Source: Choanephora cucurbitarum
Lineage: Eukaryota; Mucoromycota; Mucoromycetes; Mucorales; Choanephoraceae
DNA length: 64,000 bases
NCBI GenBank assembly: GCA_025331435.1
Contig: JAIWNI010000128.1
Coordinates: 1-64,000 of the forward strand
Direction: 5' to 3'
Part shown: in pieces, positions 1-64,000 of the stretch
Numbering within the stretch: the first letter of the stretch is position 1
Layout: each line of letters begins with the position of its first letter
Position numbers and translations under genes: made by a program
Notes under the pieces: model-generated
The model's database searches: none
Told to the model about the DNA's origin: nothing
The model's input: only the letters and a program-made list of their open reading frames with translations

Positions 1-586
1 TGGAGATAGACAGAATACTGTTGGCTATTGAAGAATTAGAAACATACAGGTAACGAAGCAGAAAGGAAGAAAGGTGTGTCCTTTGGACTCAGTTCTTTGT
101 AGATTTTGTACAAAACAAGGCGTTCATAGTTTACCACCAATCGTCACGCGCTTTCCACCTGCCACTTACCATTTGCCATCTTTTTCAACTAATTCAGAGA
201 CACATTTCGTTCGAGCACCTATACCACTTTCTAAAAATCCAAAAGTCAGATCTGTTCACACGCATCAATTCGATCCATTCTTAGAAATTTCTCATCGTTG
301 TAGACTAACTGTGCATTTCAACCAATTGCCTAACATAACCATTGAACCCCTTTCGCTTGAATTCCCCATCATTATCACAGATTATCCTTCTGTTGTCTCA
401 GAATCTATCGACCAAGTTTCAGATACCATGGCTTCTCCAGTCATATCCAGTCGACCGCCAACCGCAATTCCAGCAGGTGGTGGAGACGATGCTGTTCCTG
501 TTGACCTAGATTTACCTGAATATACTCCTCGCTATGAGGAATCTTCATCTTCATCTTCATCCCCACAGCCCGTTATGAGTAATTAA
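1..586 (+). CDS. Arrestin-like protein, C-terminal part (5' end outside window)
   Basis: This is the 3' end of an arrestin-domain gene, which in fungi encodes an adaptor linking plasma-membrane transporters to ubiquitin ligase. Exon codons are open from position 3 (…IEELETY) to about 49. An intron of about 53 nt (50-102, GTAACG to TTGTAG) joins in frame to the exon ending at the TAA at 584-586. The product has the beta-strand-rich pattern of an arrestin C-terminal lobe (ISHRCRLTVHFN, IEPLSLEFPIIITDYP), then a Ser/Pro-rich tail with LPEYTPRY, which resembles the (L/P)PxY motifs that bind WW domains of Rsp5-type ligases. The ATG at 74 lies inside the intron and is not the start. The family call rests on pattern recognition; a paralogue could not be told apart from this fragment. 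Confidence 0.65.
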
Positions 587-1004
587 TCTAGTTATATTTC
601 TTTTTTATCTTCATATCCCACTCTTCCCTTTTCTTTTCGCACTTGCTTTGTAAATATCACTAATTATAATAAAAAACAACTTTTAATGTTTTCTTTGTTT
701 TGGCTTTTTGTATAAAGTGAACTTTCTTTTTGCTTTGTTAAAAGTCAGACTAATCAGAACTAATCAATCTTGCAATTTTAGAAAGAATTAACTGACTTCC
801 TTGCTTTTTTTCTTATAGATCAAACATCTTAAAGACCGAATAACTATGGTTTGCTACTTTTACAAAAAGAAAGGTAGAGTAATGTGAATGAACCTTATTA
901 GTATCCAAACAACCATGAATTAAAATTCAAAGTCTTCCAGGTACAGGTAGTACAAACAAGCGAATGTGATTTACACAAACTACTTATTTAGTTTATTTTA
1001 AATT
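587..1004. other. Convergent 3' intergenic region
   Basis: Only AT-rich sequence between the arrestin-like gene and the convergent TPP2 gene. It must hold both 3' ends (AATAA-like runs near 665-675); I see no further gene. Confidence 0.5.
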
Positions 1005-4000
1005 TTAAAACAAAGCAAGACCATAAGGTGGCTGTCTAATCAGACTCCATTTGTCGTCATATTTGGCCCATAAATCCCACTTGAGTTCCTTCAATAGCTC
1101 ATTTCGGACAGTCCAAGCTTTGCTGACATCACTAGCATTATCAGAATTGATAGAGGCATCAGCAAGATAGCTTTCAATGGATTTCAGTGCTTTGCCAAGG
1201 TGTCCCTCTTCACGTTCCTTCTTCACTTTAACCAAGACAGATTTTAGTGAGCTACCATTAGCTCCCCATTGCTCTAAAGAGTTGATGATGTTGCTCAAAT
1301 CTTCAATCTTGGAATTATCCAAGACAGCAGCCTGCGCCATGGCTTTGTTCTCAAGCGCATTAATGAGTTGCTTCTTCTTGACATCGTTCTGCTTTCGCTT
1401 TTCTTTTTGTTCATCAGTCTCATCTTCAGATTTCTTGCGACCGTAGAATTCGAGAAGTTCTCTTTCATCAATCTTTGAAATAATTTTGTCGGCAATCTGA
1501 CTGATTTCTTGAGCTTGAGATGTAGACAATTGTCCTGACTTTAGTAGACATCCTGTGCTATCCTTGGCTTCAGAAGCTTTCCAAATTGCGTCCAACTTGT
1601 ATTCTAACGCAACAATGTCATCAGGGAAGGATGCTTCTAACTGAGCAAGCTGCTCTTTATAAGCTGCAGAGTCGGCGGCAAACTTTTTGAGATAAGAGAT
1701 TTGCAAATCACGAGTAGCATCCTTCAACTGTTGTTGTAGCTCTTCATCAGTAGGTTTCTTGTCCTTCTTTTCTTTCTTGGCTTCGATAGGAGCAGGAGGT
1801 ACTGTGTAAAGAGCGGTGTATTCACCTCCATCAACCTTATTAAAGAAGTTCAATTTACCAACCAAAACATCACCAGCCTTGGCATCTTTAGGAATGGCAT
1901 CCTTTTCGGTAGGAGCGGCAATGTACAAGGCTCTTATGTCTTTACGCTCTAAAGCAATCTTTGAATAGTTGGAACTGTTTTGTGTGTAGACATCAGCCAT
2001 TTTTCTGAATGTGTTGAAACTAGTACTCTTTAAGTCAAGATCCAACTCCAAGATTGTTTCCTTTAACTTTTCAAGAACGCTTTCTTTTTCGGTAGAAAGC
2101 TGAAGCATGATAGTATAGTCACCCTTTTGGTTCAACTTGATGTTTTGGTAAAATACATCAAGGTAACCAACCACCTTTTGGTTGTAATCATACACAATAC
2201 CAAACATACCAGCCAAAAAGTGCTCGTAGAGACGGTTCATTACAGTTGGGAAGCGAGCAACCATGTTGGTGGAGGATTCAATCTTAAACTTGTAAGTGAG
2301 AATTAGTTGGTACATCAAACAGGTGCTAGGCAAAGTATCACGGTCAGGGCGCATGGGTGAAATAGTAGCTTCAGTAGGACGGATGTACTTGCGGAGCTTG
2401 TCAAAGCTTACACTGATCTTGAGGTTATCTTCTCTGCGCACGGGACTTGAGATATCCAAGCGGGTTACTTGAGGCTCGAGGCGAACAACATCTTGACTAC
2501 TGACTACTTGACCAGCAATTTGAACACCATGGAAATGGAGACTCAAATCAATGTTATGTTTACCGAGGCTAGACCAGAACTGTGCAAGGCATACTTCTAA
2601 ATTGAGACCACCACGGACAGAAAATCGCTTCTTGACAATTTGCTCGTCTGAAGAAGAATGGCCATAAGAACCGCTACCTATAGCAAAGCTATAAGCATGC
2701 TTCTTCTTTTGGTTCTGTTGAGGGACAAGCTGCAAAAGATGGAGCATAAAGCGAGCAGGGGATGTATCATTGTTAGGTGAAGTAGCCTTGATGACAAGCT
2801 CGCAGTTGGTAGCACCTTCAGGAACATGAACAAATCGTCTTACGATATCACCAGGACCGTACTCAACATTCTTGAATTGGATAGAGCCCTTTGAAGAGAC
2901 AATTGGCTTAACGACTGAAACAGGAATGCGGAAGAGAGGACCACGCTCAGGAGCTGAGGTATCATAACCAAATACTTGGCCAAAATGAAACTTGCTTTCA
3001 GAAAGAGCGGTAGGATCAACCTTTAATTGGAAGGAGTTACCGTGTGAGCCGAGGTAAAGATAATCAGGAACAGAAATCCATGATTCAGTGGCCACAAGAG
3101 CAACACGGACATCATAGTTGAATTTTGCTTTGTTGTATTTAGGGTTTTCATAATCCTCTTCGTTCATAAAACTAGGAACAACTGTAGTAGCGAGATATTG
3201 AATTTGGCTAACTTCATCAAGTTCGCGCAAGTAAACACCGCGTTGTGAGCCTCTCTTGTTAACAGAAACCTATTTTTTTTCCAATCATTAGAATCAGCTT
3301 TACAGACACATAACGAAGAAGAGTGATTCTTACTCTATACAAAATATCCAAATCCTTGCGATCCTTGTAAGACTCAAGATATTCCCAAGCTTTGTCAACT
3401 TGGATAAAACCAACATCTAATGGATCATTGACTGACTTGCCTGTTTGTACCACAGCATTCTTTACTCTGTAAGGTGTGTAATCGATCTTCTGTGCCTTGA
3501 GGGCAGAAACGAGCAGTGCAACACAACCACATGCATTAGGACTAGACATACTAGTACCATTCTTCAGATCAAGCTTGTTGAGGACATACACAGGAATACT
3601 TGTGATGGCACTGCCGGGAGCGTAAATGTCAACACCATGATAACCGTCAGTGGTAGGGCCTCGAGAAGACCAAGTGTAGGGACGCTCAGTGACTGACTCA
3701 AGAAGTGCATATTCTGCTTGCATCTGAGCATGCTTGACATAAGCACCTACGGTAATAAAGCTAGCATCCATACCGGCAGGAGCACCAATTGAACTGAAGC
3801 AAGGGCCATCATTACCAGCACTAGTTACGAAAATGCAGCCTGCTTTACCGATAGCTTCATTTGCCAAGAGCTTAATGAAATGACCATCTGTAGCAAGACT
3901 ACTGGATTCACCGTATGACATATTGGCCAGATCGACTTTGTTTATAGCAAGATGAGCAGCTGCACGGGTGAGACCAGGTCCAGTCTCCATAGAGCCTAGA

Positions 4001-5393
4001 CGAGAATCACCAATTCGAAGAGAGACGATCTGTGCACCAGGGGCAACCTAATACAAAAAAAAGGTGTTTTAAGTTAAATGAAACATTCCAAATCGAGAGC
4101 ATGTTTCCTTTTATGCTTACACCATTCAGGGCAGGTTCATCAGGGAAATTACCTGCAGCAATACCAGCTACATGTGTACCGTGGCTACCTGCCAATGTCA
4201 CAATACTACTAGTAGTTAGCAACCTGGTTTGTCTCTCTTATCTTTCTCTCCTCTCTTTACCTCAGCACATCACCATCAGCATAGATATTGACTGAAAAAT
4301 TCAACAAATCAGCTTCTCCGAAAGTATGATATTGTAATTCCTTGCGGTAATCAGTCAAGCAAGGTTGTCCTGAATTATTTTGACAATTAAAAAAAAGTTA
4401 GCTCCGCAAACAACATAAATCTCTCTTTTAGGAAACAATTTCCTTTTTACCTCTTAAATCCCCAGACTCGTTCACGTCAATCACAGCTCTCCAGTCCTTG
4501 CCATCAAAGAAGACAACACAATCAAATAGCAGACCAGGGTCTTCAAAGTTGTTTTGCAGTTCTTTTAACGCTTCAACGCGGGCTTCTAGCTCGCTTAATT
4601 CAGCATCTTCTTTATCTTTTTTGCTCTGATATTCAGCAAGACGTGCTTGAGCTTCACTCAAAAGATGAGCATGCTTCTTGTTATGGTTTTGAAGGCGCTC
4701 CTGTTAGACAATGCCCCAAAAAAGGTGAAACATCAGTTTATGTCCATGAACATGTGAGCACTTCCGTCAGATTAAATTACTTACAGATTTGATTCTGCTG
4801 ATCAAATCACCAGGAAACAATTCGTAAGCCCGCTTAAGACCAACACGATATTCACCACTAGGATTCTTCCAACTGTCATCCAAAATCAAATCACGTCCAC
4901 TAAGACCTTTGATGACATTGTTGCCATCTTTTGAGGTAGGTTTTACTACTTTGGTTGTTTCAACATCACCTAAAAAATTCATTCCTTATCAGTGAGTGTT
5001 TCCTTAACAAATAGAGATCTGATTTCTACCTCCTCCAGTACAGTCAACAATATCGATCATTTTAGGCTTTCCATCTGTTGTAACCTATGCGATAGATTAT
5101 GCAACTATTAGAATTCGATACCAAGCGCATTTTGAATTGTTCTTACCTGCATACCAGCAGCTCCAGGATCAACACCTATTTTTCACGTAACGTTTCAGCA
5201 TTTTTATTCATGTTGCCTAAATCTCTTCACCCCCCCCTTCTTTTTCCTTACCAGTATCAAGGATAGCAATGACAGTGCCTCTGCCATCATATTCAGGGAA
5301 CTTTTTGATAAAGCTAGCAGCTTGGGTATCCTGTTTAGGCATCAATCCATGAACAGGATATTCGCTAATAGGCTTGATAGCAGCGATAGTCAT
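1005..5393 (-). CDS. TPP2: Tripeptidyl-peptidase II (subtilisin-family giant serine protease)
   Basis: Cytosolic exopeptidase that removes tripeptides from peptides released by the proteasome. Nine exons on the minus strand: 5393-5252, 5175-5147, 5084-5030, 4969-4785, 4700-4451, 4369-4261, 4205-4121, 4047-3334, 3269-1005. They sum to 3,834 nt, giving 1,277 aa, close to the roughly 1,250 aa of animal TPP II. All parts of the S8 active site are visible: Asp in AILDTGVDPG (about residue 46), His in [12 protein letters not shown] (about 265), oxyanion Asn in TSAGNDGP (about 364) and Ser in [12 protein letters not shown] (about 451). The long Asp-His spacing with a charged insert is typical of TPP II and unlike secreted subtilisins. 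There is no signal peptide. A Lys/Glu-rich segment (KKEKKDKK) lies in the C-terminal half. No frameshift is seen. Confidence 0.95.
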
Positions 5394-7164
5394 GTTCTTT
5401 TTTTTTTAAGTAACCAAATGAAAAGAAAAAAGAAGATTAATAAGTTCGAAGTTCACAATATGTATGCGTCAACATACTACTCCTTCAGACAATCAGGACA
5501 CACAAAATTATGTATTGAAACACAGAACCTCTTAGATTTGTCAGACGATTTTGTGCATTGTTTGACATCCTACACGACCTTATTTCTGCAAGTCATTTGA
5601 ATTTAAGAACTATATTCTTCTTTCAACTCAAACAACGAGAGGAAATTCTTATCTCTTTTGCTCTGAAAAGCCTCGCTATATGTACGGCAACGAGCAAACT
5701 TTGTTTGTTTTCAACGAATGACGCTCATTTTTCGTTGGCACAAAGTCAGTAGTAATTAAAGTTTCGTGATTTTATCATTTAAGCTTTGCGTTTGTTACCA
5801 AAAAGAAAAAAAAGTCTGTTTCGGTCACAATATACTATATAAGCAAAAAAATGCTATAACACTGATGGCTCATCTTTTTATTCGTAACGAAGCAATGTCC
5901 CTTATCTTCCTGGAGAAGTATGATGTTACCTCGTCAAAATGCGTAAAGACCGACAAGTAATCTCGTCTAGTTTGAACTTTTTTTGCTATTTACCATTTCA
6001 TTCTTCAGACCTCTACATTGATATAGCCACATTTGCCTCTAACAATAATATGGATTCAAAAATAGAAAAAAGTCATGCCTGTTCCCCAATTACTGTGTTT
6101 CAAGCAATTTAGTCTTAAAAAGAAATAAGTAGAAATGTGTTGGTAAAGCGAGATTAAATGAGAGGCACAGTCATTGCAAGGTGTAATTGTGGTACCATTT
6201 ACCTTTGACCAAGCTGTCAATCATTATGTGATAATCTGATTTGACTGGTTCCTGCTATCAATAATAGTACTTGTAGCATCGATTCAATTGATACAAAAAA
6301 GTAAATAACATTTCAAGTACCAATCTATGGCCTTACTGGTGTATTTGCTGTAGCAGTTCAATAGTTGGGTGTTTAAATAGCAAATGGCTAAGGAATGCCA
6401 TTGAGTAGCAGATCAGAATGGATGGTCTTATAAGCTCTCAAGCAACACTTTTCGGCCAATTCATCATCATCTGTATTTTTGAAATGATATCGTTTGTTAC
6501 TTTATGTTTTCTTTTAAAGCTTATTCTTTCTTTAAATGCCTTCTCAGGAGACCTAGTAAGCAAAGATACTGTATAAATGTATTTCTGATAGCAGTTCTGA
6601 TTTTGTCATGAGGGTCAGTTTGCCGTCAATAAATCGACACTCATACTTTCGCTTAAACAATTTTATCAAAGATTTTCTTTGTATGTTCAAAGCAAGATGA
6701 TTGTTATTGCATTTTGCTTCGTTGAAACCAGTCTATTGCCATTTGCTAGTAATACATAACGGTTGATGTTCTTGAGATTTTACTCTAGCATTCATTTTAC
6801 ACCACGATCCTTGTGCTTATGATCAATAGAGTTCTGAAAATACATAATGCAATATCAATAAAAGAAAGGTAGAATAGGTCAAAAGCAGGATAAAGCATCA
6901 AAGCATTATCTCATACTAAAGATCAGCATAAGACACAGAAGGGCATGGTTTGTCGCAATAACAGCAATATGTCTTCACTTTCTTGTTTGTTAAAATTTGG
7001 TAAAGGCCATCTTTTTACACAACCTTTTTTTTATCATGCGGGTAATTTTCCAAACCCAAACCAAAAAAGATAAACAGTCACTCTTCTTAAATTTTTTTGT
7101 GGTAAAATACGTCAAGAAAAAGTTTTTTTTCTTTTCTTTGAATTACCTTTTTCCTTTAATCGAA
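5394..7164. other. Divergent intergenic region, TPP2 / eEF1B-gamma
   Basis: About 1.8 kb of AT-rich DNA holding the promoters of both divergent genes. Short ORFs here lack codon structure or recognisable motifs. CT-rich tracts just upstream of 7165 would suit a strongly transcribed translation gene. No RNA gene or repeat was recognised. Confidence 0.4.
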
Positions 7165-8582
7165 ATGGCTCCCATTGGTGTAAGTGCTTATCTTTAGAAA
7201 AGAAAAAAAGGAGAAGCGACTATCAAACAGATTGACTGACTTGTCATATTAGACTATCAAGTCCTACCCCCACAACCCTCGCGTTGCCAAGGCCCAAATT
7301 GCTGTGAGTATCTAATTTATAAAAAAAAGGAGACAGGTTTACTGATGAACCGTGTTTATAATGATAGGCTGAATACAGTGGTTTCGAAATCAGCACTGAA
7401 GATGTTGATCCTACCAAGGGAAAGACTCCTGAATTCTTGAGCAAGTTCCCCTTGGGTAAGGTCCCTGCTTTCGAATCTGCCGAAGTCAACCTTTTCGAAT
7501 CTTCTGCCATCGCTTACTATGGTAAAGTATAAACGTTGTATTTTGTCTTGATTTGAGCTAAACAAAACGGTTTATTGATAGCCGCTGCCAAGAAGGAAAA
7601 CAACCCCATCCTCGGTACCTCCGCCGTTGAAAAGGCTCTTGTCCTCCAATGGGTTCTTTTCGCTGAAAACGAACTTGCTGCTAACCTTGGTGGTTGGGTC
7701 TACCCTCTCATGGGTTACGTTCCCTACATGAAGCCCAACGTTGATGCTGCCACTGACAGACTCAAGAGAGCTCTCGGTGCCCTCAACAAGGTCCTCGAAA
7801 CCAAGACTTACCTCGTTGGTGAATCTGTCACCTTCGCTGATATTGCCGTTGCCACCACCCTCGTCTTGGGTTACACCACTGTCTTCGACAAGGCTTTCCG
7901 TTCTGAATTCAAGAACGTCACCCGTTACTTCAACACCCTCGTTGCTAAGGCCCAATTCGTCAAGCACCTCGGTGAAGTCAAGCTCGTCGAAACTCCCTTG
8001 AAGTACACTCCTCCTAAGAAGGAAAAGAAGGCTGCTGCTCCTAAGGAAGCTGCTCCCAAGAAGGAAGAAAAGCCTGCTGCTGCCGCTGTTGAAGAAGAAG
8101 CTAAGCCTGCTCCTAAGCCCAAGTCCAAGTTGGATTTGTTGCCTCCTTCTCCCTTCATCTTGGATGCCTGGAAGCGTGAATACTCTAACAACGATACCAA
8201 GGATGCCATCAAGTGGTTCTGGGAACACTTCGATCCCGAGGGTTTCTCCATCTGGAAGGTTGACTACAAGTACAACGACGAATTGACCCAAACTTTCATG
8301 TCTAACAACTTGATTGGTGGTTTCTACGCTCGTCTCGAACGTGCTCACAAGTACGCTTTCGCTTCCATGATCGTCCGTGGTACCAACAACAACAACAACA
8401 TCTCTGGTTACTTCGTTATCCGTGGTCAAGAAGTTCCCTACGAAATCTACGATGCTGCTGATTACGAATCTTACAACTTCCAAAAGATCGAGCCTTCTCA
8501 ATACGAAGAAAAGAAGGAAGAAATTTTCAAGTACTTCGCTTGGGACTTCGAGGACTGTGTTGACGGTAAGGTCTTCAAATAA
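7165..8582 (+). CDS. EEF1G: Translation elongation factor 1B gamma subunit
   Basis: Structural subunit of the eEF1B complex that recharges eEF1A with GTP. Four exons: 7165-7179, 7253-7303, 7368-7521, 7582-8582; 1,221 nt, 406 aa, the usual family length. The first exon codes only MAPIG. Residues about 1-80 form the thioredoxin-like GST N-domain and about 85-200 the helical GST C-domain (WVYPLMGYVPY, FADIAVATTL). A Lys/Ala/Pro-rich linker (about 210-245) follows, then the conserved gamma C-terminal domain (FILDAWKREYSN, WFWEHFDPEGFSIW, ending in DGKVFK). Codon use is strongly biased to C-ending codons, unlike neighbouring genes, which fits very high expression and also explains long antisense open frames over the last exon. 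Confidence 0.97.
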
Positions 8583-9660
8583 ACAATTTAATTGTTGTCA
8601 CAATAAAATACATTTGTATATAAATACACATACACACATACAATTTTATGTTTTATATGGTTTCAATCTATGTTATCTGACCGAGAAAATATAATAAGGA
8701 ATTGGATGAGGAAAGGGAATGAGGCAAGGAGTGATACGAATGACAACTTGAGACTGTCTGTGCTTCCTTTCTCTTTTGTGAATATACGCTGTGGAAAGCT
8801 ATGTAAATTCAGTTTTAGTGAAGGAGAACTCATTGATAGATCAACGACTGACTCCATTGTGCCTCTTAAACTAAGCCTCTGCTTTTTTGTTGTTGCAAGA
8901 AGAATACAGGTTGGTCTATGACTATTATCAGTATGTCATTGAGGCAGGTATTGAGTGTTTTGAGAAGCATTCATGATGTAGCCTTAAAAGATAGATCAAT
9001 GAGCTTAATTGTATTAGGCCTGATAACACTCTTCATGAGCAGAACACAAGCAGAATCAATTTAGTTCATGCAATCCGTTACTTCTCAGAAGCAGCGTTGA
9101 ACCTTTCTTTTGTAGTTAGTATCATTGATTGTTCAATTTTTTTTTGAAATAGACCAAACACATGGATGAGCAAGCTGCTCAATAAAAAAAAAGCACAATC
9201 AAAGGCCTACTCTGCATTTGAAATTCATCATGTTGGACGCTTCAATAAAGAAATCACAAATAACCTATATGTAAACATCGCAATGACAAAAACAAAGACT
9301 ATCCGCATCAACAACCAGCTAGATTTATCATCGATAAGTAAGTCATACAGACGAAGGTGTTAAATTAAAGACAATGAAAACCTGCCATCAGTTACACACC
9401 TCATAGACTAACAGCTTCGCATGCTTTGGCTAGTATGATCAGCTCATTTATTTTGTGCGAAACTCCTTCTTAGCAAGTAAAAATACCCTTTTGATGCAAA
9501 GTGTAAATCAAAGAATAGGTCTATGTATTTCTCCTTCTTTATTTTTGGAGTCAAATATGTGTAAGTGCTTTACATTTACTCCATTTTTGAAAGTAATTAT
9601 AAACAAAATAAAACAGCATAAAATGGTAATACTATAGGTACAAAATGAATAATGGTATTA
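8583..9660. other. Convergent intergenic region
   Basis: AT-rich DNA between the 3' ends of eEF1B-gamma and the white-collar gene. Nothing beyond 3' UTR sequence was recognised. Confidence 0.45.
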
Positions 9661-12199
9661 TTACTGCTGAGTAGCTAGGGTAGGAACTGGTAATTCACGA
9701 AGAGAACAAGTATTACACAGTAAGGGTTCATCTATAGAGAATTCAGATAATTCTGATGTACCAGGCAAGCGACGATAACAGGAATTACAATGCGCTACTT
9801 CTTCATCACCCTCCTTTATGAAAGATATTAGAACCCAATTCGATAGCTTTTTTTTTTCTTTTCCTGATATTTACCTGTTTAGCTCTTTGAAGTAAGACGG
9901 CCAGATCGTCACGCAGTTTTTTATTACTGATTCTTAATTGATGTAACTCATATTGCCAATTAGCGTCTCTGTTGATATCTAATTCATCAATCATGCGTTC
10001 TGCATTCGATCGTATCGAGTTATTTCCCATGTTGTTACTCATATTAGATAAAGTAATGTCCGCTCTACCCTTCTTTTTAACGTCAGGATCCATCGACACA
10101 AAGACAGGCTCGTCATCTGTCAAGGCGGATTCATCGTCAATCACTTTAGTCTGCATCAAAACAAATGAAGGTTGATCTTCTAAGGATTTTCTACCATCAG
10201 GGTAAAATGTGGTAGCAACCATCACTTCAATGTCTGCATTGTTCACTAGAGCATGTCTCAAATAGACAATTTTGCCTTCCTTGACTTCAGCAAGTGCACG
10301 GGTCAAGTCTGTTGTTCGATTACTACGCATTCGGTGATAGAGCGATGTACCGACGATATCAGAAGGAGGTGAACCCAGGATATTGGCGCACGTCCAGCTA
10401 GCATAGAGTAAGAGACCATCTGTACTGAGCTTGCCCCAGAATTCATGGTCTTCTGTACCGGGCAACAACGAGTCAGCAGGCGTACGTATCTCATGTGCCT
10501 TGTTGCCGACAGTCAAAGCGTTGCGTGGCAATTGATAGACAGGGCGTTCACGACCTGACAATACAACATATTTGCGACCCCGACCATCTTCGTTACGCAG
10601 CTTACCGCACGATTCGATCCACATATAGCCTGAATTCTTTCGACGAACACGATAGATCAGATTGACAGGCTCAGTTGAATCACTCGAAGACTGTTTGAGT
10701 TCGCGCATGACAGTTGTGATGTCTGAAGGATGGCAAATGTCTTTGAGTGATTTTCCAATCAGCTCAGAGGGTTCGTATTCCAATACGTTCTGTATAGAAT
10801 CAGAGCAGTAGAGGAATATACCTTTGATAGTCAAGACATGAATGAAATCAGGACTTTGATCCAACAAAAGTTCATGCCAACAACGCCTATATTTGCCTTC
10901 ATCTGTGCTGGCTTCTTTGATCAATGTCTCTACATCCATTGATGGATCTGGGTCAGAACTTCGGTGTATATTTGTATTGTGTGTACTAGATGAGGGTGCA
11001 CTTGTATTATCGTTCTCGCTTGCCATAGGTAGTCCCATATGCATCGATTCATTGTTGGCTGGTATAGCTGATGACATGGCGGAAGAGGATCCGGCCATGG
11101 GCTTAGGAGAAGTTGGCCTTTTCCACACTTCAACCGCTTCTCCCGAGAATTCCGGATTCATTTGCATACCTACGTATATCATCAAAACCATAGGTCTTTC
11201 GCTCCTTCTTTAATTCTTTTTTTTTTTTTTACCTGAGATGCTAGGTGGAATAACTGAATTTCTATAGTTGACTGAATAGGTGCCATCTGTAAGGGAAGGA
11301 TAAGTAACACAGTCAAATTTTCTTTTTGTGTAAAACGTACCTTTCATGCTTTGGAATATAGAATTAGGTTGTTCCACCAAATCCACCTGTAATCCCACAA
11401 AATAATCAATTTCATCGGATGATTCCCAAGAAATCGGTATCACTGTCAACAAATTCACAAATGGCTTTACATTCCAAAATGAGCTGAATATCAACAAAAA
11501 ATCGCGATGATCAAAACGTACCTGGCCTGTCTTTCTATAGTTGATAATACTGGACTGTGATTCTTTACCTTGCACCATATGTGTCTTGATATGGTAGACT
11601 GTTGAATTGTCTGTGTATTTTCTTCGGGAACCAATAGCTACTCTACCATCGGGTGCTTGTAGAAATCGACAGTTTCTGCCAACCACCTCATGAGGAGCGT
11701 AGTCAGTCAGTCGTTCAAATGAAGGTGAGACATAGACGATAGGAAAATCATATTGCTTAGCGTCCACAACTACAAATGAACAAGACAGGTCTACAGGGCC
11801 TAAATTGATCTGTTGGTTCGGTCTATTAACCACACGCGATAAAAGTGAAAGCATATCAAATCCGGTGTTTGCATACATGCCAGAGTATCGACTACCATTT
11901 TCGATTTGAGAATCAGGTGGCGGTGGCTGCATCATGGGCGCTGTCGTTGGCTGTAGGAATCGTTGTGGTTGAGCAGCTGGTTGAGGTCGAGATGATTGCG
12001 CTGACAAGGAAGGATGAGCCATAGGGCGCTGCATGTTCATAGGAGCTGCATTTCCATTTGTGTTGATTGGTTGTTGGTTTGTCATCAAGCCAGCTTGAAA
12101 ACCACTAATAGAGAACAGTCTGTTGGTAGACGGAGGTACATTGCTACTTTCGTAAATCTGAGGATTAAACTGTACAGGGAAGGATTGAAAAGGATCCAT
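9661..12199 (-). CDS. wc-1: WC-1-type blue-light photoreceptor / transcription factor
   Basis: Flavin-binding photoreceptor of the white collar complex, which activates light-responsive genes in the nucleus. Exons on the minus strand: 12199-11522, 11464-11341, 11286-11233, 11169-9875, 9813-9661; 2,304 nt, 767 aa. After a Gln/Pro-rich N terminus comes a LOV domain with the photoadduct motif GRNCRFLQ (Cys at about residue 177), continuing across a 57-nt in-frame intron as YRKTGQ|PFVNLLTVIPI. Two further PAS regions follow (SPDFIHVLTIKGIFLYCS; DHEFWGKLSTDGLLLYAS), then a basic/Ser-rich stretch, a coiled-coil-like segment and a C-terminal Cys4 finger (CNSC…CNTC, 20 residues apart). That finger lacks the usual GATA-type Trp and NACGL residues. 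A second in-frame ATG at 12217 is possible; 12199 has the better context (A at -3). Mucorales usually carry several wc-1 paralogues and I cannot say which this is. Confidence 0.92.
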
Positions 12200-12542
12200 C
12201 TTTCTTGAGGATAACAAAAAGTGAATAAAATAAGCTTAGTTATATGAAAAAGGAGGGAAATAGAGGCAGAAATTTACAAAATAAGCTTTTCAAAGGAAAA
12301 AATAAGAGTAAGAAAGAAGGAGGGTTTTACGTTGATATCTCAATTTTTAACTTAAATTTTAAGGTTTGAAAGGAGAAGAGAGAGGACAAATGTCACTTTA
12401 TGATGCCTTATAAAAGGAAACTGACTTAAGTGTCTTTTTATTGGTTCAATTCCTGTCATTTAAATACAGTTTGCAGGAATCGCTTTACAACAAACGACTT
12501 CATGATCTCCTATTGGGCAATGTTTAAAGAAGTTTATAGGCT
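12200..12542. other. Promoter region of the wc-1-type gene
   Basis: 343 bp between the sirtuin stop codon and the wc-1 start, both on the minus strand. AT-rich; no specific site identified. Confidence 0.4.
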
Positions 12543-13757
12543 TTATTTGGATGGCTCTTTTTTCTCTAAAGAACTAGGTGTCTCATCAGCAGTAAGCTTC
12601 TCCAAGACTTCGGCAAGATGGTCCACATCTTCGTCTTGTCTCTGTTCGACCACTGGTTCTTCCTTAGATTGTGCTTGTTCTGCTTCCCAGATAGCCTTCA
12701 GCTTCTTATGACATTGTGTGTACAATCGATTCAAATCCTTTTCCCAGCCAAGCAATTGACACAGTTTCTCAACACCATCATCACAACTACCCAGATAGAC
12801 AGCATCACGGTTTAAGCCATATTTCCACTTGAAATCAAACCCACTTGATTTCACATGATGAACACCGGCTAACTCTCTATTGATCAACAGACGAGGAACA
12901 TGGTCAAGTACTTCGTCAATCAATGAAGCGAAAGGTTGTACTTGAAGGCTCGTACCAATCACAATCAATAAGTCGGCTTTCTCGAAATCCTTAGAGCGCT
13001 TTTTTTTTAGCTATAGGCAGTACATATACACAATCAAACTTACATCTATCAGATCAAAAAAGCGCTTAGGTAAACCTTCACCGAAAAACACAATATCTGG
13101 TTTGATCAGTTCATCACAATCTTCACAACGTGGTATCTTTGCAGCCAATGCACTCTCTTTGACTTTTTCTGGATCTGCCTTTCTTTTGCATTCAATACAG
13201 GATGCTGTAGCAAAACTACCATGTGCCTCTACAATATACTCTGGATCCAAGCCTGTCAATCGTTCCAATGTATCAATATTTTGTGTAAAGTTTCTTAGCA
13301 GCAAGCCTTTTTCCTGCAAGAGACGCACAAAACAATGCGTTTTTGTAGGTAAGAATCTCCCTGGATAGAGTTCTTTGGCTAATGTATAGAAAGGTTGTGG
13401 ATTTTCCTGTTGGCGATCAGTCAGTTTACATGGATCAGTTTCTATACAATCTATACTTGCCTTAAAATAATCGATATCAAAGACTGCTTCTGCATAAGGT
13501 AGATCAAATTTCTGGAGGTTGTGATAGAGACCAGTGTCTTTACTGCGAAAATCGGGAATACCTGCAGCAGTAGATATACCTGCACCAGACATCACAATGA
13601 CGTTCTTGACTAGTAAGTAGTCATTGAGTGTTCATAGGATGACATTCTATAGCAGTTTTCATTATTTACCTTCATTTTCTTGAATGTATTTAGCAATAGA
13701 TTCTATGGTAGCATCTTTTAGTGCTGTCTTTTTACTACTCTGTCTTGTCTTTGGCAT
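12543..13757 (-). CDS. HST2: NAD+-dependent protein deacetylase, SIRT2/Hst2 class
   Basis: Sirtuin that removes acetyl groups from lysines using NAD+. Three exons: 13757-13670, 13609-13044, 12998-12543; 1,110 nt, 369 aa. Visible motifs: NAD-binding GAGISTAAGIPDFR (about residue 37), TQNIDTLE, catalytic His in EAHGSF, a structural zinc site (CIEC and CEDC), GEGLP and GTSLQVQPFA. The single Sir2 core with a short acidic C-terminal tail (EEPVVEQRQDEDVD) fits class I cytosolic/nuclear enzymes rather than Sir2 itself or SIRT6/7. The exon-3 acceptor lies next to a poly-A tract; another AG 12 nt upstream would add four residues (LKKK) in frame. The N terminus (MPKTRQSSKKTALKD) is basic. Confidence 0.93.
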
Positions 13758-14050
13758 TAATTTAATATAAGAAAAAATATAAAGAAAAATGATTAAAAAA
13801 AATCTTGAGACCAATTTTATTTCGAAAATCTCTAGAGAGAAAGCGTTTTTTTTTTTCACTCTACTGCGTGACTATTTAAATTCATTATGCAAACATGTTA
13901 CACTAGCATTTTCAATGCGTTTGACGTAACTGGAAATTGTGTGATATACTTGACCAGAATCTTATAAAACTTTCTTTTTGAAATAGTTATTGCTTCAAAT
14001 CATACGTGCCAAATTAGCCAACATTTTTTTTTTTTTGCTTTAATACTGAA

Positions 14051-17000
14051 TTAAACATTAGATTTGCCTCTTCTATGTGTTCCCGTAAAAGAGGGTGTAT
14101 TATCTAATCCATCTACACTAGGTATAAACAGATTTATTCTGCCTGGTGACTCATGGGGTATGCCATCATGATTAGTATGTACATTGCTGCCGGTTGCAGC
14201 TAGATTCTGAGCATTGTTTTCTGTATCTACGAGCAACATAGATACGGGTATATTGGCGTTGCCATGATGGTTGTCATTTGCAGTATCATAATCAGGAAGT
14301 GGTGCTACCTGAGAGTCTCTTCTTGGACCTGTTCCACGATTGGTCATCATAATATCATTGCTGAAGATGGAATTGGGTCGAGAATCCTTTTCTTTCTCAG
14401 CCAGTTGTGCTTTTCGCTGGTATCGTCTGCGTATAAACCATGCAATCCACCCAACAATCAAAAGTACAGCAATACTACCAAATACATAAACAGGTACTGC
14501 AATGGATAGATTTTGTGCAGTCCATGCTTTGAGAATGTTTACTTGAAACAAAAGTCAGAAAAAAAACAGTATATTACTCTTCTTTCTAGCACTTACATGT
14601 TCCTGTACTTATGCAAGTACCTTTTTGACAGTAACCTGCCAAACCGCATTCTGTGCCATCCAAAAACATACCACTAAGCACAAGACAATTCTCGGTATCT
14701 TTTGGATCTGTACAGCTGATCAAACAAGAATCCTTTTGAAAAGAGCATTGTGTGCTTATGTTCTGTCTTAATCCTCGAGACATACACTGTTGATCTCTTG
14801 AGGTACAAACACCTGAAGCACATTTCATAGTGTCATTAGCACAACTAGATCCATCAGGACTAAATTGATCCGCAGGACATTGACTTGACTCTCCTGTACA
14901 GTATTCGGTTGAATCACATTCAGATACAGCTGGTCTACAGACGGTGCTCTTAGGTGCAATTTTACAATTCAAACAACATTGATTGCTATAATCACTTTAA
15001 GAAAAATTGTCAGTACCAAATACTAAGAGACATGAAATTGTTTACTTTACTCGCAAGCAGCATGAGATTTCAATTTACATGTTTTAGCATGACAGCATTC
15101 ACTATCCGTTAATCCAGAATCACATTCCTCTCCAGGTTCAAGAATACCATTGCCACATATAGAAAATGATCCACCTGTACGGATATCAGGAGCTAATGTC
15201 AAGCTATTGTTAGTATTAAATCAGCGTCAACAGAGTAAACACATTTACATTTTAGACAGTAGCCAATGCTTGGAAATGTACTGCAAATATCAGAGATAGA
15301 ACAAGGGCTGAAGTCGTTTGTTGTAACATTACTGGTTGGATTCATCAGGTATGTTTCGCCCGCGCTACATACTGTATCACTTAATGGGCAACAATTACAT
15401 TCTTCTTTGCAAGGACACATAGAAGCTGTACAATCATGAATGGCACCTTTGCAAAAGGAAAAACAGTCGGTATCCAGTCAAATTCATCTTGTCTTCACAT
15501 CACTTACCAAATCCATGCCCTACTTCATGAGCCACTACTTTCCATTCATCTCGAGTGATAGAAGATACTCCTGTTCCAGATACCCATTCATAAGATCCAT
15601 CGTCTAATTCTTATATGTTAAGCCCGCATCGTTTTTCTTCTTCCGTTCGTCTGAATATTACCTTCTATCTGCTGCGACACTTGAGTTTCACAGAGTTGAC
15701 TTAGCCAAGCAATGCCTACTTTAGCACCTGTGCTATGAAAGAACAAAGCCAGAAAAAAGAAAAGAAATCAAAATCAGATAAGCAAACAAGCTTAATTTCT
15801 ATACTTACGCGCATCGTGTCATCAAATGCCAAAGTGCAGCACCATCTTCGCCTTTACGACCTCGCCATAGACTAAAATCACTTAATCGGTTGTTAATTGT
15901 ATAACCGCCAGAACAAGCTCGATTCCATTCAAGTGACTGAATGGGTTCAGAAGGGCATTCAGGTACAGATATCTGGAGATAGATCAAGCCGAGTGAGACA
16001 TTAAAGGTCCTTTCATAGACTGCAGATGCCACATTCCAATCATTGATCATCTGTAATTTGGCATAGCGTGTGCTTCCATAGGACAATACATAAGAGCAAT
16101 CAGCAGCTGCACCCATATAGGCAATCTTCTTGGACACAGGACAACCCTGGTAAGCGTGCATGTTACTGGGAAAAGCTGGGATGTCTCGCTTTTCCCAAAG
16201 GTCAGAAAAAGAAGAGGATGTGTTGGATAATGTGGGTGCTAGATGGGATCCTCTGTTACGTCGGTTATAGGCCAGCTCCTCCATAGCACACATGATATCG
16301 CTGCGTTTGCCATGTCGTTTGAAAAGCGTATTTTGTTCTATGATTTGATCTGAATCCCGAAAAACAATCATACTGGATGCGGGTGCGGTGGGATCATCAT
16401 GGCGCTTAGCTAGTTGATAGTTGTTTGTGGTCTTGATATGATAGATGTCGAAGCCTAAACTGAATGCACCTTCAAACACAACAGCACCATCATGCCTATA
16501 AAAAACACAAAAGTCAATGAAGAAGCTCTGTATCAAATTCCTTGTTTCTTGAGAGTCCATTACATCAAGTCATTACGCATCACAATTCGAGCCCATTGAT
16601 GAGTGAAAGGACTGACATATCCTTTGTAGACTGCATAATCTTCAGCCACTAGCCTTTCCGTAGCCTGTTTCGATCCATCTGAATTGAATATTGTAGTTTC
16701 CGCCTGTGGGTGAAACAGCTCCATGTTGTATGATAAGTGAAGTTGAATTGGTTGATCAAAAGCAGAGAATTCAAGCAAAATAGAATCAAGCTTCAACTCA
16801 TCCCGCTTCTGACCACTTTGATCGGCAAACACTATTCTCGGATTACTGACTGTACCAATTCTAGTCAATCTCGAAGGTTGCATAGAAAGAGCTAATAGAA
16901 TTCTCTAGTTTAGCGTAAATAAGTCAAGCAAGCGACTGACAATACCATGAGCTTGATTCATAAGGAGAACAAGCAATAAGCTGATCTGAACAAACAACAA

Positions 17001-17054
17001 ACACTTCTTTCTCAAGGAAACATTGTCTATTGCAAAAAAGGAAAGAGCGGACAT
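14051..17054 (-). CDS. ADAM-type metalloprotease-disintegrin, membrane-anchored
   Basis: Zinc protease of the adamalysin family with a signal peptide and one C-terminal membrane helix, predicted to act at the cell surface. Nine exons: 17054-16946, 16891-16564, 16495-15809, 15732-15662, 15603-15508, 15446-15249, 15192-15051, 14985-14597, 14541-14051; 2,511 nt, 836 aa. The signal sequence follows KKC ([14 protein letters not shown]). The catalytic motif [12 protein letters not shown] is split by an intron (His 424, 428, 434; Glu 425), with a Met-turn YLMNP downstream. The disintegrin region has [14 protein letters not shown] and Cys-rich [12 protein letters not shown] transmembrane helix ([19 protein letters not shown]) is followed by a basic stop-transfer (RRRYQRK) and a cytoplasmic tail of about 120 residues. 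The order prodomain-protease-disintegrin/Cys-rich-TM is as in other fungal ADAMs. Substrate unknown. Confidence 0.9.
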
Positions 17055-19307
17055 ATCGACGTCAACTTTTCTTTTCTTTTATATGGCTTTGAAAAAAAAT
17101 TAGAGCTAAGTTTCAGGAAGGCATGCACTAGAGAGTATTGAAAAAGAAGACGAAAAAAAAATAGGTACAGAGGTCTTTGTATTCTGAACTAGAATACATT
17201 TCAATCTCAGTGCAGAGTAGATCTAAATGACCAGCTCGATAACTTTAAAAATATGTGTTGAACTCGATCCTGCTCAGATTCTGCAGATAACTATTTTCTG
17301 ACAAGCTACATGTTGGAAAAGCCAAAGAGCTTCTCTGTGTTAGATACTTTGAAGGCATTCGAAAATACTATAGCTTGTTCCAATATCATTCATCAGCAAA
17401 ATTAAGTTCAATCCATGAGACGCGCAAGAGAAGAGAAATACTTGCAATGAAAATTATCCTGATGTTACGTTTAAGAAAAACTTGGCAGCATCCGGACAAG
17501 AACAAGAACGAACACAATCATTGCTTGATTCTTTGGAACCCAACGCTAATCATCTAATTTCAAAGCATAATTGATTGGATGTAGCAACAATTACTTCACC
17601 GTCTATCTTCTCAACTACAAAGCAGGCGATGCCAAAACTGATCTGCTTTCAAGTATCTCTTTTCTCCAGCAATGATCAGCTTTTTCCTTGGGAGTCATTA
17701 AGGTCTTTAAGTTGCTTTGGCGGTAGTCTATCAGTTCTAGCTTGTTACAATTAATTGCGCGGTTTAAATAAACTTGCACTTAATGCAGAAAAGAATGGAT
17801 TGATTTTTCTATTGTTCTATCTGTGACACCTATCATCTGCGCGGACAATCTTAGTTGCACAATCCATCTTGAGTATAAAAGTAGTTGGACATTTATATCT
17901 GTGGGATCTCTGAACTTCAGTATAGCAACTGTCTTAAGATGGTAGTACCCAGTCTGTTATAAAAAACACGCTTGAACCTGGTTTTGTTTATTTATTGTAA
18001 GTGTATTTCACAGCGCTATCAATAAAAAAGAGTCTTCTTTTCTCTTTTACTTGTCCCTGCTTTGTTTTGTCAACAGGCATGTCTAGAGATACAAGCGTTT
18101 ATATTTATTGAGATTGCCCTTGCTTGCATAACACACAAAACAATGTTTTTTGTTGTTTAGCAAGTAAGCATAATGACCTACCCTCTTCAGAAATCTCTGT
18201 TCAAAGAGCCAGCGTCTGACAGAGCAACTAAAGATCAGTTTGATTTTATGCCTCTTTCAAGACAAATGAATAAGCTTTTCGTTGACGTTTAAAGACTTTA
18301 CAATCAACATTGAAACACCTTAATTTTATCCTGAGATAAGAGCCAAATTAGAAGATTCCAGTGAAGAGAAGACTTTGTATATGAAGCTGATCGTTGAAAT
18401 GTATCAATCGTATAGGCCTATCAAATAAAAGCAACTTGAGGATTGCTTATCGGTTACCCCTTTATATGTTGGCAAATGATATGTTGGAGTGTACTGATCT
18501 CTTAAGGTTACTTTATGTACTTTTCATAAGTTCGAAATCCTCAAATATTCACACACTTGAGATCAATGCTCCACCTAAATGCTTACTATAACGCCTCTTT
18601 CTCTGAGCATCGCATATTTCGACAAAAACAGAATTGACTATGCACGGTTAAGCAAAGATGATACCTTCTGCTCAGTTTTTAAACATGGTCATGATCAAAG
18701 GAATTTACAAGTCTCACATGCTCATTTTTGTTCCTAATATCAATACTTGACATGCACGTAAACTTGAAAAGTGTTTGTTTCAAGAAAAAGAGCCATCAAC
18801 AAGTTGCCAGAAAGAAAGGACAATTTTGTCGCAGGAACTGTCTTTTCTTTGGTAGACATTTATTTAGAATCATAAAATTGATGTTCTTCTATAAAATCAC
18901 AGCAGTCATCTCCTTTATTTATTTGAATGCAAAAATCAAACCTCCTTTGTTGCCTTTTTTTTTAAATCATTAAAACTCATTCAATGTCTACTGATATAAC
19001 TACAATCAAGCTATTCAGGATTTTTTTCAATTGAATCATTCTGGATTGAAATCATTAAAGGCAAGGACGATTGTTGGTATTTCGAAAAAGAAAGAGTTCT
19101 CAATTCATGCTTATGAGAATAGCCAGCCAAAAAGAAAAAGCATAGTATATACTAGAATTATCGCTTAAAACGACAGTTCTGAATTAAGAGAGTTCTACAA
19201 AAATCCGTATCAGCATTACACTTCAATTCAAACTCAATAAAAAATGCCAAAGAAAAAAAAAGTAAATTTCGAAAAATAACCTTTTTCTCTTCTTCAATCC
19301 CTTAAAC
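17055..19307. other. Divergent intergenic region, ADAM / exportin-7
   Basis: 2.25 kb of AT-rich DNA with only short, unconvincing ORFs. TATA-like strings occur (for example near 17,876), but none is well placed for either gene except a minus-strand TATAAAAG at 17,076-17,083, 22 bp from the ADAM start. No tRNA, snRNA or repeat was recognised. Confidence 0.4.
19244..19279 (+). promoter_or_regulatory. Upstream ORF in the exportin-7 leader
   Basis: An 11-codon ORF (MPKKKKVNFEK, stop) ends 28 nt before the exportin-7 ATG. If the transcript begins upstream of it, scanning ribosomes would meet it first, so it could lower translation. The transcript start is not known. Confidence 0.4.
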
Positions 19308-22300
19308 ATGGATCAGCAAGACGACAGAACAGCCTACTTCGCGTCTTTGTGTGAGCAACTCTACAACCCAAAGTCACCAGAAGAGCGCAATCAGGCTCAA
19401 AAGTTACTTGAACACTCTTTTCCCACCTTTACTGACTCTCTCGGCTTACCTCCACCCGGCATAGAAAATGTTCCTTCATTCACTATCAGTTCACCTTCTG
19501 ATACTGCTTCAGCTTTGCGCATCTTGTTGGAGAACTCGCCTAGTCCCTATGTTCAAACATTTGCATTTTCAAGACTTAAACAACTCGTTCAGGCTCAATT
19601 TGCATTATTCAATCAAGATTTTAGAGTACAACTACGTAAATCGCATAAACGCGTCTGATGGAAGATAATCGAAAAGGAAATTAATGCTCATTTCTTCTAA
19701 AACACACACACACACACACACAATAGGTTCATTTTTATTGGAATACGCGTTCATTCATCCTGATCTTTTGCCGTTTGTTATCACTCAATTAGCAACTGTA
19801 TTGGCATCACTTACTTTGTTAGGCTGGGCTGAGGTTGAGCAATACAAAGATGTTCATAAAGATATTCTTCAATTTATTCAAGTAAAGACAAGGAAAAGAA
19901 AATCAACAGTACAAATCAATTCAATGCTTCTTTTGTTTTTTTTTGTTAGGCATCCATTGATCATCGTATTGTAGGCATGCAGATACTTGCTATTATGGTC
20001 CAAGATATCAACCCACCAAGCTTTGCAAAGAATGCTTCCAAGTTCAGAAAAGCAGGTACACAAAAAAAAATAAGCTTGAAAGAAATTTATGCAATTCTAA
20101 TATGATCGATAGCTGGGGAATTTCGTGACACACAACTATTAAACATTTGTGAGACTGCTTATAAGGCACTGGAAGAATTGGTGGAACATAACATTGTATT
20201 CACCAACAGTAGTCAGGAACAACGCTTACAAGAAGCCACAGTCAATTTGATGATTAAGTGCTTTTCGTATGATTTCAATGGTACCAGTGTAGATGAATCA
20301 GGCGAAGATATTGAAATTGTACAGGTATGTGTTTCGACGTCTTTCTTTTTTCATATCTCTTTATTCGCAAGACAAAAAAAGACATTCAAAAAGCAACAAT
20401 TAGATCCCTTCTTCCTGGCGATCTCTTTTTGAAGGTGCCAAATTCTTGGACACTTTCCTCAAAGCCTATAGCGAATTTCCTCCTCCAAACTCTTCTAAAG
20501 TGATGGAATGTCTTGTACAGGTTGCATCTGTCAGAAAGACTCTGTTCAATGATCAGGAAGAAAGATCCAGATTTGTCGTCAAAGTAATGCAAGGCATCCG
20601 AGAGATCATATTGACATCCCAAGGTCTGAACGATGCGGACAACTACAATGAGTTTTGCCGACTTCTGTTCCGCTTCCGTGCCACTGTTCCCTTAAATGAG
20701 TTGGTCGAGAAACCAGGCTACCTTGAATGGATCGAAATCATTGCTGATTTCTCATTGAAAGCCTTTAGATCATGGAAGTTTGCACCCAATACATCTATGT
20801 ATGTACTCGGGTTCTGGGCTCGTATCGTGCAAAGTTTGACTTATTATCAACAGCTGGGAGAATCTGCAGTAGAGAAGCTAGGAAGTATCACTGTAGAGGT
20901 AATACATTAGTTTCAAAGCGAAAACAGAACGAATGCGTACTGAGTGAATCATATAAAAAAATGGTTACTGATAACATGATGATAGTTAACTCGCGCTTAT
21001 ATCACCACTTCGATTGAAGCAGTACCAACACGAATTGAAGAAGGCTTAGATGATCCTCTTGAAGATGAAGAATCATTGATTGAATCTTTGAATATGTTAG
21101 GACAAATAGCTCATTGTAAATACGAAGCCTCTAGTACAGCCTTGATGGGCTTGTTTGATCCTATTACTGTTAGATATCAAGAGTTGATTACACAAGCAAC
21201 CAACAACATGACCAATCCTGATGCATTTAGAGAGGCACTTGAGGTTATTGAAACTGAATTTGCTTGGCTGGTTTACAGCATGGCTTCCTATATTGGCAAT
21301 CGATCTGTAAGTGGATGAGTACATTTCTTTATTCTCTTCAAGCAAGCTTAGATCTCTTTTGTAGGCCTTCATCAACTCTGAAGACATTGACAAGATTGAT
21401 AGCGAAATCACTACTAAGGTACTGCAACTTATGGATGTTCAACAATCATTACAAAATCAGCACGGAAATACCTTTATGAATGAAAAACTAGATTTGGCAT
21501 TCATCTATTTCTTCCAGCAATTCAAGAAATCTTATATGAGTGAATCAAACGGACGAGATGTGAGTGTTGTATGATATTTTCTTTGGAATTTTGGAACTCA
21601 CCTTTTCTGTGTTGTTGTCTCGATCAAAGATTTATTCTAAACTCTCCAAAGTATTTGGTATCAGTGATCAGGTACATATGTTGGATGTGATCATGCGCAA
21701 GATGTAAGTTAAAGAGAACATAATCAAACTGTCTATATTAACTCGTTTTGTTTAGTATATCTAACTTGCAGTACTGGGCCAATAATGAAACTTTGATAAG
21801 GCGTACGCTAGAACTTTTCAATGAGTTGGCTACTGGGTAATGTAAACAGATATTTAAATATTCCGAACCAAACTAACTTGTAGTCCCAAAAAAAATCTAG
21901 TTATGGTGCATCAAAGAATTTACGTAAACTTGAAACAACACAACTTATTCTTCAGAACCATATGGCGAGCCAATTTGCTTTTTGTCAGAGTGAAAAACAA
22001 GGTGAAAATAGAGCGCTTTATTTCCAAGTGCTATGTAAACTTTTGTTTGCGGATGACAATGTAGAAGAGCGTGCCTTTTATGAATTTATGAAACCTTTTG
22101 ATATTCGCATCAACAATCTCGGACCTTTAGACAGTATAGAATCATTTAGACAAGAAACGACAAGGGTAGGTTTGTGGTCTAAACATTGTTATCATATACT
22201 AATTCATTGTATGATTGTTTAGCGTGCACTTTGTGATATATTTATTGATATGTATGGGTTCATTTCGCCCATCCAGACACGCAGACATTTTATTCTGTTT

Positions 22301-23512
22301 TTCGATTGGTTTTACACTGAGTATTCGCCAGTTCTTTTACGCGCTATTGAGGCTTGGTCACCAGATCCCATTGTCAATACACTTCTTACGTTCTATTCTG
22401 AATTTGTGCACAACAAGAGTCAAAGATTAGGTTTTGAAGTGTCGTCACCAAATGGCATTTTGATGTTTAGAGATGCAAGCCAAATGGTTTGCTCTTTTGG
22501 ACGAGAAATAGTAAAGCAACAAATCACAGATGAGAACCAAAAATACGAGTTTAAATACAAAAGCATCACTTCTTGCTTCAATATACTATCGCGCTGTCTT
22601 GGTGGTCGATATATTAACTTTGGCGTCCTCTGGCTTTATCGAGACAAAGCCATTGATGATGCACTGGACATGGTTATTCAACTCATGCTGAATATTCCTA
22701 TGAGTGATTTGATGGTAAACAGGAATTTTCGTTCTGTCTCTTCATGTTTGCTAAACAGCTTTTCTTTTAGAGTTTCCCTAAGCTTTCTGTCAGCTTCTTC
22801 CATCTTTTGGATGAGTTGTCTCGCGAGCAATTGATGTCTATGCCCACCATTTCCCCTGAAGCATTTGTATATCTGATGCAAGCCTGTGAACAAGGTGTTG
22901 AATCTTCCGACAGCCTTGTGTGTTCTCATGCATGTTCCACAATCTATAACATCTGTAGCTTTGTTATCAAAGAAACAGAAAAAGCTGAGAGAGAGGCTCA
23001 GAATGCATCTTCTTCTGACCCTTTGGCGCGCAGACGATCTTCAGTGGTGTCAAGCAATAATCAGATATCAGGCAACCATTGGCTTATGGGATACCTTCGC
23101 CAATTCAACCAAACACTGCCTTCATTGCTGGCAACCGTGTATGGTTTAGTTTTGTTTGACGACAACAGCGCTCAATGGCCTTTATCAAGACCTCTCTACG
23201 CCCTTATGTTATTGCAACGAGATTACATGTTCAAATACACAAGTGCCGTTATTGATCAGCAACTGCCAGAGAGAAGAACGTTTGTTACTACTGTACGTAT
23301 ATGTCTCCTTAAACATGATTTCTTGACAGAATCTAATCCTAAAGAAAAAAAATCTCCTATAGTCTCTAAACAATTTGCTCGCTGGTGTCAACTGGACCAT
23401 ATCACCTAAGGATCGCGAAAGATTTACTCAAAACGTCTCTTCTTTCAAGAGATTGATGAACTTGAACAATGTGACCCTTGTTCCTCTATCTTCTCCACCA
23501 CCTTTTTATTAG
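19308..23512 (+). CDS. XPO7: Exportin-7 (RanBP16-type nuclear export receptor)
   Basis: Importin-beta/CRM1-superfamily karyopherin that exports cargo with RanGTP. Thirteen exons: 19308-19635, 19727-19881, 19950-20055, 20113-20324, 20404-20898, 20986-21306, 21365-21559, 21630-21703, 21756-21836, 21901-22165, 22223-22714, 22771-23292, 23363-23512; 3,396 nt, 1,131 aa, close to animal XPO7 (about 1,090). Family landmarks in order: TLLGWAEVE, DFNGTSVDESGEDIEIVQ, IPSSWR, EFCRLLFRFR, GLDDPLED, EFVHNKSQRLGFEVSSPNGIL, YINFGVLWLYRD and, near the C terminus, KDRERFTQNVSSFKR. The last of these mirrors the RDRFTQN ending of the animal protein. Intron 1 contains a CA dinucleotide run. Many budding yeasts lack this exportin, so retention here fits an early-diverging fungus. 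Confidence 0.93.
19702..19722. repeat. (CA)n microsatellite in exportin-7 intron 1
   Basis: Uninterrupted AC/CA dinucleotide run of 21 nt, lying directly before the intron's 3' splice site (AATAG|G). Confidence 0.9.
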
Positions 23513-24414
23513 ATTGATACTTAAAGATGTAGACAGATGAATATGATATCTTGATGTGTAGTAAAGGCCAATAGTCCGAAAGGCTATTGTTGATTTTATT
23601 GAGGATTTGTATTTGAAATATCTTGATTCTAGAATAAAACATACAGCAAAAATGAGCTCGATCCTTCCAAGAGAAAAATAAATCGTGGTTTGTTTGCTTA
23701 AGCTTAAAAATAAGGATTTACTGGTTTTGTCACAAATATTTATACGAAAATACGAAAATTTCCAAAGCGACAACATTGAATATTGTTTGCTAAATGTTTT
23801 CAGTGCTCCATTAATCATAAATATTTTAGAAAAGATGTGCATTGACAACAATCAGTTTGGTATTTTATACAACAAAAAATTTAATAAGCTCGGTAAGTGT
23901 CTGAAGTTGAGCCAAAATGATTAATGCAGTATCATACTTCTACTTGACTTAAAGCACAATGTCTATTAAAGACTGTAATCATATAGTATTTTTTTTTAGT
24001 ACAGCCTATTTCTGAATTGTATCGATAGTGATAAACCAAACCATACTTTATGAATCAAATTATCTCGATGTGTTAATGACCATGATATTAAATAAGCATT
24101 TCCCCTAGGGCTACTTATCCCTTTGTTGACGCGCTGACTAAAAAAGTAACTCTTGGTTACAGAAAAACATAAGTTTACATACATGACAAGCAAACAGCCA
24201 AATATCATTTCAACAGGAAAAAAAAGTTACATGAATTGGCAAGAATTGCTAGCTCGGGTGGAATTGCTGTAGTCGTCTATTTAGAAACGAATCTTTATTC
24301 CTTTCTCCAACAATTTTCTTTTGAAAAAACAGTATAAATAGAGCATTTAATTCCTGCTCAACAGTTATTTCTTCATCCTTTTCATCTTTTAAAAAGTTTA
24401 CTCTCTTATTCACA
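23513..24414. other. Intergenic region, exportin-7 to secreted-protein gene
   Basis: AT-rich, about 900 bp, containing the exportin-7 3' UTR and the promoter of the next gene. ORFs on both strands look random. Confidence 0.4.
24333..24340 (+). promoter_or_regulatory. TATA box of the secreted-protein gene
   Basis: TATAAATA lies 75 bp upstream of the ATG at 24415, in a CT-rich leader that ends TTCACAATG. Position and sequence suit a core promoter. Confidence 0.55.
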
Positions 24415-24855
24415 ATGCTCAAGTCACTCGCTGTCTCTTCTCTTGCCTTTGCCCTCATGTGTGTCAATGCTGAGGAAGCCATTTTCCGTTTCAAGCAAAA
24501 CCAAGTTACCTTTGCCTTCAAGTTGACTGATCCTTCTTTGATTAAGCATGCTAGAGCACTCGTTTATGGTAACACCACAGAGAATCCCCACATTCAGGGC
24601 AAGATTATCAAAAAGCCAGAGTTTTTCAACTATCCTTGGGGCTTCACTTTGGATCCTGATACTATCTCTTTCTTTGATGCAAAGAACAAGACATGTAACA
24701 CAGGTATCCGATGGGCTGAATACTATCTCGACAGAGTCTGTGACACCCTTTTGCCTGGATGTCACTGGTGTCCTGATAACTCTGTTCTTCTCGAAGAAGT
24801 AAAGACAGGAATGAATGTCCCTATGCCTCCTCGTAAATACGCAAACTCATCTTAA
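24415..24855 (+). CDS. Small secreted protein, resembling BP74 N-terminal-type domain
   Basis: Intronless 146-aa protein. Residues 1-19 (MLKSLAVSSLAFALMCVNA) form a clear signal peptide; the rest is one compact domain. Its signature strings, FAFKLTDPSLIKHARAL, HIQGKIIKKPEFFNYPWGF, FFDAKNKTCN, YLDRVCDTLLPGCHWCP and VLLEEV, match my memory of a short secreted domain found in bacteria, protists and some fungi and annotated as BP74-like; that name is from memory and not checked. Five Cys residues in the mature part suggest disulfides. A TATA box and short leader point to an active, possibly regulated gene. Molecular function unknown. Confidence 0.75.
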   Translation: MLKSLAVSSLAFALMCVNAEEAIFRFKQNQVTFAFKLTDPSLIKHARALVYGNTTENPHIQGKIIKKPEFFNYPWGFTLDPDTISFFDAKNKTCNTGIRWAEYYLDRVCDTLLPGCHWCPDNSVLLEEVKTGMNVPMPPRKYANSS

Positions 24856-25370
24856 GATGCTGGACATCTTTTTATTGGTATTCGTTCTAACCACATTACA
24901 ATAAACATTGAAAGTAAATTCGTATAAAAAAAAATTGATTACATGTAACATGATGAGTTTTTTATTTGGTATTATAATTATATGACATGCTGAATTCAGT
25001 ACTAGCAACAGTCAAATAAAAAATGGAAGGTGGGTTAGAAAAAGCATACAAACCTAATACTCTTATTAAATAACACTTTAATAAGGATAATTATGTTCTA
25101 TTTCACAGTATATAGTGCTTTGACATATTGCATTTAGGTAAGATGCTCTGAAGATAAATTCTGTTTATGCTTTAAATCATTCTATAAATCTGTATATGAC
25201 CAATCTGATTACAACAGTCGCTTTATTTAAGAGTGCTCCTATCCTCAAGAAGTGCACTCTCAAATTGAGCATACTCTTGAATCGAGCCGCTACTGTAACA
25301 AATATCTCGTCTTGCTGATATTCGCATTCTTATATTCTACAATGGAGCTTTAATTTATGTATAACTCAAG
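24856..25370. other. Boundary between core genes and repeat-rich region
   Basis: AT-rich, non-coding by inspection. Homology to the 55.8-kb region begins near 25,371; nothing was recognised before it. Confidence 0.4.
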
Positions 25371-26881
25371 TATACTAGCGGGGATCTTAGGGAAGGAAAG
25401 TAAGCAAGCTATTGATCAAGACTTGAATTGTTGCCTTCAAAGAGACGTAAGACGTTGCTTTTATTTCCTTTGAGTGTACATCTTATTTTGAATTGTATTT
25501 TTATTTTATTTTATCTAGTTATATCTATAAATCTTAGAATGCATCTTTGAAAAAAAAAATGGTAATACCAAAACCGACAGAGATCGATTTGGATGCCTGA
25601 TATTTGTATAAAATAAGTATCCTATTAGTGAATAAGCTCCATCAACACTACAGGGAACTCCTGATAAGCAGAGGAAGTGGAGATGATGCTTCAAATAAAG
25701 GTTATTATCAACCAAAAAACCTTCACTCATTCCACCTTCAATCTCAGCAGCTTTTGTATTGCTTGAGTTTTGTTTTCATTTTCTCAGAGTTGCTTAAAAG
25801 ATAGGATCCGTAAAATCGGTTGCCTATATTCTTGTTTTCTTTCAAGCTTCTTCTAATGCAGTGAGCATATTTTACTCATAACCAGACAAAATGTGTTGTA
25901 ACATAAGAATTCAAAGGTGCTGCGACCAAAGATTTCCGATCGTTCTGTTTGAGCTTCAAGGTTACTATAGCCACAAAGAAGCCCTTCCTCAAAAAAAAGA
26001 AAATAGAAGCTACATTTCAAACTAAGGAATTTCTTGTTAAAGCAACTATTGCCTCTTTTCACTTTCTAAACAAACGGTGATTAGATAGCCTAAATGCACC
26101 CTGTTTTTTAAACTTTCTTTGATTGATTGTCAATAGCTTGTTTTTCTTCATCAATACAATAAGTAAGAATGTGAGTGCTTGTGCGTTTCCAAAAAAGAAA
26201 CTTGCTCCTTTCGATATTACCTTTTTTGGAAGGCGCCGATTTCATTAATATAAACAAAAGGATTATCCTTTTTTTTCCTACGCTATATCTCAAAAACAAT
26301 GCTTTCATTATGTTGTCAATTCTTAAAAGTGACAAGAATGAAGAAGGATTGGTTTTTTGCTTTGTTTTGTAAAAAGAGAAAGGAAATGTACTTTTCTTTT
26401 AGTTCAAGAAAATTGGAAGAAAGCCTTTTTGAGCACAGACCAAGGAAACTCAAATTAACTACTTTTGTTGTGTGAAAAAAAAAGTAACAACTGCTTTTGC
26501 CTTTCCCGCTGCAAACCATGAATAAAATCAGACCGAAATTCATGTATAACGCATTGGTTTTCAAAGTGAAATAAAGCAGCTCAAATAGATCTCTGAAAGG
26601 GATAAAAAAAGAGAGTACTCAACGTCTTGTTTACATGTTTCAGATCTGACTTTTAAAATTTCGCGTTAAAAGAGCAAAGTATAGCGATAAAGAACAATGA
26701 GAGAATTAAGCGTATGAACATAGTATGCAAGTGTTATAGAAACACGTCATTTCGGGAACCAATCATTGACAAAGAGCTTATCAACATGAAAAAAAAAGGC
26801 ATTTGAAGAAAACTTGGGAAACAAAAATGGTTAAAAAAAAAGAGCTTATCTACTTTGCAAGATGAATAAATGAACAAATCA
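25371..26881. other. Non-coding left part of copy A
   Basis: AT-rich, with many A/T homopolymers. The short ORFs are conserved in copy B only because the whole segment is duplicated; none has a recognisable product. Confidence 0.4.
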
Positions 26882-26889
26882 TATAAATA
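26882..26889 (+). promoter_or_regulatory. TATA box of the Ser/Ala-rich gene, copy A
   Basis: TATAAATA 59 bp before the ATG at 26948, followed by a CT-rich leader; preserved in copy B at 57,297-57,304. Confidence 0.5.
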
Positions 26890-26947
26890 CCACTTTTCTC
26901 TTTTTATTTTCTCTCTCTTTCTTTTAATTTTATCAATCCACCCAAAA

Positions 26948-27625
26948 ATGAGTAGAACCAGATTCCTTACCCGCGTTATCAAAGTCAGCCTTGAAAAGCA
27001 CAAAAAACCATCAAGTACTAAAGAGTGTCCTCTCCATACAAGACTTTTTGCCCGAAAGTACTACAACAATGCGAAAGGAGAGCTTGAAAGACGTGCTGCT
27101 CTTCAGCGTTCAGCTTCTTCTGCTGCTTCTGCTTCCTCTGCTTCCTCTGCTTCTCGTCGCTCAGTTACTCCTGAGCATCGTCGTTCCGTTGCCTCTTCCG
27201 CTGGTTCTGCTTCCCGTCGTTCCGTTGCCTCTTCTGCTTCCTCTTCTGCTCCTCGTCATTCAGTTGCTTCTACTGCCTCTACTGCCTCTACTGCCTCTAC
27301 TGCCTCTTCTGCCTCTACTGCCTCTTCTGCCTCCACTGCTTTGGCTGCCTCTGCTGCTTCTGCTGCTTCTACTGCTTTGGCTGCCTCTGCTGCTTCTGCT
27401 GCTTCTACTGCTTCTGCGGCTTCTGCGGCTTCTGCTGCTTCTGTGGCTTCTCGTCGCCAAAGCCAAACTGAAGAAGTTATCAGAGTATTGCGTAATATTC
27501 GCGAGGCTCCTACTATTCGTCGCCCTCCTGCATCACGTAGCGTATGTATTGCCTTGAAGAGAGATAGAGATGATGATGAAGATGAAGAAGATGCTCCTCG
27601 TAGAAAAGGGTGTCGATTAATTTGA
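26948..27625 (+). CDS. Ser/Ala-rich low-complexity basic protein, copy A
   Basis: 225-aa ORF starting at MSRTRF; an ATG 26 codons upstream (26870) lies before the TATA box and is unlikely. A basic, apparently folded N terminus (residues about 1-55, with RVIKVSLEKHKK and LFARKYYNNAKGELERR) precedes about 110 residues of imperfect SAS/TAS triplets broken by RR(S/Q) and PRHSVAS units. The C-terminal part has a normal composition (EEVIRVLRNIREAPTIRR), then an acidic block (DRDDDEDEED) and a basic end (PRRKGCRLI). Charge pattern and RKRR-type clusters suggest a nuclear or nucleic-acid-binding protein, but this is inference. The flanks keep an intact frame in both copies while repeat number differs, so it is probably a real coding gene. 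No family recognised. Confidence 0.6.
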   Translation: MSRTRFLTRVIKVSLEKHKKPSSTKECPLHTRLFARKYYNNAKGELERRAALQRSASSAASASSASSASRRSVTPEHRRSVASSAGSASRRSVASSASSSAPRHSVASTASTASTASTASSASTASSASTALAASAASAASTALAASAASAASTASAASAASAASVASRRQSQTEEVIRVLRNIREAPTIRRPPASRSVCIALKRDRDDDEDEEDAPRRKGCRLI

Positions 27626-28690
27626 TTGCCTTGTTTTCCCCACCCTCTTGCCCATGTAGCTGTCTCGTTGCGTCGTTGTCTTGTTGCTTTGATTATTCAT
27701 TGTGACATTGCCTCGACTTCTCGTTTTGCGCCGCCTTGTTGGTTTCTTTTGTCGTTGTCTTGTTGCTCTGACCATTCATTGTGACATTGCCTCGCCTCCT
27801 TTTGTTGCGCTGTCTTCTTAATTTCTTGTTGCGTCTCTGCCTCTTGCTTACGGTCGCTGCTTCGTCAGTGGTTGTATCTTGTTTTGAGGATCTCGTCTCA
27901 AATTTCCTCTGTTCTGTCTGTGACTCTCCCATAGTTTGCAACTGCTGAACTGTCAGTGGTTGCTACTTGTATCATAGGCTGTCGCTTGTGTCTCTTCTAT
28001 GTCTATTCTCTTTTGGCTTGCGGCTGCTATATCTTTGGTGGTTACATCCTAATTCAAAGGTTTTTGTCAGTGGTTACCTGTATATACAACTTGCTTATAT
28101 ATCTTAGTTTGCTAAATGGTTACCTAATTCTATTAGTACAATCTCAATATCAATAAATTAAATATATTTATATCTATATTGCCTTATAATCTTGATTCGA
28201 TTAATGCATGCGTTTGATATTTTCTTACTAGTTACCATGATAACCATATTATCTCTTCCGGATCAATACCAAAGAAAGCAGCGATTTGTTTTCAACTGTG
28301 TTTTCTTATAGTAAAGAAGAGATATTCGCAAGCGGATTGCACTGGATTGTACTCAATTGGGTTTGGACTAGTTTAGGTATATTTCGTTTCATCATGATCT
28401 CTGGACACATGTCTGTATTTGCACATATAGGGATTTTGAGAAATAATGGAGCTTGTATACTGATATGGATATTTTTTTTTTCAATAGATAGGCACCTTTC
28501 TGATGGAAGTGATATAACGATCAATGACATAGAAATCTATTCTATTTCCTTTTTCTCCCCCAGTTCTAGATCAGGATACAATCTTGCCGAGAACGAAACA
28601 AGATGTCATAGATCAGATTTATTAACATTCTTTGTCTCTTGTCATAGATACTGCATGCTGATAGCTAAAAATATCACTAGATATGATTAG
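27626..28690. other. Region downstream of Ser/Ala-rich gene, with short degenerate repeats
   Basis: Contains two imperfect copies of a motif around CATTCATTGTGACATTGCCT (about 27,695 and 27,775) and three GTCAGTGGTT strings (27,868; 27,948; 28,065). No clear coding sequence; possibly 3' UTR or decayed repeat DNA. Confidence 0.35.
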
Positions 28691-28922
28691 GATTGGAGGA
28701 TTACGTTGTTATGTAAAGGACATATAGTTGATCGACGTAAAAGACACAGTACTCATAAGACCATTCAAATTAGCTGTAAATGTGGTATGAAATAGCTCTT
28801 TTTTCTTTGTTAATTTGCTTGTTGTTATTCAATGAGATGAACCTGCGTTGATGCGAGAAGAAGGTTTATCTCAAAATATCTTTACAGAACTCAAGGAGTA
28901 TGCCAAAGGAACAGAACAGTGA
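28691..28922 (+). other. Candidate spliced exon pair (gene remnant or 3' end), copy A
   Basis: Two exons, 28691-28784 and 28837-28922, joined over a 52-nt intron (GTATGA to ATGAG), give 180 nt in frame with a TGA stop. The predicted end of the product contains CKGHIVDRRKRHSTHKT, ISCKC and NIFTELKEYAKGTEQ. The His/Cys/Arg-rich stretch has the look of a small zinc-binding segment, but I cannot assign a family. Upstream exons were not resolved. The same joins work in copy B (59,126-59,357). Confidence 0.3.
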
Positions 28923-31683
28923 GCAATACTATGAAGATATTGAGGTTATTCTCAAGATATCAAATAAAGAAAAGAAACAAAAAAGAAGAATAAAAGTCCA
29001 TGTACATTTTCAAAAAGTGCATGTTTTCTGTATAGATTGCGTACATGAGTAGAACGATTGAGTTGGACCATGTCTGACAAAAGACAAAGAGATTAGAAAA
29101 TGAGATAGAGCGTAGGCAACTACAAGCATTATCACTGAACAGCTTGGTAAACTATTGAAGAGAGTATAAAAGAACAAAGAACAACATGCTTTGAGTACTT
29201 GTATGTTTTATCGAAACAATTGCAGTATATGCAGACAGAAATTATCTCTTGTCAACCGAATATATCTGGAGTGTTTAGAAGGAAGCTCAGCAGGAGCAGA
29301 CAGGATAGCCCATGGTACTCTTCAGCTTGATAGATTAAAACTGCATCAAAGGAGTTTATGATTGCACGCTTGCATCCAGATGAGTGAAAGCAGGAGATCA
29401 AAAACTTGCTCTTTATATAAAATTAAAATGAGATTAAAAGGATGCAATTGATGCTGAATACAAGACTAGGGAAAACTTGTACAGTAGCAGGTCGCCAAAT
29501 GTTACATCTGAGACAATTATGGATGTAAAAGAATAAGAATGAAAGAATGAAAGAAACAAATAAGTTCAAGACTCAATGCTCTACTATTAGTGATCAAATG
29601 TGCCTTTTTTTAGTATTTTCAACACAAATCCAAATACTGTGATTGAAAACAAAGCGTGCGGGCGTGTTTGTGGCTGTTATGAAATATCTCTTTGTTTTTA
29701 TTGCCTATGCGATGGCTTGGCTGACATGCCAGAGCAAAGTCATTCGAGGCTGATTATCAAACATGCTTTCCTAGAAAAAGGAAACAATACAAGCTGGCGT
29801 TGATGAAATCTAATCTGTAGAAGCATATTTCACATGTCTCGACCTTCTGCTGTTTTAGAGGAAGTATATGATTAGTCTCTTGAAATAGACTTAACGAGCC
29901 ATTGCAGAAAAGACGCTATTACATCAACAGAAGAAATAAAAAGTAAATTCCTCTGAAGTGTGGCCTACTTCAACGAAGTCAGTGAAATATGGAGAAACTT
30001 AAGAATCAAATCTCATCAGCCTGTGCATCAAAAGAAGAAAAAAAGAAGATAGGCCAATTTGAAGCTGAAATAAAAGTCTACACTCCATCCATTATCATCC
30101 TCTTCTGCTTCCCTATCCTTTCAATAGCACACTCTTCTTTTGATGTGCTGATTCAAGCCATTGACAAGGGCAGTATTGATGTATGGTATACTCAGCTAGT
30201 CCAGAGTGCTCAATTGCTTGCTTGTTTATTTATAGACTTGGAATAAAACAAACTAGAAGGGCAATGAGCAAGAACTTGTATTCATGGTAGTTTAAATGAA
30301 TTTATTAGATAAAAGTTCCTAAACAAGAACATTTTAATTTCAGTGGGGGGGGGGAGACTAAAGGACTAAGTCAGCAAGAGGATGGAAGACAAGAAAAGAA
30401 CCCAAACAACCTACAAAGTCATAAGTAAAAGCGATACATACAACGGAAGAAATAAAGTGGTCGATTTATAAATAAAAGAAACAGAAGCGAGTTGAAAGCA
30501 AATATTTAGCGTTTCTTTTTTATCTGCTTTTGACTTCTATCCTTAGTTCACTTGTTGATTTTTTCATACGAAAAGACGCTCTGTTAGATAAGAGCTAACT
30601 GCTCTCCTTCCTCTCTATCTTTTCCTTTGCCTCAACATTTCATACCTTTGCTAAAACTGAGCTATCAAAAATCCAGACTATCCTCATTGCCCTTCCTCTT
30701 TCTTATTCTTTGGGATTTCTGGGTTGGTCTTGATGCAGATGTGATTGTGTAATTTTGTGCTACACCGCTAGTGTGCTTTCTTCTAATGACTTGTTTATTT
30801 TCAGAGTAAAGAAGTGTCACAATCAATGTATCTAATTTTTTTTACACTATAATGCATACAGTCTAGAAATAGCAAATGCTTTAGTACTATCTACTGGTCC
30901 AAAAGTAAAAAAAAAAGAAAGATCATCAAGTTCAATCATCCAAACTTGGTAACTACGTTCGAAATGCTGTTGTTACTTTCTGTCTATAAAGCGATGTCAA
31001 AAGCATGTAAATGTAGTCAAGCATGGCAGAAAAAAGGAACCTCAAGAAAACTGATTTTGCAAGTCTTGAACAGGCTGATGTCAAGAAGAATGAATACAGA
31101 AAAGCAAACAGATCATGCTGATAGACTAAAGGGTAATGGCTATGTAGTCAATTGTCAAGACACTTCCGAGGATCGAGAGGAATCTGTCTAGATAGTTAGA
31201 TGAAAGCTGTGTCATATGCCTATTGATAAGCTATGAATTGTGCTAATGCGATAGCTAACTTAGCGAATAGAATAAAAAAAGGGATGGGGAAAGGAGAAAA
31301 AGAGAGAGCGAAGAAGAAGGCTATAAGAATTATGAACTTGTACCACTATCAATAGACATGCATACTATGTCAGTTTATCCTTCTGATTCTGATTTCTCTT
31401 TTTTTGGATTTCATTTATTTCCTTTTGGAACTACATCTGATAGAGTGAACAGAACAAAGTGAGTTGAATGATGTTTGGCAGAAACAAACAACATGGTGTT
31501 CATTATGACTTGATAGAGTGCAAGTAGGCTGAAAATGACATGACAATGAGACAATAGACCAACGAGTGAACAGAAAGTAGTCTTTGTCATTGTTTTTATT
31601 CAATCTGAGTGATAATATTCAGCTTGTGCTGAATAGGTATGGTCTGATTTTTGACTTGACTTTTGACTTGATTTTGATTGCAG
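28923..31683. other. AT-rich interior of copy A
   Basis: No confident gene. A 10-nt G run near 30,343 and the ORF at 29,989-30,246 (85 codons, one hydrophobic stretch) are shared with copy B but show no family signature. Confidence 0.35.
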
Positions 31684-31756
31684 GTTGAACAATCCAAAGC
31701 TCATACCAGAAATGGCAAGAGCAGTAATTGATCGGATTCGAACAACAACAAAATGA
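31684..31756 (+). other. Candidate terminal exon, copy A
   Basis: After a TTGCAG acceptor, a short frame reads LNNPKLIPEMARAVIDRIR and ends TTTK-stop. Composition is protein-like, but no upstream exon was joined to it. Conserved in copy B near 62,119-62,191. Confidence 0.2.
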
Positions 31757-32268
31757 GAATGAAGTAATAACTATAGTAGAAATAATACAAATACGATATT
31801 ATTTTTTCCACAAAGTATGGATTGAGCGCCATTCAAGCGCACCCGCTGAACGAACAAAACACTGAGCGTGAGCTACATGGTGCTCCATTTTCATTTTCTT
31901 CTAATTCAACATTGTAAGAGACATCATTACAGACACATATCAAGCCAAGGCATGTATTCAGCGAGCGTACATAGAGACGTCAATCAAACAGTAAAGAAGT
32001 ATGATATGACATGCCTCCCCACATCTTTCGAGCACACACAAACACATCTACATTCTATTTTCAGTGGAGAACAACATGCCAAAACGTAAAAGGGACTACT
32101 CGAGAATGCTTTTCACTATTAGTTTGGACACTTTATTTCACATTGCATTTGGAACATAAGAGAAGTATATTTAATGAAACAGCAACAATAGCTTCAACAA
32201 TAAATATTTATATATGTACATATTTGTAGCAAGGTGAAACAAAAAGGAAAAAAGGAAAAGAAACACAA

Positions 32269-32795
32269 TCATTCATCCCTCTTTCTCTTATTGGCTATGC
32301 GTAGAGGGGTTTGGAGGCCAGAGGGCAAAGCAAAGCTCAACAAAGCAGAAGGAGCCACGAATTCTTCGTCGGTTGTTGCTGTTGTTGCTGTTTCTTAGCA
32401 GACTCTCTAAAAACATTACGAAATGTTAGCTTAATGAAAACTCGTCTAAATTCATAAATTACCAAAGCAACATGCGCCTTCTTGTATGCTTGAATAAACG
32501 TGGGTTTAGTGTTGTCAAATTCAACAACAACAACAGGCTTCGTCTTTCGCAGACGACAGGTATATCCTTGAACATAGTCCAGGAAAAAAGTTGATAATGT
32601 GGTTTCTAAAAAAAAAAACACACATGCATTAGATATATGAGTCTAGTCATTGCCAAGCGCGAAGGCTTACTCGAGAACTGGAAACCAACGTATACAACGC
32701 CGGGCAAGACATTGCGATCGCCACTAACTCTCTTGAAGGCTGAGTCAAGCATATCTTTGAGTGTCTTGCAAGTCGTCATCTTGCTGTCAAAGGTA
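32269..32795 (-). pseudogene. 3' fragment of a PD-(D/E)XK-like gene (broken copy of 62,643-64,000)
   Basis: Matches the last three exons of the gene at the right window edge: 32795-32671 (FDSKM…GDRNVLPGVVYVGFQFS), 32605 to about 32467 (TTLSTFFLDYVQGYTCRL), and the last exon ending RIANKRKRDE-stop at 32269-32271. It lacks everything upstream of FDSK, including the predicted catalytic region, because homology ends at 32,795 where transposase sequence begins. It also has TGC-TAA in the last exon where the other copy reads TGC-CAA. Not expected to make a functional protein. Confidence 0.7.
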
Positions 32796-34410
32796 TTAAA
32801 GCCCAATGCAGTTTGGATGTAGCAAATCAAAGAGAGGTAGAACATCATTTTTCAATTGATTGTTTAAATCCTCACAAGTCCACCATTCATCACCTCCAGG
32901 GAAAAACAAAGTACGAGAGGATTTTTCTTCGCCTTCTACGACCCCTTTCATGGTTCCATGGCATGCACACATGAACTCGGACACCATGATCGATCTGACT
33001 TGTCCTTTTGGTGCGATGCTTGATTCACCTTGTTCGACCCATCGTTTTTTTCTGGCATCATTTGCATAAAAAGTGCTTTCGTCATGAGTGACTAGCACTA
33101 TCTTCTTCTCACCTTCTTCAAGAACTGGTTCAACAGTTTCTTCTTCATTGTCACGAGGGTAAATCTCCATTTTCTCCTTCCACATCATCATCTTTCTTGC
33201 CAAGTCAAGCCTGTACAACTTGACATCATCACGTTCATGGCCATCAAAGTAGACATAGTCTTTGCCATTGCTTTTCTTTTCAAAGCCCCACTCCTTGAGA
33301 TACTTGCTCATAGTTGCTTCGCTAAGAGCGGTTACCTTGTCAGTTACTGGACCAACAGCTAAAACTTCCGGAATGATCATTCTTCTAGTATGGTTTACTA
33401 AGTCACAAAGTGTTCTTTGATTTGGCTTTTTTGAGCGAAAGTAGTCCATAACTTTGTTCTTGATGTCTTCATCTGATAGAACAGACAACCTCTTGACATG
33501 ACTACTTTGGCTGTGCATTGAGAGTTCTCCATGCTGAAGAAAGAAGCTTGCCCATTTTCTGATTGCTTTTGGCCTGTAGTATTTTGAGGGCGTGTGCCAT
33601 ACTTCTACGGCAGCGTCATTGCTTGCTTTGACCAGACCTTTTCCGCTCAGAATGCCATTGAAGTAGTGCTTTACTGCCATGAGTCTAAGAATCATATAGG
33701 ATTCAGTCTTGGCAATGTCACTTTTGGCATTGAGCACAGGGACAAGTTTTAAGCTGATCTTTTCAACTGCTGCTCTAATCATGCCTGATTTGTCATCTTG
33801 TTCTTCTTCGCTTTCCTCACTTTTCTCTTCATCTTCACTACCCTCAACTGTATGTTTCTTGCAAGGCTGAAAGTAATCTGTCACTTTTTTACAATTTTGA
33901 GCCATTTCACGATTTTTTTGTTTCCTTTTTCTGATGACTCGCTTGGTCAAAGTGGCTGATCTTGCATACTTTCTCTTGCGAGTCAAGCTGAGGTTACTGC
34001 TATCTCACTTGAGAGCAGAAGCAACATCCAGTTGACTTTCTTCAATATCGCAAATACCGTCGATCTCGATCCAATCCTGAACATCTTCATTGTCCAGAAA
34101 ATCAAAGTCTTCTCCCTGAATAACAGGATTTTCATCTTGAGCTTCCATTAAATCAAGTACAAAATCCTCATTGTATGAAAACTCGGCAAGGGAATAGTTT
34201 ACTTCAGCTTCGAAGCTATAATCGTAATTGTCTTCCAAAGCTTCGTTAATAACTTCTTAGAGCTATAAAACTTACTTTAAAATCGAATGTCAAAATATAA
34301 GAATTAGTGAAGCCTTACAATTTTGCAGTGTTCTTTGTCGGCATTTTGTCTTTCTTGACGTTCAGCTGTGATTTTTTTAGTTGCAATTGTTTTTTTGTAA
34401 GACGAGGCAT
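32796..34410 (-). pseudogene. DDE-type transposase pseudogene (DNA transposon)
   Basis: Minus-strand open frame from 34,238 to 32,796 with one in-frame TGA at 34,005-34,007. An acidic N-terminal part (MEDNYDYSFEAE) is followed by a basic region (TRKRKYARSATLTKR), a helical DNA-binding region and a catalytic core starting LVTHDESTFYANDARKKRW, where the HDE Asp is the likely first catalytic residue. The frame stops right after PLFDLLHPNCIGL, just before the second catalytic block would be expected, because it abuts the nuclease-like fragment. A short upstream frame (MPRLTKKQLQLKKSQ, ATG at 34,410) may be the original first exon, but I found no splice join in phase. The family resembles DDE endonuclease-like transposases common in Mucoromycota; superfamily uncertain. 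No terminal inverted repeats identified. Confidence 0.7.
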
Positions 34411-35491
34411 GTTTGTGAGATTTAGAAGAAAGAAAAGAAGGCACAGGCTGAATTCAACTTAAATATAGAACTGACTTGAAAAAGCTCAGGTTGGGTCTAG
34501 TTATTACTTAGAAAATTCAAATGCTCTAATTAATATACCATGTCAGCTATTGTTGTTGACATTTGACTTGTTTTGGAAACAATTTAAAGGGATGAAGCAA
34601 GCTGATCCTGAAACTAAAACTTTTAGCTATCAAATGCAGGGTTGAATCTATACTATGCTCTCAGAGGGTTTCAAAAGCTTCTTGATATTAGCTTACTTTA
34701 TCAAAATGTGTTTTAAATTGTTTTGAATGCTTATTAGGTCCAATGCAATTACAGGAAAAGACCATTGTAAACGTAAGCAAGACATATAGACTTAAATAGC
34801 GAATTTAAACGCAGTATCAAATTTGAAACCCAATAAAGAGAAAGTGCAACACTATATATGATATGATTGGCCTACATAGGGCTCAGTGACTATTTATGGT
34901 AAAGGGGAAGATTCTTTCAAATCAACTCTTCTATATCAAAATTAAAAAAGTAAAAACGAAGGATTATAGAGAATATAATTCTAAATATTTCTACGTTTTC
35001 AGATTGTTGTTAGGACAAGTCCTTCCTGAGTTGAAAAGCTTTGAATTTTGAAGAAAATTTTTACTGCCAAATGGGACGGTTATAGTCTAAAGGCACTCTA
35101 TTTGTAGATTCTATCGACAATCTGACTCAAAATACAAGCAAAATTGGACAAAAAACCTCCCTAAGATTGCACAACTGCGCAGCTGCTTTTTGATAGTAGA
35201 AATCTATGATATTCAAACGTGCAATCCCTATCTGTGGTTAATGCAATTCGCAGATTTTCAAAATGCAATCTATTTTCAAAAATGATGTATATGTATTGCT
35301 AATTAGGAAGCTACTACTTGCTGTAAAGAGCTTCTAGTGTGACGTTTGTTCGAAAAGGGATCCTTGATCGACTGACTGCTGAAGAAACGGTAACATTCTG
35401 GTGTGCCCGTAATACTATCGCTAGTTACACAGCAAGACTGCTTATAACAGTGCTTTGGCTTTTGCAAAGTCGCTTTTCTTTATCCACCAGT
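34411..35491. other. Upstream region of the nuclease-like gene at 35.5 kb
   Basis: AT-rich and non-coding by inspection. Position 35,161-35,185 holds a 25-nt motif starting CTAAGATTGCACA that recurs upstream of the related gene at 42.5-44.5 kb. Confidence 0.4.
35161..35185 (+). promoter_or_regulatory. Shared upstream motif, copy 1
   Basis: Starts CTAAGATTGCACA and continues as a near-palindrome around ACTGCGCAG. It lies about 310 bp before the predicted ATG at 35492. About 21 of 25 positions match the minus-strand motif at 44,662-44,686. Regulatory role is inference. Confidence 0.35.
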
Positions 35492-37326
35492 ATGTCTTAC
35501 ATTGGCTATCAAGGTGAGTCGAAGAACGAGGACTTCCGCCATGTTTCTTAACAACAAATCCTTTTTTAGAACTCGTTGACTTTGTCTCAAATCCTAATAC
35601 TACTGATTGCTCACTTAAAGCATTTATTGCCACACATGAAGATATCATTGTGTCAACAAACCACTTTAATTCTCCTGAACTCATGAAATCTCTATGGACT
35701 AAAAGATACCTGTCTGCTCTCAAGAATTTAAATAACACCCAGTTACGCAGACCAAAAGAGTTGGCAAAAGTAGAAAGCTGTGTATGGAAGTTGCTGTATA
35801 TGAAGAGAGTGAGTACTTTTTTTTTTCAGTAACAAGGGCGCAGACTGATGTATCAGCCTAGCCTCAGCAAACCGATCCTTTAAGTGAAAAGCTTTTTCAT
35901 TGGTGTATTCAACTAGTAAGTTTGAATTGTATGTATGATAGGAAAGTCTGTTGTACTTAATACTCTGTCCCATAGTTCAAGAATGATGATATTTCTTCTG
36001 ATGTGCACGAGATCACGCAGGAAGTCGTTGCACTGGAAAAGAAGTCAGAAAGAACTCTTGCCGACAGCTTGAAGATCATGGCAACTAAGTCCTTGCTGAC
36101 ATTTGACAACTTGAATCATCTCGAGAAATGTGTACTCAAGTGAGTGGTGCTCAAACGTTGTATTTACGCGGATTGCTGATTTATTTTCTAGACTTGCGGT
36201 TTCAAAAATAGTGAATCTCAGCTCTCCTGCATTCGCAGCTGAATTTCAAAAAGCCATAGACATCAGCAAGTTCCAGGAATTGAGCAAGTTAAAGCCGCCT
36301 TCCTTCTTGACTGAAAAGGAAGAAGATGAAATAAAGACGATCTTCGAGAGATGCAGACAGGTCATAAAAACAACAAGAAAAGAAAGAGAAGTATGCTAAC
36401 TTTTCATTAATTTCTAGTCAGTATTTGTTGACAATAAGCCAGTCAATTTTGACATTGAAGTCAGCAAAGAGGGCCAAATAGGCTATATCATGATGTTCAT
36501 GTAAGCGATTTCATCTTCAAGCAAAAAATTTAGCTAATAGTTATATAGGAAGAGCAAGTTCTCCCAATGGAAATATTTTGCTGCTGCTGCTGAAGAAGAA
36601 GAAGATAGTGAAGACTGCCGAAAGAAAAGAAAAAGAGAAGAACTAGATGAAGAGATTGTTGTTGAAACAATCAAAGAAATCCTGAATACTCTTTTTGCAG
36701 ACACACTAATGCATTGGAAGTCTGGGGAAAATACCACAGTTGCTAGCAAGAGAATGAAGATTGCAAATGAATTATCATTCAGCAACAATGGGTTGTGTAA
36801 GAATGTCATGGGCAGGAGAAGCGATCTCATTCTGTACAACAGCAAGAAGACAGCTCTTTGCCTGAGTGAGGCTAAAAATGGTAGAAGCATCTCAGATGAT
36901 ATAAGCCAACAATCAAAAAGCATTAGATGCTCAAAGTCGTTGCAGGCTTATAACAGACTGATAGGTGGATCTGATAGCATCTGGTCTTTTGACTGGAGTG
37001 GTAAGTGTGATCGGGTGACATGAATATCTATTTATCTAACAACTCTTAAAGGTACAAGAGGGCACTTGTACTCTTTGATGAAGTATGAGGGTGTTGATGT
37101 GGTGCTGCCGGGTAGAACACTATGTCTACCAACAACTGCCAGTCAAATTGAGGATTTGCAAGCAACTTTGGTTGCTTTCTATGAGCTGAAAGTAAGTAAA
37201 CAATAATCACATTAGAACTTGAAATTAAAAGCCATTGTATAGAACTTCATCAGCAGTTATGACAGAGAGCTTGTTGACGAATTTGTCAAAGTGAACGAAC
37301 ATGAACAGGTGTTCCAAAGCCCATAA
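35492..37326 (+). CDS. PD-(D/E)XK nuclease-like protein of unknown family, apparently intact
   Basis: Eight exons: 35492-35513, 35570-35808, 35976-36139, 36192-36390, 36418-36500, 36549-37000, 37052-37191, 37243-37326; 1,383 nt, 460 aa, all joins in phase. The start is the first ATG of a short exon and could lie further upstream. The N-terminal half is helical with no known domain. An Ala/Glu-rich stretch and a KKRKR cluster (possible NLS) sit in the middle. The C-terminal third carries MGRRSDLILYN…CLSEAKNG: Asp followed by E-x-K, the layout of a PD-(D/E)XK nuclease core, then alternating strand/helix patterns (GHLYSLMKYEGVDVVLPG). MG(K/R)R(A/S)DLI is shared with the gene at the right window edge. 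Nuclease activity is inferred only from this motif. Confidence 0.65.
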
Positions 37327-38443
37327 TTTTTTTTGTTCTTCTTTTTATGTTAATATGTATTATATAAATATTTTGTTTCGTTCTGTTATTTGTTAAGAGG
37401 AAAGGAGGGAGATAGAAAAAATCGGTATTTGACACAGGATACTGTATGTATATAAAGCTTTGGCATGACTTTTACACCAAACAGTGTATATCCATTCTAC
37501 AGCAGCTGAAACTATGAGTATCTACAGTTTAAAGGATAGTGAATAAAAGCAATACGATGTATATTCGCACAAACGCTCTTACGTAGTGTCTTACGAAAAT
37601 GCTAGTATTCTAAACTAACTTGCCAGAAGAGATTCGATCGCTTTTGATCTCTACAAAACAAAACTTGAAGTCAGTTAGCTAACTCCTAAACATAAAGAAA
37701 GCTATGATATTCTCGCATGGGGCTCCATGACCTTTGCGCGATAAAACAAAAGTACAAATGCAATGCGAACTTCTTGGGGGAACGAGTCCGAAGCAAGAAC
37801 AATGATAAACGATAGACATCAGTTATCAAGGCATCACATTTACTGAGAAAAAAAAAAACTAAAGCACTATATATAAGACAACTGCGCCAAGCGAACTTCT
37901 TGGGGGAACGAGTCCGAAGCAAGAACAATGATAAACGATAGACATCAGTTATCAAGGCCTGACAACAGCTAAGAATCAACTAGATGACAGCAGTGTATAA
38001 TTAGTTCTTGCTTGTAATTGTAAGGGAGGGTGGATATTGGTTTGGGTTTGCTCGGAGTTTAAAGTACTAATAAAAGCCACCAAAGGACAAAAAACAATTT
38101 GTCCTTTCGAAACTTTTAAGCTGTTGTGAGCCGAGTGTTCTACGTCAGCTGCGTAATTGAATCTCTCTCTTGACAGAACATTTCCTTTTTAGTTTGCTCT
38201 GCCATTATTTCCTTTCTTGATCTGCCCACCTTTCTCTTGACAATTGGTTCTATCCAGTCTTTCCTATTATATATTATCATCCGTATTTCGTTAGTATAAA
38301 TAGCCCTCATCATTATTTCAATAAACATTATCTTTTTTCTTACTCAATCAATTCTGTCTCTACTTGAGTTCAATTGAAGTAATCTCTTTTATTCTTTTCT
38401 ATTTTATAACAAATCTAAAGTCCGTCAATCCGGCTTATTTTAA
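37327..38443. other. Non-coding region with 68-bp repeats and LINE 5' flank
   Basis: AT-rich. Holds the 68-bp direct repeat described separately. A TATAAATAG at about 38,297-38,305 followed by AATAAACATTATC resembles the promoter layout of the LTR-like segments at 40.7 and 52.4 kb, so it may be the promoter of the LINE or an old LTR fragment. Confidence 0.35.
37765..37958. repeat. 68-bp perfect direct repeat, two copies
   Basis: Copies at 37,765-37,832 and 37,891-37,958 appear identical, from GCGAACTTCTTGGGGGAACG to ATCAGTTATCAAGGC, and are separated by 58 bp of AT-rich spacer. The unit is GC-richer than its surroundings and contains CTTCTTGGGGG and AGTCCGAAGC. It creates a spurious minus-strand ORF. 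Origin unknown. Confidence 0.85.
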
Positions 38444-39740
38444 AGGTCTCGAGACTTCTTTTCATGGCTCTTCCCAACTCCTACTAAACATCAACAACAT
38501 TTATCGGCTAGATCTCGGTCGCAGGTTGCGACCAAACATGTACGGCAGTCTCTCCTTACCAGCCCAAAAGATAACAGCAGTTCTGAAAAGCTGCCAAGCG
38601 ACACCATTATTAAAACGAGCATCTGGCGCCCTGGTCATGGTGCCAACAGCGTCTTTATTGATATGACTGGTCGCAAGGAGACCAAGGCCGAATTCTATAG
38701 GCTTCTTCTTGATCAGTATCCTTCACGTATCGGGGCTCGCCCTCAACAAGCAGGCAACCTGAAGTTTGCAGAAGTTAGCTTCCAACCTGGTGATCAGACT
38801 GTCAAAGTCTTTTTGGAAAAGGGGCTCCTACTTCGGGACGGAGTTAGGATATTACCTTGCCGAGCTTTAGAAGCTAATATGAGAGTCATTAGTGTTCGTC
38901 TTTCCAACCTCCCATTCTTAGTTGAGAAGGATCTGGTCGAAGGTTTGCGTGAGAGCTTGAGCCCTTATGGGGCTATACTGGATGTTGGTGTGTTAGTTGA
39001 CCCTGAGACCAAGACTTATGAGTGTAACGGATATGCCGTTCTTTATGTCCCCACGGAAAGCAGTCAATTGAAACCATTGACACATGTTATCCCTTGGAGA
39101 GACACCCAAGAAGACAGTTTCTATGCAGTCTGGAAACAAATGCCTCAGTGCTGTAAATACTGTCATCGTGAGGGCCATATTGTTGCCGATTGTGAAGTTA
39201 AGAAGGCAAAACAGATCTGCTGGAATTGTGGAGAGAGTGGCCACATCGCAGCTAATTGCCCTAGGGGTAATGCGAATAAAAAACTTAAGGCCAAAGAACT
39301 GCCTCAGAATAAATTTGTTTTTGATTTATCTCAAGCCCACGCTGCTATCGGGTCGAAGCGCAGACGAAATGGGGCTACTTCTGACCGTACTACTTCATCT
39401 CAGTTGAGCAACCTGAATTTCACCAGTTTGACCCGAGAAAATCTTTTGGGCTCAATGCCTGCAAAAGATACTGCCCCACTTTTCACACCCGAGTGTTGAT
39501 ACAACCCAAGCATCACCTGGACCTGAGCCTTCCATCACGGTGATGTCGCATGACAGGTTATCAAAACACGTTTCGGCTACAGAACCACAAAATGAGACAC
39601 CTGATTCACCGGCCGTTCCTCTTCAGCAGGATGCGGAGGATTGTGCTATGGCTGATAATGATATTCCCGACCTGGATTCCTTAGTAGACGATTCCCAAAG
39701 ACCACCTTCTCCCTCAACAAAAATGAATCGTTATGAGTAG
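38444..39740 (+). pseudogene. LINE ORF1, gag-like with two CCHC zinc knuckles (frameshifted)
   Basis: Frame open from 38,444; the first ATG in frame is at 38,663. An RNA-binding-like region (VISVRLSNLPFLVEKDLVEG) is followed by two retroviral-type knuckles, CKYCHREGHIVADC and CWNCGESGHIAANC, typical of LINE ORF1 nucleic-acid chaperones. The frame ends at 39,499, but the downstream frame (MSHDRLSKHVSATEPQ to NRYE, stop 39,740) continues the protein style. A one-base frameshift near 39,475 therefore probably broke a single ORF1 of about 350-430 aa. Its end overlaps the ORF2 start. Confidence 0.72.
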
Positions 39741-40434
39741 TAGGTCCTCTTTACTACTCCAATTTGGCTCATTAAACTGTAATTGTTTGGTGAAGTCCAA
39801 CAATCCCCTTAAACAATCTCATTTTATCCGATATCTACGTTCCTTACAATTCGACATCCTTGCCTTTCAAGAAACCCTTGCCTCTCCTTCAATTATTCCT
39901 GTTCTCAATACACAGTTCCAAGCTCACCAATCTTTATGGACTTCGAACTGTGGTATCGTTTCCTTCTCCTCCTCATATCAGTTCTCACCCGATTTGCTTC
40001 CTGATGATGACCGAGTAATCCTTACCAAGGTTACTAATCCTCATAATCTTTTTCCTCCTTTCTTTATCCTGGTAGTTTATGCACCTGCATCCTCTGGCCG
40101 GGAACGAAAGACCTTTTTCAATCACCTTTTGGATTCATTAAATCTCCCTTCCTTGGATGTTGATTCTGAACGTCTATTCATTGCGGGGGATTTTAACTAC
40201 TCCTATCTGAGACCCAACCTTTTCTCATCAACCTCTGAACGCTGGATTTCCTTTCTTGATGAAAGGTTCACCAACACTCTTCAGGCTTTTGACTTACATG
40301 AACTACCTACCTTTTGTCGTAACGCCTCCACCAGTTCAACGATTGACTACATTTTCACCAGTCGTAGCCTTCACCAATCAGTTGATCAACCCTGAATGGT
40401 CTGATCACTCGCTTCTGACGTTGACATGCTCACT
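39733..40434 (+). pseudogene. LINE ORF2 N-terminal endonuclease domain (truncated)
   Basis: Starts at 39,733 inside ATGAGTAG, overlapping the ORF1 stop, a classic ORF1/ORF2 arrangement. Endonuclease/exonuclease/phosphatase-family motifs in order: FGSLNCNC, FDILAFQET (catalytic Glu), FILVVYAPAS, LFIAGDFNYSYLR and SSTIDYIFTSR. The frame ends at 40,395, but the neighbouring frame supplies INPEWSDHSLLTL with the expected SDH catalytic motif, so a frameshift lies between about 40,340 and 40,395. Normally this domain is followed by the reverse transcriptase, which is absent. Confidence 0.8.
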
Positions 40435-40877
40435 TGTGGTGATCTAAGCACATTTAGTCTCAACAATGACAATAAGGTTGCATGAAAGACCAAATAAGTC
40501 ATAATAGATATAACATCAGAAATAAAGTAAAAGATCTAAATCCTTACGAAATAAAAGAATCCAACTGAAGTCAATAAGGTTCAACACAAAGAACTAGTCT
40601 CAAGAGATAGCATCACATCATTCGGTAACATAAATCCTCGGGATAAGGAATGATGGTAACTATTAAAGTTACAAGCAACAATAGTACACTAAATTAGTAC
40701 AAACTCCATAATCTGTGATTACATCAGATCCTTTATTGAAAACATATAAATAGTTGTTGTTAGAAGACATTAGTTCTGTAACCTTTTTTCGAAATAATAA
40801 ACAGTTTAAAACAGTCTCACTGTACTCTCTCTCTGTCTTTATTATCTTTTCTCTTAAATCATTACCAAAACATCACA
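40435..40877 (+). mobile_element. Probable solo LTR (about 443 bp)
   Basis: Begins TGTGGTGATC and ends ACATCACA, short imperfect inverted ends of the TG…CA type. Contains TATAAATAG near 40,746 and AATAAACAG with a CT-rich stretch towards the 3' end, a typical promoter/R/U5 layout. No clear target-site duplication is seen, since the left flank is the LINE endonuclease and the right flank is a different retroelement tail, so it may be a recombination product. Confidence 0.5.
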
Positions 40878-41012
40878 CCTTATTCCTATTCGGCGCTCCT
40901 TTAATTTTGATATTCTTATTTTACTTCTTTAACATTTCATTCATGCATAATTGATTCCATAACTAGTTATATGCATTGACTCGAACTTATCCAAGATCAA
41001 CTTTGTTGACTT

Positions 41013-41579
41013 CGGAGGGGGAGCATGTAGTGAACTACATCATATACAGTATCGACAGATTCATGTATTACCAAATATATCCTTTCTAGAACTAGCAGAA
41101 TACTATCACATAAAGTACATCCTCTTTGGGAGTAACTAAAGATATTCTATACACTTCTATTTCGAGTCTGACATCGAATACGTTCCTGAATAGTAACTCT
41201 GCCACACTTAGAATGGCTGGCCCTGAATAGATCAGTGATCAGACCGCTACATCGAAAAATCGTGTTAAGACAACGATTTCTACACAGTCCTCATCTAGCA
41301 TTAGTAACCATCCTGAAAAGTATAAATAGAGAGACTTTCTTGAACTAGAATTAGACAACTATCTTTTATTTTATCCAAAATAAACCCCCTTTAAATCGAC
41401 TAGTGTTTTTTTTTCTACTTTTTTTTATATCGAACTTTATCCCTAACTCAATACATCATCTACTTAGACTTCGCTCTTATCCAATCGAAAGCTCAACGAG
41501 ACCTCTACGGATTTTTCAATCAGGCCACATCTGAAGTCAGAGTGAGCCCTACGGCAATTGTAGTAGATACAACCCCACA
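41013..41579 (+). mobile_element. Polypurine tract and LTR of a Ty3-type retrotransposon, left arm
   Basis: GGAGGGGGAGCA (41,014-41,025) directly precedes TGTAGTGAACTACA, the layout of a polypurine tract before a 3' LTR. The LTR runs from 41,026 to about 41,579 (554 bp, ending ACCCCACA), with TATAAATAG near 41,320 and AATAAACC downstream. TGGTCAAGTTGGCG follows one base later and looks like a primer-binding site, so this LTR has features of both a 3' and a 5' LTR. The 3' boundary is approximate. Confidence 0.6.
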
Positions 41580-41782
41580 ATGGTCAAGTTGGCGAAACAA
41601 AGACAGAAAAGATGTGGTGGGTACCCGCCCCACCTTCAAAGGGATCGAAACATTGAATGGCTTGGCTTGAAAAAATAGAATAATGCATTCTATTTATTTA
41701 TTTATAAACTATCTAAGAATAAAAGCGCGGCTACAGACCCTACAGCCACATCTTCTGTCTTCATTGAGCCAATTTGACCATT
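41580..41782. repeat. Inverted stem around LTR-proximal sequence
   Basis: 41,580-41,617 (AATGGTCAAGTTGGCG…AAAGATGTGG) is an imperfect reverse complement of 41,746-41,782 (CCACATCTTCTG…TTGACCATT). The loop of about 128 bp contains GGTGGGTACCC and GCGCGGCTAC. Mirrored in the right arm. Confidence 0.6.
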
Positions 41783-42486
41783 CAGTTGAATTATACAAGA
41801 TATAATGACGATAATTTTAAGAGATAAGTATAATTAGTTCAGAATAGAGTTATGGTTGAATAGCTCTATTTCAAGCAACAACAAAGAAGAGTGTGCCGCC
41901 CAAACTTAAAATATCAGCCATTCAAGTTCACAATTGATTTTCTGCATGGAACTATTAGAGAAAAGTCTTGGTATTTGAAGGATCAGATTTTCTGAAAAGA
42001 AAAAAAAAACAATCCGATGAACTTTTGAGAAAATTATAGTGTACTCAAGCACAATCTTAAGTATTGAAGATTTACTGTCCATAAGCGTAGGTCATTAGCA
42101 AAGTTTTTCGTGTGTGGATTTTGATTGGATCTCATTGTACAATGAGTTTTGCTCCTCTACAACAGAGATTCGCTTGCATAGTAGTATTTGTTTCCTTTCT
42201 GCAGTCAATCGATATGAATTATGTTGCTTCTGGCTCGATGATGATGCAAAATAATCAGCTACTAATTTTCGATGGATCTTCAAAACTTTAATACATCTTC
42301 GAGCTAAGCTTCACTCAAACTGCTAGGTCCTTTCGAAAACGTGATTTTCTCCTCTCTACTGGCTACTTCAATTATTGTGAGCAATAAAAAAATAAAAAGA
42401 TCAAAGAAAAAGGGAATATATATGTTTAAGTGTTGAACAAAATAAAGGAAAAGACAGAAAAAAAAAGAGAGAGAGAGAAAAAGGAT
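41783..42486. other. Non-coding part of left inverted arm
   Basis: AT-rich 3' flank of the nuclease-like gene. The 62-codon ORF here is mirrored in the right arm but has no recognisable product. Confidence 0.35.
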
Positions 42487-44514
42487 TTATTCTGCCTCTC
42501 TTACTCTCCAGTTTGTTGGTCGTTGAAATGGATGTTCGGTTTTATCCATTCCAAGACCAACAATTGCTTCTGCTTGCTCCTTAATCTTTTCCTACATATT
42601 TGAAATGAAGAGGGGTTCAGTTACTATTACAGTCTTTTCTTTTTTGGTTATATTATATGTACTTACGCAAATGTTGATCATGTCATTGATCATAGGCAGC
42701 AAAAGGCTCAAATCACCGATCAGGCAAGGCATCTGTACAGCATTCAGCTCTTTCATTATATATATGCCTTCATTTTCCAAGCTCATCTCATATGAGATCA
42801 TGGTATCACCGTGTAACAATGTACCAAATGAGTGAGCTTTAGGAAGAGGGCAGCCACGGGATACAAGTTCATCCACCATGACTTTCATAGTATTTGCTAA
42901 TTTTACGAAATCAAGATCACCTTTGTTTGCCTCAGGTGTCTTTGCTTCCATGCTATAGATGTTTAGTTCCTCGCCTGACCCAGAAAAGAGCGAGACCAAA
43001 TAGTCGGGCTTGACAGCATACCCATTCATATGTTTGTCTTGCCTAAATAATAATAAAAGTTATTATTTTTGGTACATCAATTCATATACTAAAGAAAGCT
43101 TACATGTCTACTTTGAACACATTTGCGTTCAATCTTTCAAACGTGTTTCTAGCAATTGGGGAAAAGAACAGCGAGATAAACATCGTCTCGGCCATTTCCT
43201 CAAGACACCATCTTTTGTGGCTAGCCACACTAGTAGCAAGTGTTAGTATGGAATCAAAACTAAATAAAAACATAGCTGACGTACACTTCGTTCAACACTC
43301 TTGAGTATGTGACCAGCACATCATCGTCGGCCTCACTTGCTTGAACAAGGAAGCTCAAGGTCTTTTTGCTCAATAACTTCGTCAATTGATCTTCTAGACT
43401 TGCTTCTTCTTCGATGAAGTTGGCCTTGATCTACAAATGGGGTATTAATTCTTTCTTTTTGTTTTTAAAAAAGGGGTCTTATATGTGTATGCCTTACCTC
43501 TTCCAACTGGTTGACCCAAGCCTTAACGACATCGGGTACTGTGGGCAAAGCCCTGCTGTTCAAATTGTTCAAGAAAAGATGAACATGAAGGGGCAGGGAC
43601 TTGCCCACAGACTTTTGTCTTCGGCCTGACACAAAATATATGTGGTTCAACATCCTAAGAAAAAACAAACTGTTAACAGCATATGTATTATGCAGGATGG
43701 TGTTACTTACAGTTTCTGCACTGCAGACAACTTCTTGCCCTGCTCCTTGGCAAGAACTGCACTTGTTCTTAGTGATGATAGTTTATCTATAACATTGTTA
43801 CCATGGCACATCCACTAAAACAAAAAAAAATGATTTAGTACATGCATGAAAGTTATTAAATAAATGAAATAAAACACATATGTTTTCTTACAGCACTTGT
43901 TTGAGGATGAGTGCTGACAGGGTTTGAAATCAGTGTCATTGCTGCAGAAATAGACGATTCGGCGGTAGTAGCAGTGTCAGTAGCAGTAGAAGTATTAGTA
44001 GCAGCAGAAGTAGAAGTGGCAGGAGCAACAGCAGAGGCAGTATCAGCAGCAACAGCAGTGGCGGGAGCAACAGCAGCAGTATCAGCAGCAACAGCAGTGG
44101 CGGGAGCAACAGCAGCAGTATCAGCAGCAACAGCAGCAACAGCAGTATCAGCAGCAGTGGCAGGGGCAACAGCAGTATCAGCAGTGGCAGTATCTGCATC
44201 TTCGTCCTCTCTCACACGCTTCTTCAACAAGCAGCGGAACGTGCTGGAATCTAGCGTTCCATAGACTTCTGCGTCCATTTCTTGACGGTAAAGAGACAGC
44301 AAGTCTTTATGTCGTCTTCTGAGAGTGTGACGAAGGCTTTCGCTGCTTTCGTTGGTGATCTTCAGTTCTTCAATAAAGCGGTGAACAAACACCAAAAGAA
44401 AGGGAGCTTCTTCACTAATAACAAATTTTTTCTGTTCTTCTTTTACTAATACTGCGTGTCAATAATTTCTTTCTTTAAGAAAAGTTTATTCAAAGTTAAC
44501 TTACAATCAAGCAT
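42487..44514 (-). CDS. PD-(D/E)XK nuclease-like protein with Ala/Thr repeat, intact copy
   Basis: Eight exons on the minus strand: 44514-44505, 44445-43892, 43814-43711, 43654-43498, 43430-43285, 43229-43104, 43042-42667, 42591-42487; 1,578 nt, 525 aa, all joins in phase. The first exon codes only MLD plus one base. A helical N terminus (FVHRFIEELKI, LRRRHKDLLSLYRQEMD) leads to a basic/acidic patch (KKRVREDEDAD) and about 85 residues of Ala/Thr/Val-rich repeats encoded by imperfect trinucleotides. More helices follow, then a C-terminal core: VKPDYLVSL…IYSMEAKTP (Asp followed by E-A-K), a helix (DFVKLANTMKVMVDELV) and strands with LLHGD and GIYIMKEL. It ends PFQRPTNWRVREAE. The core layout is that of PD-(D/E)XK nucleases; no named family recognised. 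Exons 6-8 and part of exon 5 lie in the inverted repeat. Confidence 0.65.
43965..44190. repeat. Imperfect trinucleotide (GCA/GTA-type) coding repeat
   Basis: AGCAGCAACAGCAGTGGCGG-type units repeated within exon 2 of the gene at 42,487-44,514, encoding Ala/Thr/Val runs. The inverted copy at 45.8 kb lacks it. It also generates long Leu-rich and Ala-rich ORFs in other frames. Confidence 0.85.
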
Positions 44515-45570
44515 ATTTAGTTTTGAGGAGAGAGAGAGCGAAAGAAAATGATTAGACTAGAAAACGCCCTTTCCCTTTGGTTCTAGTCAGCATTTTGTAC
44601 AACGTTGTACAATACTACACACTGGAATTACATTGACAAAAAATAATCATCACCAAAAAATCAACTGCACAACTGTGCAATCTTAGAGAATAGTTGCCTA
44701 TACAAGCATACTTGTAGCTTCGAGTCAGGGTAGCAACGGTATCCATAAAGATGTTCCGAATAGACACAGTAGCAGCAAAGTCATATTTGCATACCATATC
44801 AACGACTTTTGTTGTTATTTTTTCTTTCAAATCATGCAGTCTATTATCGTTTAATTATGTAATAGTCGTATGGTTGGCGTATGTGATACATATGCAGATA
44901 TTATAGCTTGCTGCCGATCCTATTTTTTTAATTGTTTCAAACACTTGACATACTACAAGTAAGAAAGAAAAGTGAAAAAGCAATGCACTTCCATATCAAC
45001 TATGTAGCGCTTTAAATACTTTTTTTTTGCTCCAGTCCACCAGGAACCAACCGAGTTGTCTTGATCAAAGCAGGAATGTATGTTGTATCTTGGTCTTGAA
45101 TATTTTGGTCACTGATTATTTCGTAGCAATAAATCATTTCACGTGAAAGCAAGAAGAAAAAAGAAGGGATTACGCTGTCCAATAAACATCTCTGTGTAAG
45201 ATGCCCAATCTTATTGTTCGAGTCAATTGATATACATGCAGTATGTTCCAACTGAAGCATCACCTATCAGCTTTTTTGTTTACGCTTCCTAATGTTTGTG
45301 GCAAACTCATTATGACGAAGCCCTTCTGTACGCTTTACTTTATCGATTGCTTGGGAAAAGATTATCATCCTACAAAATTACCTTGAAACTCTTTATTTTG
45401 TGCTCTAGCAAACAAAACAAGAGAAAAAAAACAATTGTAGACTAAGATGCATAAACATGTGCTACCATTCACAGTTTGTATTATAGTTATAACATTTGCT
45501 TGTTAATCTAACTTGCAATTGAACCCTCTCAATAAGCGAAAAATAGGTGCTCTTTCAGTCAAAACTAAAT
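44515..45570. promoter_or_regulatory. Divergent spacer between the two inverted genes
   Basis: About 1.05 kb between the start codons of the inverted nuclease-like genes, so it should hold both promoters. AT-rich; contains the shared upstream motif at 44,662-44,686. ORFs here look random. Confidence 0.4.
44662..44686 (-). promoter_or_regulatory. Shared upstream motif, copy 2
   Basis: On the minus strand it reads CTAAGATTGCACAGTTGTGC then AGTTG, about 150 bp before the ATG at 44514. Compare 35,161-35,185. The near-palindromic TGCACA…TGTGCA core could bind a dimeric factor or be an old repeat end. Confidence 0.35.
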
Positions 45571-46891
45571 ATGCTTGATTGTAAGTTAACTTTGTATTTT
45601 TTTTTAAAGTAAAAGAAGAACAGAAAAATTTTATTATTAATGAAGAAGCTCCCTTTCTTTTGGTGTTTGTTCACCGTTTTATTGAACACATCAAGATCAG
45701 TAATGAAAGCAGCGACAGCTTACTGCGTACTCTCAAGAGACGTCACAAAGCCTTCTTGACTCAGTACCGTCAAGAAATGGACGCAGAAGACTATGGAACG
45801 TTAGATTCCAGCACGTTCCGCTGCTTATTGAAGAAGTGCACTGACTGCCAAGGAGCTAGACAAGAAGTTGTCTGCCATACAAAAGTTGTAAGTACCACCA
45901 TCCTGCATAATACATATGCTGTTAACAGTTTGTTTTTTCTTAGGATGCTGAACCACATATACTTCGTCTCAAACAGAAGACAAAAGTCTGTGAGCAAGTC
46001 CCTGCCCCTTCGGGTCCACCTCTTTCTTAAACAACCTAAACAGCAATACATTACCTGTGTGCTGGTCACATACTCAAGAGTGTTGAACGAAGTGTACGTC
46101 AGCTATGTTTTTATTTAGTTTTGATTCCATACTAACACTTGCTACTAGTGTGGCTAGCCACAAAAGATGGTGTCTTGAGGAAATGGCCGAGACGATGTTT
46201 ATCTCGCTGTTCTTTTCCCCAATTGCTAGAAACACGTTTGAAAGATTGAACGCAAATGTGTTCAAAGTAGACATGTAAGCTTTCTTTAGTATATGAATTG
46301 ATGTACCAAAAATAATAACTTTTATTATTATTTAGGCAAGACAAACATATGAATGGGTATGCTGTCAAGCCCGACTATTTGGTCTCGCTCTTTTCTGGGT
46401 CAGGCGAGGAACTAAACATCTATAGCATGGAAGCAAAGACACCTGAGGCAAACAAAGGTGATCTTGATTTCGTAAAATTAGCAAATACTATGAAAGTCAT
46501 GGTGGATGAACTTGTATCCCGTGGCTGCCCTCTTCCTAAAGCTCACTCATTTGGTACATTGTTACACGGTGATACCATGATCTCATATGAGATGAGCTTG
46601 GAAAATGAAGGCATATATATAATGAAAGAGCTGAATGCTGTACAGATGCCTTGCCTGATCGGTGATTTGAGCCTTTTGCTGCCTATGATCAATGACATGA
46701 TCAACATTTGCGTAAGTACATATAATATAACCAAAAAAGAAAAGACTGTAATAGTAACTGAACCCCTCTTCATTTCAAATATGTAGGAAAAGATTAAGGA
46801 GCAAGCAGAAGCAATTGTTGGTCTTGGAATGGATAAAACCGAACATCCATTTCAACGACCAACAAACTGGAGAGTAAGAGAGGCAGAATAA
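45571..46891 (+). pseudogene. Decayed inverted copy of the Ala/Thr-repeat nuclease-like gene
   Basis: Starts with the same mini-exon (ATGCTTGATT|GTAAG) but intron 1 is only about 28 nt. Exon 2 matches as FVHRFIEHIKISNESS…STFRCLLKK, with many substitutions. The whole Ala/Thr repeat and the following intron are missing: LLKK is joined directly to sequence homologous to the AKEQGKKLSAVQKL exon, in the wrong frame. A further stretch matching NLNSRAL to ASEADDD is deleted near 46,040. From 46,058 onward the exons are essentially identical to the intact copy, including SMEAKTP and the REAE end. The 3' half would thus encode an intact core but cannot be reached in frame from the start. Confidence 0.7.
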
Positions 46892-47797
46892 ATCCTTTTT
46901 CTCTCTCTCTCTTTTTTTTTCTGTCTTTTCCTTTATTTTGTTCAACACTTAAACATATATATTCCCTTTTTCTTTGATCTTTTTATTTTTTTATTGCTCA
47001 CAATAATTGAAGTAGCCAGTAGAGAGGAGAAAATCACGTTTTCGAAAGGACCTAGCAGTTTGAGTGAAGCTTAGCTCGAAGATGTATTAAAGTTTTGAAG
47101 ATCCATCGAAAATTAGTAGCTGATTATTTTGCATCATCATCGAGCCAGAAGCAACATAATTCATATCGATTGACTGCAGAAAGGAAACAAATACTACTAT
47201 GCAAGCGAATCTCTGTTGTAGAGGAGCAAAACTCATTGTACAATGAGATCCAATCAAAATCCACACACGAAAAACTTTGCTAATGACCTACGCTTATGGA
47301 CAGTAAATCTTCAATACTTAAGATTGTGCTTGAGTACACTATAATTTTCTCAAAAGTTCATCGGATTGTTTTTTTTTCTTTTCAGAAAATCTGATCCTTC
47401 AAATACCAAGACTTTTCTCTAATAGTTCCATGCAGAAAATCAATTGTGAACTTGAATGGCTGATATTTTAAGTTTGGGCGGCACACTCTTCTTTGTTGTT
47501 GCTTGAAATAGAGCTATTCAACCATAACTCTATTCTGAACTAATTATACTTATCTCTTAAAATTATCGTCATTATATCTTGTATAATTCAACTGAATGGT
47601 CAAATTGGCTCAATGAAGACAGAAGATGTGGCTGTAGGGTCTGTAGCCGCGCTTTTATTCTTAGATAGTTTATAAATAAATAAATAGAATGCATTATTCT
47701 ATTTTTTCAAGCCAAGCCATTCAATGTTTCGATCCCTTTGAAGGTGGGGCGGGTACCCACCACATCTTTTCTGTCTTTGTTTCGCCAACTTGACCAT
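46892..47797. other. Non-coding part of right inverted arm
   Basis: Mirror image of 41,580-42,486: 3' flank of the nuclease-like gene copy plus the stem-loop region next to the LTR. No separate gene. Confidence 0.4.
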
Positions 47798-48364
47798 TGT
47801 GGGGTTGTATCTACTACAATTGCCGTAGGGCTCACTCTGACTTCAGATGTGGCCTGATTGAAAAATCCGTAGAGGTCTCGTTGAGCTTTCGATTGGATAA
47901 GAGCGAAGTCTAAGTAGATGATGTATTGAGTTAGGGATAAAGTTCGATATAAAAAAAAGTAGAAAAAAAAACACTAGTCGATTTAAAGGGGGTTTATTTT
48001 GGATAAAATAAAAGATAGTTGTCTAATTCTAGTTCAAGAAAGTCTCTCTATTTATACTTTTCAGGATGGTTACTAATGCTAGATGAGGACTGTGTAGAAA
48101 TCGTTGTCTTAACACGATTTTTCGATGTAGCGGTCTGATCACTGATCTATTCAGGGCCAGCCATTCTAAGTGTGGCAGAGTTACTATTCAGGAACGTATT
48201 CGATGTCAGACTCGAAATAGAAGTGTATAGAATATCTTTAGTTACTCCCAAAGAGGATGTACTTTATGTGATAGTATTCTGCTAGTTCTAGAAAGGATAT
48301 ATTTGGTAATACATGAATCTGTCGATACTGTATATGATGTAGTTCACTACATGCTCCCCCTCCA
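47798..48364 (-). mobile_element. LTR and polypurine tract of a Ty3-type retrotransposon, right arm
   Basis: Reverse complement of the left-arm LTR, same predicted length (47,798-48,351, 554 bp). On the minus strand it is preceded by GGAGGGGGAGCA and, further out, by a chromodomain integrase tail, which shows it was the 3' LTR of a chromovirus-type element. Confidence 0.7.
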
Positions 48365-48501
48365 AAGTTAACAAAGTTGATCTTGGATAAGTTCGAGTCA
48401 ATGCATATAACTAGTTATGGAATCAATTATGCATGAATGAAATGTCAAAGAAGTAAAATAAGAATATCAAAATTAAAGGAGCGCCGAATAGGAATAAGGC
48501 A

Positions 48502-49072
48502 TTAATTCTTTCTGCTCTTCGTAGACCGTCTAGTTTTTTTCTTTCGTGTATCTCTCTCGTCATCATCATTCTTTCTTTTACTACCACTAACTTTTCTACT
48601 GCTCTTTTGTTCCTTACGAGATGTAGTGGAGTGACTCTTAGGTAGCTCTTTACTGTTAACTCTTTCCCAGTACTCATTCAGAGTAAACGGTGATGAGAAG
48701 TGTTCAGGAGTCAACCAAAAATTCCAACTATCATCGTAGCCAACCCATTTTACCAAATACTCTTTCTTACCTCCTTCTAATACACGATGGTCAAGTACTT
48801 TTTCAATCTCATAAACTTGCTCGTCTATTTCAGATTCATCGATATTGACGATCTTCAGTTCAGAAGGTACATACTCACGATGCAGCAGCTCGTTTGTTTC
48901 GTCCTTTAGTACATAAGTACCTGCCCTAGTTTTACGAACAACCGTAAAAGGTTTTATAAAGTAGTGCTAACTTATTCTTGCGTCTCTCTAGTCTCACCAT
49001 CACTGTAGTGTCCATAGGGATGTCAATTAAGTGGTATTTCTTGTTAAACCTCTTACTGTTGAAATCTGTAAC
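48502..49072 (-). pseudogene. Ty3/gypsy integrase C-terminus with chromodomain (remnant)
   Basis: Reading on the minus strand: HLIDIPMDTTVMVRLERRKN and KLALLYK, a frame change, then FTVVRKTRAGTYVLKDE, REYVPSELKIV, VYEIEKVLDHRVLEGGKKEY, LVKWVGYDDSWNFWLTPEHF and a Lys/Arg/Ser-rich tail ending at 48,502. The LYK(G)PFTVV context is the GPY/F module of Ty3/gypsy integrases, and KKEYLVKWVGYDDSWNFW is a chromodomain, which targets chromoviruses to methylated histone H3. A one-base frameshift lies near 48,950. The catalytic integrase core, RT and protease are gone. Confidence 0.82.
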
Positions 49073-49515
49073 TTTAAGTGACTTACTTATTTTAGATAAT
49101 AGATAGATAGTTTTTTTGTAGTTCCTTGATATGTAGGATGTTTGATTGTAAGTAAAATAAAAAGATATAAAATAAGAAAAGATGATGAGATAGGAAATAG
49201 AAACTGAGCATATTTATACATCTACTCGAGGATCAATGTAACTAGTCTTTCTAAAATAGGAAGTCGGGTCTCATTGGCTTATTTCTTTTTTTTTTTAAAT
49301 GAGTTTTATTTGTTGCACGTATTTGGAGATGTAAGACTACGAAAAACGGTGCTCAACAATTAGGAGGTAAAGGAAGAGAAACTAAATTGGCTTATTTCAC
49401 TGTACAGATTCTGTTTAAAATATCGTGCGAATTTGTAGACTCCGCAATCTGATCATGTAACCCATGATTGTTCTGTAGGTCTTCTCATCACTCTTTTCTT
49501 AATAAACATACTTAA
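49073..49515. other. Flank between Ty3 remnant and Tc1/mariner ORF
   Basis: AT-rich, no coding potential. GGCTTATTTC occurs twice (about 49,277 and 49,390). I could not find terminal inverted repeats for the downstream transposase by eye. Confidence 0.35.
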
Positions 49516-50562
49516 ATGAGCACATCTACAGCTATTCCCATCTCCAAAGAAGCTAACAAGCACCTTTCAGAATACGATTACAGTCGATTAGCCGGTGCTT
49601 TTATGTATCAAAAAAACTTTTCTCAGATTGGAAGAGATCTTAACCTTCTTGAATCAACTGTACGAGCAGCATATAAAAGACTTCAGAAAACTCAAACCAC
49701 TCTTCCCAAAACTTCAACCAGAAGAAAGAGGGTTCTCTCTCAAACTGATCTGAACGCGATTAGTCAAAGCGTTCGTCGTCGACCCACTGAGTCAATTAGT
49801 GCTCAATATCGTCACTTTTCGAGTTCTGGCAAGAAGGTTTCTTTGTCCACATTTCGATTAGCCTTGGCACGCAGGAACTTCAAATCGCGTGTCGCAGCAA
49901 AGAAGCCGGCCCTAAAGAAAAGACACAAGAAAGCTCGTGAAGCTTGGGTCAAAGAAAGGCTGAACTGGACCAAAGACGATTGGAATAAGGTAGTTTGGTC
50001 TGATGAGGCCAAGTTTGCCTTAAAGAGTGCTAGTGCTGGAACTAGGGTGATTAGAAAGGATGGAGAAAGGTATGAGAAGAGACACATCAAGGGTACTCAC
50101 AAGTTTGGTTTGAGTTCTGTGATGGTATGGGGATGCTTCCATGCAAATGGTGTTGACCCTTTAGTTGTACATCATGGATCAATTGATCAAAAAGTGTATG
50201 TTCAATGTTTGGTCGATTATTATCTTCCTTGGATTGAGAAAGAATCTGAGAAGACCAACATTGACTACATATTGCAGGAAGACAATGCTCCATGCCATTT
50301 AAGAGCATATTCCAGGTGGTATAAGATGAAGACCATGACAAACACCTTCGATAGATGGCCATCACAGAGTCCAGACCTTAACCCAATTGAAAATGTCCTG
50401 GGCTCATCTGAGAGTGAGATCAACACTCTCAGTGACTTGAAGAGGGTGTTGAAAGAAGAATGGTACAAGCTGACGCCAGGGTATCTGAATAACCTTGTTA
50501 GCAGCATGAGCCGAAGATGCAAATCAATTGCAGATGCTCATGGAGGCCATACAAAATACTAA
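49516..50562 (+). CDS. Tc1/mariner-superfamily transposase
   Basis: Single 348-aa ORF without internal stops, the usual Tc1 length. N-terminal helix-turn-helix regions (SQIGRDLNLLESTVRAAYKR; a second around ISAQYRHFSSSGKKVSLSTF) precede the DDE core: VVWSDEAKF (first Asp), GLSSVMVWGCF, YILQEDNAPCH (second Asp) and SQSPDLNPIEN (Glu). I count 35 residues between the second Asp and the Glu. After PIEN the usual Trp motif is replaced by VLGSSESEIN, a possible small lesion. It ends with a conserved-looking helical region (LKRVLKEEWYKLTPGYLNNL). The open frame suggests a recent insertion, but element ends were not identified. Confidence 0.88.
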   Translation: MSTSTAIPISKEANKHLSEYDYSRLAGAFMYQKNFSQIGRDLNLLESTVRAAYKRLQKTQTTLPKTSTRRKRVLSQTDLNAISQSVRRRPTESISAQYRHFSSSGKKVSLSTFRLALARRNFKSRVAAKKPALKKRHKKAREAWVKERLNWTKDDWNKVVWSDEAKFALKSASAGTRVIRKDGERYEKRHIKGTHKFGLSSVMVWGCFHANGVDPLVVHHGSIDQKVYVQCLVDYYLPWIEKESEKTNIDYILQEDNAPCHLRAYSRWYKMKTMTNTFDRWPSQSPDLNPIENVLGSSESEINTLSDLKRVLKEEWYKLTPGYLNNLVSSMSRRCKSIADAHGGHTKY

Positions 50563-51477
50563 TAAACAAACTTTTTTTTTGCCAAATGAAACCTCATACT
50601 CTCTTTTACATATCCTCAAAGTATGAAGGCACCTTTAGTAGACAAAAGCTGTACTGATGCTTAACAGCATTCATGATGTTAGTTACTCTTTAAATTTAAT
50701 TTTCAAAATTCGCATTGCTTTTTAAGTTCGACTGTAGAAGTAGTAGAAGGTTTGTCTCTAAAAGATAAAAAGCTAATACATATTTCTTAGATAATGATGA
50801 AGAAATCGACAACGAAGGAGAAAGTGAAACTGAAGCCTCCATTGTCAACTCTCAAATGGAGAATGTGTTTGCATTCGACGAAGTTGATGTTGACTTTGGG
50901 GGTGGAAGTGATGTTGAAGATGAAGAAGACTTGACATAGGGCAAGAGCCGAATGCTGAAGTCGTTGAACACATCAAGATAATGATGAGAACCGTTCAACG
51001 CCAAAGGAGAAGGGTAGAAAAGGCGAGAAGAACATCTTCTTAAATAGCTCCAAAACTAGAAATGAAGCTTGGTCTTCTCCAAACCCTTGTAGAAAAAATG
51101 GATTAAGTTGTGACAAGTGAGCCTCATGTTTACAGGAGCTCAGAAAGACAGTTGTAATAAGAAATATGATTTACAAACTAAAAAAATATAAGTTATCGAG
51201 GAGAATCCTCTAATTTTATTTTATTCGTCAGCAGGAAATAAGTGGATTCCTTAGATTAGTGGGAGAAGGCAGAATCTCTGAGTGTCAAAGATAGCTGATT
51301 TTTTCCTAAGGACTCGAAATAGTGTTTGTTGCCAGAAGGACTAAAATATGATTGCTGTAAAAGAATAAATTCAAATTAGCCAGATCATATCGCCTATTGC
51401 TTAAGAGATTAATTTAAACAGTGAAAAAAAAAAGAGTCAAATTAAGAGCGCGACAGTAACAGACAACCTTAACCAAA
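50563..51477. other. Degraded coding remnant and spacer
   Basis: After a TTCTTAG acceptor near 50,790, an acidic stretch (DNDEEIDNEGESETEASIV, FDEVDVDFGGGSDVEDEEDL) reads to a stop near 50,939. In the next frame EPNAEVVEHIKIMMRTVQRQ and RRRVEKARRTSS follow. The remnant looks like the end of a protein broken by a frameshift; no family assigned. 51,060-51,477 is AT-rich and empty by inspection. Confidence 0.35.
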
Positions 51478-51975
51478 GCTTCATATCAGATGAACCGAGT
51501 AGTTTTAGCTAGTGGTTCACCGCTGGCATTACGTAAGGTACAGTGTTTGCTATAATACATAACGGAGACATGAAGGGTTGACCGGGACATACAAAGTATG
51601 TAAGAAAAAAGCTTCATGTCAGATGAACCGAGTAGTTTTAGCTAGTGGTTCACCGCTGGCATTACGTAAGGTACAGTGTTTGCTATAATACATAACGGAG
51701 ACATGAAGGGTTGACTGGGGCATACAACAAGGTATGGAAAAGCTTCATGTCAGATGAACCGAGTAGTTTTAGCTAGTGGTTCACCGCTGGCATTACGTAA
51801 GGTACAGTGTTTGCTATAATACATAACGGAGACATGAAGGGTTGACCGGGACATACAAAGTATGTAAGAAAAAAGCTTCATGTCAGATGAACCGAGTAGT
51901 TTTAGCTAGTGGTTCACCGCTGGCATTACGTAAGGTACAGTGTTTGCTATAATACATAACGGAGACATGAAGGGA
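51478..51975. repeat. Satellite-like tandem repeat, four units of 131-133 bp
   Basis: Units begin at 51,478, 51,611, 51,742 and 51,875; the last is cut at about 101 bp. They are nearly identical. Each unit carries a 9-bp outer stem, CTTCATGTC pairing with GACATGAAG, around about 78 nt that include a second stem TGAACC/GGTTCA, plus a linker with the small hairpin ACATACAAAGTATGT. Unit 1 has CTTCATATC, breaking one pair. No family recognised. Confidence 0.92.
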
Positions 51976-52513
51976 TTATTAAAAAAGCAGAAAGAGCTAG
52001 TACACTTTGTATAGGTACACTCATTTTATAGCACACGTTAGGGGCTTAGCCCCCAAAACTAGTCACAAAATTACGTTTACATTTAGGCGGACCAGGCCCA
52101 TGTCTGTGGTTTGTTGTATTCATACAGTGCGGATCTTTGATTATCCACTAATGACTTAACAATCAGTTCTATTTCGACTTCGGCTTGTTACTTTAAAACA
52201 ATCAACTCGGATAAACCTTTATTCAAGGTCAGTACTGACATCCTACCAATGGATTACCAGTTACTGGGATTCAGGTACAGTTGTCCAATCAACCTGTACA
52301 AGGACCTCTTCTTTACTAGACTGTCACCATCGACCTTTCATCCGATTTGTTGTTGATAGCATCTTTAATCATTAGTCTCTAAAAGTTTTACAATCTCAGT
52401 TGAATTAGCATCTTCATGAAAAGTATAAATAAGCTCATCTTTTTGAAGTAAATAAACATTATCTTTAGTCTGATTAATTCTCTCTGTCTTATTTTGAAAA
52501 TTATCGGATTTAA
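51976..52513 (+). mobile_element. LTR-like sequence preceding a gag remnant
   Basis: Contains the palindrome GGGGCTTAGCCCC near 52,049, TATAAATAA near 52,432 and AATAAACATTATCTTTAG downstream, the same promoter/R layout as the other LTRs here. It ends near TTTAACA directly before ATGGTT. The 5' limit is not resolved. Confidence 0.45.
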
Positions 52514-52830
52514 CATGGTTAACCCTGGTGTTAATAACAGATTCAATTGGCTGAATTCAACCAATCGTTCTTCTTATCAACACCTGTTTCTTGTATTGCT
52601 GGAAGAGAATGCATTTAGACTTTCTATTACCAATTATGAAAAGCAATTAAAAGCACAAAATAACTAAAAGTTCTGCTAGACAGTTTAGCACTGGTAGATT
52701 TTCTGCCGCCAGGGGTTTTAACAATAGTCAGCAAACGATCCAGAATGCTTTCAATCGCATTCAAAACAATGTTGACTTGCCATCAGCTTCAGCATCACAA
52801 GCCGTAGAAGAAGTAGTATATAGAACGAGC
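52514..52830 (+). pseudogene. Retroelement gag-like N-terminal remnant
   Basis: MVNPGVNNRFNWLN starts at 52,514 and continues SYQHLFLVLLEENAFRLSIT, NYEKQLKAQ. After a frameshift near 52,660 the neighbouring frame reads SSARQFSTGRFSAARGFNNS, QQTIQNAFNRIQNNVDLPS. Position right behind an LTR-like sequence and the Gln/Asn-rich style suggest a gag gene; nothing downstream of it (protease, RT) is present because another element interrupts it. Confidence 0.4.
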
Positions 52831-52942
52831 ATATTACAAACCGAACCTACGTTCGGTAACAAAATTAGCACCTTCGCTACGCTACGGTATATTTTGTTGA
52901 CCCCCATTTCGGGTCGGTACGCTGCGCTTTGTAACATGCTCG
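52826..52942. repeat. Cloverleaf-like palindromic element (117 bp)
   Basis: Outer stem CGAGCATATTACAAA (52,826-52,840) pairs with TTTGTAACATGCTCG (52,928-52,942), 14 of 15 positions. Inside lie three hairpins: ACCGAAC-CTAC-GTTCGGT (52,840-52,857), CAAAAT…ATTTTG (about 52,860-52,896) and GACCC…GGGTC (52,899-52,915). It is locally GC-rich against the AT-rich background and sits within the gag remnant. Looks like a mobile palindromic element or MITE; no known family recognised. Confidence 0.6.
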
Positions 52943-53069
52943 TGCTGCCGCAGGCTTGCTAATCCGATGAGAGAAGTAGAAAGCTAAATTTGCCATAAGT
53001 ATTTGAACTGATAGCAATGATGAACGATGCATTAGTATCACTTTGTAGATTAATAATTGAGCGATTTAT
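52943..53069. other. Short spacer
   Basis: Begins with GCTGCCGCAGGC, a further small palindrome, then AT-rich DNA without features. Confidence 0.3.
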
Positions 53070-53402
53070 TTAGTTTAATAAGAGTTCAGGATATACAATG
53101 TTTCTTGTTGTCTCTTCTTCATTATCTTCACTAAATAACACTGTGATGTTCTTCCAACTTGTTGCTCGCGAAAAGGCTACATAAAGCTGACCGTGGGCAA
53201 ACGCTTCATACCTTAGGTCAATTCCAACGTTTTGAAGTGACTGTCCTTGAGCCTTGTTTATGGCCATGGCAAAACATAAGCGAACCGGAAACTGCTTTCT
53301 TGTTAAAATAAAGGGTAGCTCGCCTTCCAGTGTTGATAATTTGATTCTGGGTTGTCGTATTTGACTTATCACATACACTATTTTCGGAAAGTATTCGTGC
53401 AC
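53070..53402 (-). pseudogene. Helitron/PIF1-type helicase, C-terminal fragment
   Basis: 110 codons with the last helicase motifs: [34 protein letters not shown] and [14 protein letters not shown], ending [10 protein letters not shown]. This ending is typical of Helitron Rep-helicases and related PIF1 helicases. The fragment starts inside a hairpin element at 53,382-53,462; all upstream helicase and Rep motifs are missing. Confidence 0.8.
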
Positions 53403-53462
53403 TAATAATTTTCGTTTCGTGCACTCTCAAAAAAAATTTTGGTGCACGAATACTTTCCGAAA
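53382..53462. repeat. Short inverted-repeat element (MITE-like, about 80 bp)
   Basis: TTCGGAAAGTATTCGTGCAC (53,383-53,402) is perfectly repeated in inverted orientation at 53,442-53,461; one more flanking base pairs. A third GTGCAC lies in the 39-bp loop. It truncates the helicase fragment. Confidence 0.8.
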
Positions 53463-53504
53463 GTACTGTAACCATAGTAGCCAAAGACAAGAGGTAGCCA
53501 GACA

Positions 53505-55292
53505 TGACATGCTGAGCACTATAGCAGTATGTGATACAGAAGAGGTGGTACTGAAGAAAGTACGAGAAAGGCCAAATTCGATTCAGTTCGATTTCCGCCT
53601 TTCTATCGCTTTTTTTTTTCTTCTCGCACTTACTCCAAGATCAGCAAAGATGGAGGTGAGCTGACCGAGCTTGAAGCTAAGAGAAGTTGTGAAAGTAACA
53701 ACGCAAGCAGTAATAAAAGCAATTTTTCTAGGGCGCGACAAGTCAATGCTCATAGTTGCTTTTTTTCGAGTATTCAATCTTGTTATGTTGGATTGACTTT
53801 CTTTGCATCTTTAATCTTTTCTTTTATTGTTAAGTCGACTGATGACTGCTTGCCTAGTAGTCGATCAGAGTAAGTGTACAAACAGATGACAAGCAAAGAA
53901 TAAGCCGAGTTAACTTTCTGTTTATAATTAGGTCAGAGAAAGTGGTGAAGAAAAGGACGCGATTCGTATGTTTTTAGTCAAGTGGATGAGCATAGCCAGT
54001 GTAGATGCCAATGCTCAAAAGGCCAATCAAGATATGATGATACAATGGATGTTGCATAACGGCTAGACAAAGAAAACAATGTTACAAGTATAGATAAGAC
54101 ACGAATTAGAAGATAACAAGAGGAGTGAAAGAGGCACATGCAAGTGAAGTAAAAAAAAAGCACACCCAGATTGCAGTGGAAGCGGATCTCTTGATGGTGG
54201 CTGTTGATTATTCAATGCTGCTTTTTTTTTTTTTGGAGAACTCACAGGATTTATTGTACCTAGACATGTGTATGAGTTTTCTTGCTTTCTCGGTGAGCGA
54301 AATTCAACTCGGTAAGTGTGATGCAGTGCATAGGATGGCTCGATTCTATTGCCTTCTCTTGCTTCACAAATAAACAATTGTTTGTTGAAAAAGCACAACA
54401 CAGCTCGACCTTTGTGCAAGTATAGTCAGTAATTCAGTCAGCCCATACAGTCATTGTATGTAGAAGAAAGAGCTGCATTGACACACTAAGAAAAGAAGAA
54501 AAAGAAAAAAAAAGAAGAGAAAGACCCAGACTAGCATTACTCTTGTGCTAAACTCAACGAGTAGCATACAGAATGATAGATACACGGACAAGATCTCAAT
54601 AAAGAGCATGTTCCAGATTAACGCTTACAACTGAATTTGATGGAAGGATATGTATTACACAGTTTTGTAGATGAGAGTGTACAAGGATCAAACTGCCTGA
54701 GCATGAAGGATGCAGTAGATAGATGGGAGGTTTAGGAAACTCAAATTAGTGCACATATCTCTGTTTTATGACACTCGCTTCTCTTTCTCTTTCCCTCACA
54801 AGCTATCTACAGCCTAATATATGCCATATTCTGTAGGGTGACCAACTGAACAATGACAAAAAAAAATAACTTGCCTTCTATTCGCGTCTTTTTTGAGTAA
54901 TGTCATGAAGCACACAACTGAGGATAACAAACATTCAAATAGTGAATACAAATCATTATCTTGTTTCATTTTTATTTCGCACAAAAACAAATAGCTCCAA
55001 CGAATCCAATTATTGTCTCTGGCTGGTGCTTTGGGTAAGATCCAACCTGCTTCTCTCTAATGCCTTATCCCCAAGAGAAATAAAAAAGGAAGAAGAAGAA
55101 GGTTTATCCAAGAAATATCATGTCGCTAAGATAAAGCCGAATAGATCCCATACAAATCTTAATTGCCTACCTTGAACAGGACAAAAACCGCGCAGCAATC
55201 ACTCCCCTCGCAGAATACACCCTGACAAACAACATATTAATCTCAAATTTTATCTCATACCAAAGCCTACAGCATAACTAGTTGCTTTCTAA
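53505..55292. other. Non-coding, repeat-derived region
   Basis: No gene recognised in about 1.8 kb. It includes an imperfect hairpin at 53,565-53,604 (AGAAAGGCC…CCTTTCT) followed by a run of about ten T, and several purine-rich microsatellite-like stretches (for example near 54,490-54,525). Confidence 0.4.
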
Positions 55293-55718
55293 TCAGACCA
55301 AAGGATAGCCACCTTCTAAGGTTGTTGATTTGACTCTCGGAACAAGTTTTATTTGTTCTTCGCTTGAATTGGTGTCGCTCAGAACTGCAGCCTCAAGAAC
55401 ATCTTGCCCTATATCTTTGACGACTAGGCTAGTACCATTGCAGAGGTCTTTTTCAGGATTAAAATTTATCAAGAGCATTACAATACAGCTTATTTTAAGA
55501 TACATCTTTGAAAGAGGAAAGGTAACTGGGTTTAATGTTTGAAGATATTCAGAGAAGACCATGTAGACTTCGTTGTTAGCAATTTCTCCTGTGGAAAAGT
55601 GAGCTTTATCTGTCGATATCAATGTAATGGAAGTTCCAGGCATCAATTCAGGCACCCTATGATTAATGGTATTAACTGTATCATTTTTGGATGTGAGGAT
55701 AGCCGATCTACATAACAA
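55293..55718 (-). pseudogene. Second Helitron/PIF1-type helicase fragment
   Basis: 141 codons: RSAILTSKNDTVNTINHRV, LMPGTSITLISTDKA, EYLQTLNPVTFPLSKMYLK, PEKDLCNGTSLVVKDIG and ending LEGGYPLV. These are C-terminal-half features of Helitron helicases, ending just where the 53.07-kb fragment's conserved LEG-(x)-PF segment begins. The two fragments overlap only at that LEG segment and differ there, so they probably come from separate copies. Truncated on both sides. Confidence 0.72.
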
Positions 55719-55737
55719 AGTAAATCTGATTTTTCAG

Positions 55738-55758
55738 TATATTGATAGATAGATAGAT
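55738..55758. repeat. (GATA)n microsatellite
   Basis: About four GATA units (TTGATAGATAGATAGATG), just outside the start of the direct repeat copy B. Confidence 0.7.
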
Positions 55759-55784
55759 GTAGCTTTAGTTTCTGTACCATTAAG

Positions 55785-57296
55785 GTAGACCAGCGGGGCT
55801 CTTAGGGAAACAAAACAAACAAGCTATTGATCAAGACTTGAATTGTTGTCTTCAAAGAGACGTAAGAAGTTTCTTTGATTTCCTTTGAGTGTACATCTTA
55901 TTTTGAATTGTATTTTTATTTTATTTTATCTAGTTATATCTATAAATCTTAGAATGCATCTTTGAAAAAAAAAATGGTAATACCAAAACCGACAGAGATC
56001 GATTTGGATGCCTGATATTTGTATAAAATAAGCATCCTATTAGTGAATAAGCTCCATCAACACTACAGGGAACTCTTGATAAGCAGAGGAAGTGGAGATG
56101 ATGCTTCAAATAAAGGTTATTATCAGCCAAAAAACCTTCACTCATTCCACCTTCAATCTCAGCAGCTTTTGTATTGCTTGAGTTTTGTTTTCATTTTCTC
56201 AGAGTTGCTTAAAAGATAGGATCCGTAAGATTGGTTGCCTGTATTCTTGTTTTCTTTCAAGCTTCTTCTAATGCAGTGAGCATATTTTACTCATAACCAG
56301 ACAAAATGTGTTGTAATATAAGGAATTCAAAGGTGCTGCGACCAAAGATTTCCGATCGTTCTGTTTGAGCTTCAAGGTTACTATAGCCACAAAGAAGCCC
56401 TTCCTCAAAAAAAAAAATAGAAGCTACATTTCAAACTAAGGAATTTCTTGTTAAAGCAACTATTGCCTCTTTTCACTTTCTAAACAAACGGTGATTAGAT
56501 AGCCTAAATACACCATGTTTTTTAAACTTCCTTTGATTGATTGTCAATAGCTTGTTTTTCTTCATCAATACAATAAGTAAGAATGTGAGTGCTTGTGCGT
56601 TTCCAAAAAAGAAATTTGCTCCTTTCGATATTACCTTTTTTGGAAGGCGCCGATTTCATTAATATAAACAAAAGGATTATCCTTTTTTTTCCTACGCTAT
56701 ATCTCAAAAACAATGCTTTCATTATGTTGTCAACTCTTAAAAGTGACAAGAATGAAGAAGGATTAGTTTTTTGCTTTGTTTTGTAAAAAGAGAAAGGAAA
56801 TGTACTTTTCTTTTAGTTAAAAAAAAATTGGAAGAAAGCCTTTTTGAGCACAGACCAAGGAAACTCAAATTAACTACTTTTGTTGTGTGAAAAAAAAAGT
56901 AACAACTGCTTTTGCCTTTCCCCCTACAAACCGTGAATAAAATCAGACCGAAATTCATGTATAACGCATTGGTTTTCAAAGTGAAATAAAGCAGCACAAA
57001 TAGATCTCTGAAAGGGATAAAAAAAGAGAGTACTCAACGTCTTGTTTACATGTTTCAGATCTGACTTTTAAAATTTCGCGTTAAAAGAGCAAAGTATAGC
57101 GATAAAGAACAATGAGAGAATTAAGCGTATGAACATAGTATGCAAGTGTTATAGAAACACGTCATTTCGGGAACCAATCATTGACAACGAGCTTATCAAC
57201 ATGAAAAAAAAAGGCATTTGAAGAAAACTTGGGAAACAAAAAGGGTTAAAAAAAAAGAGCTTATCTACTTTGCAAGATGAATAAATGAACAAATCA
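55785..57296. other. Non-coding left part of copy B
   Basis: Counterpart of 25,371-26,881; same lack of convincing genes. Confidence 0.4.
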
Positions 57297-57304
57297 TATA
57301 AATA
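57297..57304 (+). promoter_or_regulatory. TATA box of the Ser/Ala-rich gene, copy B
   Basis: TATAAATA 59 bp upstream of the ATG at 57363, as in copy A. Confidence 0.5.
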
Positions 57305-57362
57305 CCACTTTTCTCTTTTTATTTTCTCTCTCTTTCTTTTAATTTTATCAATCCACCCAAAA

Positions 57363-58061
57363 ATGAGTAGAACCAGATTCCTTACCCGCGTTATCAAAGT
57401 CAGCCTTGAAAAGCACAAAAAACCATCAAGTACTAAAGAGTGTCCTCTCCATACAAGACTTTTTGCCCGAAAGTACTACAACAATGCGAAAGGAGAGCTT
57501 GAAAGACGTGCTGCTCTTCAGCGTTCAGCTTCTTCTGCTGCTTCTGCTTCCTCTGCTTCCTCTGCTTCTCGTCGCTCAGTTACTCCTGAGCATCGTCGTT
57601 CCGTTGCCTCTTCTGCTTCCTCTTCTGCTCCTCGTCATTCAGTTGCTTCTACTGCCTCTTCTGCTTCCTCTTCTGCTCCTCGTCATTCAGTTGCTTCTAC
57701 TGCCTCCACTGCCTCTACTGCCTCTACTGCCTCTACTGCCTCTACTGCCTCTACTGCCTCTACTGCCTCTACTGCCTCTTCTGCCTCTTCTGCCTCTTCT
57801 GCCTCCACTGCTTTGGCTGTCTCTGCTGCTTCTGCTGCTTCTACTGCTTCTGCTGCTTCTGCGGCTTCTGCGGCTTCTGTGGCTTCTCGTCGCCAAAGCC
57901 AAACTGAAGAAGTTATCAGAGTATTGCGTAATATTCGCGAGGCTCCTACTATTCGTCGCCCTCCTGCATCACGTAGCGTATGTATTGCCTTGAAGAGAGA
58001 TAGAGATGATGATGAAGATGAAGAAGATGCTCCTCGTAGAAAAGGGTGTCGATTAATTTGA
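57363..58061 (+). CDS. Ser/Ala-rich low-complexity basic protein, copy B
   Basis: 232-aa version of the protein at 26,948-27,625. The N-terminal region and the C-terminal EEVIRVLRNIREAPTIRR…RRKGCRLI region are unchanged. The middle differs: the SASSSAPRHSVAST unit occurs twice, the STA run is longer (about nine triplets in a row), and a segment with TALAASAASAAS is shorter. The frame is kept despite these changes, so all length differences are multiples of three. This supports selection for the reading frame or a very recent duplication. Function unknown. Confidence 0.6.
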   Translation: MSRTRFLTRVIKVSLEKHKKPSSTKECPLHTRLFARKYYNNAKGELERRAALQRSASSAASASSASSASRRSVTPEHRRSVASSASSSAPRHSVASTASSASSSAPRHSVASTASTASTASTASTASTASTASTASTASSASSASSASTALAVSAASAASTASAASAASAASVASRRQSQTEEVIRVLRNIREAPTIRRPPASRSVCIALKRDRDDDEDEEDAPRRKGCRLI

Positions 58062-59125
58062 TTGCCTTGTTTTCCCACCCTCTTGCCCATGTAGCTGTCT
58101 CGTTGCGTCGTTGTCTTGTTGCTCTGATCATTCATTGTGACATTGCCTCGACTTCTCGTTTTGCGCCGCCTTGTTGGTTTCTTTTGTCGTTGTCTTGTTG
58201 CTCTGACCATTCATTGTGACATTGCCTCGCCTCCTTTTGTTGCGCTGTCTTCTTAATTTCTTGTTGCGTCTCTGCCTCTTGCTTACGGTCGCTGCTTCGT
58301 CAGTGGTTGTATCTTGTTTTGAGGATCTCGTCTCAAATTTCCTCTGTTCTGTCTGTGACTCTCCCATAGTTTGCAACTGCTGAACTGTCAGTGGTTGCTA
58401 CTTGTATCATAGGCTGTCGCTTGTGTCTCTTCTATGTCTATTCTCTTTTGGCTTGCGGCTGCCATATCTTTGGTGGTTACATCCTAATTCAAAGGCTTTT
58501 GTCAGTGGTTACCTGTATATACAACTTGCTTATATATCTTAGTTTGCTAAATGGTTACCTAATTCTATTAGTACAATCTCAATATCAATAAAATAAATAT
58601 ATTTATATTTACATTGCCTTATAATCTTGATTCGATTAATGCATGCGTTTGATATTTTCTTACTAGTTACCATGATAACCATATTATCTCTTCCGGATCA
58701 ATACCAAAGAAAGCAGCGATTTGTTTTCAACTGTGTTTTCTTATAGTAAAGAAGAGATATTCGCAAGCGGATTGCACTGGATTGTACTCAATTGGGTTTG
58801 GACTAGTTTAGGTATATTTCGTTTCATCATGATCTCTGGACACATGTCTGTACTTGCACATATAGGGCTTTTGAGAAATAATGGAGCTTGTATACTGATA
58901 TGGATATTTTTTTTTTCAATAGATGGGCACCTTTCTGATGGAAGTGATATAACGATCAATGACATAGAAATCTATTCTATTTCCTTTTTCTCCCCCAGTT
59001 CTAGATCAGGATACAATCTTGCCGAGAACGAAACAAGATGTCATAGATCAGATTTATTAACATTCTTTGTCTGTTGTCATAGATACTGCATGCTGATAGC
59101 TAAAAATATCACTAGATATGATTAG
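58062..59125. other. Region downstream of Ser/Ala-rich gene, copy B
   Basis: Counterpart of 27,626-28,690, with the same short degenerate repeats. Confidence 0.35.
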
Positions 59126-59357
59126 GATTGGAGTATTACGTTGTTATGTAAAGGACATATAGTTGATCGACGTAAAAGACACAGTACTCATAAGACCATT
59201 CAAATTAGCTGTAAATGTGGTATGAAATAGCTCTTTTTTCTTTGTTAATTTACTTGTTGTTATTCAATGAGATGGACCTGCGTTGATGCGAGAAGAAGGT
59301 TTATCTCAAAATATCTTTACAGAACTCAAGGAGTATGCCAAAGGAACAGAACAGTGA
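59126..59357 (+). other. Candidate spliced exon pair, copy B
   Basis: Exons 59126-59219 and 59272-59357, same splice sites and stop as in copy A, with two amino-acid changes noted (WRIT to WSIT; DEPAL to DGPAL). Frame and splice signals are intact. Confidence 0.3.
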
Positions 59358-62300
59358 GCAATACTATGAAGATATTGAGGTTATTCTCAAGATATCAAAT
59401 AAAGAAAAGAAACAAAAAAGAAGAATAAAAGTCCATGTACATTTTCAAAAAGTGCATGTTTTCTGTATAGATTGCGTACATGAGTAGAACGATTGAGTTG
59501 GACCATGTCTGACAAAAGACAAAGAGATTAGAAAATGAGATAGAGCGTAGGCAACTACAAGCATTATCACTGAACAGCTTGGTAAACTATTGAAGAGAGT
59601 ATAAAAGAACAAAGAACAACATGCTTTGAGTACTTGTATGTTTTATCGGAACAATTGTAGTATAGACGGACAGAAATTATCTCTTGTCAACCGAATATAT
59701 CTGGAGTGTTTAGAAGGAAGCTCAGCAGGAGCAGACAGGATAACCCATGGTACTCTTCAGCTTGATAGATTAAAACTGCATCAAAGGAGTTTATGATTGC
59801 ACGCTTGCATCCAGATGAGTGAAAGCAGGAGAGCAAGAATTTGCTCTTTATATAGAATTAGAATGTGATTAAAAAGATGCAATTGATGCTGAATACAAGA
59901 CTAGGGAAAACTTGTACAGTATCAGGTCGCCAAATGTTACATCTGAGACAATTATGGATGTAAAAGAATAAGAATGAAAGAATGAAAGAAAGAAATAAGT
60001 TTAAGACTCAATGCTCTACTATTAGTGATCAAATGTGCCTTTTTTTAGTATTTTCAACACAAATCCAAATACTGTGATTGAAAACAAAGCGTGCGGGCGT
60101 GTTTGTGGCTGTTATGAAATATCTCTTTGTTTTTATTGCCTATGCGATGGCTTGGCTGACATGCCAGAGCAAAGTCATTCGAGGCTGATTATCAAACATG
60201 CTTTCCTAGAAAAAGGAAACAATACAAGCTGGCGTTGATGAAATCTAATCTGTAGAAGCACATTTCACATGTCTCGACCTTCTGCTGTTTTAGAGGAAGT
60301 ATACGATTAGTCTCTTGAAATAGACTTAACGAGCCATTGCAGAAAAGACGCTATTACATCAACAGAAGAAATAAAAAGTAAATTCCTCTGAAGTGTGGCC
60401 TACTTCAACGAAGTCAGTGAAATATGGAGAAACTTAAGAATCAAATCTCATCAGCCTGTGCATCAAAAGAAGAAAAAAAGAAGATAGGCCAATTTGAAGC
60501 TGAAATAAAAGTCTACACTCCATCCATTATCATCCTCTTCTGCTTCCCTATCCTTTCAATAGCACACTCTTCTTTTGATGTGCTGATTCAAGCCATTGAC
60601 AAGGGCAGTATTGATGCATGGTATACTCAGCTAGTCCAGAGTGCTCAATTGCTTGCTTGTTTATTTATGGACTTGGAATAAAACAAACTAGAAGGGCAAT
60701 GAGCAAGAACTTGTATTCATGGTAATTTAAATGAATTTATTAGATAAAAGTTCCTAAACAAGAACACTTTAATTTCAGTGGGGGGGGGAGACTAAAGGAC
60801 TAAGTCAGCAAGAGGATGGAAGACAAGAAAAGAACCCAAAGAACCTACAAAGCCATAAGTAAAAGCGATACATACAACGGAAGAAATAAAGTGGTCGATT
60901 TATAAATAAAAGAAACAGAAGCGAGTTGAAAGCAAATATTTAGCGTTTCTTTTTTATCTGCTTTTGACTTCTATCCTTAGTTCACTTGTTGATTTTTTCA
61001 TACGAAAAGACGCTCTGTTAGATAAGAGCTAACTGCTCTCCTTCCTCTCTATCTTTTCCTTTGCCTCAACATTTCATACCTTTGCTAAACCTGAGCTATC
61101 AAAAATCCAGACTATCCTCATTTCCCTTTCTCTTTCTTATTCTTTGGGATTTCTGGGTTGGTCTTGATGCAGATGTGATTGTGTAATTTTGTGCTACACC
61201 GCTAGTGTGCTTTCTTCTAATGACTTGTTTATTTTCAGAGTAAAGAAGTGTCACAATCAATGTATCTAATTTTTTTTTACACTATAATGCATACAGTCTA
61301 GAAATAGCAAATGCTTTAGTACTATCTACTGGTCCAAAAGTAAAAAAAAAAGAAAGATCATCAAGTTCAATCATCCAAACTTGGTAACTACGTTCGAAAT
61401 GCTGTTGTTACTTTCTGTCTATAAAGCGATGTCAAAAGCATGTAAATGTAGTCAAGCATGGCAGAAAAAAGGAACCTCAAGAAAACTGATTTTGCAAGTC
61501 TTGGACAGGCTGATGTCAAGAAGAATGAATACAGAAAAGCAAACAGATCATGCTGATAGACTAAAGGGTAATGGCTGTGTAGTCAATTGTCAAGACACTT
61601 CCGAGGATCGAGAGGAATCTGTCTAGATAGTTAGATGAAAGCTGTGTCATATGCCTATTGATAAGCTATGACTTGTGCTAATGCGATAGCTAACTTAGCG
61701 AATAGAATAAAAAAAGGGATGGGGAAAGGAGAAAAAGAGAGAGCGAAGAAGAAGGCTATAAGAATTATGAACTTGTACCACTATCAATAGACATGCATAC
61801 TATGTCAGTTTATCCTTCTGATTCTGATTTCTCTTTTTTTGGATTTCATTTATTTCCTTTTGGAACTACATCTGATAGAGTGAACAGAACAAAGTGAGTT
61901 GAATGATGTTTGGCAGAAACAAACAACATGGTGTTCATTATGACTTGATAGAGTGCAAGTAGGCTGAAAATGACATGACAATGAGACAATAGACCAACGA
62001 GTGAACAGAAAGTAGTCTTTGTCATTGTTTTTATTCAATCTGAGTGATAACATTCAGCTTGTGCTGAATAGGTATGGTCTGATTTTTGACTTGACTTTTG
62101 ACTTGATTTTGATTGCAGGTTGAACAATCCAAAGCTCATACCAGAAATGGCAAGAGCAGTAATTGATCGGATTCGAACAACAACAAAATGAGAATGAAGT
62201 AATAACTATAGTAGAAATAATACAAATACGATATTATTTTTTCCACAAAGTATGGATTGAGCGCCATTCAAGCGCACCCGCTGAATGAACAAAACACTGA

Positions 62301-62642
62301 GCGTGAGCTACATGGTGCTCCATTTTCATTTTCTTCTAATTCAACATTGTAAGAGACATCATTACAGACACATATCAAGCCAAGGCATGTATTCAGCGAG
62401 CGTACATAGAGACGTCAATCAAACAGTAAAGAAGTATGATATGACATGCCTCCCCACATCTTTCGAGCACACACAAACACATCTACATTCTATTTTCAGT
62501 GGAGAACAACATGCCAAAACGTAAAAGGGACTACTCGAGAATGCTTTTCACTATTAGTTTGGACACTTTATTTCACATTGCATTTGGAACATAAGAGAAG
62601 TATATTTAATGAAATGGCAACAATAGCTTTAAGAATAAATAT
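59358..62642. other. AT-rich interior of copy B
   Basis: Counterpart of 28,923-32,268; no confident gene. Includes the candidate terminal exon near 62,119-62,191 and the G-run near 60,780. Confidence 0.35.
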
Positions 62643-64000
62643 TTATATATAAATATATATATACATATTTGCAACAAGGTGAAAGAAAAAGGGAAAAAAG
62701 AAAAAGAAGCACAACCATTCATCCCTTTTTCTCTTATTGGCTATGCGTGGAGGGGTCTGGAGACCAGAGGGCAAAGTAAAGCTCAACAAACCAGAAGGAA
62801 TCACGAATTCTTCATTGGTTGTTGTTGTTGTAGCTGTTTTTATTATTGTTGCTGTTTTTATTATTGTTGCTGTTTCTTGGCAGACTCTCTAAAAACATTA
62901 CAAAATGTTAGCTTAATGAAAACTCGTCTAAATTCATAGATTACCAAAGCAACGTGCGCCTTCTTGTATGCTTGAATAAACGATGGTATAATGTTGTCAA
63001 ACTCAACAACAACAGGCTTCGTCTTTCGCAAACGACAGGTATATCCTTGAACATAGTCCAGAAAGAAAGTTGATAACGTGGTTTCTAAAAAAAAAAAAAA
63101 AAGACTACGCATTAGATATATGAGTCCGGTCATTGTCAAACATGAAGACTTACTCGAGAACTGGAAACCAACGTATACAACGCCGGCCAAGACATCGCGA
63201 TCACCACTAACTCTCTTGAAGGTGGAGTCAAGCATATCTTTGAGTGTCTTGCAAGTCTCCATCTTACTATCAAAAGTACTTTTTCTACTATTATTGTCAG
63301 AGCTTAATGAGGCCTCGCCGTATCCAATCTCAACATTATTAGCTTGAATTATTAAATCAGCTCTCTTGCCCATTGGCTTTCTGGATCCTTCTACAGCAAA
63401 CAAATGCCTTCTCTCTGCCGAAGCGTTGCTAGGGATCTCTCCCCGTCTACACTTCAAATTCATAGCTCCAACTTGAATATCAACAATGTTGGCCCAAAGC
63501 TTGAGCATTAATTCAGTTTCTGACATATTGTCAACGAACTGACTGCTGATTATGTTATTGATGATGTTGATGGCGCCAACGAAGAAAGGAAAAGAGGCAG
63601 AGTCTTGATCTACATGTGCTAATTGCTGGATTACAAATTGCAACATGTTTGGAAAGTATCCAGAAGAGGAAGAGTTATTGGCATTATGCTTACAAAGAAT
63701 TGAGTTACATCTTAAACGAAAGCTATAGCTCAAATACATGTATTGCATAACTTACCCAGTTTAACAAGGTTTCAATGGAAGCAGCAAGAGTGCTGTCAAC
63801 AGCGGGCAATTGCTTGGCCTTGGTAGCGATAATGGCATCAATGTCTTCTTGGTTCAGGTATCTAGCAAAAGCACAGTCATCCAAGTCGACAACCCACGAA
63901 TGGCACAAACTAAAGGAATATGGTTTGAGTTCTGAATTCAGTTGTGTAGGTTATTTTGACTTACTCCTCATACAGCTTTTCATCACATACATGCTTTAAT
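62643..64000 (-). CDS. PD-(D/E)XK nuclease-like protein, 5' end outside window
   Basis: Exons on the minus strand: beyond 64000-63965, 63909-63756, 63688-63154, 63084-62945, 62888-62643, joined in phase. The partial product reads …KHVCDEKLYE|DLCHSWVVDLDD…ETLLNW|HNANNSSSSG…, a helical region (MSETELMLKLWANIVDIQVG), then RRGEIPSNASAERR and MGKRADLIIQANNVEIGYGEAS. MGKRADLI plus E-x-S parallels MGRRSDLI plus E-A-K of the gene at 35.5-37.3 kb, but the lysine is replaced by serine, so nuclease activity may be lost. The core ends VVVEFDNIIPSFIQAYKKAH. The last exon encodes TATIIK repeats and an NLS-like NKRKRDE. Copy A has a stop after KRKRDE; here TGA is TGG and the frame runs about 20 codons further to TAA at 62,643. 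Reading through the last intron instead gives a stop near 62,861. Confidence 0.62.
62825..62872. repeat. Short tandem repeat in last exon of nuclease-like gene
   Basis: Units of about 18 bp (TTTTTATTATTGTTGCTG) repeated about two to three times plus GTTGTTGTTG; copy A has a contracted version near 32,365-32,395. Confidence 0.7.

Follow-up and report, generated by a model that had tools for sequence, protein, structure and literature searches.

Multi-copy genes with PD-(D/E)XK nuclease-like residues in transposon-rich DNA of Choanephora cucurbitarum

Introduction

Early-diverging fungi contain many large unnamed gene families. The crop-rotting fungus Choanephora provides an example on contig 33 of Choanephora cucurbitarum (Mucorales), where a stretch of 64,000 nucleotides, here called the window, harbors three intron-rich genes. 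The first-pass annotation of this DNA proposed that the three belong to one lineage-specific, multi-copy family of PD-(D/E)XK-type nucleases linked to mobile elements, genome conflict or effectors. Are these genes nucleases, are they one family, and what could their products do? If they encode nuclear nucleases, the PD-(D/E)XK class gains families that are not covered by the libraries scanned here. In Mucorales they would also be candidate agents of genome conflict or drive, with active-site residues that can be tested; we know of no such system in this order.

Results

Gene models

All three genes were confirmed, with 8, 8 and 7 exons in the splice models (Table 1), and each is named hypothetical protein at NCBI. 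The splice model of gene 1 (460 aa) omits an 18-residue exon that is present in the annotation and is backed by a relative, P0003. Gene 2 encodes 527 aa in the splice model versus 415 aa in the annotation, which excludes a low-complexity stretch and has a different end. Gene 3 starts at 64568 in the splice model and at 64657 in the annotation, both outside the window, and its other boundary is placed at 62643 or 62861.

Table 1. Features of the Choanephora cucurbitarum window.
Feature	Position	Strand	Details
Gene 1 (type 1)	35492..37326	+	EDC96DRAFT_528846, NCBI protein P0001; 8-exon splice model
Gene 1 catalytic exon	36549..37000	+	D 36823-36825, E 36868-36870, K 36874-36876; codons checked
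Gene 2 (type 2)	42487..44514	-	EDC96DRAFT_549011, NCBI protein P0007; 8-exon splice model
Gene 2 catalytic exon	42667..43042	-	D 43003-43005, E 42946-42948, K 42940-42942; KPD...MEAKTP; codons checked
Gene 3 (type 3)	62643..64000, continues past window	-	EDC96DRAFT_528893, NCBI protein P0013; 7-exon splice model
Gene 3 core codons		-	D 63356-63358, E 63314-63316, S replacing K 63308-63310; codons checked, alignment
Second gene-2 copy, internally shortened	45585..46888	+	EDC96DRAFT_579970, NCBI protein P0009; head to head with gene 2
Inverted repeat, left arm	40878..43320		2443 aligned bases, 99.84%; contains 3′ half of gene 2
Inverted repeat, right arm	46058..48499		matched stretches farther inward just 79-85% identical
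Gene 3 3′ fragment	32272..32797	-	copied as part of 7.5 kb segment

Active-site residues and selection

The PD-(D/E)XK (restriction-endonuclease-like) superfamily is recognized by the signature P-D ... E-x-K. The E-x-K element is present in gene 1 (GRRSDLILYN...LSEAKNG) and gene 2 (KPDYLVSL...MEAKTP), while gene 3 (GKRADLIIQ...YGEAS) has no lysine at this place. The D-to-E spacing, first given as about 15-18 residues for all three, is 15 in gene 1, 19 in gene 2 and 14 in gene 3. As a nuclease signature this spacing does not stand on its own, since the pattern D-x(12-18)-[DE]-x-K is present in 75-88% of whole-protein shuffles and in 36-49% when the last 200 residues are shuffled; in gene 3 it occurs near the N terminus only. 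Unlike the motif by itself, the conservation of D and E-x-K among aligned paralogues of types 1 and 2 exceeds chance, and it is here that the earlier reading finds its support.

In the type 1 alignment, D and E are present in 22/22 rows and K in 21/22. Three further residues are invariant (E50, K57 and R123, in 0-based alignment columns), Q117, K120 and K126 are found in 21/22 rows, and a basic cluster marks the start of the core in 18/22. Three rows of one set of 19 (L040, L056 and L060) were left out for short coverage: L040 has K for E and is located in a place with stops, L056 is broken at E, and L060 retains E-x-K. In type 2, for which 14 own-genome segments were read out of 24 gene-2 places, E, K and the next P are found in all 16 rows (E-x-K-x-P), and P-D in 14 of the 15 rows having that column. 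Two gene-2 copies lie outside this count, one on C288, with P-D and an E-V-K that is not followed by P, and one on C321, with E-V-K-A-P and the D outside the frame shown. The 12-row type 3 alignment, from which L029 was excluded, has no literal E-x-K, while its own E and D are each present in 11/12 rows. The K column there contains S in nine rows, G in one and K in two; the two K rows are the C292 gene counted twice and misaligned by one residue, its own letters being E-V-G-K. Some genes appear twice among the rows (P0001 and L032; P0006 and L042; P0013 and L005; P0014 and L024).

The catalytic exon of gene 2 is under strong purifying selection, with dN 0.018, dS 0.354 and dN/dS of about 0.05 in one comparison, that with the C78 copy. 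The corresponding pairs of dN and dS for two other exons are 0.10/0.63 and 0.15/0.68.

Relationships and distribution of the three types

Profile alignment places genes 1 and 3 in one family. Their profile score is 35.2 (maximum 27.1 in 150 shuffles), their full-length score is 44.1 (maximum 22.0 in 60 shuffles), and GE, GRRxDL and E-x-K/E-x-S fall in register in the alignment. The segments reported as common to the two were confirmed (MGRRSDLI/MGKRADLI and GENTTVASKR/GEIPSNASAER). For gene 2 the single-family proposal fares less well. In a first small alignment gene 2 scored 15.6 and 16.1 against genes 1 and 3, not significant against shuffle maxima of 24.4 and 18.3, and a larger alignment gave P values of 0.093 and 0.039, computed without shuffles. 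In-register matches tie gene 2 only weakly to the other two.

The families are multi-copy, as had been proposed, with 74, 40 and 27 own-genome exon-level matches to genes 1, 2 and 3, respectively. Many copies are divergent, and some have stops in the matched frame. Lineage specificity also found support: in exact-word protein searches with genes 1-3, whose reach is limited to relatives having exact words in common, all named matches are from Choanephora, Blakeslea and Gilbertella, and relatives beyond the species are few and divergent. Two short matches, P0018 and P0019, are outside this tally. No relative was found in bacteria or archaea with two short peptide patterns, and one gene-2-type protein had no match in viral contigs. 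A name for the family was not found in literature titles and abstract openings, which does not prove that none exists.

Genomic setting

Transposon remnants surround genes 1-3, in agreement with the repeat-rich setting first described. In the suggested distance check, 33 of 74 family places lie within 20 kb of transposon domains, versus 21 of the 120 places with kinases that served as control (Fisher P 6.5e-5). The family places were merged by hand from exon-level matches, the transposon matches comprised 150 for RVT_1 (150/420 candidates scored) and 148/160 for DDE_3, and the control places came from 120/147 kinase matches with the exons of one gene merged. Because kinases are a conserved, gene-rich control, the effect may be partly general to young multi-copy genes.

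The gene 3 fragment lies in a 7.5 kb duplication in which 25342-32795 resembles 55757-63278 (96.7%). By eye, the frame adjoining the fragment looks like a DDE transposase; it had no match in any search made. Family genes were also noticed by eye, rather than by systematic search, inside six near-identical inverted pairs. Transposon matches likewise show equal-score inverted neighbours (C329; C314, C46, C279), so such pairs may be general to multi-copy sequences. If they are special to these genes, the nuclease genes would be linked to the shaping of the surrounding genome. Terminal repeats of the kind that mark a transposon were looked for in the copies; none were seen by eye at the printed ends except at C292, where the arms end at a TA-CAGT repeat that is perhaps a separate element.

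Fold and library searches

AlphaFold models of the gene-1 relatives (P0003 plus five) and the gene-2 relatives (P0008 plus five) had pLDDT values of 45.3 and 46.1 and were unusable. Both place short strands of 2-3 residues between D and E, followed by a helix, three strands and a helix. Foldseek searches with these models gave no match at E <= 0.001, and its matches are given no weight because a pLDDT of 45-46 makes them meaningless. With both models having failed, the PD-(D/E)XK fold is one that we infer. The scans made of Pfam, NCBIfam, PHROGs, PADLOC and PDB sequences returned no nuclease match. The strongest of the weak candidates, all three below their cut-offs, were set aside, namely a weak profile match to Imm3 (E 0.01), a CCD97-like match at an acidic stretch (E 0.0013) and NCBIfam magnesium chelatase D (E 0.0046).

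Discussion

It is rather likely that genes 1 and 2 encode metal-dependent PD-(D/E)XK-type nucleases, with both fold and cutting activity predicted from sequence. In each protein the N-terminal half would be helical, and the core at the C-terminal side would hold the metal through the conserved Asp and E-x-K. Behind the active site would come a basic helix that reads Q-x-S-K-x-I-R-x-x-K in type 1 and D-F-x-K-L-x-x-x-x-K-x-M-x-D in type 2. Gene 3, as a gene 1 relative without E-x-K, could encode an inactive protein that serves as a decoy, as a regulator or as an antidote-like partner, or its product could use another lysine. The products of genes 1 and 2 are probably intracellular and located in the nucleus, with the basic cluster as the one feature hinting at that site. 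The families probably multiplied through local and often inverted duplication in DNA rich in transposons, with the active site retained. Their simplest role, less certain than the nuclease assignment, would be in intragenomic conflict, either as selfish killers or as a defence against mobile elements.

Types 1 and 2 resemble the PD-(D/E)XK superfamily in the P-D ... E-x-K pattern and, by sequence, in the basic helix that follows; they differ in that no library member matched, the fold is putative and the related gene 3 is without E-x-K. A possible fungal parallel is Spok of Podospora, a set of meiotic drivers present in several copies with a predicted PD-(D/E)XK nuclease, whose killing requires the nuclease domain and has been connected with DNA damage, according to the passages cited (PMC6660238, PMC9972908). 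On that description, the Choanephora families are similar in being fungal, in several copies and equipped with PD-(D/E)XK-type residues. In contrast to Spok, which is described there as having a resistance kinase domain in the same protein and acting in meiotic drive, the Choanephora proteins have no kinase domain in Pfam scans.

It is unlikely that the products are not nucleases at all, that is, helical proteins whose D and E-x-K fit the signature by chance. The chance-level motif, the failed fold models and the lack of a match to a known nuclease would suit such proteins, whereas exactly these residues are invariant or nearly so in two families, of which type 2 also keeps P-D and E-x-K-x-P. 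Three further explanations are compatible with nuclease activity. The least improbable of them, though still fairly doubtful, is a beneficial host nuclease for genome maintenance or transposon control, which overlaps the defence half of our preferred explanation. Purifying selection and transposon proximity are consistent with such a role; the many divergent copies, some with stops, and the scarcity of relatives beyond the species in searches of limited reach argue against it. We think it quite improbable that the genes supply the cutting enzyme of an unrecognised transposon or composite element, despite their transposon-rich surroundings and near-identical copies. R2-type retrotransposons have a restriction-like endonuclease with K-P-D and a later acidic residue, which the literal KPD...E of gene 2 recalls; however, Pfam scans of the Choanephora proteins gave neither a reverse transcriptase nor a transposase domain. 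Neither a common terminal motif nor a target duplication was seen by eye in the printed ends at C201, C113, C135, C321 and C288, and the pair arms have no blastn match to one another.

Secreted or translocated effectors similar to REase-tailed Crinklers are very improbable. Choanephora is described as a plant pathogen (PMC5238444), and in the source cited many Crinkler C-termini are REase-superfamily domains, in many copies and with transposon links (PMC5289972), all of which the Choanephora families recall. However, neither the Crinkler N-terminal domain (PF20147) nor P-loop NTPase or kinase domains were matched in Pfam scans of the family proteins; a genome search with PF20147 gave 0 matches, while control genomes also gave none. 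Within the first 35 residues, the highest mean hydropathy of a 12-residue stretch ranges from 0.23 to 1.78 in eight proteins, values that in our own judgement of hydropathy indicate no signal peptide. Effectors are therefore the weakest of the options first proposed, since nothing found supports secretion.

A more specific form of the conflict role, for which we see little likelihood, is that selfish nucleases spread by their own cutting, with breaks in a copy or close to it repaired from another copy and type 3 proteins, which have no E-x-K, as evolved antidotes. Such repair would yield inverted pairs that are nearly identical and would leave conversion tracts across the nuclease exon. The head-to-head gene-2 pair in the window can be cited for such conversion, with 99.84% identity over the 3′ nuclease half versus 79-85% over the 5′ stretches.

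Conservation of the putative active site

The three intron-rich genes reported by the first-pass annotation (genes 1, 2 and 3, whose relatives we call Types 1, 2 and 3) are present in the window with many introns, and are labeled hypothetical at NCBI. All three had been said to carry PD-(D/E)XK-like residues, on the strength of an Asp spaced from an E-x-K or a variant of it. That spacing by itself is not above chance, since D-x(12–18)-[DE]-x-K was found in 88, 76 and 85% of 2,000 shuffles of the proteins of genes 1, 2 and 3, respectively. Judged by comparison among relatives, however, the signature exceeds chance. In Type 1 (22 aligned rows, comprising 16 frames from the same genome and 6 NCBI proteins, with some genes present twice), the Asp and Glu are unvarying, and 21 rows have K at the Lys position; elsewhere in the alignment one Glu, one Lys and one Arg are likewise unvarying, and one Gln and two further Lys are retained in 21/22 rows. 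Type 2 (16 rows, some just 26–36% identical to the reference row) reads [KQI]-P-D and E-[AVMFT]-K-x-P, with E, K and P in every row; of the 15 rows that include the D column, 14 keep D and one (locus L074) has G. Type 3 departs from this pattern: gene 3 reads E-A-S at the E-x-K position, and a literal E-x-K occurs in 0/12 Type 3 rows, which carry E-A-S, E-G-S, E-A-G-K or E-V-G-K. Type 3 retains D in 11/12 rows and an E in 11/12, and P0017, a Type 3 protein from a different assembly, has lost both.

Of the changes separating the catalytic exon of gene 2 from its copy on contig C78, 21 are synonymous and 5 are not (dN/dS ~0.05); two further exons gave ~0.16 and ~0.21. Among Type 1 paralogues dN is 0.2 to 0.6, and no ratio is given because synonymous sites are saturated or nearly so (no value, or ~2). 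Stops lie in the matched frame at some family places, though part of these will be introns.

The likeness to PD-(D/E)XK nucleases lies in the active-site residues. Membership of that superfamily has yet to be demonstrated: sequence searches of profile libraries and PDB sequences gave no match for the family proteins, and the fold could not be confirmed. AlphaFold models of a Type 1 (P0003) and a Type 2 (P0008) relative had low confidence (pLDDT 45.3 and 46.1), and Foldseek with both returned no match at E ≤ 0.001. In both models a pair of strands, only two or three residues long, separates the D (D343 and D156, respectively) from the E (E358 and E175), and a helix, three strands and a helix come next, an order that fits the PD-(D/E)XK fold but proves nothing at that confidence.

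Relationships among the types

The proposal that the genes form one family stands for Types 1 and 3, which we take as a single family on profile comparison. Their domain profiles scored 35.2 with motifs in register (maximum 27.1 in 150 column shuffles; reversed profile 14.4) and their full-length profiles 44.1 (maximum 22.0 over 60 shuffles); the full-length comparison also matched the N termini weakly, in preserved order. Type 2 is a probable but unproven cousin: profile comparison with a small Type 2 alignment linked it to neither type, and the 16-row profile aligned best in motif register yet weakly (P 0.093 against Type 1 and 0.039 against Type 3, without shuffle control). The middle segments of Types 2 and 3 scored 29.4 (maximum 22.7 in 60 shuffles).

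P0011, a predicted protein of Gilbertella persicaria, consists of Type 2 followed by a Type 1-like N-terminal half (52.8 bits; maximum 5.8 in 500 shuffles), and is probably two adjacent genes merged by annotation. Its layout suggests that Type 2 and Type 1-like genes are neighbors in that species. A Type 1 and a Type 2 gene also lie tail to tail on contig G000:C294 (40085 and 44516), as do window genes 1 and 2, at distances of ~4 and ~6 kb by matched places.

Proposed mechanism and role

Types 1 and 2 would most likely cut nucleic acids in a metal-dependent manner through the D and E-x-K center, while the Type 3 site would be degenerate. Action of Types 1 and 2 inside the cell is proposed because eight N termini (hydropathy 0.23 to 1.78) are read, from hydropathy alone, as having no signal peptide; a nuclear site is probable because a basic cluster marks the start of the C-terminal core in 18/22 Type 1 rows. 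The role may be intragenomic conflict, by analogy with Spok, in which killing requires a predicted PD-(D/E)XK domain and has been tied to DNA damage (PMC9972908, PMC6660238). Pfam scans of the family proteins revealed no kinase domain, so they are not Spok proteins. Crinkler identity was not shown. A term search of the main text of the Choanephora genome paper (PMC5238444) gave no word beginning nuclease, crinkl, CRN or transpos.

Duplications and transposon surroundings

Gene 2 has a second copy head to head, one of six near-identical inverted pairs (2 to 5.5 kb) with a family gene (see table). Its inner matched stretches are only 79–85% identical; since a simple fold-back assembly error would leave the arms identical all the way to the pivot, the arrangement resembles an old inverted pair that was partly homogenized later. 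The two longest pairs, on contigs C292 and C288, could be assembly errors. No inverted pairs were seen by eye in the list of kinase genes, our control set. Transposon-match lists contain equal-score inverted neighbors at C329, C314, C46 and C279, alongside direct neighbors. The inverted pattern may thus not be peculiar to family genes.

Family features and mobile-element remnants (positions in the window unless a contig is named).
Feature	Location	Length	Identity	Remarks
Gene-2 inverted pair, outer arms	40878-43320 and 46058-48499	2,443 bases	99.84%	
Inverted pair	C292 (L024/L076/L025)	4,624 bp	99.9%	
Inverted pair	C288	at least 5,458 bp	99.9%	
Inverted pair	C113	2,162 bp	98.9%	
Inverted pair	C135	2,150 bp	99.0%	
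Inverted pair	C321	2,059 bp	96.6%	
Loci of the last four pairs	L077/L078; L079/L080; L081/L082; L083/L084			
Direct pair (sole one seen)	C201		97.4%	
LINE-like remnant	window			zinc knuckle, endonuclease/exonuclease domains
Chromodomain fragment	window			
Tc1-like transposase	window			
Pif1/UvrD helicase pieces	53070-55733			UvrD_C_2 (under its cut-off) and Pif1 2B-domain remnants, as in Helitron helicases

Distances agree with the suggested link to mobile elements. Among the matches listed, RVT_1 or DDE_3 transposon domains lie within 20 kb of 33/74 family places and 21/120 kinase places, an imperfect control (Fisher P 6.5e-5), and within 10 kb of 18/74 and 10/120 (P 0.003).

The C292 arms end at a TA-CAGT repeat (L024:635, L025:3335), which resembles a Tc1/mariner terminus, adjoining the first coding exon of the related protein P0014. 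The spacer of this pair (L076:1536-1928) holds a frame with GE...KADACIV...ETS that looks like another core without E-x-K. The window also contains a direct segmental duplication (25342-32795 and 55757-63278; 7.5 kb, 96.7%) that ends inside gene 3; the end of the copy adjoins a frame resembling, by eye, a transposase.
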